A stretch of 64,000 bases of DNA, taken from NCBI RefSeq assembly GCF_003575975.1, contig NZ_QQXK01000008.1, positions 62,001 through 126,000 on the forward strand. Reading direction: 5' to 3'. Below the pieces are notes generated by a model that worked only from the letters and a program-made list of their open reading frames with translations, was not told where the DNA came from and ran no database searches. Of this stretch, positions 1-64,000 are shown piece after piece. The DNA comes from Galactobacter valiniphilus (GTDB taxonomy: Bacteria > Actinomycetota > Actinomycetes > Actinomycetales > Micrococcaceae). Each line of letters begins with the position of its first letter. Position 1 is the stretch's first letter. The position numbers and the translations under genes were made by a program.

Positions 1-1
1 G

Positions 2-1024
2 GCCCAGGTCGGCTACGAGACGCTGACCTCCTTCGCCGCTCAGGGCGCCCTCGAGGACGTCTCCAGCTACGCAAAGTCCTCCGAGTCCGAGTTCGCCCCG
101 GGCGCTTGGAACTCCGTGAAGATCGGCGAGGCCGTCTACGGCGCGCCGGTGGATCAGGGCCCCATGGCGCTCTTCTACAACAAGAAGGTTTTCGAGAAGT
201 ACGGCATCGCCGTTCCCACCACCTGGGCCGAGTACCAGGCGGCGGGCAAGACGCTCAAGGAGAAGTCTTCCGGCAAGGTGTCGCTGACCTCGAGCTACCT
301 CAACTACGACTTCGCCGGCTTCACCTGGCAGGCCTCGGCCCCGTGGTTCGGCGTGGAGGGCGACTCCTGGAAGGTCTCCATTTCCTCCGACGCCACCAAC
401 AAGGTCTCGGCCTACTGGGACGGCCTCGTCAAGGACGGCGTCATCTCCAAGGCCCCCATGTGGGATCAGTCCTGGTACACGGGCCTCTCCGATGGCACCA
501 TCGCGACCCACGTGGGCGCCGTCTGGATCGCCGGCATCCTGAAGGGCGACGCCAAGGGCGGTTCCGGCGACTGGGCCGTTGCTCCCATGCCGCAGTGGAA
601 CGCCGGCGACACCGCTGTGGGCAACGTGGGCGGTTCCGCCAGCGCCGTGCTGAAGGGCTGCTCCGATCCGGAGGCCGCCTGGACCTTTGCTCACTGGATG
701 AGCACCGACAAGGACGCGTTCGCCGGCCTGGTCGACTCCGCTGCCCTGTACCCCGCCGCCACGGCGCTGCTGGATCTGCCCGCGCTGGCTAAGGAGGACC
801 CGTACTTCGGAGGCCAGAAGATCTTCGATGTGTTCAAGGACGCGTCCGGCAAGGTCGTGACCGGCTGGACCTGGGGCCCGAACATGCCCGAGACCGTGAA
901 GACGCTCGATGACCAGCTGGGCAAGACCTGGAGCGGAACGCAGACCTTCGAGGAGGCCACCAAGGCCACCCAGGAGAAGACCGTCTCCGACCTCAAGGCG
1001 CAGGGCCTCAGCGTCGCTGAGTGA
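2..1024 (+). CDS. Sugar ABC transporter solute-binding protein (C-terminal part)
   Basis: This is the last 340 codons of an extracellular solute-binding protein of the carbohydrate CUT1 class; the start, signal peptide and lipobox lie before the window. The frame is open from base 2 to the TGA at 1022. Visible family features are the segment VSAYWDGLVKDG, the aromatic stretch DQSWYTGLSDG and GGSASAVLKGCSDPEAAW near the ligand cleft of maltose/galactoside-type binding proteins. Two permease genes follow on the same strand, so it is the ligand-capturing subunit of that importer. The beta-galactosidase and galactokinase remnants downstream suggest a beta-galactoside ligand, which is inference. 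No ATPase gene is present; CUT1 importers of actinobacteria often share one encoded elsewhere. Confidence 0.9.
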   Translation, partial: AQVGYETLTSFAAQGALEDVSSYAKSSESEFAPGAWNSVKIGEAVYGAPVDQGPMALFYNKKVFEKYGIAVPTTWAEYQAAGKTLKEKSSGKVSLTSSYLNYDFAGFTWQASAPWFGVEGDSWKVSISSDATNKVSAYWDGLVKDGVISKAPMWDQSWYTGLSDGTIATHVGAVWIAGILKGDAKGGSGDWAVAPMPQWNAGDTAVGNVGGSASAVLKGCSDPEAAWTFAHWMSTDKDAFAGLVDSAALYPAATALLDLPALAKEDPYFGGQKIFDVFKDASGKVVTGWTWGPNMPETVKTLDDQLGKTWSGTQTFEEATKATQEKTVSDLKAQGLSVAE

Positions 1025-1030
1025 CCCACC

Positions 1031-1062
1031 GAGGGAGGGGCGGCCCCGGCCGCCCCTCCCTC
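1031..1062 (+). other. Intercistronic hairpin after binding-protein gene
   Basis: Perfect inverted repeat: GAGGGAGGGGCGGCC (1031-1045) and its exact complement (1048-1062), realistically a 13-bp stem with a 6-base loop. It lies 6 bases after the binding-protein stop and 39 bases before the permease start, with no T-run. In binding-protein-dependent operons such hairpins often protect the upstream message or partly terminate, so the binding protein is made in excess over the permeases. That role is inferred. Confidence 0.6.
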
Positions 1063-1101
1063 CCCTGTTCGCAGCCCGCACCCCTGGATCCAAGGACACC
1101 C

Positions 1102-2019
1102 ATGACCACGCCAACGCTTCGCACCTCGGGAGGCGCCCGCCGTCGGGCCACCCGCTCGGCCTGGCTCTTCCTCCTGCCGTTCGCGCTCCTGTTCCTGCTG
1201 ATGTACCTGGTCCCCCTCGGCTTTGCCGTGGTCCAGAGCCTCTTCAAGCTGCAGCGCTCAGGCCTGGGTCTGAGCGCTCCGACCCTGACCTTCGATCCGG
1301 CCTTCAACTACGGCCGCCTGTTCGGCGACGCCGACTTCATCGCCTCACTCGGCCGGGTGGTCGTCTTCGGCGTGGTGCAGGTGCCGATCATGCTGGGCCT
1401 CGCGCTCTTCCTGGCGCTGCTCATCGACTCGCGCTCGGCCAAGCTCAAGGGCTTCTACCGCCTCGCGGCCTTCCTCCCCTATGCCGTTCCCGGCGTGATC
1501 TCCGCCGTCATGTGGTCCTTCCTCTACTCCCCCGTCACGAGCCCGCTCAACAATGCCCTCCAGGACGCCTTCGGCTTCACGCTCCCCTTCTTCAGCGAGT
1601 CGTGGGTCCTGTGGTCCGTGGCCAACATCGTCACGTGGGGATGGACCGGCTACAACATGCTGATCATCTATTCCTCCCTGCAGACCGTGCCCACCGAGGT
1701 GATCGAGGCGGATCGCCTTGACGGTGCCTCGTCGTGGCGCATCGCGTGGAGCATCAAGATCCCCATGGTCCGTCCGGCGCTGATCCTCACCACGATCCTC
1801 TCCATCATCGGCTCGGCCCAGCTCTACAACGAGCCCGCCGTGCTGCAGCCCCTCTCCGGCGGCACCATCACCAAGACCTTCACGCCGCTCATGTCAGCGC
1901 AGGCGCAGGCCGCCGCGCAGAACTACCCGTACGCCGCGGCGCAGGCAGTGGTCATCGCGGTGCTCGTGGGCGTCCTGAGCATCACCTTCTTCAAGATCAC
2001 GAATCGAGGCGACAAGTGA
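1102..2019 (+). CDS. Sugar ABC transporter permease, MalF type
   Basis: Inner-membrane subunit of the CUT1 importer, 305 aa. The N-terminus is short and basic, followed by hydrophobic segments beginning with AWLFLLPFALLFLLMYLVPL (about residues 22-41). The cytoplasmic EAA loop that docks on the ATPase is visible as EADRLDGASSWRIAWSIKIP. The ATG at 1102 is chosen because AAGGA lies at 1092-1096; an open frame continues upstream, but its sequence is not family-like and covers the hairpin. The stop overlaps the GTG start of the next permease. Substrate is inferred from the neighbouring galactoside genes. Confidence 0.93.
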   Translation: MTTPTLRTSGGARRRATRSAWLFLLPFALLFLLMYLVPLGFAVVQSLFKLQRSGLGLSAPTLTFDPAFNYGRLFGDADFIASLGRVVVFGVVQVPIMLGLALFLALLIDSRSAKLKGFYRLAAFLPYAVPGVISAVMWSFLYSPVTSPLNNALQDAFGFTLPFFSESWVLWSVANIVTWGWTGYNMLIIYSSLQTVPTEVIEADRLDGASSWRIAWSIKIPMVRPALILTTILSIIGSAQLYNEPAVLQPLSGGTITKTFTPLMSAQAQAAAQNYPYAAAQAVVIAVLVGVLSITFFKITNRGDK

Positions 2020-2942
2020 GCACGACAGCCACCGAGCCCACACCGGCCCCCGTGCCAGCTGACTCGCCGCGCTCCCAGGCCTCGGCGCGCCGTCGCCTTG
2101 ATCCCAACCGTCCCTCCACGCTCAGCCGCTGGGGCGTCATCGCGATCCTCACGCTCTCGGCCGTCTACTTCCTGCTGCCCCTGTGGTGGATGGTCATGGC
2201 CTCCATCAAGCCGGGCGGACGCCAGTTCGAGGAGCCGGGCCTGTGGTTCAACGGCTTCGACTTCTTCGGCAACGTCAAGGCGCTGCTGGAGATCAACGAC
2301 GGCATCTTCCCGCGCTGGATGCTCAACTCCATCGCCTACGCGGGCATCTCCGCCGTGATCGGGACGCTGCTCTCCGCCATGGCCGGCAACGCGCTGGCCA
2401 AGTACCGCTTCCGTGGGCGCGGCCTCGTGTTCGGCATCATCCTGGCCGCCGTGCTCATCCCCAAGGTGATGTTCACGCTGCCCCTGTTCCTCATGTTCAA
2501 CTCGGTTGGCCTGCTGAACAACCCGCTCGCGGTCATCCTGCCCAGCGTGGTGTCCCCGTTCGGCGTGTACCTGGCCCGCATCTTTGCCGCGCAGTCGGTG
2601 CCAGACGAGGTCATCGAGGCCGCCCGCATCGACGGCGCGAGCGAGGGCAAGATCTTCTTCCGCCTCAGCGTGCCCATGATGGCACCCGCCCTCGTGACGA
2701 TCTTCCTCTTCCAATGTGTGGAGGTGTGGAACAACTACCTCCTGCCGCTCATGGTCCTCAACGACACCTCGATGCAGCCCGTGACCGTGGGCCTCGTGGG
2801 CTGGGCCGGCTCCAACGGCCAGCAGGCGCCCGCCGGCCTGATCATCGTCGGCGCGTTCCTCTCCGTCATCCCGCTCGTCGTCGCCTTCCTCTCCCTGCAG
2901 CGCTTCTGGCCCGCCGGCCTGACCGCTGGAGCCATCAAGTGA
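2016..2942 (+). CDS. Sugar ABC transporter permease, MalG type
   Basis: Second membrane subunit, 308 aa, pairing with the preceding permease to form the channel. It starts at GTG 2016 inside the GTGA overlap with the upstream stop, with GAGG at 2006-2009. A disordered Pro/Ala/Ser/Thr-rich N-tail of about 35 residues precedes the first membrane segment (VIAILTLSAVYFLLPLWWM). The EAA loop reads EAARIDGASEGKIFFRLSVP. The C-terminus (LQRFWPAGLTAGAIK) matches the ending usual in MalG-type permeases. Its stop overlaps the GTG of the broken beta-galactosidase, so all were one operon. Confidence 0.94.
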   Translation: MSTTATEPTPAPVPADSPRSQASARRRLDPNRPSTLSRWGVIAILTLSAVYFLLPLWWMVMASIKPGGRQFEEPGLWFNGFDFFGNVKALLEINDGIFPRWMLNSIAYAGISAVIGTLLSAMAGNALAKYRFRGRGLVFGIILAAVLIPKVMFTLPLFLMFNSVGLLNNPLAVILPSVVSPFGVYLARIFAAQSVPDEVIEAARIDGASEGKIFFRLSVPMMAPALVTIFLFQCVEVWNNYLLPLMVLNDTSMQPVTVGLVGWAGSNGQQAPAGLIIVGAFLSVIPLVVAFLSLQRFWPAGLTAGAIK

Positions 2943-4265
2943 CCCGCCTGTCCCTGGTCCAGGGCGGCCTGCTGCGCGACGGCGCGCCCCACCGGATCGT
3001 CTCCGGCTCCATCCACTACTTCCGCGTGCACCCGAAGCAGTGGGGGGATCGGCTCGACCGCCTCGCCGCCATGGGCGCCAACACCCTCGACACCTACGTG
3101 ACGTGGAACTTCCATGAGACCTGGCCCGGCCGGGCCGATTTCGACGGTTGGCGCGACCTCCCGCGCTTCATCGAGCTCGCCGGCGAGCGCGGCCTCGACG
3201 TCATCGTGCGCCCCGGGCCCTACATCTGCGCCGAATGGGACAACGGCGGCCTTCCCGCCTGGCTCACGGGCCGGCCAGGCATCGCCCTGCGCACCTCCGA
3301 CCCCGCGTACACCGAGGCGGTGGACGCCTGGTTCTCCGTCCTCATGCCCCGACTCACGCCCCTCCAATCGGATCGGGGCGGGCCCATCGTCGCCTGGCAG
3401 ATCGAGAACGAGTACGGTTCCTACGCCGACGACGCCGAGTTTATGGAGTTCAACCGCGAGGCGCTCGTGCGCCATGGGGCCACCGAGCTGCTCTACACGG
3501 CCGACGGACCCACGGAGCTCATGCAGGACGGCGGCTCGCTCACCGGGTCGCTGTCGGCCGCCACCTTCGGCTCCCGCCCGCAGGCCTCCTTCGCGCTACT
3601 CGAGGCTCGTCGGCCAGGCACCGCGCTCATGTGCGCCGAGTACTGGAACGGCTGGTTCGATCACTGGGGCGAGAAGCACCACGTGCGCACGCCCGAGTCC
3701 GTGGCGGCGGACGTCGACGCGATGCTCACCGCCAACGGTTCCGTCAGCATCTACATGGCCCACGGCGGCACCAACTTCGGGCTGTGGGCCGGCGCGAACC
3801 ACGACGGCGTCTTGCAGCCCACCATCACGAGCTACGACTCCGACGCCCCCCATCGCAGAGGACGGCACGCTCACGCCCAAGTGGCACGCACTGCGGGGAG
3901 GTCATCACGGCCCGGCTCGGCACGACGCCGCCGGCACCCCCCCGGCCGCGCCGCGCTTCGTCTCGCCGAGCCAGGCGTTTGTTTGGGTTGGCACCGCCGA
4001 ACTGGCCCTGCCCGCCCACGGGGCCTCCGGCCCGTCGTCGAGCCTTCCCGTGCCGCCTAGCTTCGAGGACCTCGGTCTGGGCTCCGGCCTGGTGCGCTAC
4101 ACCGCTCATCCGCTCCTCCCCCGCGGCGGCGCCCCGCTCGTCCTCGAGGGGCTGCGTGACCTGGCCACCGTGCGGGTGGATGGGGTGGCGGTGGCAGCCT
4201 TCGACACCGAAGCGGCGGCCTCCGGCGTGGAGCTCGCCGGAGAGGGGCTCTTCACGGGGGCCTGA
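2939..4265 (+). pseudogene. GH35 beta-galactosidase, frameshifted and C-terminally deleted
   Basis: Starts at GTG 2939 (GTGA overlap with the permease stop) and encodes a clear glycoside hydrolase family 35 barrel: SGSIHYFRVHP near the start, RPGPYICAEWDNGGLP, then WQIENEYGSY with the acid/base Glu, and the later AEYWNGWFDHWG carrying the nucleophile Glu. After SYDSDAP the frame breaks: a run of six C at 3846-3851 carries one base too many, and the expected PIAEDGTLTPKWHALR continues in the next frame. A compensating pair of shifts seems to lie at about 3897 and 3945-3960. The corrected reading stops at TGA 4263, only about 440 residues in, against roughly 590 for bacterial GH35 enzymes. The end is replaced directly by galactokinase sequence. 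The C-run shift alone could be a sequencing error; the missing C-terminus could not. Confidence 0.85.
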
Positions 4266-5080
4266 GCCTGGCCATCGCCTCCGACGTTCCCCCGGGCGCG
4301 GGGCTCTCCTCCTCCGCCGCCCTGGAGAGCGCCACGGCGCTGGCCCTCAACGATCTGGCCGACCTTCGCCTGAACCGGCACCAGCTGGCGGCCGCCGGGC
4401 GCCGCGCCGAGAACGAGATGGTGGGGGCACTCACCGGCATCCTCGATCAGCTCGCCTCGTTGTTGTCCCCGTCCGACGCCGCACTCCTGCTCGATTGTCG
4501 CGGCGGCGAGGCCACCCCGGTGGCGCTGGGCTTCGCGGCGGCGGGGCTTGCCGTGCTGGTGGCCGTCTCGGGCGTGCACCACAACCTCGCCGACGGCGGC
4601 TACGCCCAGCGGCGCGCCCAGTGCGAGATTGCTGCCCAGGTGCTGGGGGTGCCGGCGCTGCGCGACGCGAGCGCCGCACTGCTCGAGGCCCGCAGGGAAC
4701 GCTTGGGCCCGCTGGTGCACCGCCGGGCCCGGCATGTCATCACCGAGAATGCGCGGGTGCTGGACACCGTGCGGCTCGTGCGGGAGGGCGAGGCGCGGGA
4801 GATCGGCGGCCTCATCACCGCCTCGCACGCCTCGCTGCGCGATGACTTCGAGGTGTCGGTCCCCGAGCTGGACGCGATCGTCGAGGCCGCCGTGGGGGCC
4901 GGGGCGCTGGGCGCGCGCAGGGTGGGCGGCGGCTTCGGCGGTTCGGCGTTGGCACTCGTGCCGCGCGAGCTGCTGCCGCAGGTGCGGGACGCCATCTCGG
5001 GGACCTTCGCGGCCCGCGGGGTGCCCGCCCCACCCGTCGTCGAGGTGGTCCCCTCCGCCCCCGGGCACCGCGAGGCCTAG
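4262..5080 (+). pseudogene. galK: Galactokinase remnant lacking N-terminal third
   Basis: From about 4262 one frame reads as a galactokinase, beginning inside the GHMP-kinase family just before the ATP-binding motif 2 (GAGLSSSAALESATALA), through EMVGALTGILDQLASL and ending with motif 3 (GGGFGGSALALVP) and a TAG at 5078. The N-terminal 120 or so residues, with the galactose-binding GRVNLIGEH-type signature, are missing and there is no start codon at the junction. The first in-frame ATG (4418) would give a 220-aa fragment without motif 2, so a working Leloir kinase is not expected. A galT gene, often between beta-galactosidase and galK, may have been lost in the same deletion. Confidence 0.85.
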
Positions 5081-5114
5081 ACCCCGGGGCCGTCTACTCG
5101 CTCACACTTCCCGA

Positions 5115-5142
5115 CCCGGGGCGCACGCGCGTGCGCCCCGGG
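5115..5142. terminator. 28-bp perfect palindrome after galK remnant
   Basis: CCCGGGGCGCACGC at 5115-5128 is followed at once by its exact reverse complement (5129-5142). It lies 35 bases after the galK stop and just before the promoter region of the GntR gene. With no loop or T-run it is not a classical terminator, but on RNA it would fold into a stem of 12 or more bp. It could equally be a protein-binding palindrome for the regulator that follows. Confidence 0.5.
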
Positions 5143-5143
5143 C

Positions 5144-5172
5144 GTAACATGGACACATCTTGTATCTATATT
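5144..5172 (+). promoter_or_regulatory. Possible promoter of GntR gene
   Basis: TATATT (5167-5172, 5 of 6 to the -10 consensus) with GTAACA (5144-5149) 17 bases upstream (4 of 6 to the -35 consensus). This is the only AT-rich stretch between the palindrome and the GGAAGG Shine-Dalgarno at 5177-5182. TTGTATC/TATATTG around it could also be a degenerate GntR operator. Based on consensus matching only. Confidence 0.35.
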
Positions 5173-5188
5173 GTTCGGAAGGTTGGGC

Positions 5189-5866
5189 ATGACGCAGCAC
5201 GACGACGCCTCCGCCGCCTTGGGTGCCCCGGCACCGTCCGCCGCTGACGCGGCCTACGCCGCCACCAAGGCGGCCCTCCTCGACGGGGACTTCCCCGTCG
5301 GGAGCATGCTCTCCGAGGGCGACGTCGCCACCCGGCTCGGCATCAGCCGCACGCCGGTGCGCGAGGCCTTCCTGCGGCTTCAGGTGGAGGGCTGGCTGCG
5401 GCTCTACCCCAAGCGCGGCGCCCTCGTGGTGCCGCCCGAGCCGGGCGAGGCGCGTGATGTCCTCGACGCCCGCGTGCTCGTGGAAACCTCCGGCGTCCGG
5501 GCCGCCACCTCCACCCAGGCCGAGGCCGACGCCCTGGCCCGCGCCATGCAGGCGCGGCTCGACGAACAGCACTCGGCTCACGCGACGGACGATCTCCAAG
5601 CCTTCGCCGAACACGATCTGGCCTTCCACCGCGCGATCGTCGAGGCAGGCGGCAATCTGCTGCTCCTGGGCTTCCAGGACTCCCTCGCCGACCACGAGCG
5701 GCGCATGTCCACGCGCTCGCTGTGGCGCCGCAAGGACTCCTCGCAGCTCGTCCTCGCCCAGCACGCGGGCCTCATCGACGCCGTGACCCGCCGTGACCCC
5801 GCGCTCTTCGAGCAGCGCCTGCGCGAGCACCTCACCACGGTCCACCGGCGCCTCCTCGAGCCCTAG
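5189..5866 (+). CDS. GntR-family transcriptional regulator (FCD type)
   Basis: DNA-binding regulator of 225 aa. The N-terminal winged helix-turn-helix shows the family signature [20 protein letters not shown] (about residues 50-70); the C-terminal all-helical FCD ligand domain carries DLAFHRAIVEAGGN and the later HAGLIDAVTRRD and LREHLTTVHRR, which supply metal/ligand-binding His and Asp residues. ATG 5189 is chosen for the GGAAGG six bases upstream. An MFS transporter follows 127 bases downstream on the same strand, so it may control that gene. The effector is not predictable from sequence. Confidence 0.9.
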   Translation: MTQHDDASAALGAPAPSAADAAYAATKAALLDGDFPVGSMLSEGDVATRLGISRTPVREAFLRLQVEGWLRLYPKRGALVVPPEPGEARDVLDARVLVETSGVRAATSTQAEADALARAMQARLDEQHSAHATDDLQAFAEHDLAFHRAIVEAGGNLLLLGFQDSLADHERRMSTRSLWRRKDSSQLVLAQHAGLIDAVTRRDPALFEQRLREHLTTVHRRLLEP

Positions 5867-5993
5867 GTTCCCGAGCGCGGCCCCGCCCGGGCTGCCCTGA
5901 CGGCCCCACGCCCCACCGCCGCCCACCCCTCCACGTCTCCACCCGCCGTCGCGCCCTCGCGACGCCGCCCACCGTTGAAAGCCGTACCGAAGC

Positions 5994-7223
5994 ATGTCTT
6001 CCTCCCCATCCCTGCTCACCCGCCCGTGGTTCCGCGTGGCCGCCGGCCTCTTTGCCGTCGCGTGGGGAGGCAATCAGTTCACGCCGCTGCTCGTGATGTA
6101 CCGCCAGCTGGACCACATGGACCCCACCACGGTGTACATGCTCCTCGGCGTCTACGTGCTCGGCATCATCCCCGGCCTGCTCCTCGGCGGCCCGGCCTCC
6201 GATCGCTTCGGCCGCCGCGCCCTCATGCTTCCGGCGCCGTTCATCGCTGGGCTCGGCTCGCTCCTGCTGGCCATCGGCCCGCACTCCGTGGGGCTGCTGG
6301 CCGCCGGTCGCCTGCTGACGGGCCTGGCGCTCGGCCTGGCCATGGCCGTGGGTAGTTCGTGGATCAAGGAGCTCTCGGGCGCGCCCTTCGACGCCAAGGC
6401 CACGCCGCTGGCCGGCGCGCGCCGCGGCTCCGTCTCCCTGACCGTGGGCTTCGCGCTCGGTGCAGCGGTCGCCGCTGGACTGGCGCAGTGGGGCCCCGCC
6501 GCGACCGCCACGCCATACATCGTCAACATCGCGCTGTGCGTGCTCTGCGGCCTGTGGCAGCTGCCCTCGCCCGAAACCGCGGGCCCGGGCCACGGCCACG
6601 CAGTCCCCACGGGCCTCCTCGACGCGCTCACGGTGCCGGCGGCCGGCGAACGCCGCTTCCTGCTCGTGGTCGTCCCCATGGCCGCCTGGATCTTCGGCAC
6701 CAACGCCGTCGCCTACGCCATCCTCCCGAACCTGCTCATGGGCAAGGTCGAGGGCGCCCCCATCGGCTTCTCGGGTCTCATGACCCTCGTGGCCCTGGGC
6801 TGCGGCTTCGTCACCCAGCAGTTTGCCGGTCGCGTCCAGAAGGAGGGCAGCTCGCGCGGCCTCGTCGTGGCCATGGCTGTTGCGGCGGTGGGCATGGGGC
6901 TCGCCGCACTGACCGCCGTCACGACCTCCGTGGCGATGGGCCTCGTGGCCGCCGCCGTGCTCGGCGTCTCCTACGGCTTCCTCATCCTGGGCGGCCTGCG
7001 CGAGGTGCAGGCGATCGCCCGCCCCGAGGACCTCGCCGGGCTCACCGGCGTCTTCTACTCGATCGGTTACCTGGGCTTCTTCATCCCCATGGCGCTCTCG
7101 ATGCTCTCGGCCTGGATCCCCTACCCGGTCTTGCTCGTGTCCGGCCTCGGGGTCGCGCTCATCGCGCTCGCGATCATCGCCGCGGGCGGGCGCCTCGACC
7201 CGCGCGCCCGCCTCAAGGCCTAG
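5994..7223 (+). CDS. Major facilitator superfamily transporter
   Basis: Integral membrane carrier of 409 aa with about twelve hydrophobic segments in two halves. The loop after segment 2 has the MFS motif A form GGPASDRFGRRAL. The central cytoplasmic loop (about residues 185-215) contains GPGHGHAVPTG and separates the halves. Substrate cannot be told; drug or metabolite efflux is typical when a GntR regulator lies directly upstream. The ribosome-binding site is weak (GAAG). The TAG stop forms a CTAG with the stop of the convergent lipoprotein gene. Confidence 0.85.
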   Translation: MSSSPSLLTRPWFRVAAGLFAVAWGGNQFTPLLVMYRQLDHMDPTTVYMLLGVYVLGIIPGLLLGGPASDRFGRRALMLPAPFIAGLGSLLLAIGPHSVGLLAAGRLLTGLALGLAMAVGSSWIKELSGAPFDAKATPLAGARRGSVSLTVGFALGAAVAAGLAQWGPAATATPYIVNIALCVLCGLWQLPSPETAGPGHGHAVPTGLLDALTVPAAGERRFLLVVVPMAAWIFGTNAVAYAILPNLLMGKVEGAPIGFSGLMTLVALGCGFVTQQFAGRVQKEGSSRGLVVAMAVAAVGMGLAALTAVTTSVAMGLVAAAVLGVSYGFLILGGLREVQAIARPEDLAGLTGVFYSIGYLGFFIPMALSMLSAWIPYPVLLVSGLGVALIALAIIAAGGRLDPRARLKA

Positions 7224-8197
7224 TTCGACGGCGGCGGGTTGCCCGGCCCGCCGCCCTGGCCTCCCCCGCCGCCGGCCGGCGCAGCACCTCCGCTCGGCTC
7301 CGTGCGGGTGTCCACCGGCACGGTGAGCTTGACGGTGTAGCCGTCCGCCACGGAGCCGCTCGTGGCGCCGAGCTGGGTGGCCCCGGAGTCGTCGCCGAAG
7401 ACGTTGTCGGAGTCGAGGCTCACCTGGGCCAGGGTGCGCACGGAACTCTCGTAGCCGCTCGTCGCGTACACCGCGTCGCACGCGTTCTTGGGCAGCGCCA
7501 CCTGGCTCGTCGCGATGGCCTTGGTGTGGTCGGTGATGGAGTCGCGGTCGGGGTAGACCTCGAAGTGGATGTGCGGCCAGCGCCCCGAATAGCAGGCCGG
7601 GAAGATGCTCGTGAAGCGCACCACCCCGTCCTGATCGGCGATCTGGACCCCGCGCAGGTAGTTCTGATCCGCCACGGCCTCCGAGTACATCGAGTAGTTC
7701 CCGTCCCGGTCGCAATGCCACACGTAGACGGCCACGTCCTTGAACGCCCCGCCGCCGTTCGCCAGGTCGAGGATCGTCAGTTCGAGCGTCATGGGCACGC
7801 CCTCGGCCGTTCCGGAGGACTCGCCGAAGCTCGAGCGCAGATCGCTGCGCACGATCCCGGATTGCTCCAACACGTCCGGGCCGTTGGAGCCGTCGCCCGG
7901 GTAGGGCCCCGCCGTCTCGTCGGGGATCTCCGCGAGGCCGCTGGCGCTCCCGCTCGAGGCGGAGGCGCCGCCCGACGACGCCTGGCTTGAGCCAGCGCCA
8001 GAACCAGCCGAGGGCGCCGCACAGGCGGCCAGGCCGAAGCCCAGCAGCCCGAGGCCTGCGGCCCCGAGCACCTTGCGCCGGTCCAGCAGCGTCACGACAT
8101 CGAAGCCGAGGCCCTGATCCTGCAGCTCGTCCTCGGGGCACGGCAGCTCGCGGCCGCGGTAGCTGGGCGGGGTGAGCTGCTGTTCGTGCTTGCTCAT
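7220..8197 (-). CDS. Tat-exported lipoprotein of the intradiol dioxygenase family
   Basis: 325 aa. Unusually, the export signal is internal: about 38 hydrophilic residues precede LLDRRKVLGAAGLGLLGFGL, a twin-arginine signal ending in the lipobox LAAC, so the protein should be folded inside, exported by Tat and lipid-anchored. After a Ser/Gly-rich linker comes an intradiol-cleavage dioxygenase fold with VAVYVWHCDRDGNYS and CYSGRWPHIHFEVYPD, containing candidate Fe(III) ligands Tyr and the His-x-His pair. Secreted members of this family act on catechols or on unknown aromatic groups; substrate unknown. A Gly/Pro-rich tail ends the protein. Start ATG 8197 follows a CAGGAGAAG ribosome site. Confidence 0.85.
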   Translation of the reverse strand: MSKHEQQLTPPSYRGRELPCPEDELQDQGLGFDVVTLLDRRKVLGAAGLGLLGFGLAACAAPSAGSGAGSSQASSGGASASSGSASGLAEIPDETAGPYPGDGSNGPDVLEQSGIVRSDLRSSFGESSGTAEGVPMTLELTILDLANGGGAFKDVAVYVWHCDRDGNYSMYSEAVADQNYLRGVQIADQDGVVRFTSIFPACYSGRWPHIHFEVYPDRDSITDHTKAIATSQVALPKNACDAVYATSGYESSVRTLAQVSLDSDNVFGDDSGATQLGATSGSVADGYTVKLTVPVDTRTEPSGGAAPAGGGGGQGGGPGNPPPSN

Positions 8198-8371
8198 CGT
8201 CTTCTCCTGATCCGAAAAGGCCTGGTGCACCAAGGGAGCGGGTCGTCGCCGCCCCGGCGGCGCCGAGTGATGAGCCGACACTATGAAGCACGCATGGGTC
8301 GTTGCTGTGAGTGTGCGTTGGCCGAGGCAAGAGCCGGTGGCGCAAGCGGAGCCCGCGGTGCTGTGCGCGGC

Positions 8372-8377
8372 TAGGCT
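8372..8377 (+). promoter_or_regulatory. -10 box TAGGCT of a leaderless gene
   Basis: TAGGCT ends 7 bases before the ATG at 8385, placing the expected transcription start at or next to the start codon. No Shine-Dalgarno is present. This spacing is characteristic of actinobacterial leaderless mRNAs. Confidence 0.5.
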
Positions 8378-8384
8378 GGCGGGC

Positions 8385-9113
8385 ATGACCTGGCCCACCG
8401 TCGAGGACGGCACCCTGCGCCCCTTCCCCAGCGCCGACGAGAGCTTCGTCGACCCGCGCTTCGCCGAGCGCGTCCTCGCGCCGCTCGTGGTCGTGGATCT
8501 GGCGGCGATCGACCCGGAGTGGGACGGGTGGCTGCCGATCGTGGCCCCCTACGAGCCCGCCGAGGGCTACGTGGGCGAGCGCACCACTGGCGTGCACAGC
8601 TACTTCGCCCGCACCAATTGGCTGGGCTTCGAGCTCACGCCGGACGGCCGCTTGGACTTCAAGGGCGACTGGTCCTTCTTTGAGCACTACGCCCACCCGA
8701 GCCGCTCGCTCGCGGCCCACTACGAGGATCAGCTCGCGGGCTTCACCCAGACCCGCGCCCTCGCCCGCGAGCACGGGGCGCTCATCCACCTGCAGGACCT
8801 CGAGTACTACCCGTTGGAGCAGCTCCTCACGCGCCCTCAGGACTGGCTCGTGGACGTCGCCGACCCGCAGCCCTACGGCGCCAACTGGCAGCACCCACGG
8901 CTCTTCGACCTGGGCGGGGTCGAGCACGGCGAGGAGTACGGGCTCAGCGGCGTGGGCGGCACGGACGTGCACCCGCTCATGCCGAACGGGGACCGCTTCC
9001 ACTTCGTGGCCTCCGTGGTGGGCGCCCATTACCTCCCCCGCGGCGCCGATGAGCTGCTCGTCTTCTTCGAGCCCACGAGCCGCACGGTGCTCGTCACCTT
9101 CGACTACGACTGA
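8385..9113 (+). CDS. Conserved-looking hypothetical protein, 242 aa
   Basis: Unrecognised soluble protein without signal peptide or membrane segment. It is rich in aromatic and acidic residues and contains repeated short motifs such as WDGWLPIVAPYEP, DWSFFEHYAHPS, HGALIHLQDLEYYP and, near the end, LLVFFEPTSRTVLVTFDYD, a beta-rich ending. The composition fits an intracellular SMI1/KNR4- or YwqG-like fold, but I cannot assign it. ATG 8385 is chosen over an upstream in-frame ATG at 8283 because it fits the leaderless promoter TAGGCT and because the upstream residues look random. Convergent with argG. Confidence 0.75.
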   Translation: MTWPTVEDGTLRPFPSADESFVDPRFAERVLAPLVVVDLAAIDPEWDGWLPIVAPYEPAEGYVGERTTGVHSYFARTNWLGFELTPDGRLDFKGDWSFFEHYAHPSRSLAAHYEDQLAGFTQTRALAREHGALIHLQDLEYYPLEQLLTRPQDWLVDVADPQPYGANWQHPRLFDLGGVEHGEEYGLSGVGGTDVHPLMPNGDRFHFVASVVGAHYLPRGADELLVFFEPTSRTVLVTFDYD

Positions 9114-9137
9114 GCACCCGCCTCCCGGGAACAACGC

Positions 9138-9176
9138 GACGGCGGGCCGTCACCTCAAAGGTGACGACCCGCCGTC
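9138..9176. terminator. Bidirectional hairpin terminator
   Basis: 18-base arms GACGGCGGGCCGTCACCT (9138-9155) and its complement with one mismatch (9159-9176), loop CAA. It lies between the convergent hypothetical gene (ends 9113) and argG (ends 9219), so it can serve both. There is no strong T-run, as is common in actinobacteria. Confidence 0.75.
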
Positions 9177-9218
9177 GTGCATTCGAGCGCTCAGCCCGGC
9201 GCTGCCGGGCCGGGCGAC

Positions 9219-10670
<1,452 letters not shown>

Positions 10671-10734
10671 TCACCGAGTCGGTGAAGCGCGTGTGGCGCG
10701 TGAGATGCACGACGGCGCGGGGTCGGGTGCCGCG

Positions 10735-11814
10735 TCAGTGCCCGCGCGCTCCCCGGCGCCGAGCGAAGGCAAGGACCAGCCCGGCGACCACCGCTCCGGC
10801 GGCTCCCAACGCTAGCCACGGCGTCCACGGTCCGATGCCCGTCTTGGCCAACCCCTCCGAGCCGTTGCCCGCGTCCGCTCCGGTGCCGACCGCCGGCTTC
10901 GTGACGACGACGGTCGGCCCGGCCACGGCGGGCCCCTGCGCCACGAGCGTCGTGGTGGCCGTGGTGGCCGTGGTGCCAACGCGCTCGGTCACGGTGGCGG
11001 TGGCGGAGGCCGTGACGGTGCTGGTGCGGTACTCGGTGGCCGTGGCCGTGGCCGTCACCGTCGCTTGCGGCACACACACCGTCAGCTCGAAGCGCGAGGT
11101 GCCGGGGCCGGCGACGGAGGCCGCCGCCGCTTGGTTCGCATTCGGGGTGAGCGCCGTCCATTCCAGGTTGTCGCTGCGTAGCCACTCGGTCGACGAGTCC
11201 GCTCCCTCCTCGTCGATCTGGAATCCGGCGACGTACTCTGGCGTCACCTCGATCGTATGCACGCCGCCGCTCAGGTTCTGCACCTCGCCACTCCAGTAGC
11301 TGAAGTAGTCAACGCCGTACTCCGGCATGTCCTGCCACTTCCCCGAGGGATGACGCACGCCTGCCTGCGATGGGGTGAACGTTCCGGCCGCCACGCCGTC
11401 GACCGTCACCCACATCCCGGTGACGTACGCCAACTGCCCGGACACGTGGACGGTATGAGGGGTTGGCTCGGGCACCGTGATCGGGATCTTGGTGGTGCCC
11501 AGCGGGATGCCCATCCCTCGACCCGTCCACGAGAGCGTGTTGTTCGTGAAGCTGAAGGTCGTGCTCGCGAGGTTCGTCCCCACCGTCGCCGAGGACCCGT
11601 CATTGCCGAGGGGCCCATTAAAGGTGGGATTGTCGACCGTCGCCTTGCCGTTGCAGATGTTGCTTTCGGCGCTGACGGCATCGCTCACGCGCCACGAGGT
11701 GGGCACGTCCTCGGCCGCCAGCGCGGGCGTTGCACCTCCGGTGCCGAGGAGCAGGGACAGCGCAGCTGCTGACACCATGCGACGGGCGGGGGCGGGCACG
11801 CGTGAAAGCTTCAC
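10735..11814 (-). CDS. LAxTG-anchored cell-surface protein
   Basis: 359-aa exported protein. Residues 1-34 form a signal peptide (MKLSRVPAPARRMVSAAALS, then LLLGTGGATPALAAED). The mature part is beta-rich and Asn/Thr/Ser-rich, with no domain I recognise. It is followed by a Thr/Ala/Val-rich stalk (VTATATATEYRTSTVTASAT) and the anchor: LAKTG, a hydrophobic segment and RRRGARGH at the C-terminus. LAxTG is the motif preferred by class E sortases of high-GC actinobacteria; no sortase gene is in the window. Start is GTG 11814 with a strong GGAGGAAAG ribosome site. Likely an adhesin or wall protein of unknown ligand. Confidence 0.88.
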   Translation of the reverse strand: MKLSRVPAPARRMVSAAALSLLLGTGGATPALAAEDVPTSWRVSDAVSAESNICNGKATVDNPTFNGPLGNDGSSATVGTNLASTTFSFTNNTLSWTGRGMGIPLGTTKIPITVPEPTPHTVHVSGQLAYVTGMWVTVDGVAAGTFTPSQAGVRHPSGKWQDMPEYGVDYFSYWSGEVQNLSGGVHTIEVTPEYVAGFQIDEEGADSSTEWLRSDNLEWTALTPNANQAAAASVAGPGTSRFELTVCVPQATVTATATATEYRTSTVTASATATVTERVGTTATTATTTLVAQGPAVAGPTVVVTKPAVGTGADAGNGSEGLAKTGIGPWTPWLALGAAGAVVAGLVLAFARRRGARGH

Positions 11815-11974
11815 CTTTCCTCCGGGGGGTCAGGACAGATCCACCACAAGATAGCTGGTGACCGGGCCCGATGAACACGGTTTCGGCACAGCGATTGCCC
11901 CGCAGGCACGCCACCCGCCATCGCAGGCCGCGTCGCAGGCCGGATACGACGACGCCTTACGTCGACTGTGCAGA

Positions 11975-11980
11975 TACCGT
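11975..11980 (+). promoter_or_regulatory. -10 box TACCGT of a leaderless gene
   Basis: TACCGT ends 7 bases before the ATG at 11988, the same geometry as at 8372-8377 and upstream of argG. It lies in the divergent interval with the LAxTG protein gene. Confidence 0.45.
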
Positions 11981-11987
11981 GACAGAT

Positions 11988-12779
11988 ATGAGAATCGGCT
12001 CGGTGTTTTCTTCCCACGTCACGGCGACGCAGGAGTACATCTTTACCGAGGGGCACGGCCGGGCCCCGGGCGAGCTCAGCATCCGCGGGGACCTCGAGGC
12101 GCGCTCCCACCAGATCCTGCGCGAGCTCGAGGGCGAGCGTCGCACGCCCTGGGACGACGTCCTGGCCGTGCACATCCACCCGCTGCGCTGGCACTGGTGG
12201 GTGCCCTTCGCCGCGCTGGCCGGCGGGTTCGTGATGCTCCTGGGGATGGCCGTCATCGGCGTGGCCGGGGTCGTGGCGACCGCGGCGTTCGCGGCCTTCG
12301 AGGTGCTCAGCTCGCTCTGGGACCTGTTGTCGGGGGCCGAGTGGCGGGAGGCAAACCGCGAGGATCGGCGCAAGGCGGGCCGCGAGACGGAACGCGACCT
12401 ACGGATCCGCGCCCGGCGCGAGGCGAGGCAGGCTCGACGCAGCGCCAAGAAGGAGGCGGCAGCGGCCGCGAAGCGCGCCAAGGCCGAGCGGAAGGCGACC
12501 GGGTCCTCGCCGAGCGGCGGCGGCGCAGCCGCGGGCGGCTTCGGCGGCTGGGCCCCGTCCGGGCCGGCCCCGAAGGAATCCGTGGACCTCGATCCGCTCG
12601 CGCCCTGGGGCAACGTGGCCGTGCGCGTCGTGACGGTGGACGGCCCGGTCGACACGCTCGTGCGCCAGCGCCTCTTCGTGCGCACCACGCGCCGTGGGGC
12701 GCAACGGCTGCGCGAGCGCTACGCCGCGCTCATCGCCGATCCAGCCCTGCGTGCCACGCTCCCCGAGAGGGACCGTTGA
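11988..12779 (+). CDS. Membrane protein with charged Ala/Arg/Lys helix, unknown
   Basis: 263 aa, family not recognised. The N-terminal 70 residues are soluble (DVLAVHIHPLRWHWWVPF leads into the membrane). One long or two short hydrophobic segments follow (ALAGGFVMLLGMAVIGVAGV and VATAAFAAFEVL). Residues of about 120-170 are a very highly charged helix (REANREDRRKAGRETERDLR, RARREARQARRSAKKEAAAA), probably a coiled coil or nucleic-acid-facing segment. A Gly/Ala/Pro linker and a C-terminal globular part with VAVRVVTVDGPVDTLVRQRL end it. ATG 11988 is chosen by the -10 box; an upstream in-frame ATG (11871) would add Arg-rich, non-coding-looking sequence. Function unknown. Confidence 0.75.
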   Translation: MRIGSVFSSHVTATQEYIFTEGHGRAPGELSIRGDLEARSHQILRELEGERRTPWDDVLAVHIHPLRWHWWVPFAALAGGFVMLLGMAVIGVAGVVATAAFAAFEVLSSLWDLLSGAEWREANREDRRKAGRETERDLRIRARREARQARRSAKKEAAAAAKRAKAERKATGSSPSGGGAAAGGFGGWAPSGPAPKESVDLDPLAPWGNVAVRVVTVDGPVDTLVRQRLFVRTTRRGAQRLRERYAALIADPALRATLPERDR

Positions 12780-12793
12780 GGCCAGGCGCGGCG

Positions 12794-13663
12794 TTACTTC
12801 ATGGTGTCGTAGCGCGAACGAAGGACGAGGAACACCCCGTACAACGCCAGGCCGAGGCCGACGGCGACGAGCAGAGGCACCCCCATGGGAAGCTCCCTCA
12901 TGCTCTTGAGCGCCCCGTCCACGCCCGTGGAGTCCTGGGAGTCGCCACGGGCCGCGGCGACGGCTGCGAGCACCCCGACCGCGGCGAGCGTGATCCCCTT
13001 GCCGAAGTAGCCGGCGACACCGCAGACCGTGAGCGCCGAGGCCACGGCCGGCGAGCTCGGCCTGCGCAGTTCGTCCTTCCACTTGCGGCGCACGCCGTTC
13101 ACACAAAACACCAGGCCGACCACGCCGAGGAGGGCACCAGCAAGCCAGAGCAGCACCTGGCCTCCGGGTGCGCTCGCGAGCGTCGTGGAGGCCTGGGACG
13201 CTGCCCGCCCCGAATCCGAAGCGTCGCCGCGAACGAATCCGACGAAGGCCGCTGCGACGGCGGCGTACGCCGCGGCCTGGCCGAGAGCCTTGAGGAAGTC
13301 CTTCCACCGCCGCCGACCTTCCTGCTCCCGGGGGTCGGCGCTGCCGCCCGCCTTCAACGAGGCCGTACCAAAGAACGCGTTGAACAGGTTCCAGAGCGCC
13401 AGCAGTGCGGTACCGAGCAAACACAACCACAGCAACACCAACCCGAAGGGCTGTTGGGCCAGCACCTTGATGGCGCCGGACTGTTCGGTGTCGCCCTTGC
13501 CGCCAACCGCTACCCAGACGGCGGTACACCCCAAAATGATGTGCACGAGCCCATTGGCTACAAAACCTGCGCGTGCAACGCGCTCGAACCACGGGTGATC
13601 CGCGATCCGCCCGGCCGTCGCCCCTGCGTCCCTGGCCACGCGCTTGACCTGTTCCTTGACCAT
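12794..13663 (-). CDS. DUF1206 family membrane protein
   Basis: 289-aa integral membrane protein with about six hydrophobic segments arranged as three repeats, each beginning with a Gly-rich stretch: ARAGFVANGLVHIILGCTA, LGQAAAYAAVAAAFVGFVRG and CGVAGYFGKGITLAAVGVLA. This three-fold pattern and the length fit the DUF1206 family, whose function is not known. Start is ATG 13663. It is convergent with the preceding gene (14 bases between stops), and its neighbours give no functional hint. Confidence 0.8.
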   Translation of the reverse strand: MVKEQVKRVARDAGATAGRIADHPWFERVARAGFVANGLVHIILGCTAVWVAVGGKGDTEQSGAIKVLAQQPFGLVLLWLCLLGTALLALWNLFNAFFGTASLKAGGSADPREQEGRRRWKDFLKALGQAAAYAAVAAAFVGFVRGDASDSGRAASQASTTLASAPGGQVLLWLAGALLGVVGLVFCVNGVRRKWKDELRRPSSPAVASALTVCGVAGYFGKGITLAAVGVLAAVAAARGDSQDSTGVDGALKSMRELPMGVPLLVAVGLGLALYGVFLVLRSRYDTMK

Positions 13664-13784
13664 GCCGTCCCCCTCCGCTGAACGCCGATGCTACGCCGCC
13701 GCCCGGCCCGCCAGCGCCACCTGATCGGCCCGGCATGTCCCCGGAGGCGTTAGGCTCATGCGTGCGCCACGAAAGGGGACCGAC

Positions 13785-14357
13785 GTGCTCATCGGGCGGA
13801 GGAATGGGCCTCGTTTCGAGGCCAGCCGCGAGGGGGTCAGGCTCATCGGCTTCAGCCGCTGGCCGGAGCCGCTCCCCCGCACGGCCTCCGACGGCCGCCC
13901 GCTCAAGCGCAGCTACGCCGAGCGCGTCGACGAGATCGGCGTGCGCGCCAGCCGCGGCGGGCGCGTGACGTCCGTCAGCTGGGATGAGATCCTGCGCCTG
14001 AGCGTCGGGTGGCAGGCCACACCGGACGCCGGCGCCTACGCCGACGTCGGCACGCCCCGGACCGCGTTCCTCGTCTCCCTCGCGCATGTGTACTGCCTGC
14101 CGCACCCGCCTGACAAGCCGCAGGTGAGCGTGGACGGGGGCTGGGATCAGCGACCCCTGCACGGGGTCGCCCTGTTCGAGCTCACCACGGACGCCGGGAC
14201 GTGGTACCTCGACGCGCCGCTCGACCGCCGTGGCTTCGACGCCGCGACGGCCGCTGCGACCCAGGCGCTCCTCGACGGCTACCGGGCGGACGCCGCCCTC
14301 CGCGCGGGCCTCCCGGAGACCTGGCCCACGGGCACCTTCCGGCCGGGCCTGGACTGA
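13785..14357 (+). CDS. Hypothetical protein, 190 aa
   Basis: Unrecognised soluble protein. It contains VRLIGFSRWPEPLPR, GRVTSVSWDEILRLSVGW, TAFLVSLAHVYCLPHPPD and a C-terminal helical ALLDGYRADAALRAG. GTG 13785 is preferred as start: GAAAGGGG ends six bases before it, and TAGGCT at 13751-13756 would start transcription near 13763, which excludes the in-frame ATG at 13758. A strong hairpin follows at 14394-14430. Function unknown. Confidence 0.7.
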   Translation: MLIGRRNGPRFEASREGVRLIGFSRWPEPLPRTASDGRPLKRSYAERVDEIGVRASRGGRVTSVSWDEILRLSVGWQATPDAGAYADVGTPRTAFLVSLAHVYCLPHPPDKPQVSVDGGWDQRPLHGVALFELTTDAGTWYLDAPLDRRGFDAATAAATQALLDGYRADAALRAGLPETWPTGTFRPGLD

Positions 14358-14393
14358 ACCCGCCCCCACGCCGTCGGGCATTCACGGACGCCA

Positions 14394-14430
14394 AACGGCC
14401 CCGCCTCCCACTAGGGGAGGCGGGGCCGTT
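14394..14430. terminator. Bidirectional terminator, 16-bp perfect stem
   Basis: AACGGCCCCGCCTCCC (14394-14409) pairs perfectly with 14415-14430 around the loop ACTAG. On the plus strand the stem ends in GTT and on the minus strand also in GTT. It separates the hypothetical gene (ends 14357) from convergent der (ends 14443). Confidence 0.85.
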
Positions 14431-14442
14431 GATCTGTACCGA

Positions 14443-15972
14443 TCAGCGCTTGCGTCCGCGCTTCTCGCGCACGCGCATCTGGATGTCGATGGGCGTGCCG
14501 CGGAAATCGAACGTCTCGCGCAGGCGGCGCTGGATGAAGCGGCGGTAGCCGGGATCCAGGAAGCCGGTCGTGAAGAGCACAAACTTGGGCGGGCGGGCCG
14601 AGACCTGCGTGCCGAAGAGGATGCGGGGCTGCTTGCCGCCGCGCAGCGGGTGCGGGTGGGCCGCGACAAGCTCGCCCAGGAAGGCGTTGAGCTTGCCCGT
14701 GGAGATGCGGCGATCCCACGATTCCAGGGCGATATCCAGCGCCTTGGTCAGCTTGTCCTTGTGCCAGCCGGTCTTGGCCGAGATGTTCACGCTCGGCGCC
14801 CACTCGACGTGCTTGAGATCCTGCTCGATCTCGCGCTCCAGGTAGCGGCGGCGGTCCTCGTCCAGCAGGTCCCACTTGTTGTAGGCGAGCACGAGCGAGC
14901 GGCCCGCGTCGATCACCTGCTGCAGGATGCGCTGATCCTGCTCGGAGAGCACCTCGTCCACGGCGAGCAGCACAACGGCGACCTCGGCCTTGTCCAGGGC
15001 CGTGGCCGTGCGCAGGGACGCGTAGTAGTCGGCGCCCTGGGCCATGTGCTGGCGGCGGCGCAGGCCGGCGGTATCGACGAAGCGCCACGTGCGCCCGCCG
15101 AGCTCCACGAGCTCATCCACGGGATCGCGCGTGGTGCCGGCGAGCTCGTTGACGACAACGCGCTCCTCGCCGGCCAGCTTGTTCAGCAGGGAGGACTTGC
15201 CGACGTTCGGGCGGCCGAGCAGGGCCACGCGACGCGGGCCACCCTCGGGCAGCGGATCACCGTAGGCGGATTCCTCCGGGAGCACCTCGAGCACGGCGTC
15301 GAGCATGTCGCCCGTGCCGCGTCCGTGCAGGGAGGAGACGGGCCACGGCTGGCCAAAGCCGAGCGACCACAGCATGGCGGCGTCGGCCTCGAGGGCCGGG
15401 CCGTCCACCTTGTTTGCGACCAGGACGACCGGCTTCTTCTTGCGGCGCAGCATCTTCACGACGGCCTCGTCGGTCGCCGTGGCGCCCACCGTGGCGTCCA
15501 CGACGAGGATGACGGCGTCGGCCACGTCCACGGCGCGCTCGGCCTGATCGGCGACCATCTTGTCGATGCCCTTGGCGTCGACCTCCCAGCCGCCGGTGTC
15601 GACGAGCGTGAAGTCGGTGCCCGACCACTCGGCGTCGTAGGAGACGCGGTCGCGGGTGACGCCCGGGAGGTCCTCCACGACGGCCTCGCGGCGGCCGATG
15701 ATGCGGTTCACGAGCGTGGACTTGCCCACGTTCGGGCGGCCGACGATCGCGACGACGGGCGGAATGATGGCCTCTTCGGCCTCCCATTCCTCCCACGCCT
15801 CGCCGCTGAGCAGCGCGGCGTCCTCGGCCTCGAGCTCGTAGTTCTCGAGTCCGGCGCGCAGGCTCGCGGCGCGGGCGTCGGCCTCGTCGTCGGACATGGC
15901 GGCAAGGCGCTCGGCGACGTCGTCCTCGCCGTAGTCGCGGAAATCGTCGCCCTCAGTCTCGAGCGGGGTCAT
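14443..15972 (-). CDS. der: Ribosome biogenesis GTPase Der
   Basis: Double-domain GTPase needed for 50S subunit assembly, 509 aa. Two P-loops GRPNVGKS are at residues 78-85 and 253-260, each with G2-G4 motifs: VDTGG then NKVD in the first half, VDTAG then NKWD in the second. A KH-like domain ends in a basic tail (REKRGRKR). An acidic N-terminal extension of about 70 residues, absent from E. coli Der, is usual in actinobacteria. Start ATG 15972 follows GGAGGAG. It lies 79 bases downstream of cmk on the same strand, a pairing common in actinobacteria. Confidence 0.97.
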
Positions 15973-16051
15973 GGTCTCCTCCGAGGAGTCTTGGTGTTGC
16001 TGCGGCCACTAGGTCAGCGGGCGCAAGAGGACAGTCTATCTCCGAGCCGCC

Positions 16052-16744
16052 TCAGGCGGTCTCGGCGCCGGACTGCTCGGCGACGGTGGCCAGGACGGCC
16101 TGCACGGTCTGTTCGAAGTCCAGGTCCGAGGAATCCACGAGGACGACGCCGGGCGCCGCCTCCGTGAAGTTCACGACCGTGGAGTCGCGCTTGTCGCGCT
16201 CCGAGACCTGCTTGGCCAGCTGTTCGGCGCTCTGGGAGTTGTTCAGCTCCAGGCCGCGGCGGGCCAGTCGCACCTCCTCGCGGGCGGTGAGCAGGATGCG
16301 GGCGTCCGCGTCGGGGGCCACCACCGTGGTGGTGTCGCGCCCCTCGGCGACGATGCGCCCGGCGGCCTCGATGGCCGCGCGCTGGCGCGCCACGAGGTTC
16401 TCTCGGACGGCCAGGTTGGTGGCCACGGCCGAGACGGCGCCGGAGACCCGCGGCTCGCGGATCTCCGCGGTGACGTCGCGGCCACCCACCAGCACGCGCT
16501 GCGCGTCCGGGCTCGTGGTGAGCTCGATGTCGGCGGCGCGCACGGCGGCGGCGATGGCGTCCTGGTCCTCGAGGTCCAGGCCGGACTCGAGGGCGGCAAA
16601 CGTCACCGCACGGTACATGGCGCCCGTGTCCAGGTAGGCGGCGCCGAGGCGGCGGGCCACCTCCTTGGAGACGGAGGACTTGCCGGAGCCCGCGGGGCCG
16701 TCGATGGCAACGACGAGCTGCTCTGCCTTGGTCTGCTCGGTCAC
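16052..16744 (-). CDS. cmk: Cytidylate kinase
   Basis: Phosphorylates CMP and dCMP with ATP. 230 aa, with P-loop DGPAGSGKSSVSKEVARRLG at residues 15-34, the family segment YLDTGAMYRAVT, and the nucleoside-specific VAEGRDTTTVVAPDADARIL. Ends with an acidic tail. Start GTG 16744 directly abuts the TAA of tyrA (no spacer), so translation is probably coupled. Length is normal for the CMP kinase 1 family. Confidence 0.97.
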   Translation of the reverse strand: MTEQTKAEQLVVAIDGPAGSGKSSVSKEVARRLGAAYLDTGAMYRAVTFAALESGLDLEDQDAIAAAVRAADIELTTSPDAQRVLVGGRDVTAEIREPRVSGAVSAVATNLAVRENLVARQRAAIEAAGRIVAEGRDTTTVVAPDADARILLTAREEVRLARRGLELNNSQSAEQLAKQVSERDKRDSTVVNFTEAAPGVVLVDSSDLDFEQTVQAVLATVAEQSGAETA

Positions 16745-17866
16745 TTACTGCACCACTTTCCAGTTCAGGGCGCTGAGGGTGCCCTCGAGTTCGTCGCGGC
16801 GGCCGGGGATCACCTGGATCTCCACGAGGCCCACCTGATAGCCGGCGGAGTGTTCCATCCGCAGGTCCTCGATGTTGATGCCTGCCTCGCCGATGTCGGA
16901 GAGCAGGCGGGCGATCTGGCCGGGCTTGTCGTCCACGATCACGCCGACGGTCGCGAAGGACTGCGGCGGCGCACCGTGCTTGCCGGGGATCCGAGCCTGA
17001 CCCTGGTTGCCCTCGCTCAGGAGCTGGGCCAGATCAAGCGCCGCGCCGGCGGCCTCGGGGGCCTCCAGCGTGCCGATGAGCCGGTCAAGGTCCTCGCGCA
17101 GCCCGTGCAGGATCGGCACGATCGCCGGCGCGTTGTGCGAGAGGATCTGGATCCACAGGGCGGGATCGCTCGCGGCGATGCGCGTCGTGTCGCGCAGGCC
17201 GTTGCCGGCCAGCGCGAGCGCGGCGCCGGGGGCGTCGAGCAGGCGGGAGGCCAGCAGCGAGGAGGCCACCTGGGGGAAGTGCGAGATGAGGGCCACGGAG
17301 CGGTCGTGCTCCTCGGCGTCCATCTGCGTCACCGAGGCACCCAGGTCGGCGCCGGCGGCCTTGGCCACGCGCACCGCGGCGGCCGAGCTGCCGGCGTGAG
17401 GCACCACGATCCACGGCGCCGAGTAGAAGAGCTCGCCGCGCGCCGCCACGGGGCCTGAGCGCTCGCGCCCGGCCATGGGGTGGGCCCCCACGTAGCGGGA
17501 GAGCTCCGTCTCGCCGAGGGCTTCGTCAGCGAGCAGCGCGCGCAGGATCGAGGCCTTAACGGAGGCGATATCGATCACCGTCGCCTGCGGGAACTCCCGC
17601 AGGGCGCCGGACACGACGGCGGCCGCCACATCCGGCGGGGTCGCCACGATGACAAGCTCGGGAGCGAAGGCAGCACCGGGCGGCACGGCCACGCCGGCCC
17701 CCAGGTCCACCGCCACGCGCTGCGCCGTGGGGGACGCGTCGCGCAGCCCCACGGACAGGCCCAGGGCGCGCAGGCCCAGGGCGGCGGAGGCCCCGAGGAG
17801 CCCCGTGCCGATGACCAGGACGGGCCCGGAAAGGTACGTGAGCTGCTCGGGCGAACCCGAGGTCAC
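16745..17866 (-). CDS. tyrA: Prephenate dehydrogenase
   Basis: Oxidatively decarboxylates prephenate to 4-hydroxyphenylpyruvate in tyrosine synthesis. 373 aa: NAD(P)-binding domain with GTGLLGASAALGLRALGL at about residues 20-37, substrate region GAHPMAGRERSG, and a dimer domain containing LISHFPQVASSLLASRL. The last 70 residues (VGVIVDDKPGQIARLLSDIG onward) form an ACT domain, so feedback control by tyrosine or another amino acid is expected. GTG 17866 is chosen because it sits in a GTGA overlap with rluB. Confidence 0.95.
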   Translation of the reverse strand: MTSGSPEQLTYLSGPVLVIGTGLLGASAALGLRALGLSVGLRDASPTAQRVAVDLGAGVAVPPGAAFAPELVIVATPPDVAAAVVSGALREFPQATVIDIASVKASILRALLADEALGETELSRYVGAHPMAGRERSGPVAARGELFYSAPWIVVPHAGSSAAAVRVAKAAGADLGASVTQMDAEEHDRSVALISHFPQVASSLLASRLLDAPGAALALAGNGLRDTTRIAASDPALWIQILSHNAPAIVPILHGLREDLDRLIGTLEAPEAAGAALDLAQLLSEGNQGQARIPGKHGAPPQSFATVGVIVDDKPGQIARLLSDIGEAGINIEDLRMEHSAGYQVGLVEIQVIPGRRDELEGTLSALNWKVVQ

Positions 17867-19035
17867 AGACCCACCTCGGCCAGCAGGTGGCCGACCTCCT
17901 GCTTGCCCAGGCGGCGCAGGCTGCCCTGGCGCTGATCGCCCAGGCGGATGGGGCCGATCTGCACGCGCACGAGGCGCTGGACCGGGAAGCCCACGGCGTC
18001 GAACATGCGGCGCACGATGCGGTTCTTGCCGGAGTGCAGCACGACCTCCACGAGCACGTGGCCCGGGGTGGAGTCGATGAGGCGGAAGGAGTCCACGCGG
18101 GAGCGGCCGTCCTCCAGGTCCACGCCGTCGCGCAGCTGCTGGCCGACGCCCTGCGGCAGCGGCCCGCGCACCTGCACGAGGTAGGTCTTGGGGACCTCGA
18201 AGGACGGGTGGGTCAGGCGGTGCGCCAGCTCGCCGTCGTTCGTCAGGAGCAGCAGGCCCTCGGTCTCGTAGTCGAGGCGGCCCACGTGGAAGAGGCGCTC
18301 CGACTGGCCCTCGCGCAGGAAGTCCGAGATGTCGCGGCGGCCGTCGGGGTCCTTCATGGAGGAGACCACACCGGCCGGCTTGTTGAACACGAAGTAGGTC
18401 ATGTCCTCGTTGAGCTGCAGGCGCACGCCATCCACGTGCACCGTGTCGACGTCGGGCTTGACGCGCACGCCGAGCTCGCGGACGATCTCGCCGTTGACCT
18501 CGACGCGGCCGGTCTCGATCATCTCCTCGCACACGCGGCGGCTGGCCACGCCCGCGTGGGCCATGACCTTCTGCAGACGCTCGCCGTCCTCGTTCTGGAC
18601 GCGCGGCGTGGCGGTGACGCGCTTGGAGGGGCCGCGGCGGCGGCGCTTGACCGGGCCGAGGTCGAGGCCGAAGCGCTCGTCGGCGAAGGCCTTGGGGCCC
18701 TGCTTGGCGGCGAGGGCGGCGGCCTTCTTGGCCTTCTCCACGCGGGCCTTGTTCTCCTTCATGGAGCGGCCGTACGTGCCCTTGCCGCCCTGGACGCCCC
18801 ACTCTTCCTGGGCCTTGTCCTTCTTGCCTGCGCCGCCCTTGGCCGCGCCCGGCTTGCCGCCGGAGCGGCCGGAGCCGCCCTGGTAGCCGCCCTTGCCAGC
18901 GCCGGAGCCGCCACGGGCGTCGCGCCCACCCGTGCGGCCGGAACCGCCCTGGCCGCCGGAGCGGCCGCCTGCCGAGTTACCGTGAGGGGCTCCACCGCGC
19001 TGGCCGCGGGATCCGCCGTCGTTCTGTCGAGTCAT
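17863..19035 (-). CDS. rluB: Ribosomal large-subunit pseudouridine synthase with RGG-rich N-tail
   Basis: Converts a uridine of 23S rRNA to pseudouridine. 390 aa. Residues 1-75 are a low-complexity Gly/Arg/Ser tail (GGRSGGQGGSGRTGGRDARG and similar), then a Lys-rich helix. An S4 RNA-binding domain (GERLQKVMAHAGVASRRVCE) and the RsuA/RluB catalytic domain with the active Asp in GRLDYETEGLLLLTNDGE follow, with KNRIVRRMFDAVG near the end. The catalytic part is of normal length; the RGG-like tail is an extra often seen in high-GC actinobacteria and may add RNA affinity. Ribosome site is weak (GAAGAA). Confidence 0.95.
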   Translation of the reverse strand: MTRQNDGGSRGQRGGAPHGNSAGGRSGGQGGSGRTGGRDARGGSGAGKGGYQGGSGRSGGKPGAAKGGAGKKDKAQEEWGVQGGKGTYGRSMKENKARVEKAKKAAALAAKQGPKAFADERFGLDLGPVKRRRRGPSKRVTATPRVQNEDGERLQKVMAHAGVASRRVCEEMIETGRVEVNGEIVRELGVRVKPDVDTVHVDGVRLQLNEDMTYFVFNKPAGVVSSMKDPDGRRDISDFLREGQSERLFHVGRLDYETEGLLLLTNDGELAHRLTHPSFEVPKTYLVQVRGPLPQGVGQQLRDGVDLEDGRSRVDSFRLIDSTPGHVLVEVVLHSGKNRIVRRMFDAVGFPVQRLVRVQIGPIRLGDQRQGSLRRLGKQEVGHLLAEVGL

Positions 19036-19100
19036 GTTCTTCTAGTCCTTCAATCCATGAGGAAACGTCTCTACGCATGCCCCGCGCTCTGTTGTGCACA

Positions 19101-19679
19101 TCAGGAGAACTCTTCCAGGTCCTCAATGCCTGGCAGCAGGGGCGACAGCGGAGGCAGTTCCTCGAGGCTGTCCACGCCTAATCTTTCCAGAAAAGCGGGG
19201 GTGGTCCCAAAGAGTGAGGCGCCCGTCTCTTTATCGGTGCCCGTTTCGGAGATCAAACCGCGCGCCACGAGGGTCCGCACGACGCCGTCCACGTTGACGC
19301 CGCGGATGGCCCCGACCCTGGCGCGGGAGACCGGTTGGCGGTACGCGATGACGGCGAGGGTCTCCAGCGCGGCCTGTGAGAGCCTCGCGGTTTGGCCCTC
19401 CAAGACCAGGCGGGACACGGGCTCGGCATGGGCCGCCCGCGCGGCGATGCGCCAACCCCCGCCCACGTGGCGTAGCTCGAAGCCGCGCACGCGCGTGCCG
19501 CGCAGGCCGTCGTAGTCCTCGCGCAGCTCCTGCAGCAGCTCGTGCGTGCGCACCTCGCTCGCCTCGATGGCGCCGGCGAGCTCCTCGAGCGAGGCCGGGG
19601 CCTCGATCACCATGAGGACCGCCTCGAGCGCCGCGAGCTGCTCGGCGCCGTCCCGCTCGGCGCCGTGCTGCTCGCTCAT
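19101..19679 (-). CDS. scpB: Segregation and condensation protein B
   Basis: Kleisin-associated winged-helix subunit of the SMC-ScpAB condensin, 192 aa. Two winged-helix units are seen: the N-terminal LEAVLMVIEAPASLEELAGA and the conserved ALETLAVIAYRQPVSRARVG with IRGVNVDGVVRTL and the later SLFGTTPAFLERLGV. ATG 19679 overlaps the scpA stop by four bases, so the pair is translationally coupled. Confidence 0.96.
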   Translation of the reverse strand: MSEQHGAERDGAEQLAALEAVLMVIEAPASLEELAGAIEASEVRTHELLQELREDYDGLRGTRVRGFELRHVGGGWRIAARAAHAEPVSRLVLEGQTARLSQAALETLAVIAYRQPVSRARVGAIRGVNVDGVVRTLVARGLISETGTDKETGASLFGTTPAFLERLGVDSLEELPPLSPLLPGIEDLEEFS

Positions 19680-20749
19680 GCGCTCGCCTCCGCGGCATGG
19701 TCTTGGGTGCCCGACGCCGCCCGCTCGCCCGCGCGGAGCGGCTCACCGCCGGTGCCGGTGTGGCTTGAGGGAGCGGGCAGGCCCGGCTCGGCGGGGGCGC
19801 CGGCAAAGCCGGCGGCGGCCCGCGCCTGCGCGTCGCCGTCGTACTCCTCGAAGCCGCCCGAGGCGGGCCAGACGCCGTCCTCGGCCCAGCGCACGAGGAG
19901 CCGCGAGAGCGGCGCGAGCTGCTCCACGTCGATGGCGCGGTCGCGGTAGAGCTCCAGGAGGGCAAGGAAACGCGCGATCACCACGAGGCTCGCCTCGGCG
20001 TCCGCCGTGAGCTCCTCGAAGTCCAGCGCGCCGGCCTCGCGCAGCTTGGCTGCAACGATGTCAGCCTGCTCGCGCACCGAAACCGGCTGGGCGTGGATGT
20101 GGTCGATCGCCACGTGCTCGGGCTCGGGCTCCTTGGGCGCCAGAGCCTTGGCCGCGAGCTGTGCCAGCTGCTCCGGCGTGGTCGTGAAGACGAGCTCGGG
20201 CAGGTGGGCGGCGATGTCCGGGTCGTTGGCGGCGACCTGGCGCGGCACCGTGGCGGAGCCGGCGCGCAACAGATCCGCCAGGAGCGCGGCCGCCTGCTTG
20301 AAGGCGCGGTACTGCAGGAGCCTGGCGAAGAGCAGGTCCCTCGCCTCGAGCCGGGCCAGGTCCTCCTCGTCCTCGACCTCGCCGCGCGGCAGGAGCCGGG
20401 CGGCCTTGAGATCCAAGAGGGTGGAGGCGACCACGAGGAACTCGGTCATCTCGTCCAGGGCGCGCGTGCCGTGCTCGGCCGAGAGCGCGCGCAGGTAGGC
20501 GATGAACTCATCCGTCACGGTGGCGAGGGCCACCTCGGTGATGTCGAGGCTGCGGCGGTTGATGAGCGAGAGCAGCACCTCGAAGGGCCCTGAGAAGTTC
20601 TCGAGGACGACCTCGAAGCCGCCCAGGGCCGCGGTCTCCCCCGCGTCCGGGCCGAGCGCGCCGGGTGCGGCGGAGCCTCCCCCGGGCACGGCAACGCCGC
20701 CCTCTCCGGCGGAGGGGGCGGCGGGGACTGTGGCGGCGGGGGCGCTCAT
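19676..20749 (-). CDS. scpA: Segregation and condensation protein A
   Basis: Kleisin that bridges SMC heads. 357 aa. After a Pro/Gly/Ala-rich N-tail of about 40 residues comes the ScpA core FEVVLENFSGPFEVLLSLIN, ITEVALATVTDEFIAYL and FLVVASTLLDLKAARLLPR, with the SMC-binding C-terminal winged helix near VVIARFLALLELYRDRAIDV. The last 60 residues are a disordered extension. It lies 7 bases downstream of parA and overlaps scpB, a usual actinobacterial order. Confidence 0.96.
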   Translation of the reverse strand: MSAPAATVPAAPSAGEGGVAVPGGGSAAPGALGPDAGETAALGGFEVVLENFSGPFEVLLSLINRRSLDITEVALATVTDEFIAYLRALSAEHGTRALDEMTEFLVVASTLLDLKAARLLPRGEVEDEEDLARLEARDLLFARLLQYRAFKQAAALLADLLRAGSATVPRQVAANDPDIAAHLPELVFTTTPEQLAQLAAKALAPKEPEPEHVAIDHIHAQPVSVREQADIVAAKLREAGALDFEELTADAEASLVVIARFLALLELYRDRAIDVEQLAPLSRLLVRWAEDGVWPASGGFEEYDGDAQARAAAGFAGAPAEPGLPAPSSHTGTGGEPLRAGERAASGTQDHAAEASA

Positions 20750-20756
20750 GGGGTGC

Positions 20757-21647
20757 CTACGGCGCTCCCCCGCGCGCGATCAGCTCCTGGGCCAGGCGGC
20801 GGTAGGCCGCCGCGCCCGCGTGCTGCGGCGCAAACGACGTGATGGGTTCGGCCGCGACGGTGGCGTCGGGGAACTTCACGGTGCGGCGAATGACGGTCTC
20901 GAAGAGCTTGTCGCCAAAGGCCTCGTCGAGGCGACCGAGCACCTCGCGGGCGTGCAGCGTGCGCTGGTCGTACATGGTGGCGACCACGCCGTCGATCTGC
21001 AGGGCGGGGTTGATGCGCTCCTGCACCTTGTCGATGGTCTCCGTCAGCAGGGCGACGGCGCGCAGCGCGAAGAACTCGGCGGTCAGCGGGATGATGACGC
21101 CGTGTGCGGCGGCCAGCGCGTTGACCGTGAGCAGGCCGAGCGAGGGCTGGCAGTCGATGAGGATGACGTCGTAGCGGTCGGAGACCTTGCGCAGCTGCGA
21201 GGCGAGGACCTGCTCGCGGGCCACCTCGTTGACGAGCTGGACCTCCGCGGCGGAGAGGTCGATGTTGGCGGGCAGGAGGTCCACATTGGGCGCCGAGGTG
21301 GGGAGGATGGCCTCCTCGATGTCGGCGTGGCGGTCCATGAGCACGTTGTAGACGGTCAGGTCCAGCTCGTGCGGGCTCACACCGAGGCCGGCGGAGGCGG
21401 CGCCCTGCGGGTCGAAGTCAACCACCAGCACGGTGCGGCCGTACTCGGCGAGCGCGGCGGCGAGGTTGATGGTGGAGGTCGTCTTGCCGACGCCGCCCTT
21501 CTGGTTGACCATCGCGATGATGCGGGCCGGGCCGTGCTCGCTGAGGGCGGGCGGCTCGGGCAGCGTGCTCAGGGGTCGGCCCAGCGCGTTGATCTCCCTC
21601 ATCCCCCCGGGGGCGGGGACTCGGCCGAAGGCGTTGGGGTCGCTCAC
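20757..21647 (-). CDS. ParA/Soj-family chromosome-partitioning ATPase
   Basis: 296-aa deviant-Walker ATPase that binds DNA non-specifically and drives ParB-parS or related cargo segregation. P-loop KGGVGKTTSTINLAAALAEY begins at residue 50, followed by VDFDPQGAASAGLGV (Walker A') and VILIDCQPSLGLLTVNALAA (Walker B). No parB follows; the neighbour is scpA, as for the second ParA-like protein of many actinobacteria. Start GTG 21647 is set by AGAAGGAG just upstream; the frame is open further upstream but not family-like. Confidence 0.93.
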   Translation of the reverse strand: MSDPNAFGRVPAPGGMREINALGRPLSTLPEPPALSEHGPARIIAMVNQKGGVGKTTSTINLAAALAEYGRTVLVVDFDPQGAASAGLGVSPHELDLTVYNVLMDRHADIEEAILPTSAPNVDLLPANIDLSAAEVQLVNEVAREQVLASQLRKVSDRYDVILIDCQPSLGLLTVNALAAAHGVIIPLTAEFFALRAVALLTETIDKVQERINPALQIDGVVATMYDQRTLHAREVLGRLDEAFGDKLFETVIRRTVKFPDATVAAEPITSFAPQHAGAAAYRRLAQELIARGGAP

Positions 21648-21749
21648 AAGGGCTCCTTCTTGATGGGTACGCTTCCGCCACGCGCGCGATGCGGCGGACG
21701 GCTCCAGGTTAGTGCTCCGCGCGCGTGGCGTCGCGGAGGCCAGACAGCG

Positions 21750-21792
21750 GCGAGCCTTGAGGTTCGAGTAGAACTCGAACCTCAAGGCTCGC
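21750..21792 (-). terminator. Perfect 20-bp hairpin after dctA
   Basis: Arm 21750-21769 is the exact reverse complement of 21773-21792, loop AGA; the core reads CGAGCCTTGAGGTTCGAG. It begins 16 bases downstream of the dicarboxylate carrier stop and 100 bases upstream of parA. No T-run follows, but the stem is the longest perfect one in the window. Most simply the dctA terminator, also insulating parA. Confidence 0.8.
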
Positions 21793-21808
21793 GCGGGACT
21801 GCGGTGGA

Positions 21809-23107
21809 TCAGTGCTCGGCGACGGTGGTCTCGTCGAAGAGCGAGCGCTTCTCCAGGGTGTCCTTGGCCTGCTTCACGTCCAGCTCGCCCGTCCACTTGC
21901 CCACGAGGAGCGTGGCGACGGCGTTGCCGGTGAAGTTGGTCAGGGCGCGGGCCTCGGACATGAACTTGTCGATGCCGACCACCACGCCCATGCCACCGAG
22001 CATCTCGGGCCGGTGGGCGTCCAGGCCGGCAGCCAGCGTCGAGAGGCCGGCGCCGGAGACACCCGCTGCACCCTTGGCGGCGATGATCATGACCACCAGG
22101 AGGGCGATCTGCTCGCCGATGTTCAGCGGCATGCCCATCGCGTTGGCGACGAACAGGGCCGCCATCGTCAGGTAGATGGCCGTGCCGTCCAGGTTGAAGG
22201 AGTAGCCGGTGGGGACCACGACGCCCACGACGGGCTTGGAGACGCCGGCGTGCTCCATCTTGGACATGAGGCGCGGCAGCGCGGACTCGGAGGACGAGGT
22301 CGAGAAGATGAGCAGGTACTCGCGGCCGAGGTAGCGCATCAGCTTGAAGATGTTCAGGCCCGTCACGGTGCGCAGCACGGTGCCGAGGATGACCACGATG
22401 AAGATGATGCAGGTCAGGTAGAAGGCGCCCATGAGCGTCAGCATGGAGCCGATGGCGCCCCAGCCGGTCTTGCCGACCACGGCGGCGATGGCACCGAAGG
22501 CGCCGATCGGGGCGACCCACATGATCCAGGTCATGATCTTCAGGACCACGGACTGGATGCGTCCCATGGCGTCGAGGATCGGCTTGCCGCGCTCGCCGAT
22601 GCTCTGCAGGGCGAAGCCGACGAGCAGGGCCACAAACAGGGTGGGCAGCACGGGAAGGGAGCCCGGGATGATGTCGAAGATCATGTCCCACGCGCCGTGG
22701 CCGGAGGCCTTGTTCGGGTCGTAGGGGCTCAGCTTGAGGTGATCGCCGGGGTGGATCAGGTTGCCGACCACGAGGCCGATGACCAGGGCGAACGTCGACA
22801 TGATGAGGAAGTAGACGAGCGCGAGCCCGCCGACCTTGCCGACCGTGGCGGCCTTGGCGATGGAGCCGACGCCCGTGACGATGGTGCAGAAGATGACAGG
22901 GGCGATGATCATCTTGATCAGCGCGATGAACAGGTCGCCCAGCGGCTGGAACGCCGTGGCGGCATCCTTGCCCATGACCAGGCCGACCACGATGCCAAGC
23001 ACCACGGCGGCGATGACCGCGATGTAGAGCCAGTGGGTGCGGTCCTTGCGTCGCTTGCCTGCGGGCGGCTGCGATGCCTCAAGGGGTGTTGCTTCGGAGA
23101 GGGCCAT
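21809..23107 (-). CDS. Dicarboxylate/amino acid:cation symporter (DctA type)
   Basis: 432-aa inner-membrane symporter of the DAACS family, importing C4-dicarboxylates or glutamate/aspartate with H+ or Na+. Seen are the early PLGDLFIALIKMIIAPVIFC, the serine-rich re-entrant loop STSSSESALPRLMSKMEHAG, the substrate/cation motif SFNLDGTAIYLTMAALFVA and the AAKGAAGVSGAGL loop. A basic N-tail (PPAGKRRKDR) precedes segment 1. Divergent from a CitA/CitB-like two-component system, which favours a C4-dicarboxylate substrate. ATG 23107 is chosen; the open frame continues upstream into non-family sequence. Confidence 0.92.
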   Translation of the reverse strand: MALSEATPLEASQPPAGKRRKDRTHWLYIAVIAAVVLGIVVGLVMGKDAATAFQPLGDLFIALIKMIIAPVIFCTIVTGVGSIAKAATVGKVGGLALVYFLIMSTFALVIGLVVGNLIHPGDHLKLSPYDPNKASGHGAWDMIFDIIPGSLPVLPTLFVALLVGFALQSIGERGKPILDAMGRIQSVVLKIMTWIMWVAPIGAFGAIAAVVGKTGWGAIGSMLTLMGAFYLTCIIFIVVILGTVLRTVTGLNIFKLMRYLGREYLLIFSTSSSESALPRLMSKMEHAGVSKPVVGVVVPTGYSFNLDGTAIYLTMAALFVANAMGMPLNIGEQIALLVVMIIAAKGAAGVSGAGLSTLAAGLDAHRPEMLGGMGVVVGIDKFMSEARALTNFTGNAVATLLVGKWTGELDVKQAKDTLEKRSLFDETTVAEH

Positions 23108-23235
23108 GGTCCTGACCTTTCGCGGGTGGTGGGTGCGGGAGCGCAGCCGGCGCTCCCCACCCCCTGTGGTCGGCGTCACTGCACACTCGATGGTCGGACC
23201 ACAGCCCCCGTCGCCTCGACTTGCGTTCATAGAGT

Positions 23236-23258
23236 TTTTGCATGCTCGCCATGCAAAA
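23236..23258. promoter_or_regulatory. AT-rich palindromic operator between dctA and citA-like gene
   Basis: TTTTGCATG (23236-23244) and its exact complement CATGCAAAA (23250-23258) around a CTCGC spacer. It is AT-rich in a GC-rich surrounding and lies 128 bases from the dctA start and 129 bases from the kinase start. It is the natural candidate for response-regulator binding that activates the carrier. Assignment is inferred from position. Confidence 0.6.
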
Positions 23259-23387
23259 GGCACACCCCGGCCGCGGGCGCGGGATACTGAGGGGCGCGGG
23301 GTCGGGTCCCGCGCGCGGGCTCAACGCACGACGGCGCCCGCTCACCCGGGCAAGACGGGCTCGCCTGGGCACGGAAAGGGAGGGAAC

Positions 23388-25154
23388 GTGCGCAGCTGGA
23401 GTTTGGCCAGGCGCGTCCTGGTGGTGCAGTGGATCGCGCTCGCGGCGCTCACGATCGCCGCCGGCGTCTCCACCTACCTGCAGACACGCTCCGTGATCTT
23501 CGAGCGCACCACCGCTGCCACCACGCAGCTGGCCCGCCTCGGCGCCGACGACCCGAGGGTCGCCGCCGCCTATGCCTCGGCCGATCCCACGGCTGGCCTG
23601 CAGCCGCTCACCGACCGCATCATCGCCGACTCCGGCATGGACTTCGCCACCTTCATCTCCCGCGACGGGCTGCGGCTGAGCTACCACCGACCCGGTTACG
23701 TCGGCACCCCCTACAGCGGCACGCTCGCCCCGGTCTGGAACGGCGAAACGGTCACCGAGGTCAGCACCACGGCAACGGCCGGCGAGTCGACGCGCTCGGT
23801 GGTGCCCATCTACGCCACGGGGCCGGACGGTGAGCGCACCATTGTGGGCGCCCTGACGGTCGGCAAGCAGGTCAAGGCGCTCGAGGTCATGGCCGCCTCG
23901 GACCTTCCGAACGTCCTGATCACCTCGCTCGCCTTTGCCGTCGTGCTGGGGCTCGGCAGCTGGTGGGGATCGCGCTACCTCCAGCGGGCCACCGCGGGCC
24001 TGGGCCCCGAGGCGCTCTCCCGGCACTTTGCCGTGGCCGACGCGGCCCTGCTCTCCGTCGACGAGGGCATCCTCCTGGCGGATTCGGGCGGGCGCATCGT
24101 GTTCCACAACCGCGCGGCCGACGCGCTGCTTGGCCTGCGTGGAGGCCCGGCCGCCCCGGGCGGCCCCGTCGAGGCGGAGAAGCTCGGGCTCCCTCCGAGC
24201 ATCAACGAGCTCGTGGCCTCCGGCCGCCGCGTGGAGGACGAACCGCATCGGGTGGGAACGCGCATGGTCATCGTTTCGCAGCGGCCGCTGCAACGCCGCG
24301 GCGCCGGACGGGGCGGCGAGCGCGGCCCCGTTGCCTCCCCCGTCGCCGGCATGGCGGCGGGCACGGTGCTGACGATCCACGACCATTCGGCGGTGCAGGC
24401 GCTCGCGGGCGAGCTTGCCTCGACCCGGTCCTTCAGCGACGCCCTGCGGGCGCAGAATCACGATCACGCCAACCGGCTCCACACCCTCCTCGGCTTGCTC
24501 GAGGTGGACCGGCCGGACGAGGCGCGCGCGCTGCTCATCGAGTCACTCGCGAGCTCCCGCGGCCGCGGAGGCGTCGAGGGGGCGGACGGCGACGCCGTCC
24601 TCGCCGCGTTGACGCAAGGGAAGATCGCGCAGGCTGCGGAGCGGGGGGTTGAGCTGAGCGTCGCGGTGGACCTGTCCCGCCGGACGGGCCTTCCCGCCCC
24701 CGACCTCGTGGGGATCTTCGGCAATCTGCTCGACAACGCGATCGATGCCGCGGCGGAGGCGGAACCCGACGGGCGCTGGGTGAGCCTCCAGGCCGCGCTC
24801 GAGGACCCGGAGGGCCACGCACCGTGGCTCGTCGCCTCCGTCGCCAACGGAGGGGCGGCCCCCAGCCACGAGGCCCGCCAGCACATGTTCGAGGCAGGTT
24901 TCTCGACCAAACCCACCCGGGCGCTGGGTCGGGGCCAGGGGCTCGCCATCGTCGCTGCGGCCGTCGCCCGACTCGGCGGGCGGGTAGAAGTGGTCACCGA
25001 TTCTGGCACGGTCTTCACCGTCGAACTGCCGCTGCCCGCGGACGAGGACTTCGAGCCCGTGGTCCGCGCCACGACCCCTCACACCGCGGATCTCCGGGAC
25101 GACGCCGTCACCGCGCGCAGCGAGCGATCCGTCGCGAAGGAGGCCCGGCCATGA
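23388..25154 (+). CDS. CitA/DcuS-type sensor histidine kinase
   Basis: 588-aa membrane sensor. A short N-terminal membrane segment (VVQWIALAALTIAAGVSTYL) and a second near residue 180 flank an extracytoplasmic PAS-like (sCache) ligand domain; the family members bind citrate, malate, fumarate or succinate. A cytoplasmic PAS (VDEGILLADSGGRIVFHNRA) follows. The phosphoacceptor helix is of the SpoOB type, QNHDHANRLHTLLGLLEV, with His358, and the ATPase N-box NLLDNAIDAA starts at residue 446, then GRGQGLAIVAAAVARLGG. GTG 23388 follows AAAGGGAGG. The stop overlaps the response-regulator ATG (ATGA). Confidence 0.92.
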   Translation: MRSWSLARRVLVVQWIALAALTIAAGVSTYLQTRSVIFERTTAATTQLARLGADDPRVAAAYASADPTAGLQPLTDRIIADSGMDFATFISRDGLRLSYHRPGYVGTPYSGTLAPVWNGETVTEVSTTATAGESTRSVVPIYATGPDGERTIVGALTVGKQVKALEVMAASDLPNVLITSLAFAVVLGLGSWWGSRYLQRATAGLGPEALSRHFAVADAALLSVDEGILLADSGGRIVFHNRAADALLGLRGGPAAPGGPVEAEKLGLPPSINELVASGRRVEDEPHRVGTRMVIVSQRPLQRRGAGRGGERGPVASPVAGMAAGTVLTIHDHSAVQALAGELASTRSFSDALRAQNHDHANRLHTLLGLLEVDRPDEARALLIESLASSRGRGGVEGADGDAVLAALTQGKIAQAAERGVELSVAVDLSRRTGLPAPDLVGIFGNLLDNAIDAAAEAEPDGRWVSLQAALEDPEGHAPWLVASVANGGAAPSHEARQHMFEAGFSTKPTRALGRGQGLAIVAAAVARLGGRVEVVTDSGTVFTVELPLPADEDFEPVVRATTPHTADLRDDAVTARSERSVAKEARP

Positions 25155-25882
25155 GCGAGCTGCGTGTCCTCATCCTGGAGGACGAGCCCCGCACCGCTTC
25201 GGTGTACGAGGAATACCTCATGCGCATCCCGGGCACCCGCACGGTGCAGACGCTCGGCAGCACGGAGGAGGCCCGGCGTTTTCTCGCGGCACGCGTCCAC
25301 CAGGCGGGGACGGGCACGGCCGAGCCCGGGCTCGGCTTCGACATGGTGCTGGTGGACATGAACCTGCCGGACGGCCACGGCCTCGAGGTGTTGCGGCGCC
25401 TGCGGGCCACCGGCTGGCGCGGCGGGGCCATCGCGCTGACCGCCGCGGCGGAGCGCGAGGTGCTGCGCGGAGCCGTCGCCCTCGGGATCACCCAGTACCT
25501 CCTGAAGCCCTTCAGCTTCGAGGAGTTCGCGACCGCCATCGCCGGCTACCGCGAGCTGCACGCGCGGCTCGGCAGCAGCGGCCGCGTGAGCGGGCAGGAG
25601 GCAGTGGACGCCATCTTCTCCGCCCCGGCAGCGGGTGAGCTCGAGCTACCCAAGGGCCTGACCCTGCCCACGCTCGGCCTCGTCAGGGAGGCCCTGGCCT
25701 CCCAAGCCGCCGCCAGCAGCGCGAGCGAGCTGGGCGCCGTCGTCGGGCTCTCAAGGGTGACCGCCCGGCGCTACCTTGAGCACCTCGTCACGACCGGCCA
25801 GGCGAGCCGGGCCACGCGCCACGGCACGCCGGGCCGCCCGGAGGTGGAGTACTCCCCCACGGGAGGCCCGGCGGCCGGATAG
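25151..25882 (+). CDS. CitB/DcuR-type response regulator
   Basis: 243-aa partner of the preceding kinase. Receiver domain with acidic pocket Glu10-Asp11-Glu12, phosphoacceptor Asp69 in MVLVDMNLPDGHG, a conserved Thr in GAIALTAAAE and Lys in YLLKPFSFEEF. The C-terminal output is a helix-turn-helix (ELGAVVGLSRVTARRYLEHL). The probable target is the divergent dctA gene via the palindrome at 23236-23258. Convergent with prpE, four bases between stops. Confidence 0.92.
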   Translation: MSELRVLILEDEPRTASVYEEYLMRIPGTRTVQTLGSTEEARRFLAARVHQAGTGTAEPGLGFDMVLVDMNLPDGHGLEVLRRLRATGWRGGAIALTAAAEREVLRGAVALGITQYLLKPFSFEEFATAIAGYRELHARLGSSGRVSGQEAVDAIFSAPAAGELELPKGLTLPTLGLVREALASQAAASSASELGAVVGLSRVTARRYLEHLVTTGQASRATRHGTPGRPEVEYSPTGGPAAG

Positions 25883-25886
25883 CGCG

Positions 25887-27797
25887 TCAGTCGCGCGCCG
25901 GGCGCAGCACCCCAATCAAGGTGTCGAGGACGGAGGCGTCCTCGATGGTGCCGGGGACCTGGTAGTCCTCACCGTCGGCGATCTGGCGCATCGTCTTGCG
26001 CAGGATCTTGCCCGAGCGCGTCTTGGGCAGGGCGGCCACGACGCGAACGTCCTTGAAGTCGGCCACGGGGCCGATGTCCTTGCGGACCAGGGCGATGAGC
26101 TGGGGAGCGAGCTCCTCCTCGCTCAGTTCCACCCCGGACTTGAGCACCACGTAGCCGCTGGGGCGCTGCCCCTTGAGCGGGTCGTTGACGCCGATGACGG
26201 CGCACTCGGCGACCGCCGGGTGCGAGGCGAGCACCTGCTCCATGGCGCCCGTGGAGAGGCGGTGACCCGAGACGTTGATGACGTCGTCGGTGCGCCCCAT
26301 GACAAAGACGTAGCCGTCCTCGTCCAGATAGCCGGAGTCGCCCGAGGCGTAGTAGCCGGGGAAGGCGCTCAGGTAGGAGGAGACGAAGCGCTCGTCGTTG
26401 CCCCAGAGCGTCGTGAGGGCGCCGGGCGGCAGCGGGAGCTCCAGGGCGATGTTGCCCTCGGCGTTCGGTTCGCTCACCTGCTCGCCGAAGGCATCGAGGA
26501 TGCGCACGCGGTAGCCGGGCACGGGCAGGGTGGGCGAGCCGAGCTTGATGGGCTGCGGGTCCAGGCCGAACGGGTTGGCAGCGATGGGCCAGCCCGTCTC
26601 GGTCTGCCACCAGTTGTCGATCACCGGCTTGCCCGTCACCTCGGCGGTCCAGGCCGCCGTATCGGGGTCGAGGCGCTCGCCGGCGGCAAAGATCGCCTTG
26701 AGCTCGGAGAGGTCGTACTGGCCCACGAGCTCGGCCTGCGGATCGGCCTTGCGGATGGCGCGCAGCGCCGTGGGGGCCGTGAACAGGGCGCGCGCGCCGT
26801 GCTCGGCGGCCACGCGCCAGAAGGCTCCGGCGTCCGGGGTGCCCACGGGCTTGCCCTCGTAGAGGACCGTCGTGGCGCCCACGAGCAGCGGCGCGTAGAC
26901 GATGTACGAGTGGCCGACCACCCAGCCCACGTCGGAGGCGGTGAACATCGTCTGCCCCGGGCCCACGCCGTAGATGTTGCGCATGGACCAGGCGAGGGCC
27001 GTGCCGTAGCCGCCCGTGTCCCTCACGACACCCTTGGGCGCGCCGGTGGTACCCGAGGTGTAGAGGATGTAGAGCGGGTGGGTGGAGGGCACGACGGCGG
27101 GAGGGGCCGCGGGCGCGGCGCTCACCAGGGCGGCGGCATCGTGCCAGCGGGTGCCGGGCACCGACTCGTCCACATCGGAGAGGCCAGTGGCGAAGCCCTC
27201 GCGCGGCGTCACCAGGACGTGAGGCACGGTGTGCTCGGACAGCCGCAGGGCCTCGGCGAGCGTCGGCAGGTACTCGACGCGACGGTTGGGCTCCACGCCG
27301 CCCGTGGCGGTGAGGATCGCCGCCGGTGCCGCGTCGTCGATGCGGCTGGCCAGCTCGCGCGGGGCAAAGCCGCCAAAGACCACGGAGTGGATGGCGCCGA
27401 GGCGGGCGCACGCGAGCATGCCGATGACGGCCTCGGGGATCATGGGCATGTAGAGGAGGACGCGGTCCCCCACGCCCACGCCGAGCCCGGCGAGCGCCCC
27501 GGCGGTCTTGGCCACCTGCTCCAGCAGCTCGCTGTAGCTGTAGCTGCGCTTCAGCCCCAGCACGGCCGAGTCGTAGATCAGCGCTGCCTGCCCGCCGCGG
27601 CCGGCGGCGACGTGTCGGTCGAGGGCGCTCACGCTCAGGTTGAGCGTGCCGTCGCCGAACCAGGAGTACAGGGGTGCGCGGCTGTCATCGACGCCCTGCG
27701 TGGGCTGCTTGTCCCAGGCGAGGGCCGAGGCCGCCTCCAGCCAGAAGCCGCTCGGATCCTCTTCCGCCCGCCGATAGCTCTGCGCGTAGCTGCTCAT
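25887..27797 (-). CDS. prpE: Propionyl-CoA synthetase
   Basis: Activates propionate to propionyl-CoA through an adenylate, feeding the methylcitrate cycle encoded on the other strand. 636 aa, AMP-forming acyl-CoA synthetase: YTSGTTGAPKGVVRDTGGYG (P-loop; the RDTGG part is PrpE-like), ASDVGWVVGHSYIVYAPLLV, NWWQTETGWPI, YASGDSGYLDEDGY and the C-terminal catalytic Lys in KTRSGKILRKTMRQIADGE, the usual site of regulatory acylation. SFGD-type start MSSYAQSYRRAEEDPSGFWL is typical. Start ATG 27797 follows GAGAGGGAA. Acetyl-CoA synthetase is a less likely alternative. Confidence 0.92.
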   Translation of the reverse strand: MSSYAQSYRRAEEDPSGFWLEAASALAWDKQPTQGVDDSRAPLYSWFGDGTLNLSVSALDRHVAAGRGGQAALIYDSAVLGLKRSYSYSELLEQVAKTAGALAGLGVGVGDRVLLYMPMIPEAVIGMLACARLGAIHSVVFGGFAPRELASRIDDAAPAAILTATGGVEPNRRVEYLPTLAEALRLSEHTVPHVLVTPREGFATGLSDVDESVPGTRWHDAAALVSAAPAAPPAVVPSTHPLYILYTSGTTGAPKGVVRDTGGYGTALAWSMRNIYGVGPGQTMFTASDVGWVVGHSYIVYAPLLVGATTVLYEGKPVGTPDAGAFWRVAAEHGARALFTAPTALRAIRKADPQAELVGQYDLSELKAIFAAGERLDPDTAAWTAEVTGKPVIDNWWQTETGWPIAANPFGLDPQPIKLGSPTLPVPGYRVRILDAFGEQVSEPNAEGNIALELPLPPGALTTLWGNDERFVSSYLSAFPGYYASGDSGYLDEDGYVFVMGRTDDVINVSGHRLSTGAMEQVLASHPAVAECAVIGVNDPLKGQRPSGYVVLKSGVELSEEELAPQLIALVRKDIGPVADFKDVRVVAALPKTRSGKILRKTMRQIADGEDYQVPGTIEDASVLDTLIGVLRPARD

Positions 27798-27933
27798 GGG
27801 TTCCCTCTCGCTGCGAGCGCCCGGGCGCCCGTTGGTACCGGTGGGGACGCGGCGTGGAGGCGCCGCTGCCCCGTCGCGCTGAGCCGCCAGGCGACCACAG
27901 GGTCGTGGCGTGGCTCACACGCGCTTGCCGATA

Positions 27934-27941
27934 TGTATACA
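27934..27941. promoter_or_regulatory. GntR operator TGTATACA, distal copy
   Basis: TGTATACA within ATATGTATACAC. The same octamer occurs at 28009-28016, 75 bases (about seven helical turns) away. It lies 137 bases upstream of prpE and 84 upstream of the GntR start, so it can control prpE. The sequence fits the palindromic core bound by FCD-type GntR proteins. Confidence 0.6.
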
Positions 27942-28008
27942 CGGATTCGATGAACTTGGGGAGACTTGCGGGCGAATTTCCCAAACGTGGCGCCAATCAC
28001 CCCGTCTG

Positions 28009-28018
28009 TGTATACACT
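28009..28018. promoter_or_regulatory. GntR operator TGTATACA overlapping a leaderless -10 box
   Basis: Second TGTATACA (28009-28016). TACACT (28013-28018) overlaps it and ends 6 bases before the ATG at 28025, where no Shine-Dalgarno exists, so gntR and the prp genes probably begin as a leaderless transcript. A repressor bound here would cover the -10 box, giving autorepression and control of prpDBC. Confidence 0.6.
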
Positions 28019-28024
28019 GACGGC

Positions 28025-28714
28025 ATGAAGGCCAGTGATCGCGCTTACAAGGCGCTGCGCGGAGACATCGTCGAATGGCGGCTCTCCCCCGGCGCCCCGC
28101 TGCCCGAGGTGGAGCTCGGGGAACGCCTGGGACTCTCGCGCACCCCGGTGCGCGAGGCCATCGCCCGGCTCGTCGCCGACGGCCTCGCGACCCAGAGCGC
28201 TGGACGCCTCGTGGTCTCCCCCGTCTCCCCCGATGCCGTCGACCGCCTCTTCGATGCCCGCCAGGTGCTCGAAGTCGCCACGGCCCGGCTCGCCGCGGCC
28301 TCGCCCCAGCGCGCCGTCGCCGGCTTCACTGCGCTCGCCGAGGCCTTCGAGGAGGCGGCTTCCGCCGGATCCCCGTCCGTGGTGCGCTTCTACGATCTGG
28401 CCGGCGAGCTGGACGAGCGGCTCGACGAGGCAGCCGCCAACCCCTACCTTGCGCAGGCCCTGCGCGGCCTGCGCCTGCACCTGGCGCGCGTGCGCCGGGT
28501 CTCCCGGGATCACCCGGAGCGGCTCGTCGCCTCGGCCGGCGAGCACGCGAGCATCGCCCGCGCCGTCGCGCTCGGTGACACCGAGCTGGCGGCCGCCGCG
28601 ACCGTGATGCACTTGCATCACTCCCTAGCCCACATCAAGTCCCATGCCCCCGGAGCCACCGACGTCTCGGACGCCTCCGGCCAGCACACCTTCGCGGCCA
28701 CCGCCGCGCGATGA
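28025..28714 (+). CDS. GntR-family regulator of the methylcitrate genes
   Basis: 229-aa FCD-type GntR protein. Winged helix with [20 protein letters not shown] (about residues 32-51) and a C-terminal helical ligand domain with [15 protein letters not shown] and [16 protein letters not shown]. First gene of the prpDBC operon and divergent from prpE, so its likely effector is a methylcitrate-cycle intermediate (propionyl-CoA or methylcitrate); that is inference. prpD follows after 10 bases. ATG 28025 is chosen for the overlapping operator and -10 box. Confidence 0.9.
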
Positions 28715-28724
28715 GAGGAACACC

Positions 28725-30233
28725 ATGATCAACCACACCGTGCGCGTCTACCGCAGCGAGGAAAACCTCCCCCGCGAGGAACAGCTGGCGTACAAGATCG
28801 CGACCGTTGCCGCCGATCCCGTGGCGCTGGACCAGGACGTCGTCGACATGGTCATCAACCGCATCATCGACAACGCCTCGGTGGCCATCGCCTCCCTCAA
28901 CCGCGGCCCCATCGTCTCGGCCCGCGGCCAGGCGCAGGCGCACCCCGTCACCACGGGTGGCCGAGGCGCCAAGATCTTCGGCACGGACGAGCCGGTCGCC
29001 GTCGAGTGGGCGGCCTGGGCCAACGGCGTGGCCGTGCGCGAGCTCGACTACCACGACACGTTCCTGGCCGCCGAGTACTCCCACCCGGGCGACAACATCC
29101 CGCCGATCCTCGCGGTGGCCCAGCACGTGGGTTCCACGGGCGAGGACCTCGTGCGCGGCATCGCGACGGGCTACGAGATCCAGGTGAACCTGGTCAAGGG
29201 CATCTCCCTGCACGCCCACAAGATCGACCACGTCGCCCACCTCGGCCCCTCCGCCGCGGCCGGCATCGGCACGCTCCTGCACGCCGACGTCGAGACGATC
29301 TTCCAGGCCGTCGGCCAGGGCCTGCACACCACGACCGCCACGCGCCAGTCGCGCAAGGGCGAGATCTCCACGTGGAAGGCCCACGCACCGGCCTTTGCGG
29401 GCAAGATGGCCGTCGAGGCCGTGGACCGCGCGCTGCGCGGGCAGACCTCCCCCGTCCCGATCTACGAGGGCGAGGACGGCGTCATCGCCTGGATGCTGGA
29501 CGGCAAGGACGCCAACTACACGGTGCCCCTGCCCGCCGCCGGCGAGTCCAAGCGCGCCATTCTCGACACCTACACCAAGGAGCACTCGGCCGAGTACCAG
29601 GCTCAGGCCTGGATCGACCTGGCCCGCAAGCTCAACGCCGAGCACCCCGAGCTCACGGATCCCGCCAACGTCAAGGCGATCGTGCTGCACACGAGCCACC
29701 ACACCCACTACGTGATCGGCTCGGGCGCCAACGACCCGCAGAAGTACGATCCGACGGCCTCCCGCGAGACGCTGGATCACTCAATTCCGTACATCTTTGC
29801 CGTGGCCCTGCAGGACGGCGCGTGGGACCACGTGGTCTCCTACTCGCCCGAGCGCGCCGGCCGCGAGGACACCGTGGCGCTGTGGCACAAGATCACCACC
29901 GTCGAGGACGCCGAGTGGACGCGCCGCTACCACTCGCTCGACCTCAACGAGAAGGCCTTCGGCGGCCGCGTCGAGATCGAGCTGGCCGACGGCTCCACGA
30001 TCGTTGACGAGATCGCCGTCGCCGACGCACACCCGCTGGGCGCCCGCCCCTTCGGCCGCGCCGAGTACATCAACAAGTTCCGCCAGCTCGCCTCCTCCAA
30101 GGTCTCCGCGGCGGAGATCGACCGCTTCATCGCTGCCGCCGAGAACGTCATGAACCTGGGCGCCGGCGAGCTGGACCAGCTCAACATCAAGGCCGCCGTG
30201 GAGCTCGAGGCCTCCCCGAAGGGTCTCTTCTGA
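28725..30233 (+). CDS. prpD: 2-Methylcitrate dehydratase
   Basis: Dehydrates 2-methylcitrate to 2-methyl-cis-aconitate, second step of the methylcitrate cycle. 502 aa, MmgE/PrpD family: [78 protein letters not shown] and near the end [13 protein letters not shown]. Length is typical of the actinobacterial enzyme. ATG 28725 follows GAGAGGAA. The stop and the prpB start share one base (TGATG), so translation is coupled. Confidence 0.96.
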
Positions 30234-31165
30234 TGCTGTACTCCCACACCACGCCGGCGCAGAAGCGCGAGGCCTTTCGGGCGGCCCTCAAGCCGGGTGC
30301 CGCGCTGCAGTTCCCGGGGACCTTCACGCCGCTCTCCGCCAAGCTCATCCAGGAGCAGGGCTTCGACGGCGCGTACATCTCCGGCGGCGTCCTCGCCAAC
30401 GAGCTGGGCCTGCCCGACGTCGGGCTGACCACCCTCACCGAGGTGGCCCAGCGCGGCGCGCAGATCGCCCGCGTGACGGACCTGCCGTGCCTCATCGACG
30501 CCGATACCGGCTTCGGCGAGCCCATGAACGTGGCCCGCACGGTCCAGGAGTTCGAGGACGCCGGCCTCGCCGGCACCCACATCGAGGACCAGTTCAACCC
30601 CAAGCGCTGCGGCCACCTCGACGGCAAGAACATGGTGGACCTGGACACGGCCATCAAGCGCATCGCCGCCGCTGCCGACGCCCGCCGCGACCCGAACTTC
30701 CTGCTCATGGCGCGCACCGACCTGCGCGGCGTCGACACGCTCGGCGCCACGATTGAGCGCATCAAGGCGCTCGTGGATGCTGGTGCCGACGCGATCTTCC
30801 CCGAGGCGCTGAAGGACCTGAGCGAATTCGAGAAGGTCGCCGAGTCGATCGACGTGCCGATCCTGGCCAACATGACCGAGTTCGGGAAGTCGGAGCTGTT
30901 CACGCGTGAGCAGCTCGCGAACGCCGGCGTGGCCATGATCATCTACCCCGTCACGAGCCTGCGCAGCGCGATGGGCGCCATTGAGCGCACTTTGGCAACG
31001 ATCAAGGCCGAGGGCACCCAGGAGGCGGCCGTCCCTGACATGCTGACGAGGACCCGGCTGTACGAGCTCGTCGATTACGAGGGCTACAACCGCTTCGACA
31101 ACGGGATCTTCAACTTCCGGGTGCCGACGACCGACATCGACACCAACAACGCGAACCTGTCCTGA
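30233..31165 (+). CDS. prpB: 2-Methylisocitrate lyase
   Basis: Cleaves 2-methylisocitrate to pyruvate and succinate. 310 aa, isocitrate lyase/PEP mutase superfamily: QFPGTFTPLSAKLIQEQGFD, DADTGFGEPMNVARTVQEFE with Mg-binding Asp residues, HIEDQFNPKRCGHLDGK with the family Cys, and LANMTEFGKSELF. Length fits PrpB rather than the longer AceA. Sits between prpD and prpC. Confidence 0.96.
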   Translation: MLYSHTTPAQKREAFRAALKPGAALQFPGTFTPLSAKLIQEQGFDGAYISGGVLANELGLPDVGLTTLTEVAQRGAQIARVTDLPCLIDADTGFGEPMNVARTVQEFEDAGLAGTHIEDQFNPKRCGHLDGKNMVDLDTAIKRIAAAADARRDPNFLLMARTDLRGVDTLGATIERIKALVDAGADAIFPEALKDLSEFEKVAESIDVPILANMTEFGKSELFTREQLANAGVAMIIYPVTSLRSAMGAIERTLATIKAEGTQEAAVPDMLTRTRLYELVDYEGYNRFDNGIFNFRVPTTDIDTNNANLS

Positions 31166-31175
31166 GAGAGGAACC

Positions 31176-32309
31176 ATGACCGAGATCAAGAAGGGCCTGG
31201 CCGGCGTCGTCGTCGACTACACCGCCGTGTCAAAGGTCAATCCGGAGAGCAATTCCCTGCTGTACCGCGGCTATCCCGTGCAGGAGCTCGCCGCTCACAA
31301 GAGCTTCGAGGAGGTGGCGCTGCTGCTCTGGAACGGGGAGCTGCCCACGCCCCAGGAACTCGCGGCGTTCACCGAGTCGGAGCGCACCGAGCGCGATCTT
31401 GACCCCCGCGTCAAGGCCGCCATCGACCTGCTGCCGCTGAACTGCCACCCCATGGACGTGGGGCGCACCGCCGTCTCCGTGCTGGGCGCCAACGACGAGC
31501 AGGCCGAGGATTCCTCGCCCGCCGCCGAGCTGGCCAAGGCCAAGCGTCTCTTCGCCGCCTTCCCCGCCGTGGTCGCCTACGATCAGCGCCGCCGCCGCGG
31601 CCTGGACGTCGTGGACCCGCGCGAGGACCTCGACTACGCGGAGAACTTCCTCTGGATGACCTTCGGCGAGGAGGCGGCCCCCGAGGTCGTCGACGCCTTC
31701 CGCGTCTCGATGGTGCTGTACGCGGAGCACTCCTTCAACGCGTCGACCTTCACGGCGCGCGTCGTGACCTCGACGCTCTCCGATCTGCACTCGGCCGTCA
31801 CGGCCGCGATCGGCGCGCTCAAGGGCCCGCTGCACGGCGGCGCCAACGAGGCAGTCATGCACACCTTCAACGAGATCGGCATCCGCACGGACGAGTCCCG
31901 CGAGGACGCCGCCGCTCGCGCGAAGGCGTGGATGGAGGACGCCTTGGCCCAGAAGAAGAAGGTCATGGGCTTCGGCCACCGCGTCTACAAGCATGGTGAT
32001 TCCCGCGTGCCCACCATGAAGGCTGCGCTCGATCGCATGATCGAGCACTACGACCGCCCCGAGATGCTCGGTCTGTACGACGGCCTCGAGCAGGCCATGG
32101 ACGAGGCGAAGGCCATCAAGCCGAACCTCGACTACCCGGCCGGGCCCACGTACCACCTCATGGGCTTCGACACGGAGATGTTCACGCCGATCTTCATCGC
32201 GGCTCGCATCACCGGTTGGACGGCGCACATCATGGAACAGCGCGCCGCCAACGCCCTCATCCGCCCGTTGTCCGAGTACAACGGCGTTGAGGAGCGCCAC
32301 CTGGGCTAA
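31176..32309 (+). CDS. prpC: 2-Methylcitrate synthase
   Basis: Condenses propionyl-CoA with oxaloacetate to 2-methylcitrate, entry step of the cycle. 377 aa, short type II citrate synthase fold: LLYRGYPVQELAAHKSFEEV at the start, LYAEHSFNASTFTARVV (catalytic His), LHGGANEAVMHTFNEIG, GFGHRVYKHGDSR (second His) and a final WTAHIMEQRA. ATG 31176 is preceded by GAGAGGAA. Because it is in the prp operon, methylcitrate rather than citrate synthase is the best call. No strong terminator was seen after it; 32310-32560 holds only a weak 7-bp inverted repeat. Confidence 0.94.
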   Translation: MTEIKKGLAGVVVDYTAVSKVNPESNSLLYRGYPVQELAAHKSFEEVALLLWNGELPTPQELAAFTESERTERDLDPRVKAAIDLLPLNCHPMDVGRTAVSVLGANDEQAEDSSPAAELAKAKRLFAAFPAVVAYDQRRRRGLDVVDPREDLDYAENFLWMTFGEEAAPEVVDAFRVSMVLYAEHSFNASTFTARVVTSTLSDLHSAVTAAIGALKGPLHGGANEAVMHTFNEIGIRTDESREDAAARAKAWMEDALAQKKKVMGFGHRVYKHGDSRVPTMKAALDRMIEHYDRPEMLGLYDGLEQAMDEAKAIKPNLDYPAGPTYHLMGFDTEMFTPIFIAARITGWTAHIMEQRAANALIRPLSEYNGVEERHLG

Positions 32310-32560
32310 GCGCCCAGACCATCGACCCGGGAGGCGGTCGGTGTGTTGAACGAGCTACGGAGCTGCTCGTTGCGCGCGCCGGCCGCCTTTCGCCGCCGCG
32401 GTGGCTGCTGCGCGCCCCAGGGCAGAGCGGCGATCCTCGGGACGCCGGCGAGGGCGGATCGCCCACGGGACGCACGGGTCCCCGCGCTACCGTGCCGCGA
32501 AACCACAGCGCGCGGCCCCGGGCCTCCCTACGCCCGCCTCCGCCACGAAGGACCCGCCCC

Positions 32561-33583
32561 ATGTCGCTCCCCAGCCCTTCCCCCGCCGACGCGATCCCCG
32601 CCGGTCAGGCCACCGGCGCCTCGCTCCCGTACTTCGACGCCGCGGCGGTCCGCGCCGCCCTGCCATGAGAGCGGGCGGTGGACGGGCTCGAGTCCGCCCT
32701 GCGAGGCGGCCTCGACCCCGAGGTGGACGCCGAGCGGCTCTTCTCCCCCACCCCGCACGGCGAGTTCCTGCTCATGCCGGCGGTCGCCGAGGCAACCATG
32801 GGCATCAAGGTGCTCACCGTCAGTCCCGGCAACCCCGAGCGCGGACTCGAGAAGATTCAGGGCAGCTACCTCCTCTTCGACGCCGAGACGTCGGCCCCGC
32901 TCGCCGTGCTGGACGGACTCGAACTGACGGCCGTCCGCACGCCCGCCGTCACGCTCACGGCGTTGCGTTCCCTCGCCGCGGCGGCACCGGAAGGGGACGC
33001 CCTGCCCGCCGCCCCCGAGGTCCTCGTGTTTGGCGCCGGTATCCAAGCGCTGAATCACCTGCTTGCCCTCGCCTGGTGCTGGCCGGGCGCCCGCTTTGGC
33101 GTCGTGGGTCGACGCGCCGAGCGCGTTGCCGCACTGATCGCCGGCGCGGCGCAGGCGGGCGTCGGGGTCTCGGACCGCGGGACCGACGTGGAGCGCGCCG
33201 TGCGCGGCGCGCACGTCATCGTCACGCTCACCACGGCCACCACACCGCTGTTCGACGGCGGGTGGGTGCGTCCCGGCGCGATCGTCGCCGCCGTGGGCCA
33301 GCACGGCCTGCACGCCCGCGAGGTCGACCACGCGCTGGTGCTGCGCTCCGACGTCCTGGTCGAGGGTCGCGGGTCCGCTCTGCGCGAGGCAGGGGATCTC
33401 ATCCCCGCCCGCTCGGCCGAGGAATGGGTACGGCTGGCCCCGCCAAACCTCGCCGACGCGGCCCTCGATCGGCTGCGACGGCGCCCGGGCGCGCCAGCCC
33501 TGTACTGCGGGGTGGGCATGTCATGGGAGGACCTCGTACTCGCCTCGCTGGTGCACGGGAGCGCAGGGACCGCGGCGGCGTGA
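32561..33583 (+). pseudogene. Ornithine cyclodeaminase-family gene with in-frame TGA
   Basis: Family of NAD(P)-dependent imine reductases and ornithine cyclodeaminases (mu-crystallin fold). From ATG 32561 (AAGGA at 32548-32552) the frame reads LPYFDAAAVRAALP and then meets TGA at 32666-32668, where the family usually has Trp (LPWxRAV). After it the frame continues intact as ERAVDGLESALRGG, with the substrate region VLTVSPGNPERGL, the Rossmann loop VLVFGAGIQALNHLL and VIVTLTTATTPLF, to TGA 33581. One G-to-A change or base-call error explains it. GTG 32678 could restart a protein lacking 39 residues, but no Shine-Dalgarno is seen. It may belong with the catabolic genes downstream. Confidence 0.75.
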
Positions 33584-33864
33584 CCCGCCGTCGAGCTCTC
33601 ACATGACGCTTGCATGACGCCGACCGCACGATCGGCTTCTGCCTCCATCGCCCGCACCGGGGCGGGTCCCTCGCGCGAGGATGGCCCGCCCCGCCGCCAT
33701 CCACGTCGGCGCCGCGCGGCGTGGTGTGCAAAGTGCCTACGGTGCGCGTTTTCCCCAGGGCATTCCGGCCAAATCCAGCACGGGGCGTGTCGTAGCTTCA
33801 AGCCACGGCAGTGACAGACATCACGTGCCCGACTTGCAGCCACTCCCCCTCTGGAAGGCATCCC

Positions 33865-34869
33865 ATGAAGAAGACGTTCCCCATGCTGATGGCCCTCGGA
33901 ACCGCCGGGGCCCTCGCGCTCAGCGGTTGCGCCGGCGGTAGCGCCGCCCCTGCCGACGGCTCCTCGGCCCCGGTCAAGATCGGGTTCTTCGGCTTTGCCG
34001 CCTCGAACTCCTTTGCCCAGGGCACGTTCAGCGGCGTCAAGAAGGCCGCCGAAGCCAACGGCGCCACCGCCACCTTCGTCGATGGCAACTTCGACGGCCA
34101 GGCCCAGGCTCAGCAGATCACCGACGCCGTCACCTCGAAGCAGTTCGACGTGATGATCGTGCAGGCGAACGACAACCTGGTGGTCAAGCAGCCGCTCGAG
34201 AACGCCATCAAGGCCGGCATCACCGTCGTCATCGAGTTCGTCCCGGTCGGTGACAACTTTGACACCACCGAGCCGCAGATCGAGGGCGCCATCAGCATCG
34301 TCGACCCGCCCGTCGGCAACGGCAAGGGCCTGGCCACGATGGGCCTTGACGCGTGCAAGCAGGTCTCGGGCGAGTGCGAGGTGGCCTACATGGAAGGCAA
34401 CCCCGCCCTGCCGCTAGATAACGCAAGGACCAAGGCCGTTCTCGATACCCTCGCGACCGGCAGCAACGTCAAGGTCCTGCCCAAGGTCACGGGCGGTTAC
34501 ACGCAGGACGATGGCCGCAAGGCCTACCAGAGCATCGTTCAGGCGAACCCCGGCGTCGACGTCATCATCGGCTCGACTCAGGCCATCGCCGGGGCCTGGG
34601 AGGCCGGCGGCAAGGACACCGAGATCAAGTTCGTCGGCAACGGCGCCTCCATCCAGGCCGTCGACCACGTGCGCAACGGTGACTGGTTCGGCATCTGGTC
34701 GATCGACGTTCTCAAGGACGGCGAGACAGCTGCCGAGTACGGGATCAAGAAGCATCGCGGCGAGGACGTCGCGCTGGCCACCGCGGAGAGCTCTCTTGGC
34801 GTGAACAACGGGCTCGGCACGAAGGAGGCCCTGGACAAGGCCAACTTCGTCTCCGGCTACAACGAGTGA
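33865..34869 (+). CDS. Ribose-type ABC transporter substrate-binding lipoprotein
   Basis: 334-aa ligand-binding subunit of a CUT2-type importer. Signal peptide MKKTFPMLMALGTAGALALS ends in the lipobox LSGC, so it is membrane-anchored outside the cell. The mature protein is a type I periplasmic-binding fold: KIGFFGFAASNSFAQGTF, DVMIVQANDNLVVKQPLENA, GECEVAYMEGNPALPLDNAR and VDVIIGSTQAIAGAWEAGG. The family mostly binds sugars but also autoinducers and other small rings. Start ATG 33865 follows GGAAGG (33853-33858). It heads the transport part of the hydantoinase-like cluster, so the ligand may be that pathway's substrate. Confidence 0.92.
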   Translation: MKKTFPMLMALGTAGALALSGCAGGSAAPADGSSAPVKIGFFGFAASNSFAQGTFSGVKKAAEANGATATFVDGNFDGQAQAQQITDAVTSKQFDVMIVQANDNLVVKQPLENAIKAGITVVIEFVPVGDNFDTTEPQIEGAISIVDPPVGNGKGLATMGLDACKQVSGECEVAYMEGNPALPLDNARTKAVLDTLATGSNVKVLPKVTGGYTQDDGRKAYQSIVQANPGVDVIIGSTQAIAGAWEAGGKDTEIKFVGNGASIQAVDHVRNGDWFGIWSIDVLKDGETAAEYGIKKHRGEDVALATAESSLGVNNGLGTKEALDKANFVSGYNE

Positions 34870-34877
34870 GCCTCCTC

Positions 34878-34934
34878 GACTCACGATCGCGCCGTTCGTG
34901 AGTCCGCCGCGGTCCGGGGCGACCCGGACCGCGG
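34878..34934 (+). other. Tandem intercistronic hairpins
   Basis: Two hairpins in the 95-base gap between the binding protein and the ATPase. First: GACTCACGA (34878-34886) with complement 34896-34904. Second: CCGCGGTCCGGG (34907-34918) with exact complement 34923-34934 around GCGA, a GNRA tetraloop. No T-run follows and the operon continues, so they probably stabilise or attenuate the message to give more binding protein than ATPase and permease. Confidence 0.65.
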
Positions 34935-34964
34935 CTCCCACCACGTCTTGAGAAAGGCCTCGCC

Positions 34965-36503
34965 ATGTCGCGCGCACCCGCCGCAGCCCACTCGCCCTCC
35001 CAGCACACCTCCACGGATCGCCAAATGGCACCCACGATCACCCTCGAGGGGGTGGGTAAGAGCTACTCGGGCACGTCCGTCTTGCGTGGGGTCAGCCTCA
35101 GCATCGTCCCCGGGGAGATCCACGCATTGCTCGGAGAGAACGGGGCTGGCAAGTCGACGCTGCTCAAAATTCTCGGTGGCGTCATCTCCGCAGATGAGGG
35201 CACTGTTCGCTTTGGCGGACGCGAGGTGCGGGTGGGAAGCCCCCGCGAGGCCATCGATCTTGGGGTGTCCCTCATTGCCCAGGAACTGGCACTTGTCCCC
35301 CAGCGCACGGTGCTCGAGAACATTTTCCTTGGTCGGTGGGACAACGTCGCGGGGTTTTCCCGCGACGGCGCCGACCGCTCTGCGGCGGCATGGATCATCG
35401 ACGAACTCGGATTCGATCTCTGCCTCGATGACCTGGTCTCGACGCTCTCCCTCGGCCAGGCCCAACAGCTCGAAATCGTGAAGGCGCTTGCACGGGGTTC
35501 AAAGGTGCTGTGTCTGGATGAACCGACAGCGGCACTCGGCGAGCAAGACACGCAGAACTTGCTCAAGGTTCTGCGCAGGCTGGCAAGCCAAGGGACCACC
35601 GTCATCATCGTTTCCCACTTCCTCGACGAGGCGCTCGGCCTCGCCGACCGCATGACCGTCCTCCGCGACGGCGAGCACATCACCACGGACACGACGCAGG
35701 GCTACACACCTCGCGATGTTGTTGCCCTCATGGTGGGCAGGGAGGTGGGTTCCCTCTCGGCATCCCCCGACCCCGTGCCGACGGACGCGGCCGTGGTGCT
35801 CGACGTCGAACACCTGAGCAACACGCGGATCACGTCCATCACGCTGCAAGTGCGGGCCGGGGAGATCGTCGGCCTCGCCGGCCTGATGGGCAGCGGACGC
35901 AGCGAAACCCTCATGGCCATTGCCGGAGCGGATCGGTCAAGCGCCGGGCGCATCAGCGTTTCAGGCACTCCGTTGAAGCGCTCGTCGTTGCGCGCTGCCA
36001 TGCGCGCAGGCGTTGCGCTGATCCCCGAATCCAGAAAGGAACAAGGGTTGGTCCTGGGGCGCGGGGTCGGGGACAACGTTGCCCTGCCTTCGCTGCGTCG
36101 GCGCCAGGTGTTCGGCTGGATCCAGCGCGGTCGCGAGCGCGAGACGGTGAGTACCGCCATCACCAGCGTCGACATCCGGGGCCGCGTTGAGCATGTCTCA
36201 GTGGGCGAGCTCTCCGGCGGCAATCAGCAAAAGGTGCTGTTCGCCAAGTGGCTCGTTGAGGCTCCCCGGGTGCTCCTGATCGACGAGCCAACCCGCGGTG
36301 TCGACATCGCTGCCAAGGCAAACATCCATCACCTCATCATCGAGCTCGCGCGCCGTGGCACCGCCGTGATCGTCGCCAGCTCCGACCTCGAAGAGGTCCT
36401 GTCCCTGTCCCACCGTCTGCTGGTGCTGCGTCAGGGCGCCGTCGCAGCCGAGTTCGGTCGCGGCGCCCCCGCGAACGACGTCATGACCGCAGCCTTCCTG
36501 TAG
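34965..36503 (+). CDS. Ribose-type ABC transporter ATPase, two nucleotide-binding domains
   Basis: 512-aa fused ATPase energising the CUT2 importer. First domain: P-loop GENGAGKST (residues 57-65), signature SLGQAQQLEIVKALA and Walker B KVLCLDEPTAAL. Second domain: degenerate P-loop GLMGSGRSE, intact signature SVGELSGGNQQKVLFAKWL and VLLIDEPTRGVDIAAK. The degenerate second P-loop is normal for RbsA/XylG/MglA proteins. ATG 34965 follows GAGAAAGG; an in-frame ATG 20 codons later would remove a non-conserved tail. The permease GTG follows after nine bases. Confidence 0.95.
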   Translation: MSRAPAAAHSPSQHTSTDRQMAPTITLEGVGKSYSGTSVLRGVSLSIVPGEIHALLGENGAGKSTLLKILGGVISADEGTVRFGGREVRVGSPREAIDLGVSLIAQELALVPQRTVLENIFLGRWDNVAGFSRDGADRSAAAWIIDELGFDLCLDDLVSTLSLGQAQQLEIVKALARGSKVLCLDEPTAALGEQDTQNLLKVLRRLASQGTTVIIVSHFLDEALGLADRMTVLRDGEHITTDTTQGYTPRDVVALMVGREVGSLSASPDPVPTDAAVVLDVEHLSNTRITSITLQVRAGEIVGLAGLMGSGRSETLMAIAGADRSSAGRISVSGTPLKRSSLRAAMRAGVALIPESRKEQGLVLGRGVGDNVALPSLRRRQVFGWIQRGRERETVSTAITSVDIRGRVEHVSVGELSGGNQQKVLFAKWLVEAPRVLLIDEPTRGVDIAAKANIHHLIIELARRGTAVIVASSDLEEVLSLSHRLLVLRQGAVAAEFGRGAPANDVMTAAFL

Positions 36504-36512
36504 GAGAGAATC

Positions 36513-37559
36513 GTGCACACCCCCACCGCACCCCAGTCAGCGGCGCCGGCACCAGCCGACGGCCCCGACCGCCCACGCCCCGCCGTCGAGTCGCATCGAG
36601 CGGCACGTCGTCCCCGCCTGCCCTTTGATCTCAAGGACTTCGGAGTGCTCGGCGGATTGCTCGCCATCATCGTTTTCCTGAGCGTCTCCACCTCGACGTT
36701 CCTCACGCAGCAAAACCTCGTCAACGTGCTCGACCAGACGGTCGTCATCGGCCTCCTGGCGGTGGGAGCGACGATCTGCATCATCAGCGGTGTCTTCGAC
36801 CTCTCGGCGAGCGCAAACCTCGCCATCTCCGCGATTGCCGGCGTGTACTTCACTCAGCACTTCGGTGTGGCGCTCGGCTTCGTCCTCGCGCTCATCACCG
36901 GCGCCGCGTTGGGAGCGATCACGGGATCCATCATCGTGTTCACGCGCGTGCATTCGTTCATCGGGTCGCTCGCGACGAGCATCATCTTCCGCGGCATCGC
37001 CGTCGTGCTGACCGGCGGCGCCATCGTTGCTCCTTTGGCCTCTCAGTCCGAGGCCTTCCGGGTCTGGACCTCTCCCGTCGTGGGAGGGATCACCGCGGGC
37101 ACGGTCCTCTTCGTCGTCGCGATCGTCGTCTTCGGCCTGCTCCTGGCCCGCACCACCTACGGCCGCAGGGTCTACGCGGTCGGCGGAAATATTGAGGCCG
37201 CGCGGCTCGGCGGCGTGCGCACGGGCTTGATGCACATTTCGGCCTTCGCCATCAGCGGGCTGTGCGCGGCGGCCGCGGGCATGGTGCTCGCCTCCCGCGC
37301 CGGCTCCGCCCAACCTGCCATGGCCACGGGGTACGAGCTCACGGCCATCGCTGCAGTGGTCATCGGCGGCACCAGCATCATGGGTGGCACGGGAGCCGTG
37401 TGGCGCACGGCGGTCGGCGTGGTCTTGCTCACCATCATCGCCAACGGTTTCAATCTCTTGGGATGGAACACCACGTATCAGCAGGTGGTCACCGGCGGCC
37501 TCATTCTCGTGGCCGTCGCGGCCGACAGCCTGATCTTCCAGCGCCTCAAGCGAAAGTAA
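36513..37559 (+). CDS. Ribose-type ABC transporter permease
   Basis: 348-aa membrane subunit of the BPD_transp_2 (RbsC-like) family, eight to ten hydrophobic segments after a basic, proline-rich N-tail of about 40 residues. Family landmarks: GVFDLSASANLAISAIAGVY, YAVGGNIEAARLGGVRTGL (the EAA-like loop) and ELTAIAAVVIGGTSIMGGTG. Start GTG 36513 with GGAGAGAA upstream. Last gene of the transport unit; an imperfect hairpin follows before the hydantoinase-like genes. Confidence 0.94.
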   Translation: MHTPTAPQSAAPAPADGPDRPRPAVESHRAARRPRLPFDLKDFGVLGGLLAIIVFLSVSTSTFLTQQNLVNVLDQTVVIGLLAVGATICIISGVFDLSASANLAISAIAGVYFTQHFGVALGFVLALITGAALGAITGSIIVFTRVHSFIGSLATSIIFRGIAVVLTGGAIVAPLASQSEAFRVWTSPVVGGITAGTVLFVVAIVVFGLLLARTTYGRRVYAVGGNIEAARLGGVRTGLMHISAFAISGLCAAAAGMVLASRAGSAQPAMATGYELTAIAAVVIGGTSIMGGTGAVWRTAVGVVLLTIIANGFNLLGWNTTYQQVVTGGLILVAVAADSLIFQRLKRK

Positions 37560-37591
37560 GACACCCGGTTGCGTCGCCGTCGCCGCCGCCT

Positions 37592-37620
37592 CTTGCCGCC
37601 CCGAGTGGGGCGTGGGCAAG
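37592..37620 (+). terminator. Imperfect hairpin after CUT2 importer operon
   Basis: CTTGCCGCCCC (37592-37602) pairs with GGGGC (37607-37611) and, past a GTG bulge, GGCAAG (37615-37620), loop GAGT. It lies 32 bases after the permease stop and 55 before the next gene, with no T-run. Possible partial terminator. Confidence 0.45.
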
Positions 37621-37675
37621 GGGCGACGGCGCTGCGGCGCCTTTCGGGGCCATCGAGCCTTAAGGAAGGGACGGC

Positions 37676-39001
37676 ATGAGAATCGGCGTGCACTTGGGGA
37701 ACGAGCGCGTTGCGCTCGTCTCGATCGATGACGGCGGTCAGGTCTGTACGGAACTCGTGGAGGGTTCGCCAAGCGACAATGGCCAGCAACTGGATCTGCT
37801 GGCCGACGGCCTCAAGCGACTTGTGCGAACGTGGAAGGCCGGGCAGAGCGGAGCTCAGGTTCGACGCATCACCTTCGACGTTGGGACTTTGCTCGACGCG
37901 GGGATGGCTGGTGCGCGGCAACGGCCCCCTGCGGAGGCCGGTGCGACTCCGGTTCTCGTCAGGATCGCCCCTCGTCCGCCGGCCGACCGCGCTCACGAAT
38001 TGCGCAATTCCGCTCCGGGCCTGCAGCGGGCGCAGATTCATCACCTGTTCGGAGGGCATTCGGCCGTCGGTGAAGAACTCGCCCCGCTCGATCTCGGCGG
38101 CGCCACCGAACTGGCGCGGCGCATCTCCCCCGGGCAGCGGATCGTTGTCACCGCCGTGGGCAGTCTGACCAATCCTCAGCACGAACTCGCTGTGGGCAAG
38201 GCGCTCTTAGACGGGGGCCAGCCGACGGAGGTGAGCTATTCGCACGCCTACTTCAGCACCTCCTTTGCCGCACGCGAACGGACGGCCATGCTCAATAGTT
38301 CCCTCACGGAGACGACCGCCCGCTTTGCCACGGAGCTTGCGGCCCTCTGCCGCGAACTCTTCCCACTCGCGCGCCCGCTCGTCAGCACGAACGACGGCGG
38401 CAGCACCTCGTTGAGCAGGCTGTCCGTTTCACCTGTGCACTCCCTCGCTTCCTCGCCCGCCGCCAAGATCGTCGGGGCCTCAGCACACCTTGGCCATCGC
38501 GAAGGCAAGCTCCTCATCGACGACCCGCACCAGCCCTTGCTTGGGCAACTCCTCGATGGCCTGCCGGTGGTTGGCTCGCGCTACAGCCCCACCGAGGTTG
38601 GCCTCATCGCCAGCCGCGGTGCGCTGAGTTGGAGCGTTCCCGACGCCACTCTTGCGCAGTGGTCCGGCCCCCGTGTGCACGTGACCTCGCCTGAGGCCGT
38701 GTGCGCGCTGGGGGCCGCTTGCGCACCCGTCACCGAATGGGTCAACACGATGTCGACGATTAAGACCCACGAGGAATTCACCGCCGCACTTCGGATGGCT
38801 GAGAATCGGGCACACGCGCGGCTCGTGTCCTTGGGATACGCCCCCTCCTCCGTCCGCACCGCGGAGTCTCGTGCCGAGGCCGCCACCTTTGGGCATCCCA
38901 ACATTGTGGCCATCCGTGTGCGCGCCGTCGTGGACGGCCTTCCCACGCACCTGGCCACCTCCCCCGACCCCCCGACACTTGCCTCCCAGCAGGGCGCATG
39001 A
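37676..39001 (+). CDS. Degenerate hydantoinase-A/oxoprolinase-like protein
   Basis: 441 aa, about two thirds the length of a full HyuA. It resembles the HyuA architecture: an actin-like N-terminal start (MRIGVHLGNERVALVSIDDG), VSTNDGGSTSL in the middle, AKIVGASAHLGHREGKLLID, TSPEAVCALGAACAPVTEWV where HyuA proteins have their AVGAAxA segment, and a C-terminal helix-strand unit ENRAHARLVSLGYAP / NIVAIRVRAVVDG. The phosphate-binding DxGGTxTD motif of true HyuA is absent at the N-terminus, so ATP hydrolysis is doubtful. Its stop overlaps the DUF917 start, suggesting the two act together. Start ATG 37676 with GGAAGGG before it. Exact role unknown. Confidence 0.7.
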   Translation: MRIGVHLGNERVALVSIDDGGQVCTELVEGSPSDNGQQLDLLADGLKRLVRTWKAGQSGAQVRRITFDVGTLLDAGMAGARQRPPAEAGATPVLVRIAPRPPADRAHELRNSAPGLQRAQIHHLFGGHSAVGEELAPLDLGGATELARRISPGQRIVVTAVGSLTNPQHELAVGKALLDGGQPTEVSYSHAYFSTSFAARERTAMLNSSLTETTARFATELAALCRELFPLARPLVSTNDGGSTSLSRLSVSPVHSLASSPAAKIVGASAHLGHREGKLLIDDPHQPLLGQLLDGLPVVGSRYSPTEVGLIASRGALSWSVPDATLAQWSGPRVHVTSPEAVCALGAACAPVTEWVNTMSTIKTHEEFTAALRMAENRAHARLVSLGYAPSSVRTAESRAEAATFGHPNIVAIRVRAVVDGLPTHLATSPDPPTLASQQGA

Positions 39002-40077
39002 GACTCTCCGAAGCCGATCTCGATCACCTGCTCGAGGGCGCCCTCTTCACCTCGTGTTCCGTCTCTCATGAATGGTGTGAGGAACTGCGGGACACGGCGC
39101 TTGAATACATGCGCGCCGGGGCCCCTGGGCCCGAACTGCTCGACATCTCGGCGTTCGAGGACACGGACCTCATCGCCACCATCGGCTTCGTGAACAAGGG
39201 GCAACCCGTCACCGAGCTGCGACCGGTCGGCGACGAATTCGTGACGTGCCTTGAACTGCTTGCCGAGGCGGTGGGCCGCCCGGTTCGCGGCATCATGCCT
39301 CTCGCCGGCGGCAACGCCAATGTGTTACTTGCCATGGCCATTTCCGTCCAGACCGGGCTGCCGGTGGTGGACGCCGACCCGATGGGCCGCATTTTTCCTC
39401 TGGTGAATCAGACCGTCTTCACCCTCGCCGGATTGCCGGTCGGCCCAGTCGCTGCTGCGGGTGCACTCGGGGAAAGCGCGGTGCTGCAGATTTCGAGGCC
39501 GGAACGGGCCGATCACGTTCTGCGTTCCCTTGCCGACGAGTTCGGGGGCTGGGTGGCCACGGCCAGCTACCCCATGGACGCCGCGACCGCGGCCACGTCC
39601 GCGCTGCTCGGAAGCCTCTCGCAGCTCATCAGCATCGGTTCCCTCTTGCGCTCGCCCCTGCCGAGCGCTCAAAAGCATGCGGCGCTGCGCCGCCTCGCTG
39701 GGGTCAAGCAGGTGGTCCGCGCCGAGGTGGCCCAGGCGGGCTGGCACGCCCACCCCAGCCTGCCCGGGCAGGTCAAGTTCCCCTCCCAGGTCATCCTCAA
39801 CGATCTCGCCCAGGGGCGGGTCGTCCAATTGCAGGTAGAAAACGAGATCCTCATGCTCATGATCGACGGCTCCGTCAGAGCGTCCATGCCCGACATCATC
39901 ACTCTCATGGACCCGGAGTCCGGCGCCGTGCTCTCGCTCGAGCACCTGTGGCCCGGAAACGTCGTGGACGTCGTCGTCTTGCCCGCGGCGCCCGCCTGGT
40001 ACACCCCGGAGGGGCTCGCCCTGGCCGGCCCCGAGGCCTTTGGCCTTGGCACGCATCGACGGGAGGGGCGTCGATGA
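38998..40077 (+). CDS. DUF917 family protein
   Basis: 359 aa, the normal length of the DUF917 family, whose biochemical role is not established. Features: LRPVGDEFVTCLELLAEAVG, the glycine-rich GIMPLAGGNANVLLAMAISV, the acidic loop TGLPVVDADPMGRIFPLVNQ (possible metal site) and KFPSQVILNDLAQGRVVQLQ near the C-terminal beta domain. ATG 38998 overlaps the stop of the HyuA-like gene, and its own stop overlaps the PucR start (ATGA). DUF917 is repeatedly associated with hydantoinase/oxoprolinase-like proteins, so a role as partner subunit in ring opening is plausible but inferred. Confidence 0.85.
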   Translation: MRLSEADLDHLLEGALFTSCSVSHEWCEELRDTALEYMRAGAPGPELLDISAFEDTDLIATIGFVNKGQPVTELRPVGDEFVTCLELLAEAVGRPVRGIMPLAGGNANVLLAMAISVQTGLPVVDADPMGRIFPLVNQTVFTLAGLPVGPVAAAGALGESAVLQISRPERADHVLRSLADEFGGWVATASYPMDAATAATSALLGSLSQLISIGSLLRSPLPSAQKHAALRRLAGVKQVVRAEVAQAGWHAHPSLPGQVKFPSQVILNDLAQGRVVQLQVENEILMLMIDGSVRASMPDIITLMDPESGAVLSLEHLWPGNVVDVVVLPAAPAWYTPEGLALAGPEAFGLGTHRREGRR

Positions 40078-41555
40078 ACCGCCGTAGCCACGAACAGGTT
40101 GACCTGGCGGCGCTCCTGGAGGCTCCCGCCGTGGCTGGGCTCCGCGCCGAATACCTGGCCCAGGCGGCCACCCGGGTCGAATCCGTGGCGCTCGTCTCGA
40201 GCATCGACGACGTCACGACGGTGCGCGCCGACACGCTGGTGGTTGTCGCCGACGACCCCGGGCTTGGTCCGTGGATGATCTCCGCGGCCCTGCGCTACGC
40301 CTGGGAGCGCCGGGCGAGCGGGCTCGTCGTGGCGCAGGACAGGATCTCGGACGTCGAAAAGGCCCTGGCCGAACGGCTGGACGTTTCGCTCCTCGGCAGC
40401 AGCGCGGAGGCGAGCAAGGTGGCCATCGAACTGGCGATGCGGCTCGGCGTCGCGAAGGCCGGTCAGCTCAGCAGCGTCCACCAGTTCGGGCGGCGCATCG
40501 CCTCAGCTCGGTCGGTCGACGAGGCGCTGCGGATCGTGGCCGGGGAGCTCGACGGGGCGTCGGCCCGCCTCGAGTCGGCCGAGGGGCTCCCCCTCGCCCC
40601 GCGGCAGGGCAAGCACGATCACCAGGCTCCCGAGGAGCGCACGCTCGTGTCGGTGCCCTTGCACCCCCGCAATGCGGACGGGCAGCGCGTCAGCGTCGAG
40701 GTGTGGCCGCACGAAGCGCCGTACGCCGAGCGCGTGCTCGAAGCGACGGCACCGGTGCTCAGCGCTCTCGTCCTCGAGGCGCAGCTACGGGCCATGCGCG
40801 ACTCGCTGCCTGCCCTGAGCCTGCCCGCTCTGACGGGTGGACGGCGGCCGTGGGAGCTCACGGCTCCGACGCCGGGCGAGGCGAAGGCGGCGCAGGGCGC
40901 CCCGGGGCAGGATCCGGTCGCCGACGCCCACCTCGCCGTGTGCATCCTGGCCAAGCACCGCAAGCGCGTCGGGGCCGCGGTGCACCAGCGGTGGCTCAAG
41001 TGCGCACCGGCCACGCCCCTGGCCAGGACGAGCGACGGCTGGATCGCGTTCGTCCCCTCGGCGACCCCGGCGGAGCACGGGCGGTTCGCCCGCGCCCTGC
41101 GCCTGGCCTTCGCCGAGGAACCCTTGCCCGATGTCAGCATCGGGTATTCCCGGCACCGAGACACCCCGGGCGAGGCCGCCTCGGAACTGAGCGAGGCCTG
41201 GCTGGCCGCCCGCGTTGCCGATGCCCAGCCGCTGTGCTTCGACAGCGTCACGGCCGGCGTGCTGCATCGCGTCTTGCCGGCCGACCTCGCGCGGGAGCTG
41301 GTCACCAAGCTCCTGCCCGAGCTCATGGCGGACCCGGGCCGCGACGAGCTCGTGGAGTCCGTGCTGGCGTTCCTCGATTCCAAGGGGTCCGTGAGCGGCG
41401 CGGCAAGACTCCTGGGCGTGCACCGCAACACCGTGCAGACCCGGGTGCGTCGAGCCGAGGAGTTGGGCGTGGATCTGTCTGCCCCGGACTCCGTGTTGCC
41501 CATGCACCTCCTCCTGCGGGGCGTGCGTCCAGAGGTCCCCGAGACCACCCTCTAG
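40074..41555 (+). CDS. PucR-family transcriptional regulator
   Basis: 493 aa. The C-terminal helix-turn-helix SGAARLLGVHRNTVQTRVRR with AEELGVDL is the PucR/HTH_30 signature; ahead of it is a GGDEF-like regulatory region (LPDVSIGYSRHRDTPGEAAS). The N-terminal half has a variant PucR-type sensory domain (DTLVVVADDPGLGPWM). PucR proteins control purine/ureide, hydantoin and related nitrogen pathways. GGGAGGGG (40061-40068) precedes ATG 40074, which overlaps the DUF917 stop, so the regulator is expressed with the genes it likely controls. Confidence 0.9.
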   Translation: MNRRSHEQVDLAALLEAPAVAGLRAEYLAQAATRVESVALVSSIDDVTTVRADTLVVVADDPGLGPWMISAALRYAWERRASGLVVAQDRISDVEKALAERLDVSLLGSSAEASKVAIELAMRLGVAKAGQLSSVHQFGRRIASARSVDEALRIVAGELDGASARLESAEGLPLAPRQGKHDHQAPEERTLVSVPLHPRNADGQRVSVEVWPHEAPYAERVLEATAPVLSALVLEAQLRAMRDSLPALSLPALTGGRRPWELTAPTPGEAKAAQGAPGQDPVADAHLAVCILAKHRKRVGAAVHQRWLKCAPATPLARTSDGWIAFVPSATPAEHGRFARALRLAFAEEPLPDVSIGYSRHRDTPGEAASELSEAWLAARVADAQPLCFDSVTAGVLHRVLPADLARELVTKLLPELMADPGRDELVESVLAFLDSKGSVSGAARLLGVHRNTVQTRVRRAEELGVDLSAPDSVLPMHLLLRGVRPEVPETTL

Positions 41556-41562
41556 GCGAGCT

Positions 41563-41589
41563 GCCCTCGCCCGCGCCGCTAGCGAGGGC
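41563..41589 (+). terminator. Hairpin after PucR gene
   Basis: GCCCTCGC (41563-41570) and its exact complement GCGAGGGC (41582-41589), 11-base loop, starting 8 bases after the PucR stop. Probably ends the first hydantoinase-cluster transcript. Confidence 0.55.
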
Positions 41590-41652
41590 ACTCTGCCCGG
41601 TGTGCCCCAGATCACTCTCGATACTGTCGCAAGACGCCGCCTGAAGCGGCGT

Positions 41653-41673
41653 CCCGACCCGGTTCGGGGGCCT
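41653..41673 (+). terminator. Second hairpin before the small monooxygenase-like gene
   Basis: GACGCCGC (41653-41660) and its exact complement (41666-41673), loop CTGAA. It lies 45 bases before ATG 41718. It could strengthen termination after the PucR gene or act in the 5' leader of the next operon. Confidence 0.45.
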
Positions 41674-41717
41674 CCCAGCGACGGTCTCCGCGCCCCACGG
41701 CACGATCGAGGCACCGC

Positions 41718-42029
41718 ATGATTCGTTCCCTTCTGACGTTTTCGCCAGCCGCCGAGGACGTCCCCGCGCTCTTGGAGCTGTACCGCCGCCTGGACATCCT
41801 CAGCACCTCGCTGCGTCACACCCGCCAGATTCGCTCCGACATCGCCGTCGCGGCGGACGGCTCGGGAACCGTCCTCGTGACCGCCGACTGGCCGGACGCG
41901 GCCGCCTACACCGAGTGGCTTGAGCACCCGGTGCGCGGGCGTTTCGCCCCCGAGCTCCAGGAACTGCTGGGGCGCCGGGTCGGTGAGGGTGCGCTCTACC
42001 AGGTCGATCACGGCGCCTCGCGCGGGTAG
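41718..42029 (+). CDS. Small ferredoxin-like-fold protein (ABM-like)
   Basis: 103 aa. The pattern is that of a dimeric alpha/beta-barrel (antibiotic biosynthesis monooxygenase-like) domain: MIRSLLTFSPAAEDVPALLE, a helix, TRQIRSDIAVAADGSGTVLV, TADWPDAAAYTEWLEHPVRG and a last strand EGALYQVDHGA. Such proteins are monooxygenases, isomerases or stabilising partners. It lies 49 bases upstream of hyuA and is likely co-transcribed. The fold assignment is by pattern only; no catalytic residue can be pointed out. Confidence 0.7.
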   Translation: MIRSLLTFSPAAEDVPALLELYRRLDILSTSLRHTRQIRSDIAVAADGSGTVLVTADWPDAAAYTEWLEHPVRGRFAPELQELLGRRVGEGALYQVDHGASRG

Positions 42030-42078
42030 CCACGCCTCCCGTTCTCCCCACACCTCCACCCCATTGGAAGGACTCCCC

Positions 42079-44133
42079 ATGAGCAACAACGTCCGCGTCG
42101 CCATCGACGTCGGCGGCACCTTCACCGACGTCGTCAAGCTGGTCCCCGAGACCGGCGAGCTGCGCTTCGAGAAGGTCCCGACCACCCCCAGCGCCCCCAC
42201 CGAAGGAGTGCTTGCCGCCTTCGGTAAGGCCGAGGCCGAGCCGGCCCAGGTCTCGATGTTCAACCACGGCAGCACCCTGGGTCTCAACGCCCTGCTCACG
42301 CGGTCCGGTGCCAAGATCGCCACGATCGCCACGCGCGGCTTCCGCGATGTCTACCTGCTCGGTCGCACCAACCGCGTGCCGATGTACGACCTGACGTACC
42401 ACAAACCCAAGGCCCTCATGGAGCGCTACGACACCTTCGAGGTGACCGAGCGATCGCTCTTCGACGGCAGCGTCGCCACACCGCTGGACGAGGACGAGGC
42501 CCGCGAGCTGGCACGCGAGATCGGCCGCCGCGGCTATGCCGCCGTCGCGATCTGCTTCCTCCACGCCTACGTGGCGCCCGCCCACGAGGCCCGCATGCGC
42601 GACATCCTGCTCGAGGAGGTGCCGGGCATCGAGGTCTCGGTCTCCCACGAGCTCTCGCGCGAGTACCGCGAATACGAGCGCACGAGCACCGCCGTGCTCG
42701 ACGCCTACATCAAGCCCATCATGCGCAGCTACCTGCTTGGCCTCGGCAAGGAGCTCGAGGCCCGCGACTTCGAAGGCCAGTTCCTCATGTCCCGCTCGGG
42801 CGGCGGCGCCATGACCGCCAGCATGGCCCGCGAACAGCCGGTGAACCTGATCCTCTCGGGTCCGGCGGGCGGCGTCGTCGGCGCCGCCGGCTTCTCCAAG
42901 CTCGTGAACCGCCCGAACCTGATCACGATCGACATGGGCGGCACATCCCTCGACGCCTCGCTGGTCCTGGACCACGCCCCGGTGCTCTACCGCGGCGCCG
43001 AGTTCGAGGGCCTGCCGATCAACACCCCCTCGCTCTACATCCACACCATTGGTGCCGGCGGCGGCTCGCTCGGTTACCTGGATGCTGCCGGCGGCCTGCA
43101 GGTGGGCCCGGAGAGCGCCGGCGCGCAGCCCGGCCCCGCCGCCTACGGCCGCGGCGGCACCCGCCCCACGTTCACCGACGCGGCGCTGGCCATCGGCTAC
43201 CTCGGTGCTGACACCCCGCTCGGCGGCTCGCTCACGCTGGACGCCCCGGCCGCCGAGGCCGCCCTGGCCCCGATCGCCGACGAGCTCGGGCTGAGCACGA
43301 CCGAACTCGCCCGCGGCATGGTCAACATTTCAAACGCCAAGATCACCGGCGCCGTCCGCGCGATCACGATCGAGCTCGGCCACGACCCGCAGGACTTCGC
43401 GATGCTGTCCTTCGGCGGCGGCGGTGGCCTCGTGGCCGTGGATGTGGCCCGCGAGCTCGGGGTGCCCGAGGTCATCGTGCCTCCGGGGCAGGGCGCCTTC
43501 TCCGCCCTCGGCATGCTCATGGCCGACGTGCAGCACGACCTCTCGCGGACCCTCGTGCGCCCGCTCGCCGAGCTGGACCTCGAGGTCGCCGAGCAGCTCT
43601 ACGCCGACATGGAGCGCGAGGCCTCTGCTCTGTTGAGCGCCGAGGGCTTCTCCGCGGATGCCCAGCTGTTCCAGCGCGGCGTGGAAGTTCGCTTCCTGGG
43701 CCAGGAGCACTCGGTGTCCGTGGGATACCGCGCGGAGCTCGACGACCCGCGCGAGGCCATCCGCGCGGACTTCGACGAGGCGCACGAGCGCCAGTACGGC
43801 CACGTGCTCGATGATCCCCACGAGGTGACGACGCTGCGCCTCGCCGCGGTCGGTGTGGTGGACAAGCCCGACCTGCCGCGCCTGGCGCACCGCGCCGCCG
43901 GCGAGAGCTACACGAGCGGCACCCGCGTCGTGACGTTACCGGGCGACGTCAAGGCCGAGTACGCCCTCGTGGCGCGCGAGGACCTCCTGGTCGGCGATGT
44001 GGTCGAGGGGCCCGCCGTCATCACCGAGCACACCGCCACCACCGTGATGCATGCCGGCGACCGACTCGTGGTCGGCGAGTACGGAGAGCTCACGATCACC
44101 ATCCACTCCGCCACCGAGAGCAAGGACGCCTGA
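42079..44133 (+). CDS. Hydantoinase/oxoprolinase subunit A (HyuA family)
   Basis: 684-aa ATPase subunit of the hydantoinase/5-oxoprolinase/acetone carboxylase superfamily; with subunit B it couples ATP hydrolysis to opening or carboxylating a carbonyl or lactam substrate. N-terminal actin-like motif RVAIDVGGTFTDVVKLVPET is intact (residues 5-24). Further features: FNHGSTLGLNALLTRSGAKI, REYREYERTSTAVLDAYIKP, NLILSGPAGGVVGAAGFSKL, ITIDMGGTSLDASLV and HTIGAGGGSLGYLDAAGGLQ. Length is typical. ATG 42079 follows GGAAGGA; hyuB starts one base after the stop. The exact substrate (hydantoin, oxoproline, other lactam) cannot be told. Confidence 0.92.
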   Translation: MSNNVRVAIDVGGTFTDVVKLVPETGELRFEKVPTTPSAPTEGVLAAFGKAEAEPAQVSMFNHGSTLGLNALLTRSGAKIATIATRGFRDVYLLGRTNRVPMYDLTYHKPKALMERYDTFEVTERSLFDGSVATPLDEDEARELAREIGRRGYAAVAICFLHAYVAPAHEARMRDILLEEVPGIEVSVSHELSREYREYERTSTAVLDAYIKPIMRSYLLGLGKELEARDFEGQFLMSRSGGGAMTASMAREQPVNLILSGPAGGVVGAAGFSKLVNRPNLITIDMGGTSLDASLVLDHAPVLYRGAEFEGLPINTPSLYIHTIGAGGGSLGYLDAAGGLQVGPESAGAQPGPAAYGRGGTRPTFTDAALAIGYLGADTPLGGSLTLDAPAAEAALAPIADELGLSTTELARGMVNISNAKITGAVRAITIELGHDPQDFAMLSFGGGGGLVAVDVARELGVPEVIVPPGQGAFSALGMLMADVQHDLSRTLVRPLAELDLEVAEQLYADMEREASALLSAEGFSADAQLFQRGVEVRFLGQEHSVSVGYRAELDDPREAIRADFDEAHERQYGHVLDDPHEVTTLRLAAVGVVDKPDLPRLAHRAAGESYTSGTRVVTLPGDVKAEYALVAREDLLVGDVVEGPAVITEHTATTVMHAGDRLVVGEYGELTITIHSATESKDA

Positions 44134-44134
44134 C

Positions 44135-45847
44135 ATGGTCGACGCCATCACCACCGAGATCATCCGCCACGGGCTGTTGGCCGCGGCCGAGGAGATCGCC
44201 CGCAATCTGTGCCGCACCGCCTACAACACGGTCGTGTACGAGGTCCACGACTACGGCATCGGCATCCACGACGCGAGCGGCGACGTCGTCGCCGACACCC
44301 CCGGCGTGGCGGTGTTCACGCGCGGCAACGACATGGGTATTAAGTACGCCATCGACTTCCTCGGCAAGGACACGATGGAGCCTGGCGACGTGTTCATCAT
44401 GAACTACCCGTACTGGGCCAGCGCCCACGCGCTTGACCCTCTGGTGTTTGCCCCGATCCACTTCAACGACGAGCTCATCGGCTTCACGAGCTGCCGTGTG
44501 CACGTGACGGACCTGAACCAGAAGGATCCGGGCTACGTTCTCGACTCGACGGACATGTCGCAGGAGGGCCTCATGATGCCCGCCTCCAAGCTGTACCGCC
44601 GCGGCGTTCGCAATGAGGACGTCTACAACATCATCAAGTTCAACAGCCGCCGCCCGCGGCACACGATCGGCGACATCCAGTCGCAGGTCTCCGCCGTTTA
44701 CACCGGCGTTAAGCGCACGCAGGAACTCGCGGCCAAGTACGGCCCGGACACCCTGACCGAGGCAATGGACGCGATCAACGCGCACGGAGAGCGCCTTTCG
44801 CGCATGGCCCTGAAGAAGCTGCCGAAGGGCAGCTGGACGGCCGTCGACTATGTCGACGAGGACGGTGTGGACGTGGGCGAGCTGGTGCGCCTGCAGGTGA
44901 CCGTGACGATCACCGACGACGAGATGGTCATTGACTGGACCGGCAGCGCCAAGGGCGTCCGCGGCCCAGTCAACGTCCCGGTGGGCCTGACCACCGCTGC
45001 GTGCTCGCTCATCTTCAAGTCGGTCACGACTCCGGATTCGCCGGTGGTCGCTGGAAACTTCGCGCCCATGCGCGTGGTCACCGAGGAGGGATCCGTGGTG
45101 CACGCGATTCCTCCCATGCCCACGTTCACGCTGTGGACGGGCATCCTCGCCGGCGAGGTCGTCCTGAAGGCCCTCGCCCAGGCGATGCCCGACCGCATCC
45201 CTGCGTGCTCCGGCGGCGACGTCTGCGCGTTCATCGGCCTGGGCACCGACCCGCACACCGGCGAGCAGTGGCAGGACGGCAGCAACGAGGCGGTGGGCTT
45301 CGGCGGCTCCGCGACCATGGACGGCGAGGACGGCATCATGCACCTGTCCGAGCCCGGCTGCCGCAACACCCCCATCGAGGTGTTTGAGATGCGTACGCCG
45401 CTGTTCCTTGAGCACTACGGCTACCGCCAGGACAGCAGCGGCGCCGGCAAGTACCGCGGCGGCGTTGGCATCTCGCGCGCCTACCGCTACACGGCGCCCG
45501 GCATCGGCATCATGCTCTCCTACAAGACCCGCACCAAGCCGTGGGGTATCGAGGGCGGGCACGAGGCCACCCCGAACGCGGTCATCCTCAACCCGGGCAC
45601 TGACGCCAAGCGCTGGGAGGGCCCCAGCTACAACCACATGGCGGCCGGCGAGGTGCTCGTCAACGCGACGGGTGGCGGCGGCGGCTACGGCGATCCGATG
45701 GAACGCGATCCGCAGGCCGTGGTTCGCGACGTGCGCAATGGCTACCTCTCGGTGGCCGCCGCGGCCCGCGACTACCGCCTCGTGGTGACCGAGGGCTTCG
45801 CCATCGACGAGGAGGCGACCGCCGCGCTGCGCGCGCCGGTGGCCTGA
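44135..45847 (+). CDS. Hydantoinase/oxoprolinase subunit B (HyuB family)
   Basis: 570-aa partner of HyuA. Typical features: ITTEIIRHGLLAAAEEIARN at the start, VHDYGIGIHDASGDVVADTP, DVFIMNYPYWASAHALDPLV, a domain boundary at VIDWTGSAKGVRGPVNVPVG, and the C-terminal GAGKYRGGVGISRAYRY and NATGGGGGYGDPMERDPQAV, a motif shared across HyuB, acetone carboxylase and acetophenone carboxylase subunits. Stop and start of the pair are separated by a single base. A textbook terminator follows. Confidence 0.93.
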   Translation: MVDAITTEIIRHGLLAAAEEIARNLCRTAYNTVVYEVHDYGIGIHDASGDVVADTPGVAVFTRGNDMGIKYAIDFLGKDTMEPGDVFIMNYPYWASAHALDPLVFAPIHFNDELIGFTSCRVHVTDLNQKDPGYVLDSTDMSQEGLMMPASKLYRRGVRNEDVYNIIKFNSRRPRHTIGDIQSQVSAVYTGVKRTQELAAKYGPDTLTEAMDAINAHGERLSRMALKKLPKGSWTAVDYVDEDGVDVGELVRLQVTVTITDDEMVIDWTGSAKGVRGPVNVPVGLTTAACSLIFKSVTTPDSPVVAGNFAPMRVVTEEGSVVHAIPPMPTFTLWTGILAGEVVLKALAQAMPDRIPACSGGDVCAFIGLGTDPHTGEQWQDGSNEAVGFGGSATMDGEDGIMHLSEPGCRNTPIEVFEMRTPLFLEHYGYRQDSSGAGKYRGGVGISRAYRYTAPGIGIMLSYKTRTKPWGIEGGHEATPNAVILNPGTDAKRWEGPSYNHMAAGEVLVNATGGGGGYGDPMERDPQAVVRDVRNGYLSVAAAARDYRLVVTEGFAIDEEATAALRAPVA

Positions 45848-45860
45848 GTCCTCACCCCCA

Positions 45861-45904
45861 GCGCGGGGCCGTGCCGTTTCACCGGCGCGGCCCCGCGCCG
45901 TTTT
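45861..45904 (+). terminator. Rho-independent terminator after hyuB
   Basis: GCGCGGGGCCGTGCCG (45861-45876) pairs with 45883-45898 (one G-U pair), loop TTTCAC, and TTTT follows at 45901-45904. It is the best classical terminator in the window and marks the end of the hyuAB unit. Confidence 0.88.
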
Positions 45905-45978
45905 CAGCCCGAGGCGACCCCACGCCGTCGGGCACCCCGTCCAGTGGGTTCCGACCCCTCAGTGAAAGCGAGCAGTCT

Positions 45979-47208
45979 ATGAGCACGAACGCACCCCACG
46001 AGCAGGTGATCATCACCGACGCCATGATCTGGGACGGGATCGACGCGGGATTTGTCCAGCGCCCGCTGATCCTTCTCGACGGCCTCATCGCCGGGGCCAC
46101 CGTCCCCGGACGTCCCACGCGCCGCGTCGACGGCGCCGGATCGTGGGTCATCCCCGGGCTCATCGACGCCCACTTCCACGCCTACGCGATCAGCATGGAC
46201 GGCCTCGAAAACGAACGAGGCCCGCTCTCCTTCGCCGCGCTCAGCGCGAGCGTGCGACTCAAAGCTGCGCTGCGGCGCGGCTTCACCACCGTCCGCGACG
46301 TGGCGGGCGGCGACATCGGGCTGCGGCACGCCGTCGACGCCGGCCTCTTCTCGTCCCCGCGCTACCTGTTCACGGGCCCGGCCCTCAGCCAGACGGGAGG
46401 CCACGGCGATCCGCGCTCGGCCGAGGTGGACGTGTGCTTCTCTCACGGGCACATGTGCGAGGTTGTGGACGGCGTGGAGCCGCTGCGTGTGGCGGTGCGC
46501 GAGCGCCTGCGCACCGGGGCTCACGCCATCAAGGTCATGACCTCCGGCGGGGTCTTCTCGCTCACCGATCCGCTGCCGATCCCGCAGTACTCGGCCGAGG
46601 AGCTGCGCGCGGTCACGGACGAGGCGACGCGCCGCGGCAGCTACGTCACCGCGCATTCCTACTCTGCCGAGGCGGTGCGCCACTCGATCGAAAACGGCGT
46701 GCGGTGCATCGAACACGGAAACCTGATCGACGGCGCGACGGCCGGGGAGATGGCGCGCACTGGCACGGCACTAGTCCCCACCTTGGCGGCGTACGACGCC
46801 ATGGGCCGCCGGGGCGCAGCGCTGGGTCTGAACGCCGTCTCGCTCGCCAAGAATGACGAGGTGCTCTCCCAGGGAAGCGAGGCCGCAGCCATGGCGGATC
46901 ACGCGGGAGTGCTGGTCGGCTTCGGCACCGACCTCATGGGCGATCTCGAGGACGAGCAGCTCACCGGCGTGCGGCTGCAGGTGGCGGCCCTCGGTCCGGA
47001 TCGGGCTCTGCACTCCATGACCGCTGCCAACGCGCGCATCCTGCGCGATCCGCGCTTGGGGAGGCTCACGGAGGGCGCCCATGCCGATCTCGTGATGCTG
47101 CGTGAGAACCCCCTTGAACACCCGGCGGCGCTCTGGGAGCAGGCCGCCCGCCGCGCGGTGCTGCGCGGCGGGCGGGACGTCGAGGAGCTCGTCGCGTCGA
47201 TGAGCTAG
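45979..47208 (+). CDS. Metal-dependent amidohydrolase
   Basis: 409-aa amidohydrolase-superfamily enzyme. Metal and catalytic residues are visible in order: WVIPGLIDAHFHAY (His-x-His), HAIKVMTSGGVFSL (bridging Lys), YVTAHSYSAEAVRHSIENGV (His), RCIEHGNLIDGATAGEMA (His) and VGFGTDLMGDLEDEQL (Asp). The C-terminal half also has the usual ANARILRDPRLGRLTEGAHADLVML. This motif order is that of the prolidase/imidazolonepropionase-like branch acting on peptides or cyclic amides. It may hydrolyse the product or precursor of the HyuAB step. Its TAG shares a CTAG with the M17 peptidase stop. Confidence 0.9.
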   Translation: MSTNAPHEQVIITDAMIWDGIDAGFVQRPLILLDGLIAGATVPGRPTRRVDGAGSWVIPGLIDAHFHAYAISMDGLENERGPLSFAALSASVRLKAALRRGFTTVRDVAGGDIGLRHAVDAGLFSSPRYLFTGPALSQTGGHGDPRSAEVDVCFSHGHMCEVVDGVEPLRVAVRERLRTGAHAIKVMTSGGVFSLTDPLPIPQYSAEELRAVTDEATRRGSYVTAHSYSAEAVRHSIENGVRCIEHGNLIDGATAGEMARTGTALVPTLAAYDAMGRRGAALGLNAVSLAKNDEVLSQGSEAAAMADHAGVLVGFGTDLMGDLEDEQLTGVRLQVAALGPDRALHSMTAANARILRDPRLGRLTEGAHADLVMLRENPLEHPAALWEQAARRAVLRGGRDVEELVASMS

Positions 47209-48647
47209 CCGAGGCCGGCCGGCGCCTCTGCTGCGTGCTCCCAGCCAAGCAGCAACTCGGCGATGGTCCGCACGCCATACCCGGTGGCGTCCGGGCCATC
47301 CGCCCCCGTGCGCACGGCGGGCCCGGCGAAGTCAACGTGAGCAAACGGAATGTGCTCCGGCACGAATTCGCCGAGGAAGAGGGCAGCCGTGATGGCCCGG
47401 CCGGTCGCGGCGAGCGGGTGGTTACGCAGCTGCGCTCCGGGCGCCCCAGACCGCAGCTGGGACGCGTAGCGGCGGGCGAAGGGCATGGGCCAGAGCGCCT
47501 CCCCGGCGCGCGCGCCGGCCTGCTCGAGGCGGCGGGAGAGCTCCGCCTCGCGGGCGAACAGCCCAGCGATCTCGGGGCCGAGGGCAACCTCGCTCTGATA
47601 GGTGAGCGTGGCCCAGGAGACCACCGCGCGCGGTGAGGCCTCCGCGAGCCGCGAGAGGGCGTCTGCGAGGATGACCCGGCCCTCGAAGTCGGTGTCCGCG
47701 ATCTCGATGGTGGTGCCGTTCCTGGCCGTCACGACGTCGCCGGGGCGGATGGCCTCGGGGCCCGGCAGGTTTTCGACGAGCGGCAGCGCCGCGTACACCG
47801 GCACAGGCGATCCCAGTTCGGCGAGCGCGACCAGGGCGCCGGCCACCGCGGCGGCTCCCGCGCAGTCGGTGTGCATGGAATACATGCCAGCGGCCGGCTT
47901 GATGCTCAGCCCGCCGCTGTCGAAGGTCACGCCCTTGCCGGCGAGGGCCACGGCGCCCGCTGGCGGCTGGGCCGGCGCCGGATCAGCGTTCGCGGCGATC
48001 CAGAGTTCCACCAGGATCGGGGGGTGCTGGGTGGAGCCCTGCCCGATGGCGCCGAGCGCCCTGTAGCCCTCGGCCGCGACGGCCGCCCCCTCGGTGACGC
48101 GCACGCCCATGCCGTGGCTCGCCGCGAGCTGCCGCAGCCGATCTGCGAAGCGCTGCGGCGTGAGCTGGTTGGAACGGGCGTCAGTGAGTTCCGCCGCCCG
48201 CGCCACGGCGGCGTCGAGCACCAGCTCGCGGCGCAGGGCCTCGTCCCAACGCGCAGGCTCGTCGACGGCCACCTCGAGGCGGGGCACCCCTGCGGCCGTA
48301 TCGTCCTCGCCGCTGCCGCGTAGCCCCTCCAGGAGCCCGCCCAGCAGCGACGGAAGGGCACCCTCATCGCCGAGCGCACCGCGCAGATCGAGGGTCACGG
48401 GGGTGCCCCACGAGCGCGAGAGCGCAGCGAGTGCCCCCGCCGCCTCGCTCCCCCAGGCCCGCAGTGCCTCGCTGCCGCCGGGGTCACCGACACGCGAGCC
48501 GGCCACGGGAGGGCGAGAGGCCCTCAGGGAACCGTCCGGCCAGGGGACCACGCGCACGGGTCCCCCCTGGGCGGCGTCTGCCTCGGGCGGGAGCACGACG
48601 GCGGGGAAGACGGTGGGGCGCTCGACGAGCGTCAGTCGGGGGATCAC
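47205..48647 (-). CDS. M17 leucyl aminopeptidase-family protein
   Basis: 480-aa dinuclear-metal aminopeptidase. Active-site segments are intact: GKGVTFDSGGLSIKPAAG (metal Lys and Asp, catalytic Lys), MHTDCAGAAAVAGAL (metal Asp) and IADTDFEGRVILADAL, corresponding to the NTDAEGR motif with Asp, Glu and Arg. MHTD replaces the more common MKxD; that Lys is not a metal ligand. The N-terminal domain is poorly conserved, as usual. GTG 48647 is chosen for GAGGAGAG just upstream. Convergent with the amidohydrolase, and may release amino acids from products of the pathway. Confidence 0.9.
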   Translation of the reverse strand: MIPRLTLVERPTVFPAVVLPPEADAAQGGPVRVVPWPDGSLRASRPPVAGSRVGDPGGSEALRAWGSEAAGALAALSRSWGTPVTLDLRGALGDEGALPSLLGGLLEGLRGSGEDDTAAGVPRLEVAVDEPARWDEALRRELVLDAAVARAAELTDARSNQLTPQRFADRLRQLAASHGMGVRVTEGAAVAAEGYRALGAIGQGSTQHPPILVELWIAANADPAPAQPPAGAVALAGKGVTFDSGGLSIKPAAGMYSMHTDCAGAAAVAGALVALAELGSPVPVYAALPLVENLPGPEAIRPGDVVTARNGTTIEIADTDFEGRVILADALSRLAEASPRAVVSWATLTYQSEVALGPEIAGLFAREAELSRRLEQAGARAGEALWPMPFARRYASQLRSGAPGAQLRNHPLAATGRAITAALFLGEFVPEHIPFAHVDFAGPAVRTGADGPDATGYGVRTIAELLLGWEHAAEAPAGLG

Positions 48648-48710
48648 GGCTCTCCTCAAGAGGGGCAGCGGAACGTCGGTGTGCCGACACCCTAGGAGGG
48701 CCGACAACGC

Positions 48711-48737
48711 GCGGCTTGTGCAGATTGCACAAGCCGC
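48711..48737. promoter_or_regulatory. 12-bp inverted repeat between peptidase and cyclophilin genes
   Basis: GCGGCTTGTGCA (48711-48722) and its exact complement TGCACAAGCCGC (48726-48737), spacer GAT. The core TTGTGCA / TGCACAA is operator-like. It lies 63 bases upstream of the peptidase start and 90 bases upstream of the cyclophilin start. Either a regulator-binding site for one or both divergent genes or a fold in a leader RNA. Confidence 0.55.
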
Positions 48738-48827
48738 CTCCCCACCCCTCACGCACCCTGGAACGCGTCGGCATCCCTGCGCCCTTCCGCACCGCGGCAC
48801 GTGAGCGCCAGACCCCTTGGAGACCAG

Positions 48828-49388
48828 ATGACCCACGTGAGATTCACGACCCAGCTCGGCACCTTCGACGTGCAGCTCGAGGGCGAGCGGGCCCCGATCA
48901 CCGTCCGGAACTTCGTGCGCTACGTCGAGGACGGGGCCTACGACGGCGCTGCGTTCAGCCGGGTGGTGAGCCCCAAGACCTCCGGGAACGGCCTGCTCCC
49001 CGGCCTCGAGGAGCTGGACTCCGCGATCCTGCCCAACGGCGATGTCCCCATCAGCGTGGTGCAGGGCGATGCCCGCACCGGGGCCAGGATCGGCGCCCCC
49101 ATCGCCTTGGAAACCACGGCGGAGACCGGCCTCAGCCACCTCGACGGGACGCTCTCGATGGGTCGGCTCGAACCCGACAGCGCCACGACGGAGTTCTTCC
49201 TGTGCCTGGGCGATCAGCCCGCGCTCGACTTTGGGGGCCAGCGCAATCCGGACGGCCAGGGCTTCGCGGCCTTCGGGCGGGTGAGCGCCGGCATGGACGT
49301 GGTCCGTGCGATCCACGCCTCGCCGGCCGCTGGGCAGTCCCTCGACCCTGTGATCGGGATCCTGTCGGTGCGCGTCCTCGCCGCTTAG
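48828..49388 (+). CDS. Cyclophilin-type peptidyl-prolyl isomerase
   Basis: 186-aa cytoplasmic cyclophilin fold: VRFTTQLGTFDVQLEGERAP, TVRNFVRYVEDGAYDGAAFS followed by RVV (the FHRV active-site motif is FSRV here), SMGRLEPDSATTEFFLCLGD and GQGFAAFGRVSAGMDVVRAI. The catalytic Arg remains but the preceding His is Ser, so activity may be lowered. ATG 48828 has GGAG upstream (48819-48822). No signal peptide. Its link with the neighbouring catabolic genes is only positional. Confidence 0.88.
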   Translation: MTHVRFTTQLGTFDVQLEGERAPITVRNFVRYVEDGAYDGAAFSRVVSPKTSGNGLLPGLEELDSAILPNGDVPISVVQGDARTGARIGAPIALETTAETGLSHLDGTLSMGRLEPDSATTEFFLCLGDQPALDFGGQRNPDGQGFAAFGRVSAGMDVVRAIHASPAAGQSLDPVIGILSVRVLAA

Positions 49389-50314
49389 GCGACCGACTGG
49401 CGGGGGTCGTCATCGGCGGGCGACCTCCGCGGGGGCGCCGCTGCCAGGGCGAGGGCACCCAGAAGGGCGGCGACGAGCCAGAAGAACGTGTGCACCGCGT
49501 CGGCATAGGCCTGGAACCCGTTGGCGTCCACGTCGGCCCAGCCGCCCGGCCGGATGATGGGCCGCTCCACAAGCGTGTCGAGGTACGACGAAAAGATCTG
49601 GCCTCCGTCCGCCGAGGAGGGAGCCCCTGAGCCCAGGAGCAAGATGGCGCCCGCAATCATCACGGCGGGGACCACGATCGCGGACCTCCACCCGCTGGCC
49701 AAACGCGGGAAGCACAGCAGCAGAAGCGCCCCGAGGCCGGCAAGCCCGCAGGCCAGCCCCACGAGCCACGGTTGGGCCCACGGCGCGAGCTGCGGTTCCT
49801 CCGAACCGTAGAACCCGCCGTCCGGCAGGTGCTGGACGAACGCGACGTCCCAGCGGCCTTCACCCCACGTCAGCTCGAGGAGCATCGGCATCGCCGAACC
49901 GCTGTCAACGGTGTCGTTGCCGACGCGGGTGGACCACTCAAGGGTGCCGCCGACGGTGACGAACCCGGCTCCGTTGAGTTCGCGCCATCCCTCCGGCTCG
50001 AGTGTGAGGGTGCTTCGGGTGATGTCCCCGGAGCCATCGACAAAGGGCTCGATGGCCGCTCGAGCCTGCTTGACGACACCGGCCCCGAGCGTGTCGTCCG
50101 GCGTCTTCCCCGCCATGAGATCGGCCATGGCCTGCCGGAGGCGCTCAACGACATCCCGTGCAGTGCTGTCGCCCAGGGTGTGCCCGCCCACCGTCATGGG
50201 CGCCCGGACGTCCCCTGAGCTCGGCCCGGGGACGGGCAAGAGCAACGCCGCCAGCACCGCCGCCGCGGCCGCACAGGCCGCCAGAACACACAGCACCCAA
50301 CGCGTAGCCCGCAT
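49385..50314 (-). CDS. Membrane protein of unknown function
   Basis: 309 aa. An N-terminal membrane anchor or signal (WVLCVLAACAAAAAVLAALL) is followed by an extracytoplasmic domain of about 145 residues with several Trp/Gly strands (TLTLEPEGWRELNGAGFVTV, ELTWGEGRWDVAFVQHLPDG), then three more membrane segments (PWLVGLACGLAGLGALLLLC, SAIVVPAVMIAGAILLLGSG and TFFWLVAALLGALALAAAP). I do not recognise the family. Its TAA-side end overlaps the cyclophilin stop by four bases in convergent orientation. Confidence 0.75.
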   Translation of the reverse strand: MRATRWVLCVLAACAAAAAVLAALLLPVPGPSSGDVRAPMTVGGHTLGDSTARDVVERLRQAMADLMAGKTPDDTLGAGVVKQARAAIEPFVDGSGDITRSTLTLEPEGWRELNGAGFVTVGGTLEWSTRVGNDTVDSGSAMPMLLELTWGEGRWDVAFVQHLPDGGFYGSEEPQLAPWAQPWLVGLACGLAGLGALLLLCFPRLASGWRSAIVVPAVMIAGAILLLGSGAPSSADGGQIFSSYLDTLVERPIIRPGGWADVDANGFQAYADAVHTFFWLVAALLGALALAAAPPRRSPADDDPRQSVA

Positions 50315-50440
50315 GTGCCCCGCCTCCCGCTCGTGTGCGGCTGCCTCTCCGGGCGGCCGGGTGCCAGCGTAGAACGTGAAGGGGGCGCTTCAGAAGACGC
50401 TTGCGGCTGGGAGTTTGCCTGGCCGCCGAAACCCGGCCGC

Positions 50441-51148
50441 TCAGGCGTCGTCGTGCCCCAGGGCCTCGTGCACCTCGGCGGCGATCGCACGGGCGGCCCG
50501 CTCAGCCAGCGCGCCCTCCCCCGCGGCGATGGCGGCCGCGAGCGCCTCGTGCGCGTCGAGGGCCTCCGGGACGGGGTGGAAGGGCATGAGCCCCGCGTGC
50601 GTGCGCCCGGCCAGCACCTCCCCCACGGCGCCGGTGAGGGCCGCGAACATCGAGTTCCCGGATTCCCTCAGCACCAGCTCGTGGAACTCGACGTCGGCCT
50701 CGAGGAAGGCCTCGAGCTCGCCCGCCTCACCGAGCGCGCGCAGCCGCGCGCCCAGTTCAACGAGCCGCGCCCGGGCGAGCGCCCCGGCGTGCTCGGCGGC
50801 CGAGCGCGCCGCGAGCGGCTCCACCGCGATGCGCAACTGGGTGAGCTCTTCGAACTGGCGGGCGGAGGCCGGCCCCTCGAGCCGCCAGCGGATGACGTGT
50901 GGCGCGTAGACGTTCCATTCCCCGGCCGCGTTGACCACCACACCCACGCTGCGCCGCGGGGTCACCAACCCGAGGGAATCGAGCACCCGCATCACGTCGC
51001 GGGCCACGGTGCGAGAGATGTCGAAGCGTTCCTGCAGGGTGTCCAGCCGATAGCGGTGCCCCGCCTCGACGCGCTCCCACACGATCTCGCGCCCGAGCTC
51101 CTCGAGCACCCCGTCCTGCAGCACGGTTGCCGCCCTGTTCTCCGCCAT
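50441..51148 (-). CDS. GntR-family regulator of gluconate genes (FCD type)
   Basis: 235 aa. Winged helix with LQERFDISRTVARDVMRVLD and SLGLVTPRRSVGVVV (FadR-like), then an all-helical FCD domain with FLEADVEFHELVLRESGNSM and HPVPEALDAHEALAAAIAAG, which hold the metal/ligand-binding Asp and His residues. Divergent from gntK-gntP, so it is likely the gluconate-responsive repressor. ATG 51148 has GAAGGG seven bases upstream; GTG 51166 is an alternative start. Confidence 0.9.
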   Translation of the reverse strand: MAENRAATVLQDGVLEELGREIVWERVEAGHRYRLDTLQERFDISRTVARDVMRVLDSLGLVTPRRSVGVVVNAAGEWNVYAPHVIRWRLEGPASARQFEELTQLRIAVEPLAARSAAEHAGALARARLVELGARLRALGEAGELEAFLEADVEFHELVLRESGNSMFAALTGAVGEVLAGRTHAGLMPFHPVPEALDAHEALAAAIAAGEGALAERAARAIAAEVHEALGHDDA

Positions 51149-51271
51149 TGCACGCCCTTCATCCACGCCGATGATCGCCGGTCGCGACCGCCCGGCGGCT
51201 CCCGTGGCGCCGTCCCCCTCGGATCGGGCCGCACAAAATCCACAGGAACCACCGCATGGCGCGGATCACGT

Positions 51272-51310
51272 CCTTAGTGCTACTTTACTAGGGATCTAAA
51301 TACTACTTAG
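51272..51310. promoter_or_regulatory. AT-rich promoter/operator of the gluconate genes
   Basis: The only AT-rich stretch in the 205-base divergent interval. CCTTAGT (51272-51278) and ACTAGGG (51287-51293) form a near-perfect inverted repeat; CTAA (51296-51299) and TTAG (51307-51310) form another; CTACTT occurs at 51280-51285 and again at 51303-51308, 23 bases apart. Likely carries the gntK promoter and binding sites of the divergent GntR protein. Confidence 0.5.
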
Positions 51311-51353
51311 TGGCGCTCCCGCAGGGACACCCGCACCCACTAGAGGAGGCAAT

Positions 51354-51980
51354 GTGGCCCCCAGTACCCCCTTCCACGTCGTGGTCATGGGCATCTCCGG
51401 CTCCGGAAAGTCGACCCTCGCCGAGGCGCTCTCCGAGGAACTCGGCTGGCCGTTTGCCGAGGCGGACGAGTTCCACCCGGCCGCCAACATCGCCAAGATG
51501 AGCGCCGGCACGCCGCTCACGGACGAGGACCGCTGGCCGTGGCTGCGGTCCATCGCCGGCTGGATGAGCGAGCACGCGGAGGCGGGCACCGGCTCGGTCG
51601 TCACGTGCTCCGCCCTGAAGCGTAGCTACCGCGAGCTCCTCGAAACCGCCGCGGGCCGCGTCGTCTTCCTCGAGGTGGACGCCGATCCCGCCGTGATCGA
51701 GCGCCGCATGAACGAGCGCGAGGGGCACTTCATGCCCGCCTCGCTCCTCCCGAGCCAGATCGCCACGCTCGAGCCCCTCGAGGCCGACGAGGACGGCGCC
51801 CACCTGGCCAACACCGGCTCCGTCGAGGAGCTGGAGGCGAGCGCCCTCGCTGCCCTCACGCGCCTCCTCGGCGCGGACCCCCACACGCTTCCCGGACGCA
51901 ACCACGCGTCGTCGGGCACCCCCGGGCGCCACCGCGCCCAGGAGAATCCATCGAACCTCAACGAGGAGGAACGAGCATGA
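51354..51980 (+). CDS. gntK: Gluconokinase
   Basis: Phosphorylates gluconate to 6-phosphogluconate for the pentose phosphate pathway. 208 aa, GntK/shikimate-kinase-like fold: P-loop VVVMGISGSGKSTLAEALSE, the substrate motif EADEFHPAANIAKMSAGTPL, TDEDRWPWL, VTCSALKRSYRELL and REGHFMPASLLPSQIATLEP. About 30 extra C-terminal residues are low complexity. GTG 51354 is set by GAGGAGG (51343-51349). The stop overlaps the gntP ATG by four bases, so kinase and permease are coupled. Confidence 0.95.
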   Translation: MAPSTPFHVVVMGISGSGKSTLAEALSEELGWPFAEADEFHPAANIAKMSAGTPLTDEDRWPWLRSIAGWMSEHAEAGTGSVVTCSALKRSYRELLETAAGRVVFLEVDADPAVIERRMNEREGHFMPASLLPSQIATLEPLEADEDGAHLANTGSVEELEASALAALTRLLGADPHTLPGRNHASSGTPGRHRAQENPSNLNEEERA

Positions 51981-53380
51981 CCGCCATCGAGGGGTGGGAG
52001 CAAACACTCCCCGCCTGGGCCCTGCTCCTGATCGCCGCCGGCGCCGTGGCGCTGCTGCTGTTCATGATCATGTACCTGAAGATCCACGCGCTGGTCTCGC
52101 TGATCGTCGTCAGCCTGATCACCGCGTTTGCCACGCTCATCCCGGCGGGCAGCGTGGTCACGGTCCTCACCAACGGCTTCGGATCCACGCTGGGCACTGT
52201 CGCGTTGCTCGTGGGCCTCGGCGCCATGCTGGGCCGGCTCGTCGAAACCTCCGGCGGCGCCCAGGTGCTTGCCGACAAGTTCATCAAGGTCTTCGGCGAG
52301 AAGCGCGCCCCGCTCGCGCTCGGCGTCGCCTCCCTGATCTTCGGCTTCCCGATCTTCTTCGACGCCGGCCTCGTGGTCATGCTGCCCGTCGTGTTTGCCG
52401 TGGCGCGTCGCCTCAACGGCTCCCTGCTGGCCTTCGGCCTGCCCTCCGTCGCCGCGTTCTCCGCAATGCACGTCTTCGTGCCCCCGCACCCGGGCCCGGT
52501 GTCCGCCGCCTCCTTCCTCGGCGCCAACGTGGGCCTCGTGTTGCTCCTCGGCCTCGTCGTGGCCATCCCCGTCTGGTACGTGGCCGGCGCCCTCTTCGGC
52601 AAGTACGCCGGGCGCAAGTGGCAGCTGCCCATCCCGACCCTGCTGGGCGAGGCCAAGCAGAAGCAGCTGGACAACCCGCCGGCGTTCGGCACGGTGCTGC
52701 TCTCGCTCCTGCTCCCCCTCGTGCTGATCTTCCTCAACACGGGTCTGACGACCCTCGCCTCCACCGGCGTCGTCTCCGAGACCACCGCCGACACCACCTG
52801 GTACCAGGTGCTCATCGCCGTGGGCCAGACCCCCGTGGCCCTGCTCATCACCCTGCTCGTCTCCTGCGTGACCCTCGGCGTGCGCCGCGGCCTCACCCGC
52901 CAGGACGTGCAGAACCAGCTCGAGTCGGCCCTCGGCCCGGTGTGCTCGGTCATCCTCATCACGGGCGCCGGCGGCATGTTCGGCGGCGTCCTGCGCTCCT
53001 CCGGCATCGGCGAGGCCCTCAAGTCCTCGCTCGATTCGATGCACATGCCGCTCCTGCTGGCCGGCTTCCTGATCGCCGCGATCCTGCGCGTGGCCCAGGG
53101 CTCGGCGACGGTCGCACTCACCACGGCCGCTGGCCTCATCTCCGCCGGCGTGGCGGCCGAGGGCTACAACGCCTGGCAGCTGGCCGCCCTGGCCCTCGCT
53201 GTGGCCGCCGGCTCGGTCATCGCCTCGCACGTCAACGACTCCGGCTTCTGGCTCGTCTCCAAGTTCTTCGAGATGGACGTCAAGACCACGCTCAAGACCT
53301 GGACGGTGCTCGAGACCATCATCTCCGTCATGGGCTTCGCGATCGCCGCCGCCCTGTTCGGATTGGCCAGCCTGGCCTAG
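51977..53380 (+). CDS. gntP: Gluconate:H+ symporter (GntP family)
   Basis: 467-aa permease with about twelve or more hydrophobic segments. Family landmarks: GFGSTLGTVALLVGLGAMLG, FGFPIFFDAGLVVMLPVVFA, HVFVPPHPGPVSAASFLGAN, LITGAGGMFGGVLRSSGIGE, RVAQGSATVALTTAAGLISA and ASHVNDSGFWLVSKFFEMD. All are typical of GntP/GntT gluconate importers. It follows gntK with an ATGA overlap and ends before a strong hairpin. Confidence 0.96.
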   Translation: MTAIEGWEQTLPAWALLLIAAGAVALLLFMIMYLKIHALVSLIVVSLITAFATLIPAGSVVTVLTNGFGSTLGTVALLVGLGAMLGRLVETSGGAQVLADKFIKVFGEKRAPLALGVASLIFGFPIFFDAGLVVMLPVVFAVARRLNGSLLAFGLPSVAAFSAMHVFVPPHPGPVSAASFLGANVGLVLLLGLVVAIPVWYVAGALFGKYAGRKWQLPIPTLLGEAKQKQLDNPPAFGTVLLSLLLPLVLIFLNTGLTTLASTGVVSETTADTTWYQVLIAVGQTPVALLITLLVSCVTLGVRRGLTRQDVQNQLESALGPVCSVILITGAGGMFGGVLRSSGIGEALKSSLDSMHMPLLLAGFLIAAILRVAQGSATVALTTAAGLISAGVAAEGYNAWQLAALALAVAAGSVIASHVNDSGFWLVSKFFEMDVKTTLKTWTVLETIISVMGFAIAAALFGLASLA

Positions 53381-53442
53381 AGACCGCGGGTCGGCGGGCC
53401 GCCTTGCACGGCACGACGACGCGCGCCCGGCTTGGGCACACA

Positions 53443-53486
53443 GAGGGCCCCTTTGCTGCCACACGGCGGCGAAGGGGCCCTCTGGC
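53443..53486. terminator. Bidirectional 20-bp hairpin terminator
   Basis: Arm 53443-53462 (CAGAGGGCCCCTTTGCTGCC) pairs with 53467-53486 with two G-U pairs, loop ACAC. It lies between gntP (ends 53380) and the convergent small gene (ends 53501), so it can serve both. Confidence 0.82.
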
Positions 53487-53500
53487 CGTGACGGGTCGGC

Positions 53501-53815
53501 TTAGACGTCGTCGTCCGCGGCCGGCCCGCCTTCGTTCTCCCAGGACTCGAGCTTGGCCACCTTCTTGGTGCTGAACTTCTGCCGCACGCCGTAGCCGAGC
53601 GCACCCTCCTCCGGCAGGAAGAGCGCCCCGTAATGTTCCAGGGCACCGCGCAGGGCGGCGTTCTCCTCGTCGGAGAGGAAGCCGACGCCGCGCTCGAAGG
53701 ACTTCACGGCCTCCTTGGGCAGCCCCGCCTTCGCGGCGATCGTCTTGGTGGAGACCTGGGTCAGGGCGCGCGCGGCGCGGGCCAGGTCCGGTTTCAGGGG
53801 GTTGTTCTCGCTCAT
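53501..53815 (-). CDS. Small helix-turn-helix-like protein, 104 aa
   Basis: Short soluble protein. LARAARALTQVSTKTIAAKA and GLPKEAVKSFERGVGFLS resemble a Xre-type helix-turn-helix, followed by a helix NAALRGALEHYGALFLPE like the C-terminal extension of phage-type regulators, and an acidic tail. The HTH assignment is by pattern and uncertain. No integrase/phage context beyond the housekeeping xerD upstream. Start ATG 53815. Confidence 0.65.
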   Translation of the reverse strand: MSENNPLKPDLARAARALTQVSTKTIAAKAGLPKEAVKSFERGVGFLSDEENAALRGALEHYGALFLPEEGALGYGVRQKFSTKKVAKLESWENEGGPAADDDV

Positions 53816-53883
53816 GGCCCCATCGTGCCCTCCCGGGCCCCGCGGGGGAAGACTCAGGCGCCGCGCGGCGTCCAGCGCCGGGG

Positions 53884-54867
53884 CTAACGCGCCCGCGGAT
53901 GCGAGGTCATGAACACCTCGCGCAGAGTGTCAACCGTGATCATCGTGTACACCTGCGTGGTCGTGACGGAGACGTGACCCAGCAGTTCCTGGACCACGCG
54001 GACATCGGCTCCGCCCTCGATGAGGTGGGTGGCGAAGGAGTGACGCAGGGTGTGCGGCCCCACGTCGGCGGTGATGCCCGCCTTGTCGGCGGCCGAGCGC
54101 ATCAGGTTCCACGCCGATTGGCGCGAGAGCCGCGAGCCGCGCTGGTTCAGGAACAGCGCGGCGGTGCCGCGGCCCTTCGAGACCAGCACGGGCCGGGCCC
54201 GCACCAGATACGCGGAGAGCGCGCGGACGGCGTAGGAACCGAGCGGCACCACGCGCTCCTTGGACCCCTTGCCGAACAAGCGCACGACGGCGGGCCCGCC
54301 GTCCGCGCTCGGTTCCAGGTGGAGGTCGTCCACGTCGAGGCCCACGGCCTCGGACACGCGCGCGCCCGTGGCGTACAGGAACTCGAGCAGGGCGCGGTCA
54401 CGCAGCGCGGCCGGGGTGTCGTCCTCGGTGCCCTCTCCCCCGGCGGCCTCGAGGAGCGCCTCGACCTGGGGCAGCGGCAGGGCCTTGGGCAGGCGCTGCC
54501 CGGCGGCCGGCGGGTGCACCTCGGAGCTCACGTCCTCGGCGGTGAGCCCCTCGAGGGCCCAGAAGCGGTGGGCGCCGCGCACCGCCACGACCACGCGGGC
54601 CGCAGAGCGGGCTGCCAGCACCGCCCCGCCGTCGGCGCCGTCGCCGAGCGCCGCGGCAAAACCCGTGACGTCGCGCGTGCTGACGTCGGCGGGGTCCACC
54701 ACGCCGAGCGCGCGCAGGTACCGCTCATAGCGGGCTAGATCGCGCCCATACGCGGCCAGGGTGTTCGCTGCCAGGCCGCGCTCGATGCCCAGGTGACGCA
54801 GATAGCCCCCGACGGCGCGCGCGAGCGCATCGTCGGGGGCCTCCGAAGCGGGGGTGGGCTCAGCCAA
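53884..54867 (-). CDS. xerD: Tyrosine recombinase XerD
   Basis: Resolves chromosome dimers at dif with XerC. 327 aa. N-terminal SAM-like domain ([20 protein letters not shown]), catalytic domain with the Arg in [17 protein letters not shown], Lys in [12 protein letters not shown], His-x-x-Arg in [19 protein letters not shown], His in [16 protein letters not shown] and the nucleophile Tyr in the same segment. The start is uncertain: TTG 54867 lies within the last codons of the Nudix gene and gives the usual length; no ATG or GTG fits better. Gene order pyrG-nudix-xerD is common in actinobacteria. Confidence 0.93.
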
Positions 54868-55590
54868 ACGGATCCTCGGTGCCCGGCACCACAAAGACCT
54901 CGCCCGGACCGCCCGCGGCGGGGCGCGCGTCCCACGGGGCGTCAGCCGGGCGCAGGCGGGAGAAGCCCGTGGAGACATTGGCGGCCAAGGCCAGAACACC
55001 GGCGACGGTCGTGGGGTTGCCCACGCGGCCGGAGAGCACGGCGTCGAGCGCCTCGTCCAGGCTCAGCCAGACGGCGGGCATGCCCGCCTCCTCCTCGGTG
55101 CGGTGGTGGCGCAGCTCCTCGGGTACCACCGAGAGATCGCGCGCGAGGTACACGCGGATGGCCTCGGAGGAGGAACCTGGCGAATTGAACAGGTCGACGA
55201 GCACGTTCCAGGTGGCCGCCGTGAGGTCGGCCTCCTCGTAGAGCTCGCGCTGGGCGCCGGTGAGCCCGGACTCACCCTCGACGTCGAGGAGTCCGGCCGG
55301 AACCTCCCAGAGCTCGCGGCGCACGGGCTGGCGGCGCTGACGCTGCAAGAGCACGCGCCCCTGATCGTCCATGGCCACGACGCCCACGGCACCGGGATGT
55401 TCCATGAAGTCCCGGGAGATCACACCCTCATGATCCGGGAGCGTGAAGCCCTCGCGGACGATGTCCCAGATGTGGCCTGAAAAGACGACGTCGCGGGACA
55501 CCGCGCCCGCCTCCACGGGCAGATCGGCGATCTGCCCCGCCGCCTGCTGAGGCGAGCCGGAAGCGGAGCCGTGCCCCGCGACGTCGTTCA

Positions 55591-55591
<1 letters not shown>
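54860..55591 (-). CDS. Nudix hydrolase, ADP-ribose pyrophosphatase type
   Basis: 243 aa, hydrolyses ADP-ribose or a related nucleoside diphosphate-X. The Nudix helix is visible as [20 protein letters not shown] followed by EADL, preceded by the typical [20 protein letters not shown]. The C-terminal 45 residues are not conserved. ATG 55591 directly follows the first TGA base of pyrG (TGATG); a GTG three bases earlier is an alternative. It is the middle gene of the pyrG-nudix-xerD unit. Confidence 0.92.
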
Positions 55592-57276
<1,685 letters not shown>

Positions 57277-57278
57277 TC

Positions 57279-57284
57279 ATCCTA
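57279..57284 (-). promoter_or_regulatory. -10 box TAGGAT of pyrG
   Basis: On the minus strand TAGGAT ends eight bases before GTG 57270 and no Shine-Dalgarno is present, indicating a leaderless pyrG mRNA. Pyrimidine-dependent start-site switching is known for pyrG genes of other Gram-positives, but no attenuator is seen here. Confidence 0.5.
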
Positions 57285-57336
57285 GCATCGAGATCGGGTT
57301 TGAGAAGAGTACGGGTGGGGTGAGAAGCCCCTCCTT

Positions 57337-57370
57337 GGGCGGCGCGTGCCTCAGAGGCACGACGGCGCCC
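57337..57370 (-). terminator. Imperfect hairpin after recN
   Basis: Inner stem GTGCCT (57346-57351) with AGGCAC (57355-57360), loop CAG; outer stem GGGCG (57337-57341) with CGCCC (57366-57370) across an internal loop. It lies 22 bases downstream of the recN stop and ahead of the pyrG promoter. Confidence 0.55.
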
Positions 57371-57391
57371 GCATGGCTTGGGCGGGCGCGC

Positions 57392-59149
57392 TCAGGAACG
57401 CTGGCGCGCCTCGCGCGCGCCATCCTCGAGGAGTTCCTTGGCGTGGGCGCGCGCCGCCTCGGAATCGGCCTGGCCGGCCAGCATCCTTGCGAGTTCGGTG
57501 ATGCGTCCCTCGGTGTCCAAGGTCACCACGTCGGAGGTCGTGAATCCGGACTGCCCCTCGCCGTGCGCCGTCTTGGTGACGTTGAGGTGGCGGTCGGCGA
57601 AGGCGGCGACCTGCGGCAGGTGCGTCACGACGACAACCTGCACGTGCCTGGCCAGCCGGGCCAGGCGGCGGCCGATCTCCACGGCCGCCTCGCCGCCCAC
57701 GCCGGAGTCCACCTCGTCAAAAACGAAGGTGGGCACGGGGTCCACTTCGGCGAGCACCACCTCGAGCGCCAGCATGACGCGAGAGAGCTCGCCGCCCGAG
57801 GCGCCCTTGCCCAGCGGGCGCGGGTCCGCGCCGGGGTGCGGCGCCAGCAGGAAGGTGATCTCGTCGGCGCCGTGCGCAGCCGGCTCGCTCGGCGCGACGT
57901 CGATCTTGAGGCGCGCCTGCGGCATGGCCAGGGCGTGCAACTCCTCGTCCACGCGTCCCGTGAGGGTGGAGGCCGCGGCCGCGCGCAGGGCGTGCAGCGC
58001 GTTGGCCTTCTCCAAGAGCAGGGCCTCGAGCTGGCGCACCTGCTCGGTGAGCGCCTCGAGGCGGGCCGGATCGTCCTGGAGGCCCGCGAGGCGTTCGCGG
58101 GCCGTCTCGGCCCAGGCGAGCACCTCGTCAATGGTGGGGGCAAAGCGGCGCTGGAGCCCGGCCAGATCAGCGCGGCGTTCCTCCACGGCCGCGAGCTCGG
58201 CCGGGCCGTCGGAGTCGAGGGACTCCGCGTACCCGGCGAGCTCCACGGCGACGTCGGCCAGGATGTAGCCGACCTCGCGGAGGCGGGCCGTCTGCTCGGC
58301 CAGGGCCGGATCGTCGGCGTCCACTGCCTCAAGCGCGCGCTTGGCGGCGTCGACGAGGGTCACGGCGTCGGTGGACTCCCCCACCTCGTCGCCGGCCAGG
58401 GCCGCGTGTGCGAGCATGGCGCCCTCGCGCAGCTCCTCGACGTGGGCGAGGCGCTGCGCGCGCGTGGCGAGCTCCTCGTCCTCGCCCGGCTGCGGCTCGA
58501 CGCGGTCGATCTCCTCGAGCGCCGACTGCAGGGTTTCGGCCTCGAGCGCGCGTTCGCGCCCACGCTCCTGGATGTCCTGCAACTCCGCACTCGCGGCCCG
58601 CAGGCGGGAGAAGACGTCCTGGTACTCCCCCAGGGCGGCGGCGAGCTCGGTGCCGCCAAAGGCGTCGAGGGCCGCGCGCTGTTCGGCGGCGCCGCGCAGG
58701 CGCAGCTGGTCCGATTGGCCGTGCACCGCAACGAGCTTCTCGCCGATCCGGCCCAGGGTGGAGACGGGAACGGAGCGGCCGCCCGCGTGGGCGCGGCCGC
58801 GGCCCTCCGAGGACACCGTCCTGGAGAGGTACAGCACCGACTTCTCGCCGTCCTCGTCCAGCTCCGCGCCGGACTCGACGGCCTCGACCAAGGCCGGCGA
58901 AGCGGCGTCGTCGAGCACCGTGGCCTCCACGACGGCGCGATCCGCGCCGCGCCTGACCATGCCGGCGTCGGCCCGGCGCCCCGTGAGGAGGCCGAGGGCC
59001 GTGACGACCATCGTCTTGCCTGCACCGGTCTCGCCCGTGACCACGGTGTAGCCGGGGCCGAGCGGGAGCTCGGCGTCCTGGATGCCGCCGAGCGGCAGCT
59101 CCGCCTCGTCGATGACGCCGAGGGAGCGGATGCGCAGTGACTCGATCAT
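57392..59149 (-). CDS. recN: DNA repair protein RecN
   Basis: SMC-like ATPase for double-strand break repair, 585 aa. P-loop TGETGAGKTMVVTALGLLTG starts at residue 38, a long coiled-coil middle (about 160-400) follows, then the ABC signature LGKGASGGELSRVMLALEVV and Walker B TFVFDEVDSGVGGEAAVEIG, with VVVVTHLPQVAAFADRHLNV. Near the N-terminus EAELPLGGIQ is followed by DAELPLGPGY, an apparent 10-residue tandem duplication that makes the stretch before the P-loop longer than in relatives. It abuts nadK (stop and start adjacent). Confidence 0.96.
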   Translation of the reverse strand: MIESLRIRSLGVIDEAELPLGGIQDAELPLGPGYTVVTGETGAGKTMVVTALGLLTGRRADAGMVRRGADRAVVEATVLDDAASPALVEAVESGAELDEDGEKSVLYLSRTVSSEGRGRAHAGGRSVPVSTLGRIGEKLVAVHGQSDQLRLRGAAEQRAALDAFGGTELAAALGEYQDVFSRLRAASAELQDIQERGRERALEAETLQSALEEIDRVEPQPGEDEELATRAQRLAHVEELREGAMLAHAALAGDEVGESTDAVTLVDAAKRALEAVDADDPALAEQTARLREVGYILADVAVELAGYAESLDSDGPAELAAVEERRADLAGLQRRFAPTIDEVLAWAETARERLAGLQDDPARLEALTEQVRQLEALLLEKANALHALRAAAASTLTGRVDEELHALAMPQARLKIDVAPSEPAAHGADEITFLLAPHPGADPRPLGKGASGGELSRVMLALEVVLAEVDPVPTFVFDEVDSGVGGEAAVEIGRRLARLARHVQVVVVTHLPQVAAFADRHLNVTKTAHGEGQSGFTTSDVVTLDTEGRITELARMLAGQADSEAARAHAKELLEDGAREARQRS

Positions 59150-60157
59150 CTAGCCACGCTCCCCGGGCTGGGGAAGGAAGGGTTCGTTGTTGCGCGGGGG
59201 CTCCACTGGCGTCACGTTGCCGACCACCGGGATCTCGGTGGTCAGCGGGGCAGCGGGCTCCACGGGGCCGCGCCAGCCCATGATGGGCAGCTGGAACTTG
59301 CGCACCAGACGCTCGCTGAAGGGCGTGGTGGTCAGGCGCGCCAGGCGCACTGGGTGCTCGCTGCGCGTCGCCTCGACGCGGGAGCCCGGCGGCAGATCCA
59401 CCATGCGGCGCCCGTCGCACCAGAGCACTCCGCGGGCGTCGGTGCGGGTGATGAGTTCGACCGCCATGGTGGAGGTGGGCGCCACCACGAGCGGGCGCGC
59501 AAAGAGGGCGTGGGCGGAGATAGGGGCCATGACGAGCGCCTCCACCTCGGGCCAGACCACGGGGCCGCCGGCGGAGAACGCGTAGGCCGTGGAGCCGGTG
59601 GGCGTGGCCATGACGACGCCGTCGCAGCCGAAGGTGGAGATGGGGCGGGCGTCGACCTCGACGACCACCTCGACCATGCGCTCGCGGTCGGCCTTCTCCA
59701 CGGCGGCCTCGTTGAGCGCCCAGGTGCGGGCCGTGCGCCGGCCGTTGTGCCAGACCTGCACGTCCATGGTCAGGCGCTCCTCGACCGTGTAGGAGCGTTC
59801 AACGATGGCGTCCACGGTGGCGGACAGGTCGGCGCGGTCGCTCTCGGCCAGGAAGCCAACGTGGCCCAGGTTCACGCCGAGCAGCGGGACGCCCGCCGCG
59901 CGCACGAGCTCGGCGCTGCGCAGGATGGTGCCGTCGCCGCCCAGGACCATGCCCAGCTCGATGTCGGAGAGCTGGACGTCTTGCCCGAGGATCTCCACGT
60001 CCAGCTGGTCACCCGAGGCGCCGGCACGGATCTGCGCCGCCTCGTCCGCCCGCATGACGGGCGCCAGGCCGGCCCGTCGCAGGTAGCGCCCGGCCTCGAG
60101 TGCGGCGTTCACCGCCTCGTCGCGCCCGGTGTGGGTCAAGACGAGGATCCGTCTCAT
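59150..60157 (-). CDS. nadK: NAD kinase
   Basis: Makes NADP from NAD with ATP or polyphosphate. 335 aa. The active-site GGDGTILRSAELVRAAGVPL begins at residue 73, followed by GVNLGHVGFLAESD, LNEAAVEKADRERMVEVVVE and the conserved GVVMATPTGSTAYAFSAGGP. The C-terminal 40 residues are a Pro-rich extension (PPRNNEPFLPQPGERG). Sits in the tlyA-nadK-recN block; ATG 60157. Confidence 0.97.
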   Translation of the reverse strand: MRRILVLTHTGRDEAVNAALEAGRYLRRAGLAPVMRADEAAQIRAGASGDQLDVEILGQDVQLSDIELGMVLGGDGTILRSAELVRAAGVPLLGVNLGHVGFLAESDRADLSATVDAIVERSYTVEERLTMDVQVWHNGRRTARTWALNEAAVEKADRERMVEVVVEVDARPISTFGCDGVVMATPTGSTAYAFSAGGPVVWPEVEALVMAPISAHALFARPLVVAPTSTMAVELITRTDARGVLWCDGRRMVDLPPGSRVEATRSEHPVRLARLTTTPFSERLVRKFQLPIMGWRGPVEPAAPLTTEIPVVGNVTPVEPPRNNEPFLPQPGERG

Positions 60158-60218
60158 GCGTCCGCCTTCCTAGCCTGTGCTGGCCCTCGCACGCGAGTGC
60201 GCGCGGGGCCGGACGGGT

Positions 60219-61058
60219 TCAACGATAGTCAACCGCGTCCAGCATGACGCCAAGGGGCGACGCCGCGTCGCCGGCGGGAGGCGTTGACGGGGCCGGATCG
60301 GCGGGCTTGAGCAGGCGCACGAAGAATTCGGCGTTGCCGTCCTGGCCCGCCAGCTGGCTGCGGCCGATGCCGCGCGGCTCCAGGCCAGCCGCCCGGGCCG
60401 CGCTTAGCACGGCCTCGACCGCCTCGCGGCGCTGCAGCGGCGAGGAGACGACGCCGGTGCGGGAGAGCTTCTCGCGGCCCACCTCGAACTGGGGCTTGAC
60501 CATGAGCAGGGCCTCGCCGCCGGGGCGCAGGACGCTGGCCAGCGGGGCCACCACGAGGGTCAGGGAGATGAAGGACAGATCGCCCACGACGAGGTCGACG
60601 CCTCCGTCCACGAAGTCGGCGGTGAGGGCGCGCACGTTGACGCCCTCGTGGTTGCGGACCCGCGGGTCCGCGGCGATGTCGGGGTGGAGCTGGTCGTGGC
60701 CCACGTCGACGGCGTGGACGAGCCGGGCCCCGCGCTCCAGGAGGACCTGGGTGAAGCCTCCCGTCGAGGCGCCGGCATCGAGGCAGAGCGCGCCGCGCGG
60801 GTCCACATCGGAAAAGGTGTCGAGGGCGCCGAGCAGCTTGTGCGCCGCGCGGCCGACCCAGTGGTCCGCCTCGTCGCTCGCGACGCTCAGCTCCTGGCCG
60901 GCCGCCACGGCCTGGGAGGCCCTCGTGATCACGGCGCCGTCGAGGCTCACGCGGCCGGCCGCGACGGCCTTGGCGGCGCGGGTGCGCGACGGGAACAGGC
61001 CCGCCTTGACGAGCGCGACGTCGAGCCGGTCCGGCTCGCTGAGCAGGATGCCGCTCAC
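60219..61058 (-). CDS. tlyA: TlyA family rRNA (cytidine-2'-O)-methyltransferase / hemolysin
   Basis: 279 aa. N-terminal S4 RNA-binding domain (RLDVALVKAGLFPSRTRAAK onward) and an FtsJ-like methyltransferase with the SAM-binding LDAGASTGGFTQVLLERGA, VDLVVGDLSFISLTLVV and LLMVKPQFEVGREKL. In mycobacteria TlyA methylates 16S and 23S rRNA and confers capreomycin sensitivity. GTG 61058 overlaps the stop of the 61-aa gene (GTGA). Confidence 0.95.
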   Translation of the reverse strand: MSGILLSEPDRLDVALVKAGLFPSRTRAAKAVAAGRVSLDGAVITRASQAVAAGQELSVASDEADHWVGRAAHKLLGALDTFSDVDPRGALCLDAGASTGGFTQVLLERGARLVHAVDVGHDQLHPDIAADPRVRNHEGVNVRALTADFVDGGVDLVVGDLSFISLTLVVAPLASVLRPGGEALLMVKPQFEVGREKLSRTGVVSSPLQRREAVEAVLSAARAAGLEPRGIGRSQLAGQDGNAEFFVRLLKPADPAPSTPPAGDAASPLGVMLDAVDYR

Positions 61059-61240
61059 GCGCCCTCCTCCAGGGATGCGGTCAGGGACTCCAGGACGCTG
61101 GCGAAGCGCTCCGGCAGGTCGGCCGGGGCGAGCTCGTCCAGGTCCCGGAGGGGGGCCAGCACTTCTTCCGCGTCGAGCGCGGAGGGCGCGGCGGCCCCAG
61201 CGGGGGGCGCCGGGCGCGGCCCAGGAACGGGCGCGCTCAC
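61055..61240 (-). CDS. Small protein, 61 aa, between HAD and tlyA genes
   Basis: GTG 61240 overlaps the HAD stop (GTGA) and the stop at 61055 overlaps the tlyA GTG (GTGA), so it is a link in a translationally coupled chain. The product is Pro/Ala-rich at its start, then a predicted helix DAEEVLAPLRDLDELAPADL and PERFASVLESLTASLEEG. No known domain; a short ORF at this position is common in Micrococcales genomes. The double overlap and amphipathic helix are the evidence that it is real. Confidence 0.75.
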   Translation of the reverse strand: MSAPVPGPRPAPPAGAAAPSALDAEEVLAPLRDLDELAPADLPERFASVLESLTASLEEGA

Positions 61241-62094
61241 GCGCCCTGCCCTGCCGTGGTCAGCGCGGGGGCCGTCAGGAGCTCCGCGAGGGAGGGCACG
61301 ACGACGTCGGGCCGCTGGGCCTCGGGGGCCGCTGCGGCGTCCGCGCTCGTGTGCACCCCGGTCAGGACGAGTGCCGAGGTGAAGCCGGCGGCGTTGCCGC
61401 CGGCCACATCGGTGTCGAGCCGGTCCCCCACCATCATGGGGCGCTTGGCCCCGAGGGATGCGGCGGCGAGCAGCATGAGCGCAGGCTCCGGTTTGCCCGC
61501 CACGAGCGGCTCGACATCCACAGCGTTGCGGACGGCGGCCACGAGCGATCCGTTGCCGGGGGCGATGCCCTCGGCGCGAGGGATCGTCGAATCGGTGTTG
61601 GTCGCGACCCAGCGCGCGCCGCGGTGGATGGCGAAGGCCGCAGCGGCCAGGTCCGACCAGCCGAGCCCCGGATCGAAGCCCTGGATGACGTAGTCGGGCT
61701 GCGCCTCGGAGTTGACCTCCACCAGGCTGAAGCCGGCCGCGAGGACCTCCTCGCGCAGCGTGGCCGCACCGATCACCATGGCGGTGGGTGCGCTCACGCC
61801 ACGCTCCCGAGCGTCGGCGGCGGCCAGCCGGGCCCCGGCCTTGGCCGAACCGAACACGTGCTCCGCGTCGGTGTCGATGCCGAGCGAACGCAGGTGCTCC
61901 GCCACCGCCTCGACGGGACGCGAGGCATTGTTGGTGACAAAACCGACGGCGATCCCCGCGGCCTGCGCCGCGGCGATGGCCTCGACCGCGCCCGGAATGG
62001 CGGCCGGGCCGGCGTAGATCACGCCGTCCAGGTCGCACAGGAGCGCGTCATGGCCCGCCAGCGGTGCGCCCGCGGGGATCGCCGTCTGGGTCAC
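61237..62094 (-). CDS. HAD-family hydrolase (NagD/phosphoglycolate phosphatase-like)
   Basis: 285 aa, class IIA HAD phosphatase. Nucleophile motif LLCDLDGVIYAG (Asp21), second motif GFVTNNASRPVEAVAEHLRS, the C2 cap in the middle (YVIQGFDPGLGWSDLAAAAF), Lys in LVAGKPEPALM and metal motif MMVGDRLDTDVAGGNAAGF. Substrate probably a small phosphorylated metabolite such as phosphoglycolate, glycerol phosphate or a nucleotide. GTG 62094 overlaps the stop of the upstream gene (GTGA). Confidence 0.93.
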   Translation of the reverse strand: MTQTAIPAGAPLAGHDALLCDLDGVIYAGPAAIPGAVEAIAAAQAAGIAVGFVTNNASRPVEAVAEHLRSLGIDTDAEHVFGSAKAGARLAAADARERGVSAPTAMVIGAATLREEVLAAGFSLVEVNSEAQPDYVIQGFDPGLGWSDLAAAAFAIHRGARWVATNTDSTIPRAEGIAPGNGSLVAAVRNAVDVEPLVAGKPEPALMLLAAASLGAKRPMMVGDRLDTDVAGGNAAGFTSALVLTGVHTSADAAAAPEAQRPDVVVPSLAELLTAPALTTAGQGA

Positions 62095-64000
62095 TTGCGC
62101 TCGTCCCCAGCGTCCAGCACGTCCGGGGAGAAGCCCTCCTCGGCCGAGTCCTCGTCGTCATGATCGCCGCCCGTCAGGGCGTCCTCGTCGTCGTCGAGCT
62201 CCTCGCCCTCACCGTAGGTATCGGTGAGCGGGTCGGCGAAGCCCTCGGGCAGCAGGTCGCCGTCCTCGTCCTCGCCGGCGGGGGCGAGCTCGCGCACGCC
62301 GTCCTCGGCATCGACGTTGGCCTCGGGGGCGCCGAAGCCGGCGGCCACGGAAGCGGCCGGCAGATCGGCGTCGCCCTGACCCTGCAGGTCCACACCGTCC
62401 TCGTCGTCCTCATCGGAGGCGCCCAGGTCGACGATCTCGGGCTCCTCGCCCAGATCCAGGCCGAGCGCGCGCTCGGCCACGGCGATGCGGGAGCGCCAGT
62501 CGGCGGACTCCTCGTCACGGCCGGCGGCCTCGAGGGCGTCGGCGTAGGCCTCGAAGAGACGCGGGGAGAAGGAGAAGGCGCGGTTGCGGTCCAGCCCCTT
62601 GATCTCCAGGGCCTTGACGGCGGAATCGGCATCCTCGGCGTCGAGGAACAGGCCGGCCTTGACGATGGCCACCTCGACGGCGGCGGCACCGGTGAGGGCC
62701 TGGGCCTCCGGGGAATTCACGGTCTCCATGGCCTTCTCGGGGCGGCCCAGGGCGCGCTCGCAATCGGCCATGATGGCGAGGTGATCGTCCACGCCGGAGA
62801 TGCGGCGGAAGGTGCGCAGCTCGCGCAGCGCCTCATGGAAGTCGCCGGCGGCGTAGGCCGTCAGGCCCACGGCCTCGCGGACCAGACCGACGCGGCCACC
62901 GCGACGGCTGGCCGCCTGCGCGTGGGACAGCGCCAACGCGGGGTCGACATCGATGTAGCGGGCGGCCATGACAAGGTGCTTGGCGACCCACGGGCGGTTG
63001 CGCTCGTCGAGGTACTGCAGCTCGCGCTGCACGGTCTTGTCCAGCTCGGTGCCGTCGACGTCCTTGTCGATGTCCGGGGACTTCTCGCGCCCCTCGCGGT
63101 TGGCGGCGCGCACGTCGCCACCGGAGCGCTCGTTCAGATCGCGGACGGGCCCGCGGCCCTTGCCACCGCGGTCGCCACGGTCGCCACGGTCGTCGCGACG
63201 GAAGCCACCCTCGCGACGGTCACCGCCCTGACGGCGGTCGCCGCGATCCTGACGCGACCCACGGTCGTCGGAGCGACGCTCCCCGCGGAAGCCGCCCTCG
63301 CGGCGGTCGCCGCCGCGGTTGTCGCGATCGTCGCGACGGAAGCCACCGTCCCGGCGATCCCCGCCCTGACGGCGGTCACCACTGAAACCACCCTCACGAC
63401 GATCCCCACGGTCCTGACGCGGGCCGCGATCGTCCGAACGGCGGTCGCCGCCGAAACCGCGGTTGTCGCGGTCATCGCGGCGACGCTCGCCGCCAAAGCC
63501 ACCCTCGCGGCGACCCCCGCCGAAGCCGCCCTGGCGGCGGCCGCCGCCGCGGTCGTTGCCGTCGTCACGGCGGTAACCGCCCTCACGACGATCGCCACCG
63601 AAACCACGGTTATCGCGATCGTCGCGACGACGATCGTCGCCGAAACCACCCTCGCGACGATCCCCGCCGCGGAAATCACGGTCGTCGCGACGACGGTCGC
63701 CGCCCCGGAAGCCACCCTCGCGACGGTCCCCGCCGCGGAAGCCACCCTGGCCACGATCGTTGCGGTCATCGCGACGGAAGCCGCCCTCGCGACGCTCGCC
63801 ACCGAAGCCGCCCTGGCGGCGGTCGCCGCCGCGGTTGTCACGGTCATCACGGCGGAAGCCGCCCTCACGACGCTCGCCACCGAAACCACGGTTGTCACGG
63901 TCGTCGCGACGACGGTCGCCGCCCCGGAAGCCACCCTCGCGACGGTCCTCGCCGCGGAAGCCACCCTGGCCACGATCGTTGCGGTCATCGCGACGGAAGC
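62091..64000 (-). CDS. Protein with long Arg/Gly/Asp repeat N-region and helical TPR-like domain (5' end missing)
   Basis: The frame is open on the minus strand from the window end to the TGA at 62091, at least 636 codons. Bases 64000-63130 encode a low-complexity region of repeated motifs such as GGFRRDDRDNRG, GGFRGEDRREGG and GGFGGERREGG, similar in composition to RGG/FRG RNA-binding tails. The last ~345 residues, from RDLNERSGGDVRAANREGRE, are helical: TVQRELQYLDERNRPWVAKH, ARYIDVDPALALSHAQAASR, ADCERALGRPEKAMETVNSP and DALEAAGRDEESADWRSRI resemble degenerate TPR units. An acidic tail ends it. The helical part could start at an internal GTG (63113), but the uninterrupted frame and consistent R/G/D coding argue for one long protein. 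Function unknown. Confidence 0.8.
   Translation of the reverse strand, partial: FRRDDRNDRGQGGFRGEDRREGGFRGGDRRRDDRDNRGFGGERREGGFRRDDRDNRGGDRRQGGFGGERREGGFRRDDRNDRGQGGFRGGDRREGGFRGGDRRRDDRDFRGGDRREGGFGDDRRRDDRDNRGFGGDRREGGYRRDDGNDRGGGRRQGGFGGGRREGGFGGERRRDDRDNRGFGGDRRSDDRGPRQDRGDRREGGFSGDRRQGGDRRDGGFRRDDRDNRGGDRREGGFRGERRSDDRGSRQDRGDRRQGGDRREGGFRRDDRGDRGDRGGKGRGPVRDLNERSGGDVRAANREGREKSPDIDKDVDGTELDKTVQRELQYLDERNRPWVAKHLVMAARYIDVDPALALSHAQAASRRGGRVGLVREAVGLTAYAAGDFHEALRELRTFRRISGVDDHLAIMADCERALGRPEKAMETVNSPEAQALTGAAAVEVAIVKAGLFLDAEDADSAVKALEIKGLDRNRAFSFSPRLFEAYADALEAAGRDEESADWRSRIAVAERALGLDLGEEPEIVDLGASDEDDEDGVDLQGQGDADLPAASVAAGFGAPEANVDAEDGVRELAPAGEDEDGDLLPEGFADPLTDTYGEGEELDDDEDALTGGDHDDEDSAEEGFSPDVLDAGDERK
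63682..64000 (-). repeat. 219-bp in-frame direct repeat
   Basis: Bases 63682-63781 recur at 63901-64000, 219 bases (73 codons) apart, with one mismatch in the 100 bases seen (TCCCC against TCCTC). The second copy runs off the window. The repeat keeps the minus-strand reading frame of the Arg/Gly/Asp-rich region, and more diverged copies occur from about 63500. Confidence 0.85.

What the first reader, a model, noticed from the sequence alone, without database searches (positions are those of the whole stretch)
32561..49388. Candidate uptake-and-ring-opening system built around HyuAB, DUF917 and a CUT2 importer
On one strand lie a CUT2 ABC importer, a degenerate HyuA-like protein, a DUF917 protein, a PucR regulator, a small ferredoxin-like-fold protein, a complete HyuA/HyuB pair and an amidohydrolase, flanked by an ornithine-cyclodeaminase-like gene, an M17 aminopeptidase and a cyclophilin. 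HyuA/HyuB families hydrolyse lactams or carboxylate ketones with ATP; PucR regulators serve ureide/hydantoin-type pathways. Together they suggest import of a small cyclic amide (or modified peptide-derived ring), ATP-driven opening, then amide hydrolysis. The substrate is not predictable, and the combination with a ribose-type importer is unusual to me.
Basis: partly seen in the sequence, partly recalled or inferred. Interest (0 to 1): 0.72.

Follow-up and report, generated by a model that had tools for sequence, protein, structure and literature searches.

The report
Actinobacterial cyclic prolyl-dipeptide scavenging cluster
A conserved set of genes in soil actinobacteria appears to import small ring-shaped proline-containing peptides, open the ring with ATP and split the product to free proline, and it carries an enzyme pair that has lost its usual catalytic motifs and may have become the sensor.

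Summary
The ribose-type (CUT2) importer, HyuA/HyuB pair and amidohydrolase form a conserved neighbourhood: complete CUT2 importer in 40 of 52 related loci, HyuA+HyuB in 49 of 52; 36 control DUF917 loci have no such binding protein and no HyuAB at 50% identity. Searching from the binding protein alone, 12 of 12 strong matches (window included) lie beside HyuAB.

Most likely function: import of proline- or hydroxyproline-containing cyclic dipeptides (or close lactams), ATP-driven opening by HyuAB, and Xaa-Pro cleavage by a prolidase-like amidohydrolase. Support: nearest solved amidohydrolases are prolidases; in a distant relative an M24 prolidase-type gene stands there instead, near proline dehydrogenase; hydroxyproline-catabolic genes, PutA, M17 and OCD-family genes recur nearby in a minority.

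New point: the 'degenerate HyuA' and DUF917 both lost family motifs (ATP motifs 0 of 50; DUF917 G21, G24 and E103 0 of 51), yet stay under purifying selection, in fixed order before PucR (51 of 51). The catabolic core occurs without them. I read them as a repurposed, perhaps sensory, pair; an auxiliary enzyme is not excluded. No biochemistry was done; the substrate is inferred.

The parts
32678..33583 (+). OCD/mu-crystallin family gene, best NCBIfam models are delta-1-pyrroline-2-carboxylate reductases (below cut-off); N-terminal part (from 32561) separated by an in-frame TGA at 32666-32668
   Evidence: PF02423 109 bits; pyrroline-2-carboxylate reductase family 158 bits, cut-off 266; in-frame stop; OCD-family genes in 12 of 52 loci
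33865..34869 (+). CUT2 substrate-binding lipoprotein
   Evidence: PF13407 108.5 bits; predicted fold Z about 31 to ribose/arabinose-binding proteins; ribose-contact charges lost
34965..36503 (+). CUT2 double-ATPase subunit
   Evidence: PF00005, two stretches
36513..37559 (+). CUT2 permease
   Evidence: PF02653 132.9 bits
37676..39001 (+). HyuA-like protein without ATP-binding motifs (pseudo-HyuA)
   Evidence: model pLDDT 89.5; Z 25.7 to acetophenone carboxylase alpha and 24.8 to caprolactamase CapA; phosphate-1 and phosphate-2 motifs in 0 of 50 members
38998..40077 (+). DUF917 (S-Me-THD-like) protein of a divergent clade
   Evidence: PF06032/PF20906; thiohydantoin desulfurase models 58 bits against cut-offs of 440-450; G21, G24 and E103 lost in 51 of 51
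40074..41555 (+). PucR-family transcriptional regulator, start overlapping the DUF917 stop (ATGA)
   Evidence: PF13556/PF17853; overlap; order hyuA-like, DUF917, PucR in 51 of 51
41718..42029 (+). small ABM-like ferredoxin-fold protein
   Evidence: PF03992 17.6 bits, cut-off 23.1; homologues in 25 of 52 loci, in L064 above cut-off
42079..44133 (+). HyuA (type W): ATP-binding subunit of a lactamase/hydantoinase
   Evidence: PF01968/PF05378/PF19278; caprolactamase alpha 462.6 bits, cut-off 1000; ATP motifs intact
44135..45847 (+). HyuB (type W): metal-site subunit
   Evidence: PF02538 506.8 bits; Asp-His-Asp-His tetrad intact
45979..47208 (+). prolidase-like amidohydrolase
   Evidence: best solved relatives 3feq/3n2c (prolidase) 263 bits and 3mkv 251 bits
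47205..48647 (-). M17 leucyl-aminopeptidase family protein
   Evidence: PF00883 308 bits; near the cluster in 14 of 52 loci, 0 of 36 controls

Best explanation
A catabolic cluster for (hydroxy)proline-containing cyclic dipeptides (2,5-diketopiperazines) or closely related prolyl lactams. Steps: (1) the CUT2 binding protein and importer bring the ring in; (2) HyuA phosphorylates the lactam with ATP and HyuB hydrolyses it at its metal site, giving a linear Xaa-Pro or Xaa-Hyp dipeptide; (3) the prolidase-like amidohydrolase, helped in some genomes by M17, releases the amino acids; (4) proline goes to PutA, hydroxyproline (in some relatives) to the epimerase pathway, and D-proline or 3-hydroxyproline products may return through the pyrroline-2-carboxylate-reductase-like enzyme; (5) PucR controls the operon. 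The pseudo-HyuA and DUF917 pair is no longer a normal HyuA-DUF917 enzyme and most likely works with PucR, for example as a ligand-sensing partner. Shown: gene content, linkage, intact catalytic motifs of HyuAB and amidohydrolase, motif loss in the pair. Inferred: substrate, reaction order, sensor role.
For: Linkage: 52 system loci against 36 controls; binding-protein-first searches: 13 of 15 matched order genomes beside HyuAB and amidohydrolase, and 12 of 12 strong matches over both searches beside HyuAB, window included. Enzymes: HyuA ATP motifs 27 of 27 (type W) and 36 of 36 (type R); HyuB metal tetrad 26 of 26 and 38 of 38; nearest solved HyuAB are N-methylhydantoinase and caprolactamase. 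Prolyl product: amidohydrolase closest to solved prolidases, metal ligands in 19 or 20 of 20 rows aligned; in L128 an M24/Creatinase_N gene whose best solved relatives are proline dipeptidases lies between HyuB and the binding protein, with OCD, proline dehydrogenase and P5C-dehydrogenase-type genes on the contig; Pro_racemase/4-Hyp epimerase family in 5 of 52 loci and within about 4 kb of the amidohydrolase in 3 of 4 genomes of one further genus, in Leucobacter loci with DHDPS, DAO, SoxA-like and GntR genes as in the tested Streptomyces coelicolor L-Hyp operon (PMC6608401 passages); PutA in 3 of 52; the window genome holds PutA. Accessory pair.
Against: No ligand, activity or expression data. 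Amidohydrolase, HyuAB and the M24 gene of L128 score below the NCBIfam equivalog cut-offs (197 of 500; 463 and 225 of 1000; 150 of 630). Hyp, PutA and OCD neighbours are minority features and partly of shared descent (four of five epimerase loci are Leucobacter); one control locus, L108, also has an epimerase-family and a DAO gene. The window genome has no PF05544 epimerase, so 4-hydroxyproline is unlikely to be used there by that route. The binding protein has a typical sugar-binding fold. M17 is a general peptidase. The amidohydrolase is seen in only 36 of 52 stretches, often because the stretch ends, but L054 and L076 lack it in full stretches.
Confidence: 0.55

Rival explanations
1. The substrate is a proline-derived hydantoin: HyuAB opens it to N-carbamoyl-proline, and the amidohydrolase cuts that N-acyl-proline to proline, CO2 and ammonia.
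For: The nearest solved HyuAB is an N-methylhydantoinase; DUF917 and PucR belong to hydantoin/thiohydantoin-type neighbourhoods (PucR in 10 of 36 controls); an Asp/Glu (hydantoin) racemase-family gene in 8 of 52 loci and 13 of 36 controls; same proline evidence as the main reading.
Against: M17 in 14 of 52 loci and the M24 proline-dipeptidase-type gene in L128 suggest a dipeptide rather than a carbamoyl amino acid; I recall no abundant natural prolyl hydantoin.
Confidence: 0.17
2. N-methylhydantoin/creatinine catabolism: HyuAB is an N-methylhydantoinase, and the DAO and SoxA-like neighbours are sarcosine oxidases.
For: Best solved HyuA match is N-methylhydantoinase, 390 bits; DAO genes near four and SoxA-like genes near three loci.
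Against: Those oxidases sit with Pro_racemase/4-Hyp epimerase and DHDPS genes, the set of the tested L-Hyp operon; the M24 gene of L128 has proline dipeptidases as best solved relatives; prolidase-type amidohydrolase.
Confidence: 0.07
3. An ordinary sugar or sugar-derivative importer beside an unrelated lactam pathway.
For: CUT2 fold; predicted structure nearest to ribose and arabinose binders, Z about 31; two weak relatives (157 bits) lie without hyu genes (G223 on a 4.9-kb contig, G414).
Against: 12 of 12 strong binding-protein matches lie beside HyuAB; ribose-contact D89, R90 and D215 equivalents replaced in 41 of 41 (list recalled).
Confidence: 0.06
4. The HyuA-like/DUF917 pair is an auxiliary ATP-independent enzyme (for example isomerase or second ring-opening enzyme) rather than a sensor partner.
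For: DUF917 keeps D125, D127, R131, R176, E283 and D299 in 51 of 51; both genes have dN/dS well below 1 and the HyuA-like protein a confidently predicted fold.
Against: Loss of the glycine-rich loop, E103, R249 and G261 in the same clade; the catabolic core occurs without the pair; it travels with PucR in fixed order. Evolutionary rate is weak evidence: HyuA-like evolves like PucR, but binding protein and GAF genes do so too, and DUF917 is intermediate.
Confidence: 0.35

Closest known systems
ATP-dependent caprolactamase CapAB (Pseudomonas jessenii) and N-methylhydantoinase
   Same: HyuA/HyuB architecture, ATP motifs and metal tetrad kept.
   Different: Caprolactamase NCBIfam scores far below cut-off; linked to a CUT2 importer, a prolidase-like amidohydrolase and, in some genomes, proline-pathway genes.
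DUF917/HyuA operons (S-methyl thiohydantoin and thiohydantoin desulfurase families; DUF917 enriched near cyclodipeptide-oxidase clusters without a cyclodipeptide synthase, PMC11055893 passages)
   Same: HyuA-type gene beside DUF917, with PucR in 10 of 36 controls.
   Different: Here one DUF917, family motifs lost, HyuA partner without ATP motifs, importer and full HyuAB added.
COG1228-type prolidases of the amidohydrolase superfamily (3feq/3n2c, 3mkv; COG number recalled)
   Same: 263 and 251 bits, metal ligands conserved.
   Different: Activity untested; NCBIfam Xaa-Pro dipeptidase 197 bits against a cut-off of 500.
L-hydroxyproline operon of Streptomyces coelicolor (HypR regulon, PMC6608401 passages)
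   Same: Epimerase, DHDPS-type deaminase, DAO and SoxA-like dehydrogenase subunits and GntR regulator beside the cluster in Leucobacter loci.
   Different: Not in the window genome (PF05544: no match).
Ribose-type CUT2 importers
   Same: Three-gene composition and binding-protein fold.
   Different: Three charged ribose contacts lost in 41 of 41 (list recalled).

Membership tests
ATP-dependent HyuA/HyuB lactamase-hydantoinase family | ASKHA phosphate-1, phosphate-2 and adenosine motifs in HyuA | tested here: met
   27 of 27 type W, 36 of 36 type R
ATP-dependent HyuA/HyuB lactamase-hydantoinase family | Asp-His-Asp-His metal site in HyuB | tested here: met
   26 of 26 type W; 38 of 38 type R
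ATP-dependent HyuA/HyuB lactamase-hydantoinase family | ATP-dependent ring opening | not testable with these tools
   needs enzyme assay
Caprolactamase (NCBIfam equivalog) | score above curated cut-off | tested here: not met
   462.6 and 225.3 bits against 1000
Active HyuA (for the HyuA-like protein 37676-39001) | HyuA fold | tested here: met
   predicted model: Z 25.7 and 24.8 over 406-414 residues, next unrelated ASKHA 10.8
Active HyuA (for the HyuA-like protein 37676-39001) | ATP phosphate-binding motifs | tested here: not met
   0 of 50; HyuA partners of control DUF917 keep them in 34 of 34 and 33 of 34
DUF917 / thiohydantoin desulfurase | Pfam PF06032 and PF20906 domains | tested here: met
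   90.2 and 116.7 bits
DUF917 / thiohydantoin desulfurase | NCBIfam desulfurase cut-off | tested here: not met
   58.7 and 57.9 bits against 440 and 450
DUF917 / thiohydantoin desulfurase | family-wide glycine-rich loop and Glu at position 103 | tested here: not met
   0 of 51 for G21, G24 and E103; 71, 71 and 72 of 72 control sequences
Prolidase of the amidohydrolase superfamily | HxH, Lys, His, His, Asp metal site | tested here: met
   19 or 20 of 20 rows aligned, one row incomplete; ligand list recalled
Prolidase of the amidohydrolase superfamily | NCBIfam Xaa-Pro dipeptidase cut-off | tested here: not met
   197.2 bits against 500
Prolidase of the amidohydrolase superfamily | Xaa-Pro hydrolysis | not testable with these tools
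   needs assay; nearest solved relatives are prolidases
CUT2 importer | binding protein, fused double ATPase, permease | tested here: met
Sugar (ribose) binding within CUT2 | charged sugar contacts D89, R90, D215 | tested here: not met
   0 of 41; mapping, residue list recalled
Delta-1-pyrroline-2-carboxylate reductase (LhpI-like) | NCBIfam cut-off | tested here: not met
   158.1 of 266 and 130.2 of 400 bits

The most novel reading that the evidence does not exclude
A HyuA-DUF917 enzyme pair has been converted, as a pair, into a non-catalytic ligand sensor or regulatory partner of the adjoining PucR regulator, controlling a previously undescribed pathway that scavenges (hydroxy)prolyl cyclic dipeptides through a ribose-type importer and ATP-dependent ring opening.
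Probability: 0.33. Interest if true: 0.8.

Novelty: new variant of a known kind. Interest (0 to 1): 0.64.

Why it matters
[quoted passage not shown] abstract and first part of the discussion seen). It names Arthrobacter, Leifsonia and Microbacterium strains that degrade them; the parts seen name no genes. This cluster, found in Arthrobacter, Microbacterium, Leucobacter and other actinobacteria and on two plasmids, gives a concrete gene set to test. The paired motif loss in HyuA-like and DUF917 would be an unusual case of a two-protein enzyme turned into something else.

Tried and rejected
Ordinary ergothioneine/thiohydantoin route: the window DUF917 scores 58 bits against cut-offs of 440-450, and the amidohydrolase reaches 16.5 bits against the ErtD model. 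Carboxylase reading (acetone/acetophenone carboxylase): HyuA and HyuB score higher against ring-opening hydrolases. Ectoine use (M24 plus OCD genes): the M24 gene of L128 has 41 bits for DoeA against 150 for PepQ, and its OCD neighbour 156 for EutC against 248 for the best model. The long + frame 32401-33606 looks spurious (arginine-rich, no family). G223 and G414 (157 bits) carry related importers without hyu genes in the stretch read; G223 is on a 4.9-kb contig.

Literature: no paper describing the cluster appeared in the listings of searches. Some lists were partial (20 of 30 shown, 15 of 234, 8 of 39) and the library is open-access only, so this is not proof of absence. Papers seen: PMC11055893, PMC6061476, PMC8453981 and PMC6608401 in passages; PMC3852281 abstract and part 1 of the discussion; the genome paper of strain Rue61a, PMC3534580, searched for six terms, none found; all others in listings only.

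Limits: gene calling in relatives was a home-made codon-score caller plus tblastn with chosen bit thresholds; loci are cut at 10 kb and some contigs are short; related genomes are not independent; the scan kept the best 80 of at least 573 relatives. The residue list of ribose-binding protein and the amidohydrolase ligand list are recalled. System and control loci were divided by DUF917/HyuA-like similarity after seeing the map, then checked by tree (51 system DUF917 form one clade, support 1.0). L034 was dropped as a duplicate of L065 before counting. Counts exclude partial proteins; the amidohydrolase alignment had 20 of the 36 loci with that gene. One search printed only the commonest motif strings, so the 0 of 50 was recounted. 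One control locus, L116, has a distant HyuA/HyuB pair (37 and 33% identity), counted as absent at the 50% threshold. DUF917 positions 79 and 241, invariant in the system, carry the same residue in 25 and 19 of 72 controls, so they are not system-specific. ATGA overlaps were read in the window only; in other loci the spacings vary, up to several hundred bases. Absence of a family among VIA-align rows excludes nothing.
Full report
WHAT IS THERE. The window lies in a 3.4-Mb genome, contig C88. Small corrections: the OCD-family frame has an in-frame TGA at 32666-32668, M17 is on the - strand, and the small protein is ABM-like but below the Pfam cut-off (17.6 of 23.1 bits). The homologous gene in L064 is above it (28.6 bits).

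IS IT MORE THAN CHANCE. A scan of named genomes with the DUF917 alignment kept the best 80 loci. With two plasmid loci, stretches from whole genomes and the window, I compared 52 distinct system loci with 36 control DUF917 loci of other clades. System against control: binding protein 41 of 52 (34 of the window type, 7 of a second type) against 0 of 36; complete CUT2 importer 40 of 52; ATPase or permease matches in 2 of 36 controls; HyuA and HyuB at 50% identity 49 of 52 against 0 of 36, with one distant pair in control L116; ABM or GAF protein 46 of 52 against 0; amidohydrolase 36 of 52 against 2 of 36; M17 14 against 0; OCD family 12 against 0; PutA 3 against 0; 4-Hyp epimerase family 5 against 1; racemase family 8 against 13. 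The 12 without a complete CUT2 set are three contigs that end near the gene (L040, L045, L063), one stretch cut inside the importer (L030, whose permease appears in L126) and eight Arthrobacter-type loci where an MFS permease and a racemase-family gene stand instead. The three without HyuAB are the same three contigs.

A SEARCH THAT STARTS FROM THE IMPORTER. To avoid bias from DUF917, 396 order-level genomes were searched with the binding-protein alignment: 15, the window's own included, match at E up to 1e-40. Neighbourhoods of all 15 were read (the window itself): 13 have HyuAB and the amidohydrolase beside the importer, including all 11 above 380 bits. The two without are weak (157 bits). 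A phylum-level search at E up to 1e-70 (396 genomes including the window's own) added one genome, G745 (357 bits), again beside HyuAB. So 12 of 12 strong matches, the window being one, are linked. The cluster is rare and patchy.

CORE AND ADD-ON. G103, G157, G211 and G235 (ABM, HyuAB, importer, amidohydrolase), G164 (HyuAB, importer, amidohydrolase) and G745 (ABM, HyuAB, importer, M24 gene) show no HyuA-like, DUF917 or PucR in the stretch read (several stretches are limited by contig ends). A whole-genome DUF917 search found none in G103, G157, G211 or G164, and two in G235 on another contig; G745 was not searched elsewhere. In system loci the order HyuA-like, DUF917, PucR on one strand holds in 51 of 51 (L063 is truncated). 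In the window both junctions are ATGA overlaps. The trio therefore behaves as one optional unit.

THE TRIO HAS LOST MOTIFS. The HyuA-like proteins (mostly 400-465 aa) have the HyuA fold: model pLDDT 89.5, Z 25.7 to acetophenone carboxylase alpha and 24.8 to caprolactamase CapA, then 10.8 for unrelated ASKHA proteins. The phosphate-1 and phosphate-2 motifs are absent in 50 of 50, but present in 34 of 34 and 33 of 34 HyuA partners of control DUF917, and in all 63 full HyuA of the system. The tree places the HyuA-like clade with the DUF917 partners, apart from the HyuAB subunits (split support 1.0). DUF917 of the system (51 sequences) lacks G21, G24 and E103 in all, and R249 and G261 in all, where 69 to 72 of 72 control sequences keep them; it keeps D125, D127, G130, R131, R176, E283 and D299 in 51 of 51. 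F81, W185, D324 and Y335 are invariant in the system and found in 6, 8, 7 and 0 of 72 controls. Median dN/dS by group is 0.19-0.29 for HyuA-like, 0.09-0.36 for DUF917, 0.18-0.50 for PucR, 0.08-0.33 for the binding protein and 0.04-0.17 for HyuA and HyuB: constrained, with HyuA-like near PucR, though the binding protein and GAF genes are as fast, so rate alone proves little. Hence my reading of a repurposed pair; an auxiliary enzyme is not excluded.

SUBSTRATE. HyuA and HyuB keep ATP and metal sites and are nearest to N-methylhydantoinase and caprolactamase among solved structures. The caprolactam paper suggests that many genes named 5-oxoprolinase may be lactamase or cyclic dipeptide hydrolase genes (PMC6061476, passages). 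The amidohydrolase is nearest to solved prolidases. In G745 an M24/Creatinase_N gene whose best solved relatives are proline dipeptidases lies between HyuB and the binding protein, and proline dehydrogenase, P5C-dehydrogenase-type and OCD-family genes lie on the same contig; no such amidohydrolase was found on it. This is a different protein family with the same expected Xaa-Pro activity, though its PepQ score is below the NCBIfam cut-off (150 of 630). In four Leucobacter loci the cluster adjoins epimerase, DHDPS, OCD and DAO genes, and in three of them a SoxA-like gene; one Arthrobacter locus (L059) has epimerase, DHDPS and OCD. The set matches the S. coelicolor L-hydroxyproline operon, whose epimerase deletion abolished growth on L-Hyp (PMC6608401, passages). 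In three of four genomes of the genus that contains Quadrisphaera granulorum (G042, G119, G132; name inferred from the shared contig of L034 and L065) a PF05544 gene lies within about 4 kb of the amidohydrolase; in G146 it is on another contig. Only 92 of 396 order genomes have the family at all. PutA adjoins L029, L047 and L062. The window genome has PutA but no PF05544, so proline rather than 4-hydroxyproline is the likely product there.

BINDING PROTEIN. The predicted fold is a sugar-type binding protein (pLDDT 90.1; Z about 31). Mapping ribose contacts (list recalled) through the alignment, D89 is E in 34 and V in 7, R90 is F in 34 and L in 7, D215 is G in 41 of 41; N13, R141 and an aromatic are kept in 41 of 41. 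This argues against ordinary ribose binding but does not identify the ligand.

VERDICT. The most likely work is scavenging of (hydroxy)prolyl cyclic dipeptides or similar lactams, at moderate confidence. The most unusual part is the paired loss of motifs in HyuA-like and DUF917 next to PucR.

Noticed in passing
window 32561-33583: OCD-family frame interrupted by an in-frame TGA at 32666-32668, so the gene is broken or begins at a later start.
   Followed up: partly
L032 (own genome, contig C4): A second, ordinary-looking DUF917 array: HyuA with intact DVGGTNTD motif, three DUF917 genes, PucR and a permease distantly like cytosine permeases.
   Followed up: partly
L028 and L029: The cluster lies on plasmids p232 (typed conjugative) and pYJN5-3, both rep_cluster_1668, with MFS plus racemase instead of the CUT2 importer; p232 also has PepP, OCD, ALDH and an M9 peptidase N-terminal domain gene nearby.
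   Followed up: partly
52 system loci: ABM and GAF small proteins never co-occur: all 25 ABM loci have HyuA type W, none of 21 GAF loci has it.
   Followed up: partly
L108 (Jeotgalicoccus): A control DUF917 locus that also has a Pro_racemase-family and a DAO gene, hinting at another DUF917 link to proline compounds.
   Followed up: no
L070 and L079: Amycolatopsis versions carry a NIT-domain sensor histidine kinase and three small genes after PucR.
   Followed up: no
window 27674-32309: GntR-family, PrpD-, PrpB- and PrpC-type (2-methylcitrate cycle) genes directly upstream.
   Followed up: no
window 33865-34869: Two invariant cysteines (C164, C171 of the binding protein) in all 41 aligned homologues, perhaps a disulphide.
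   Followed up: no
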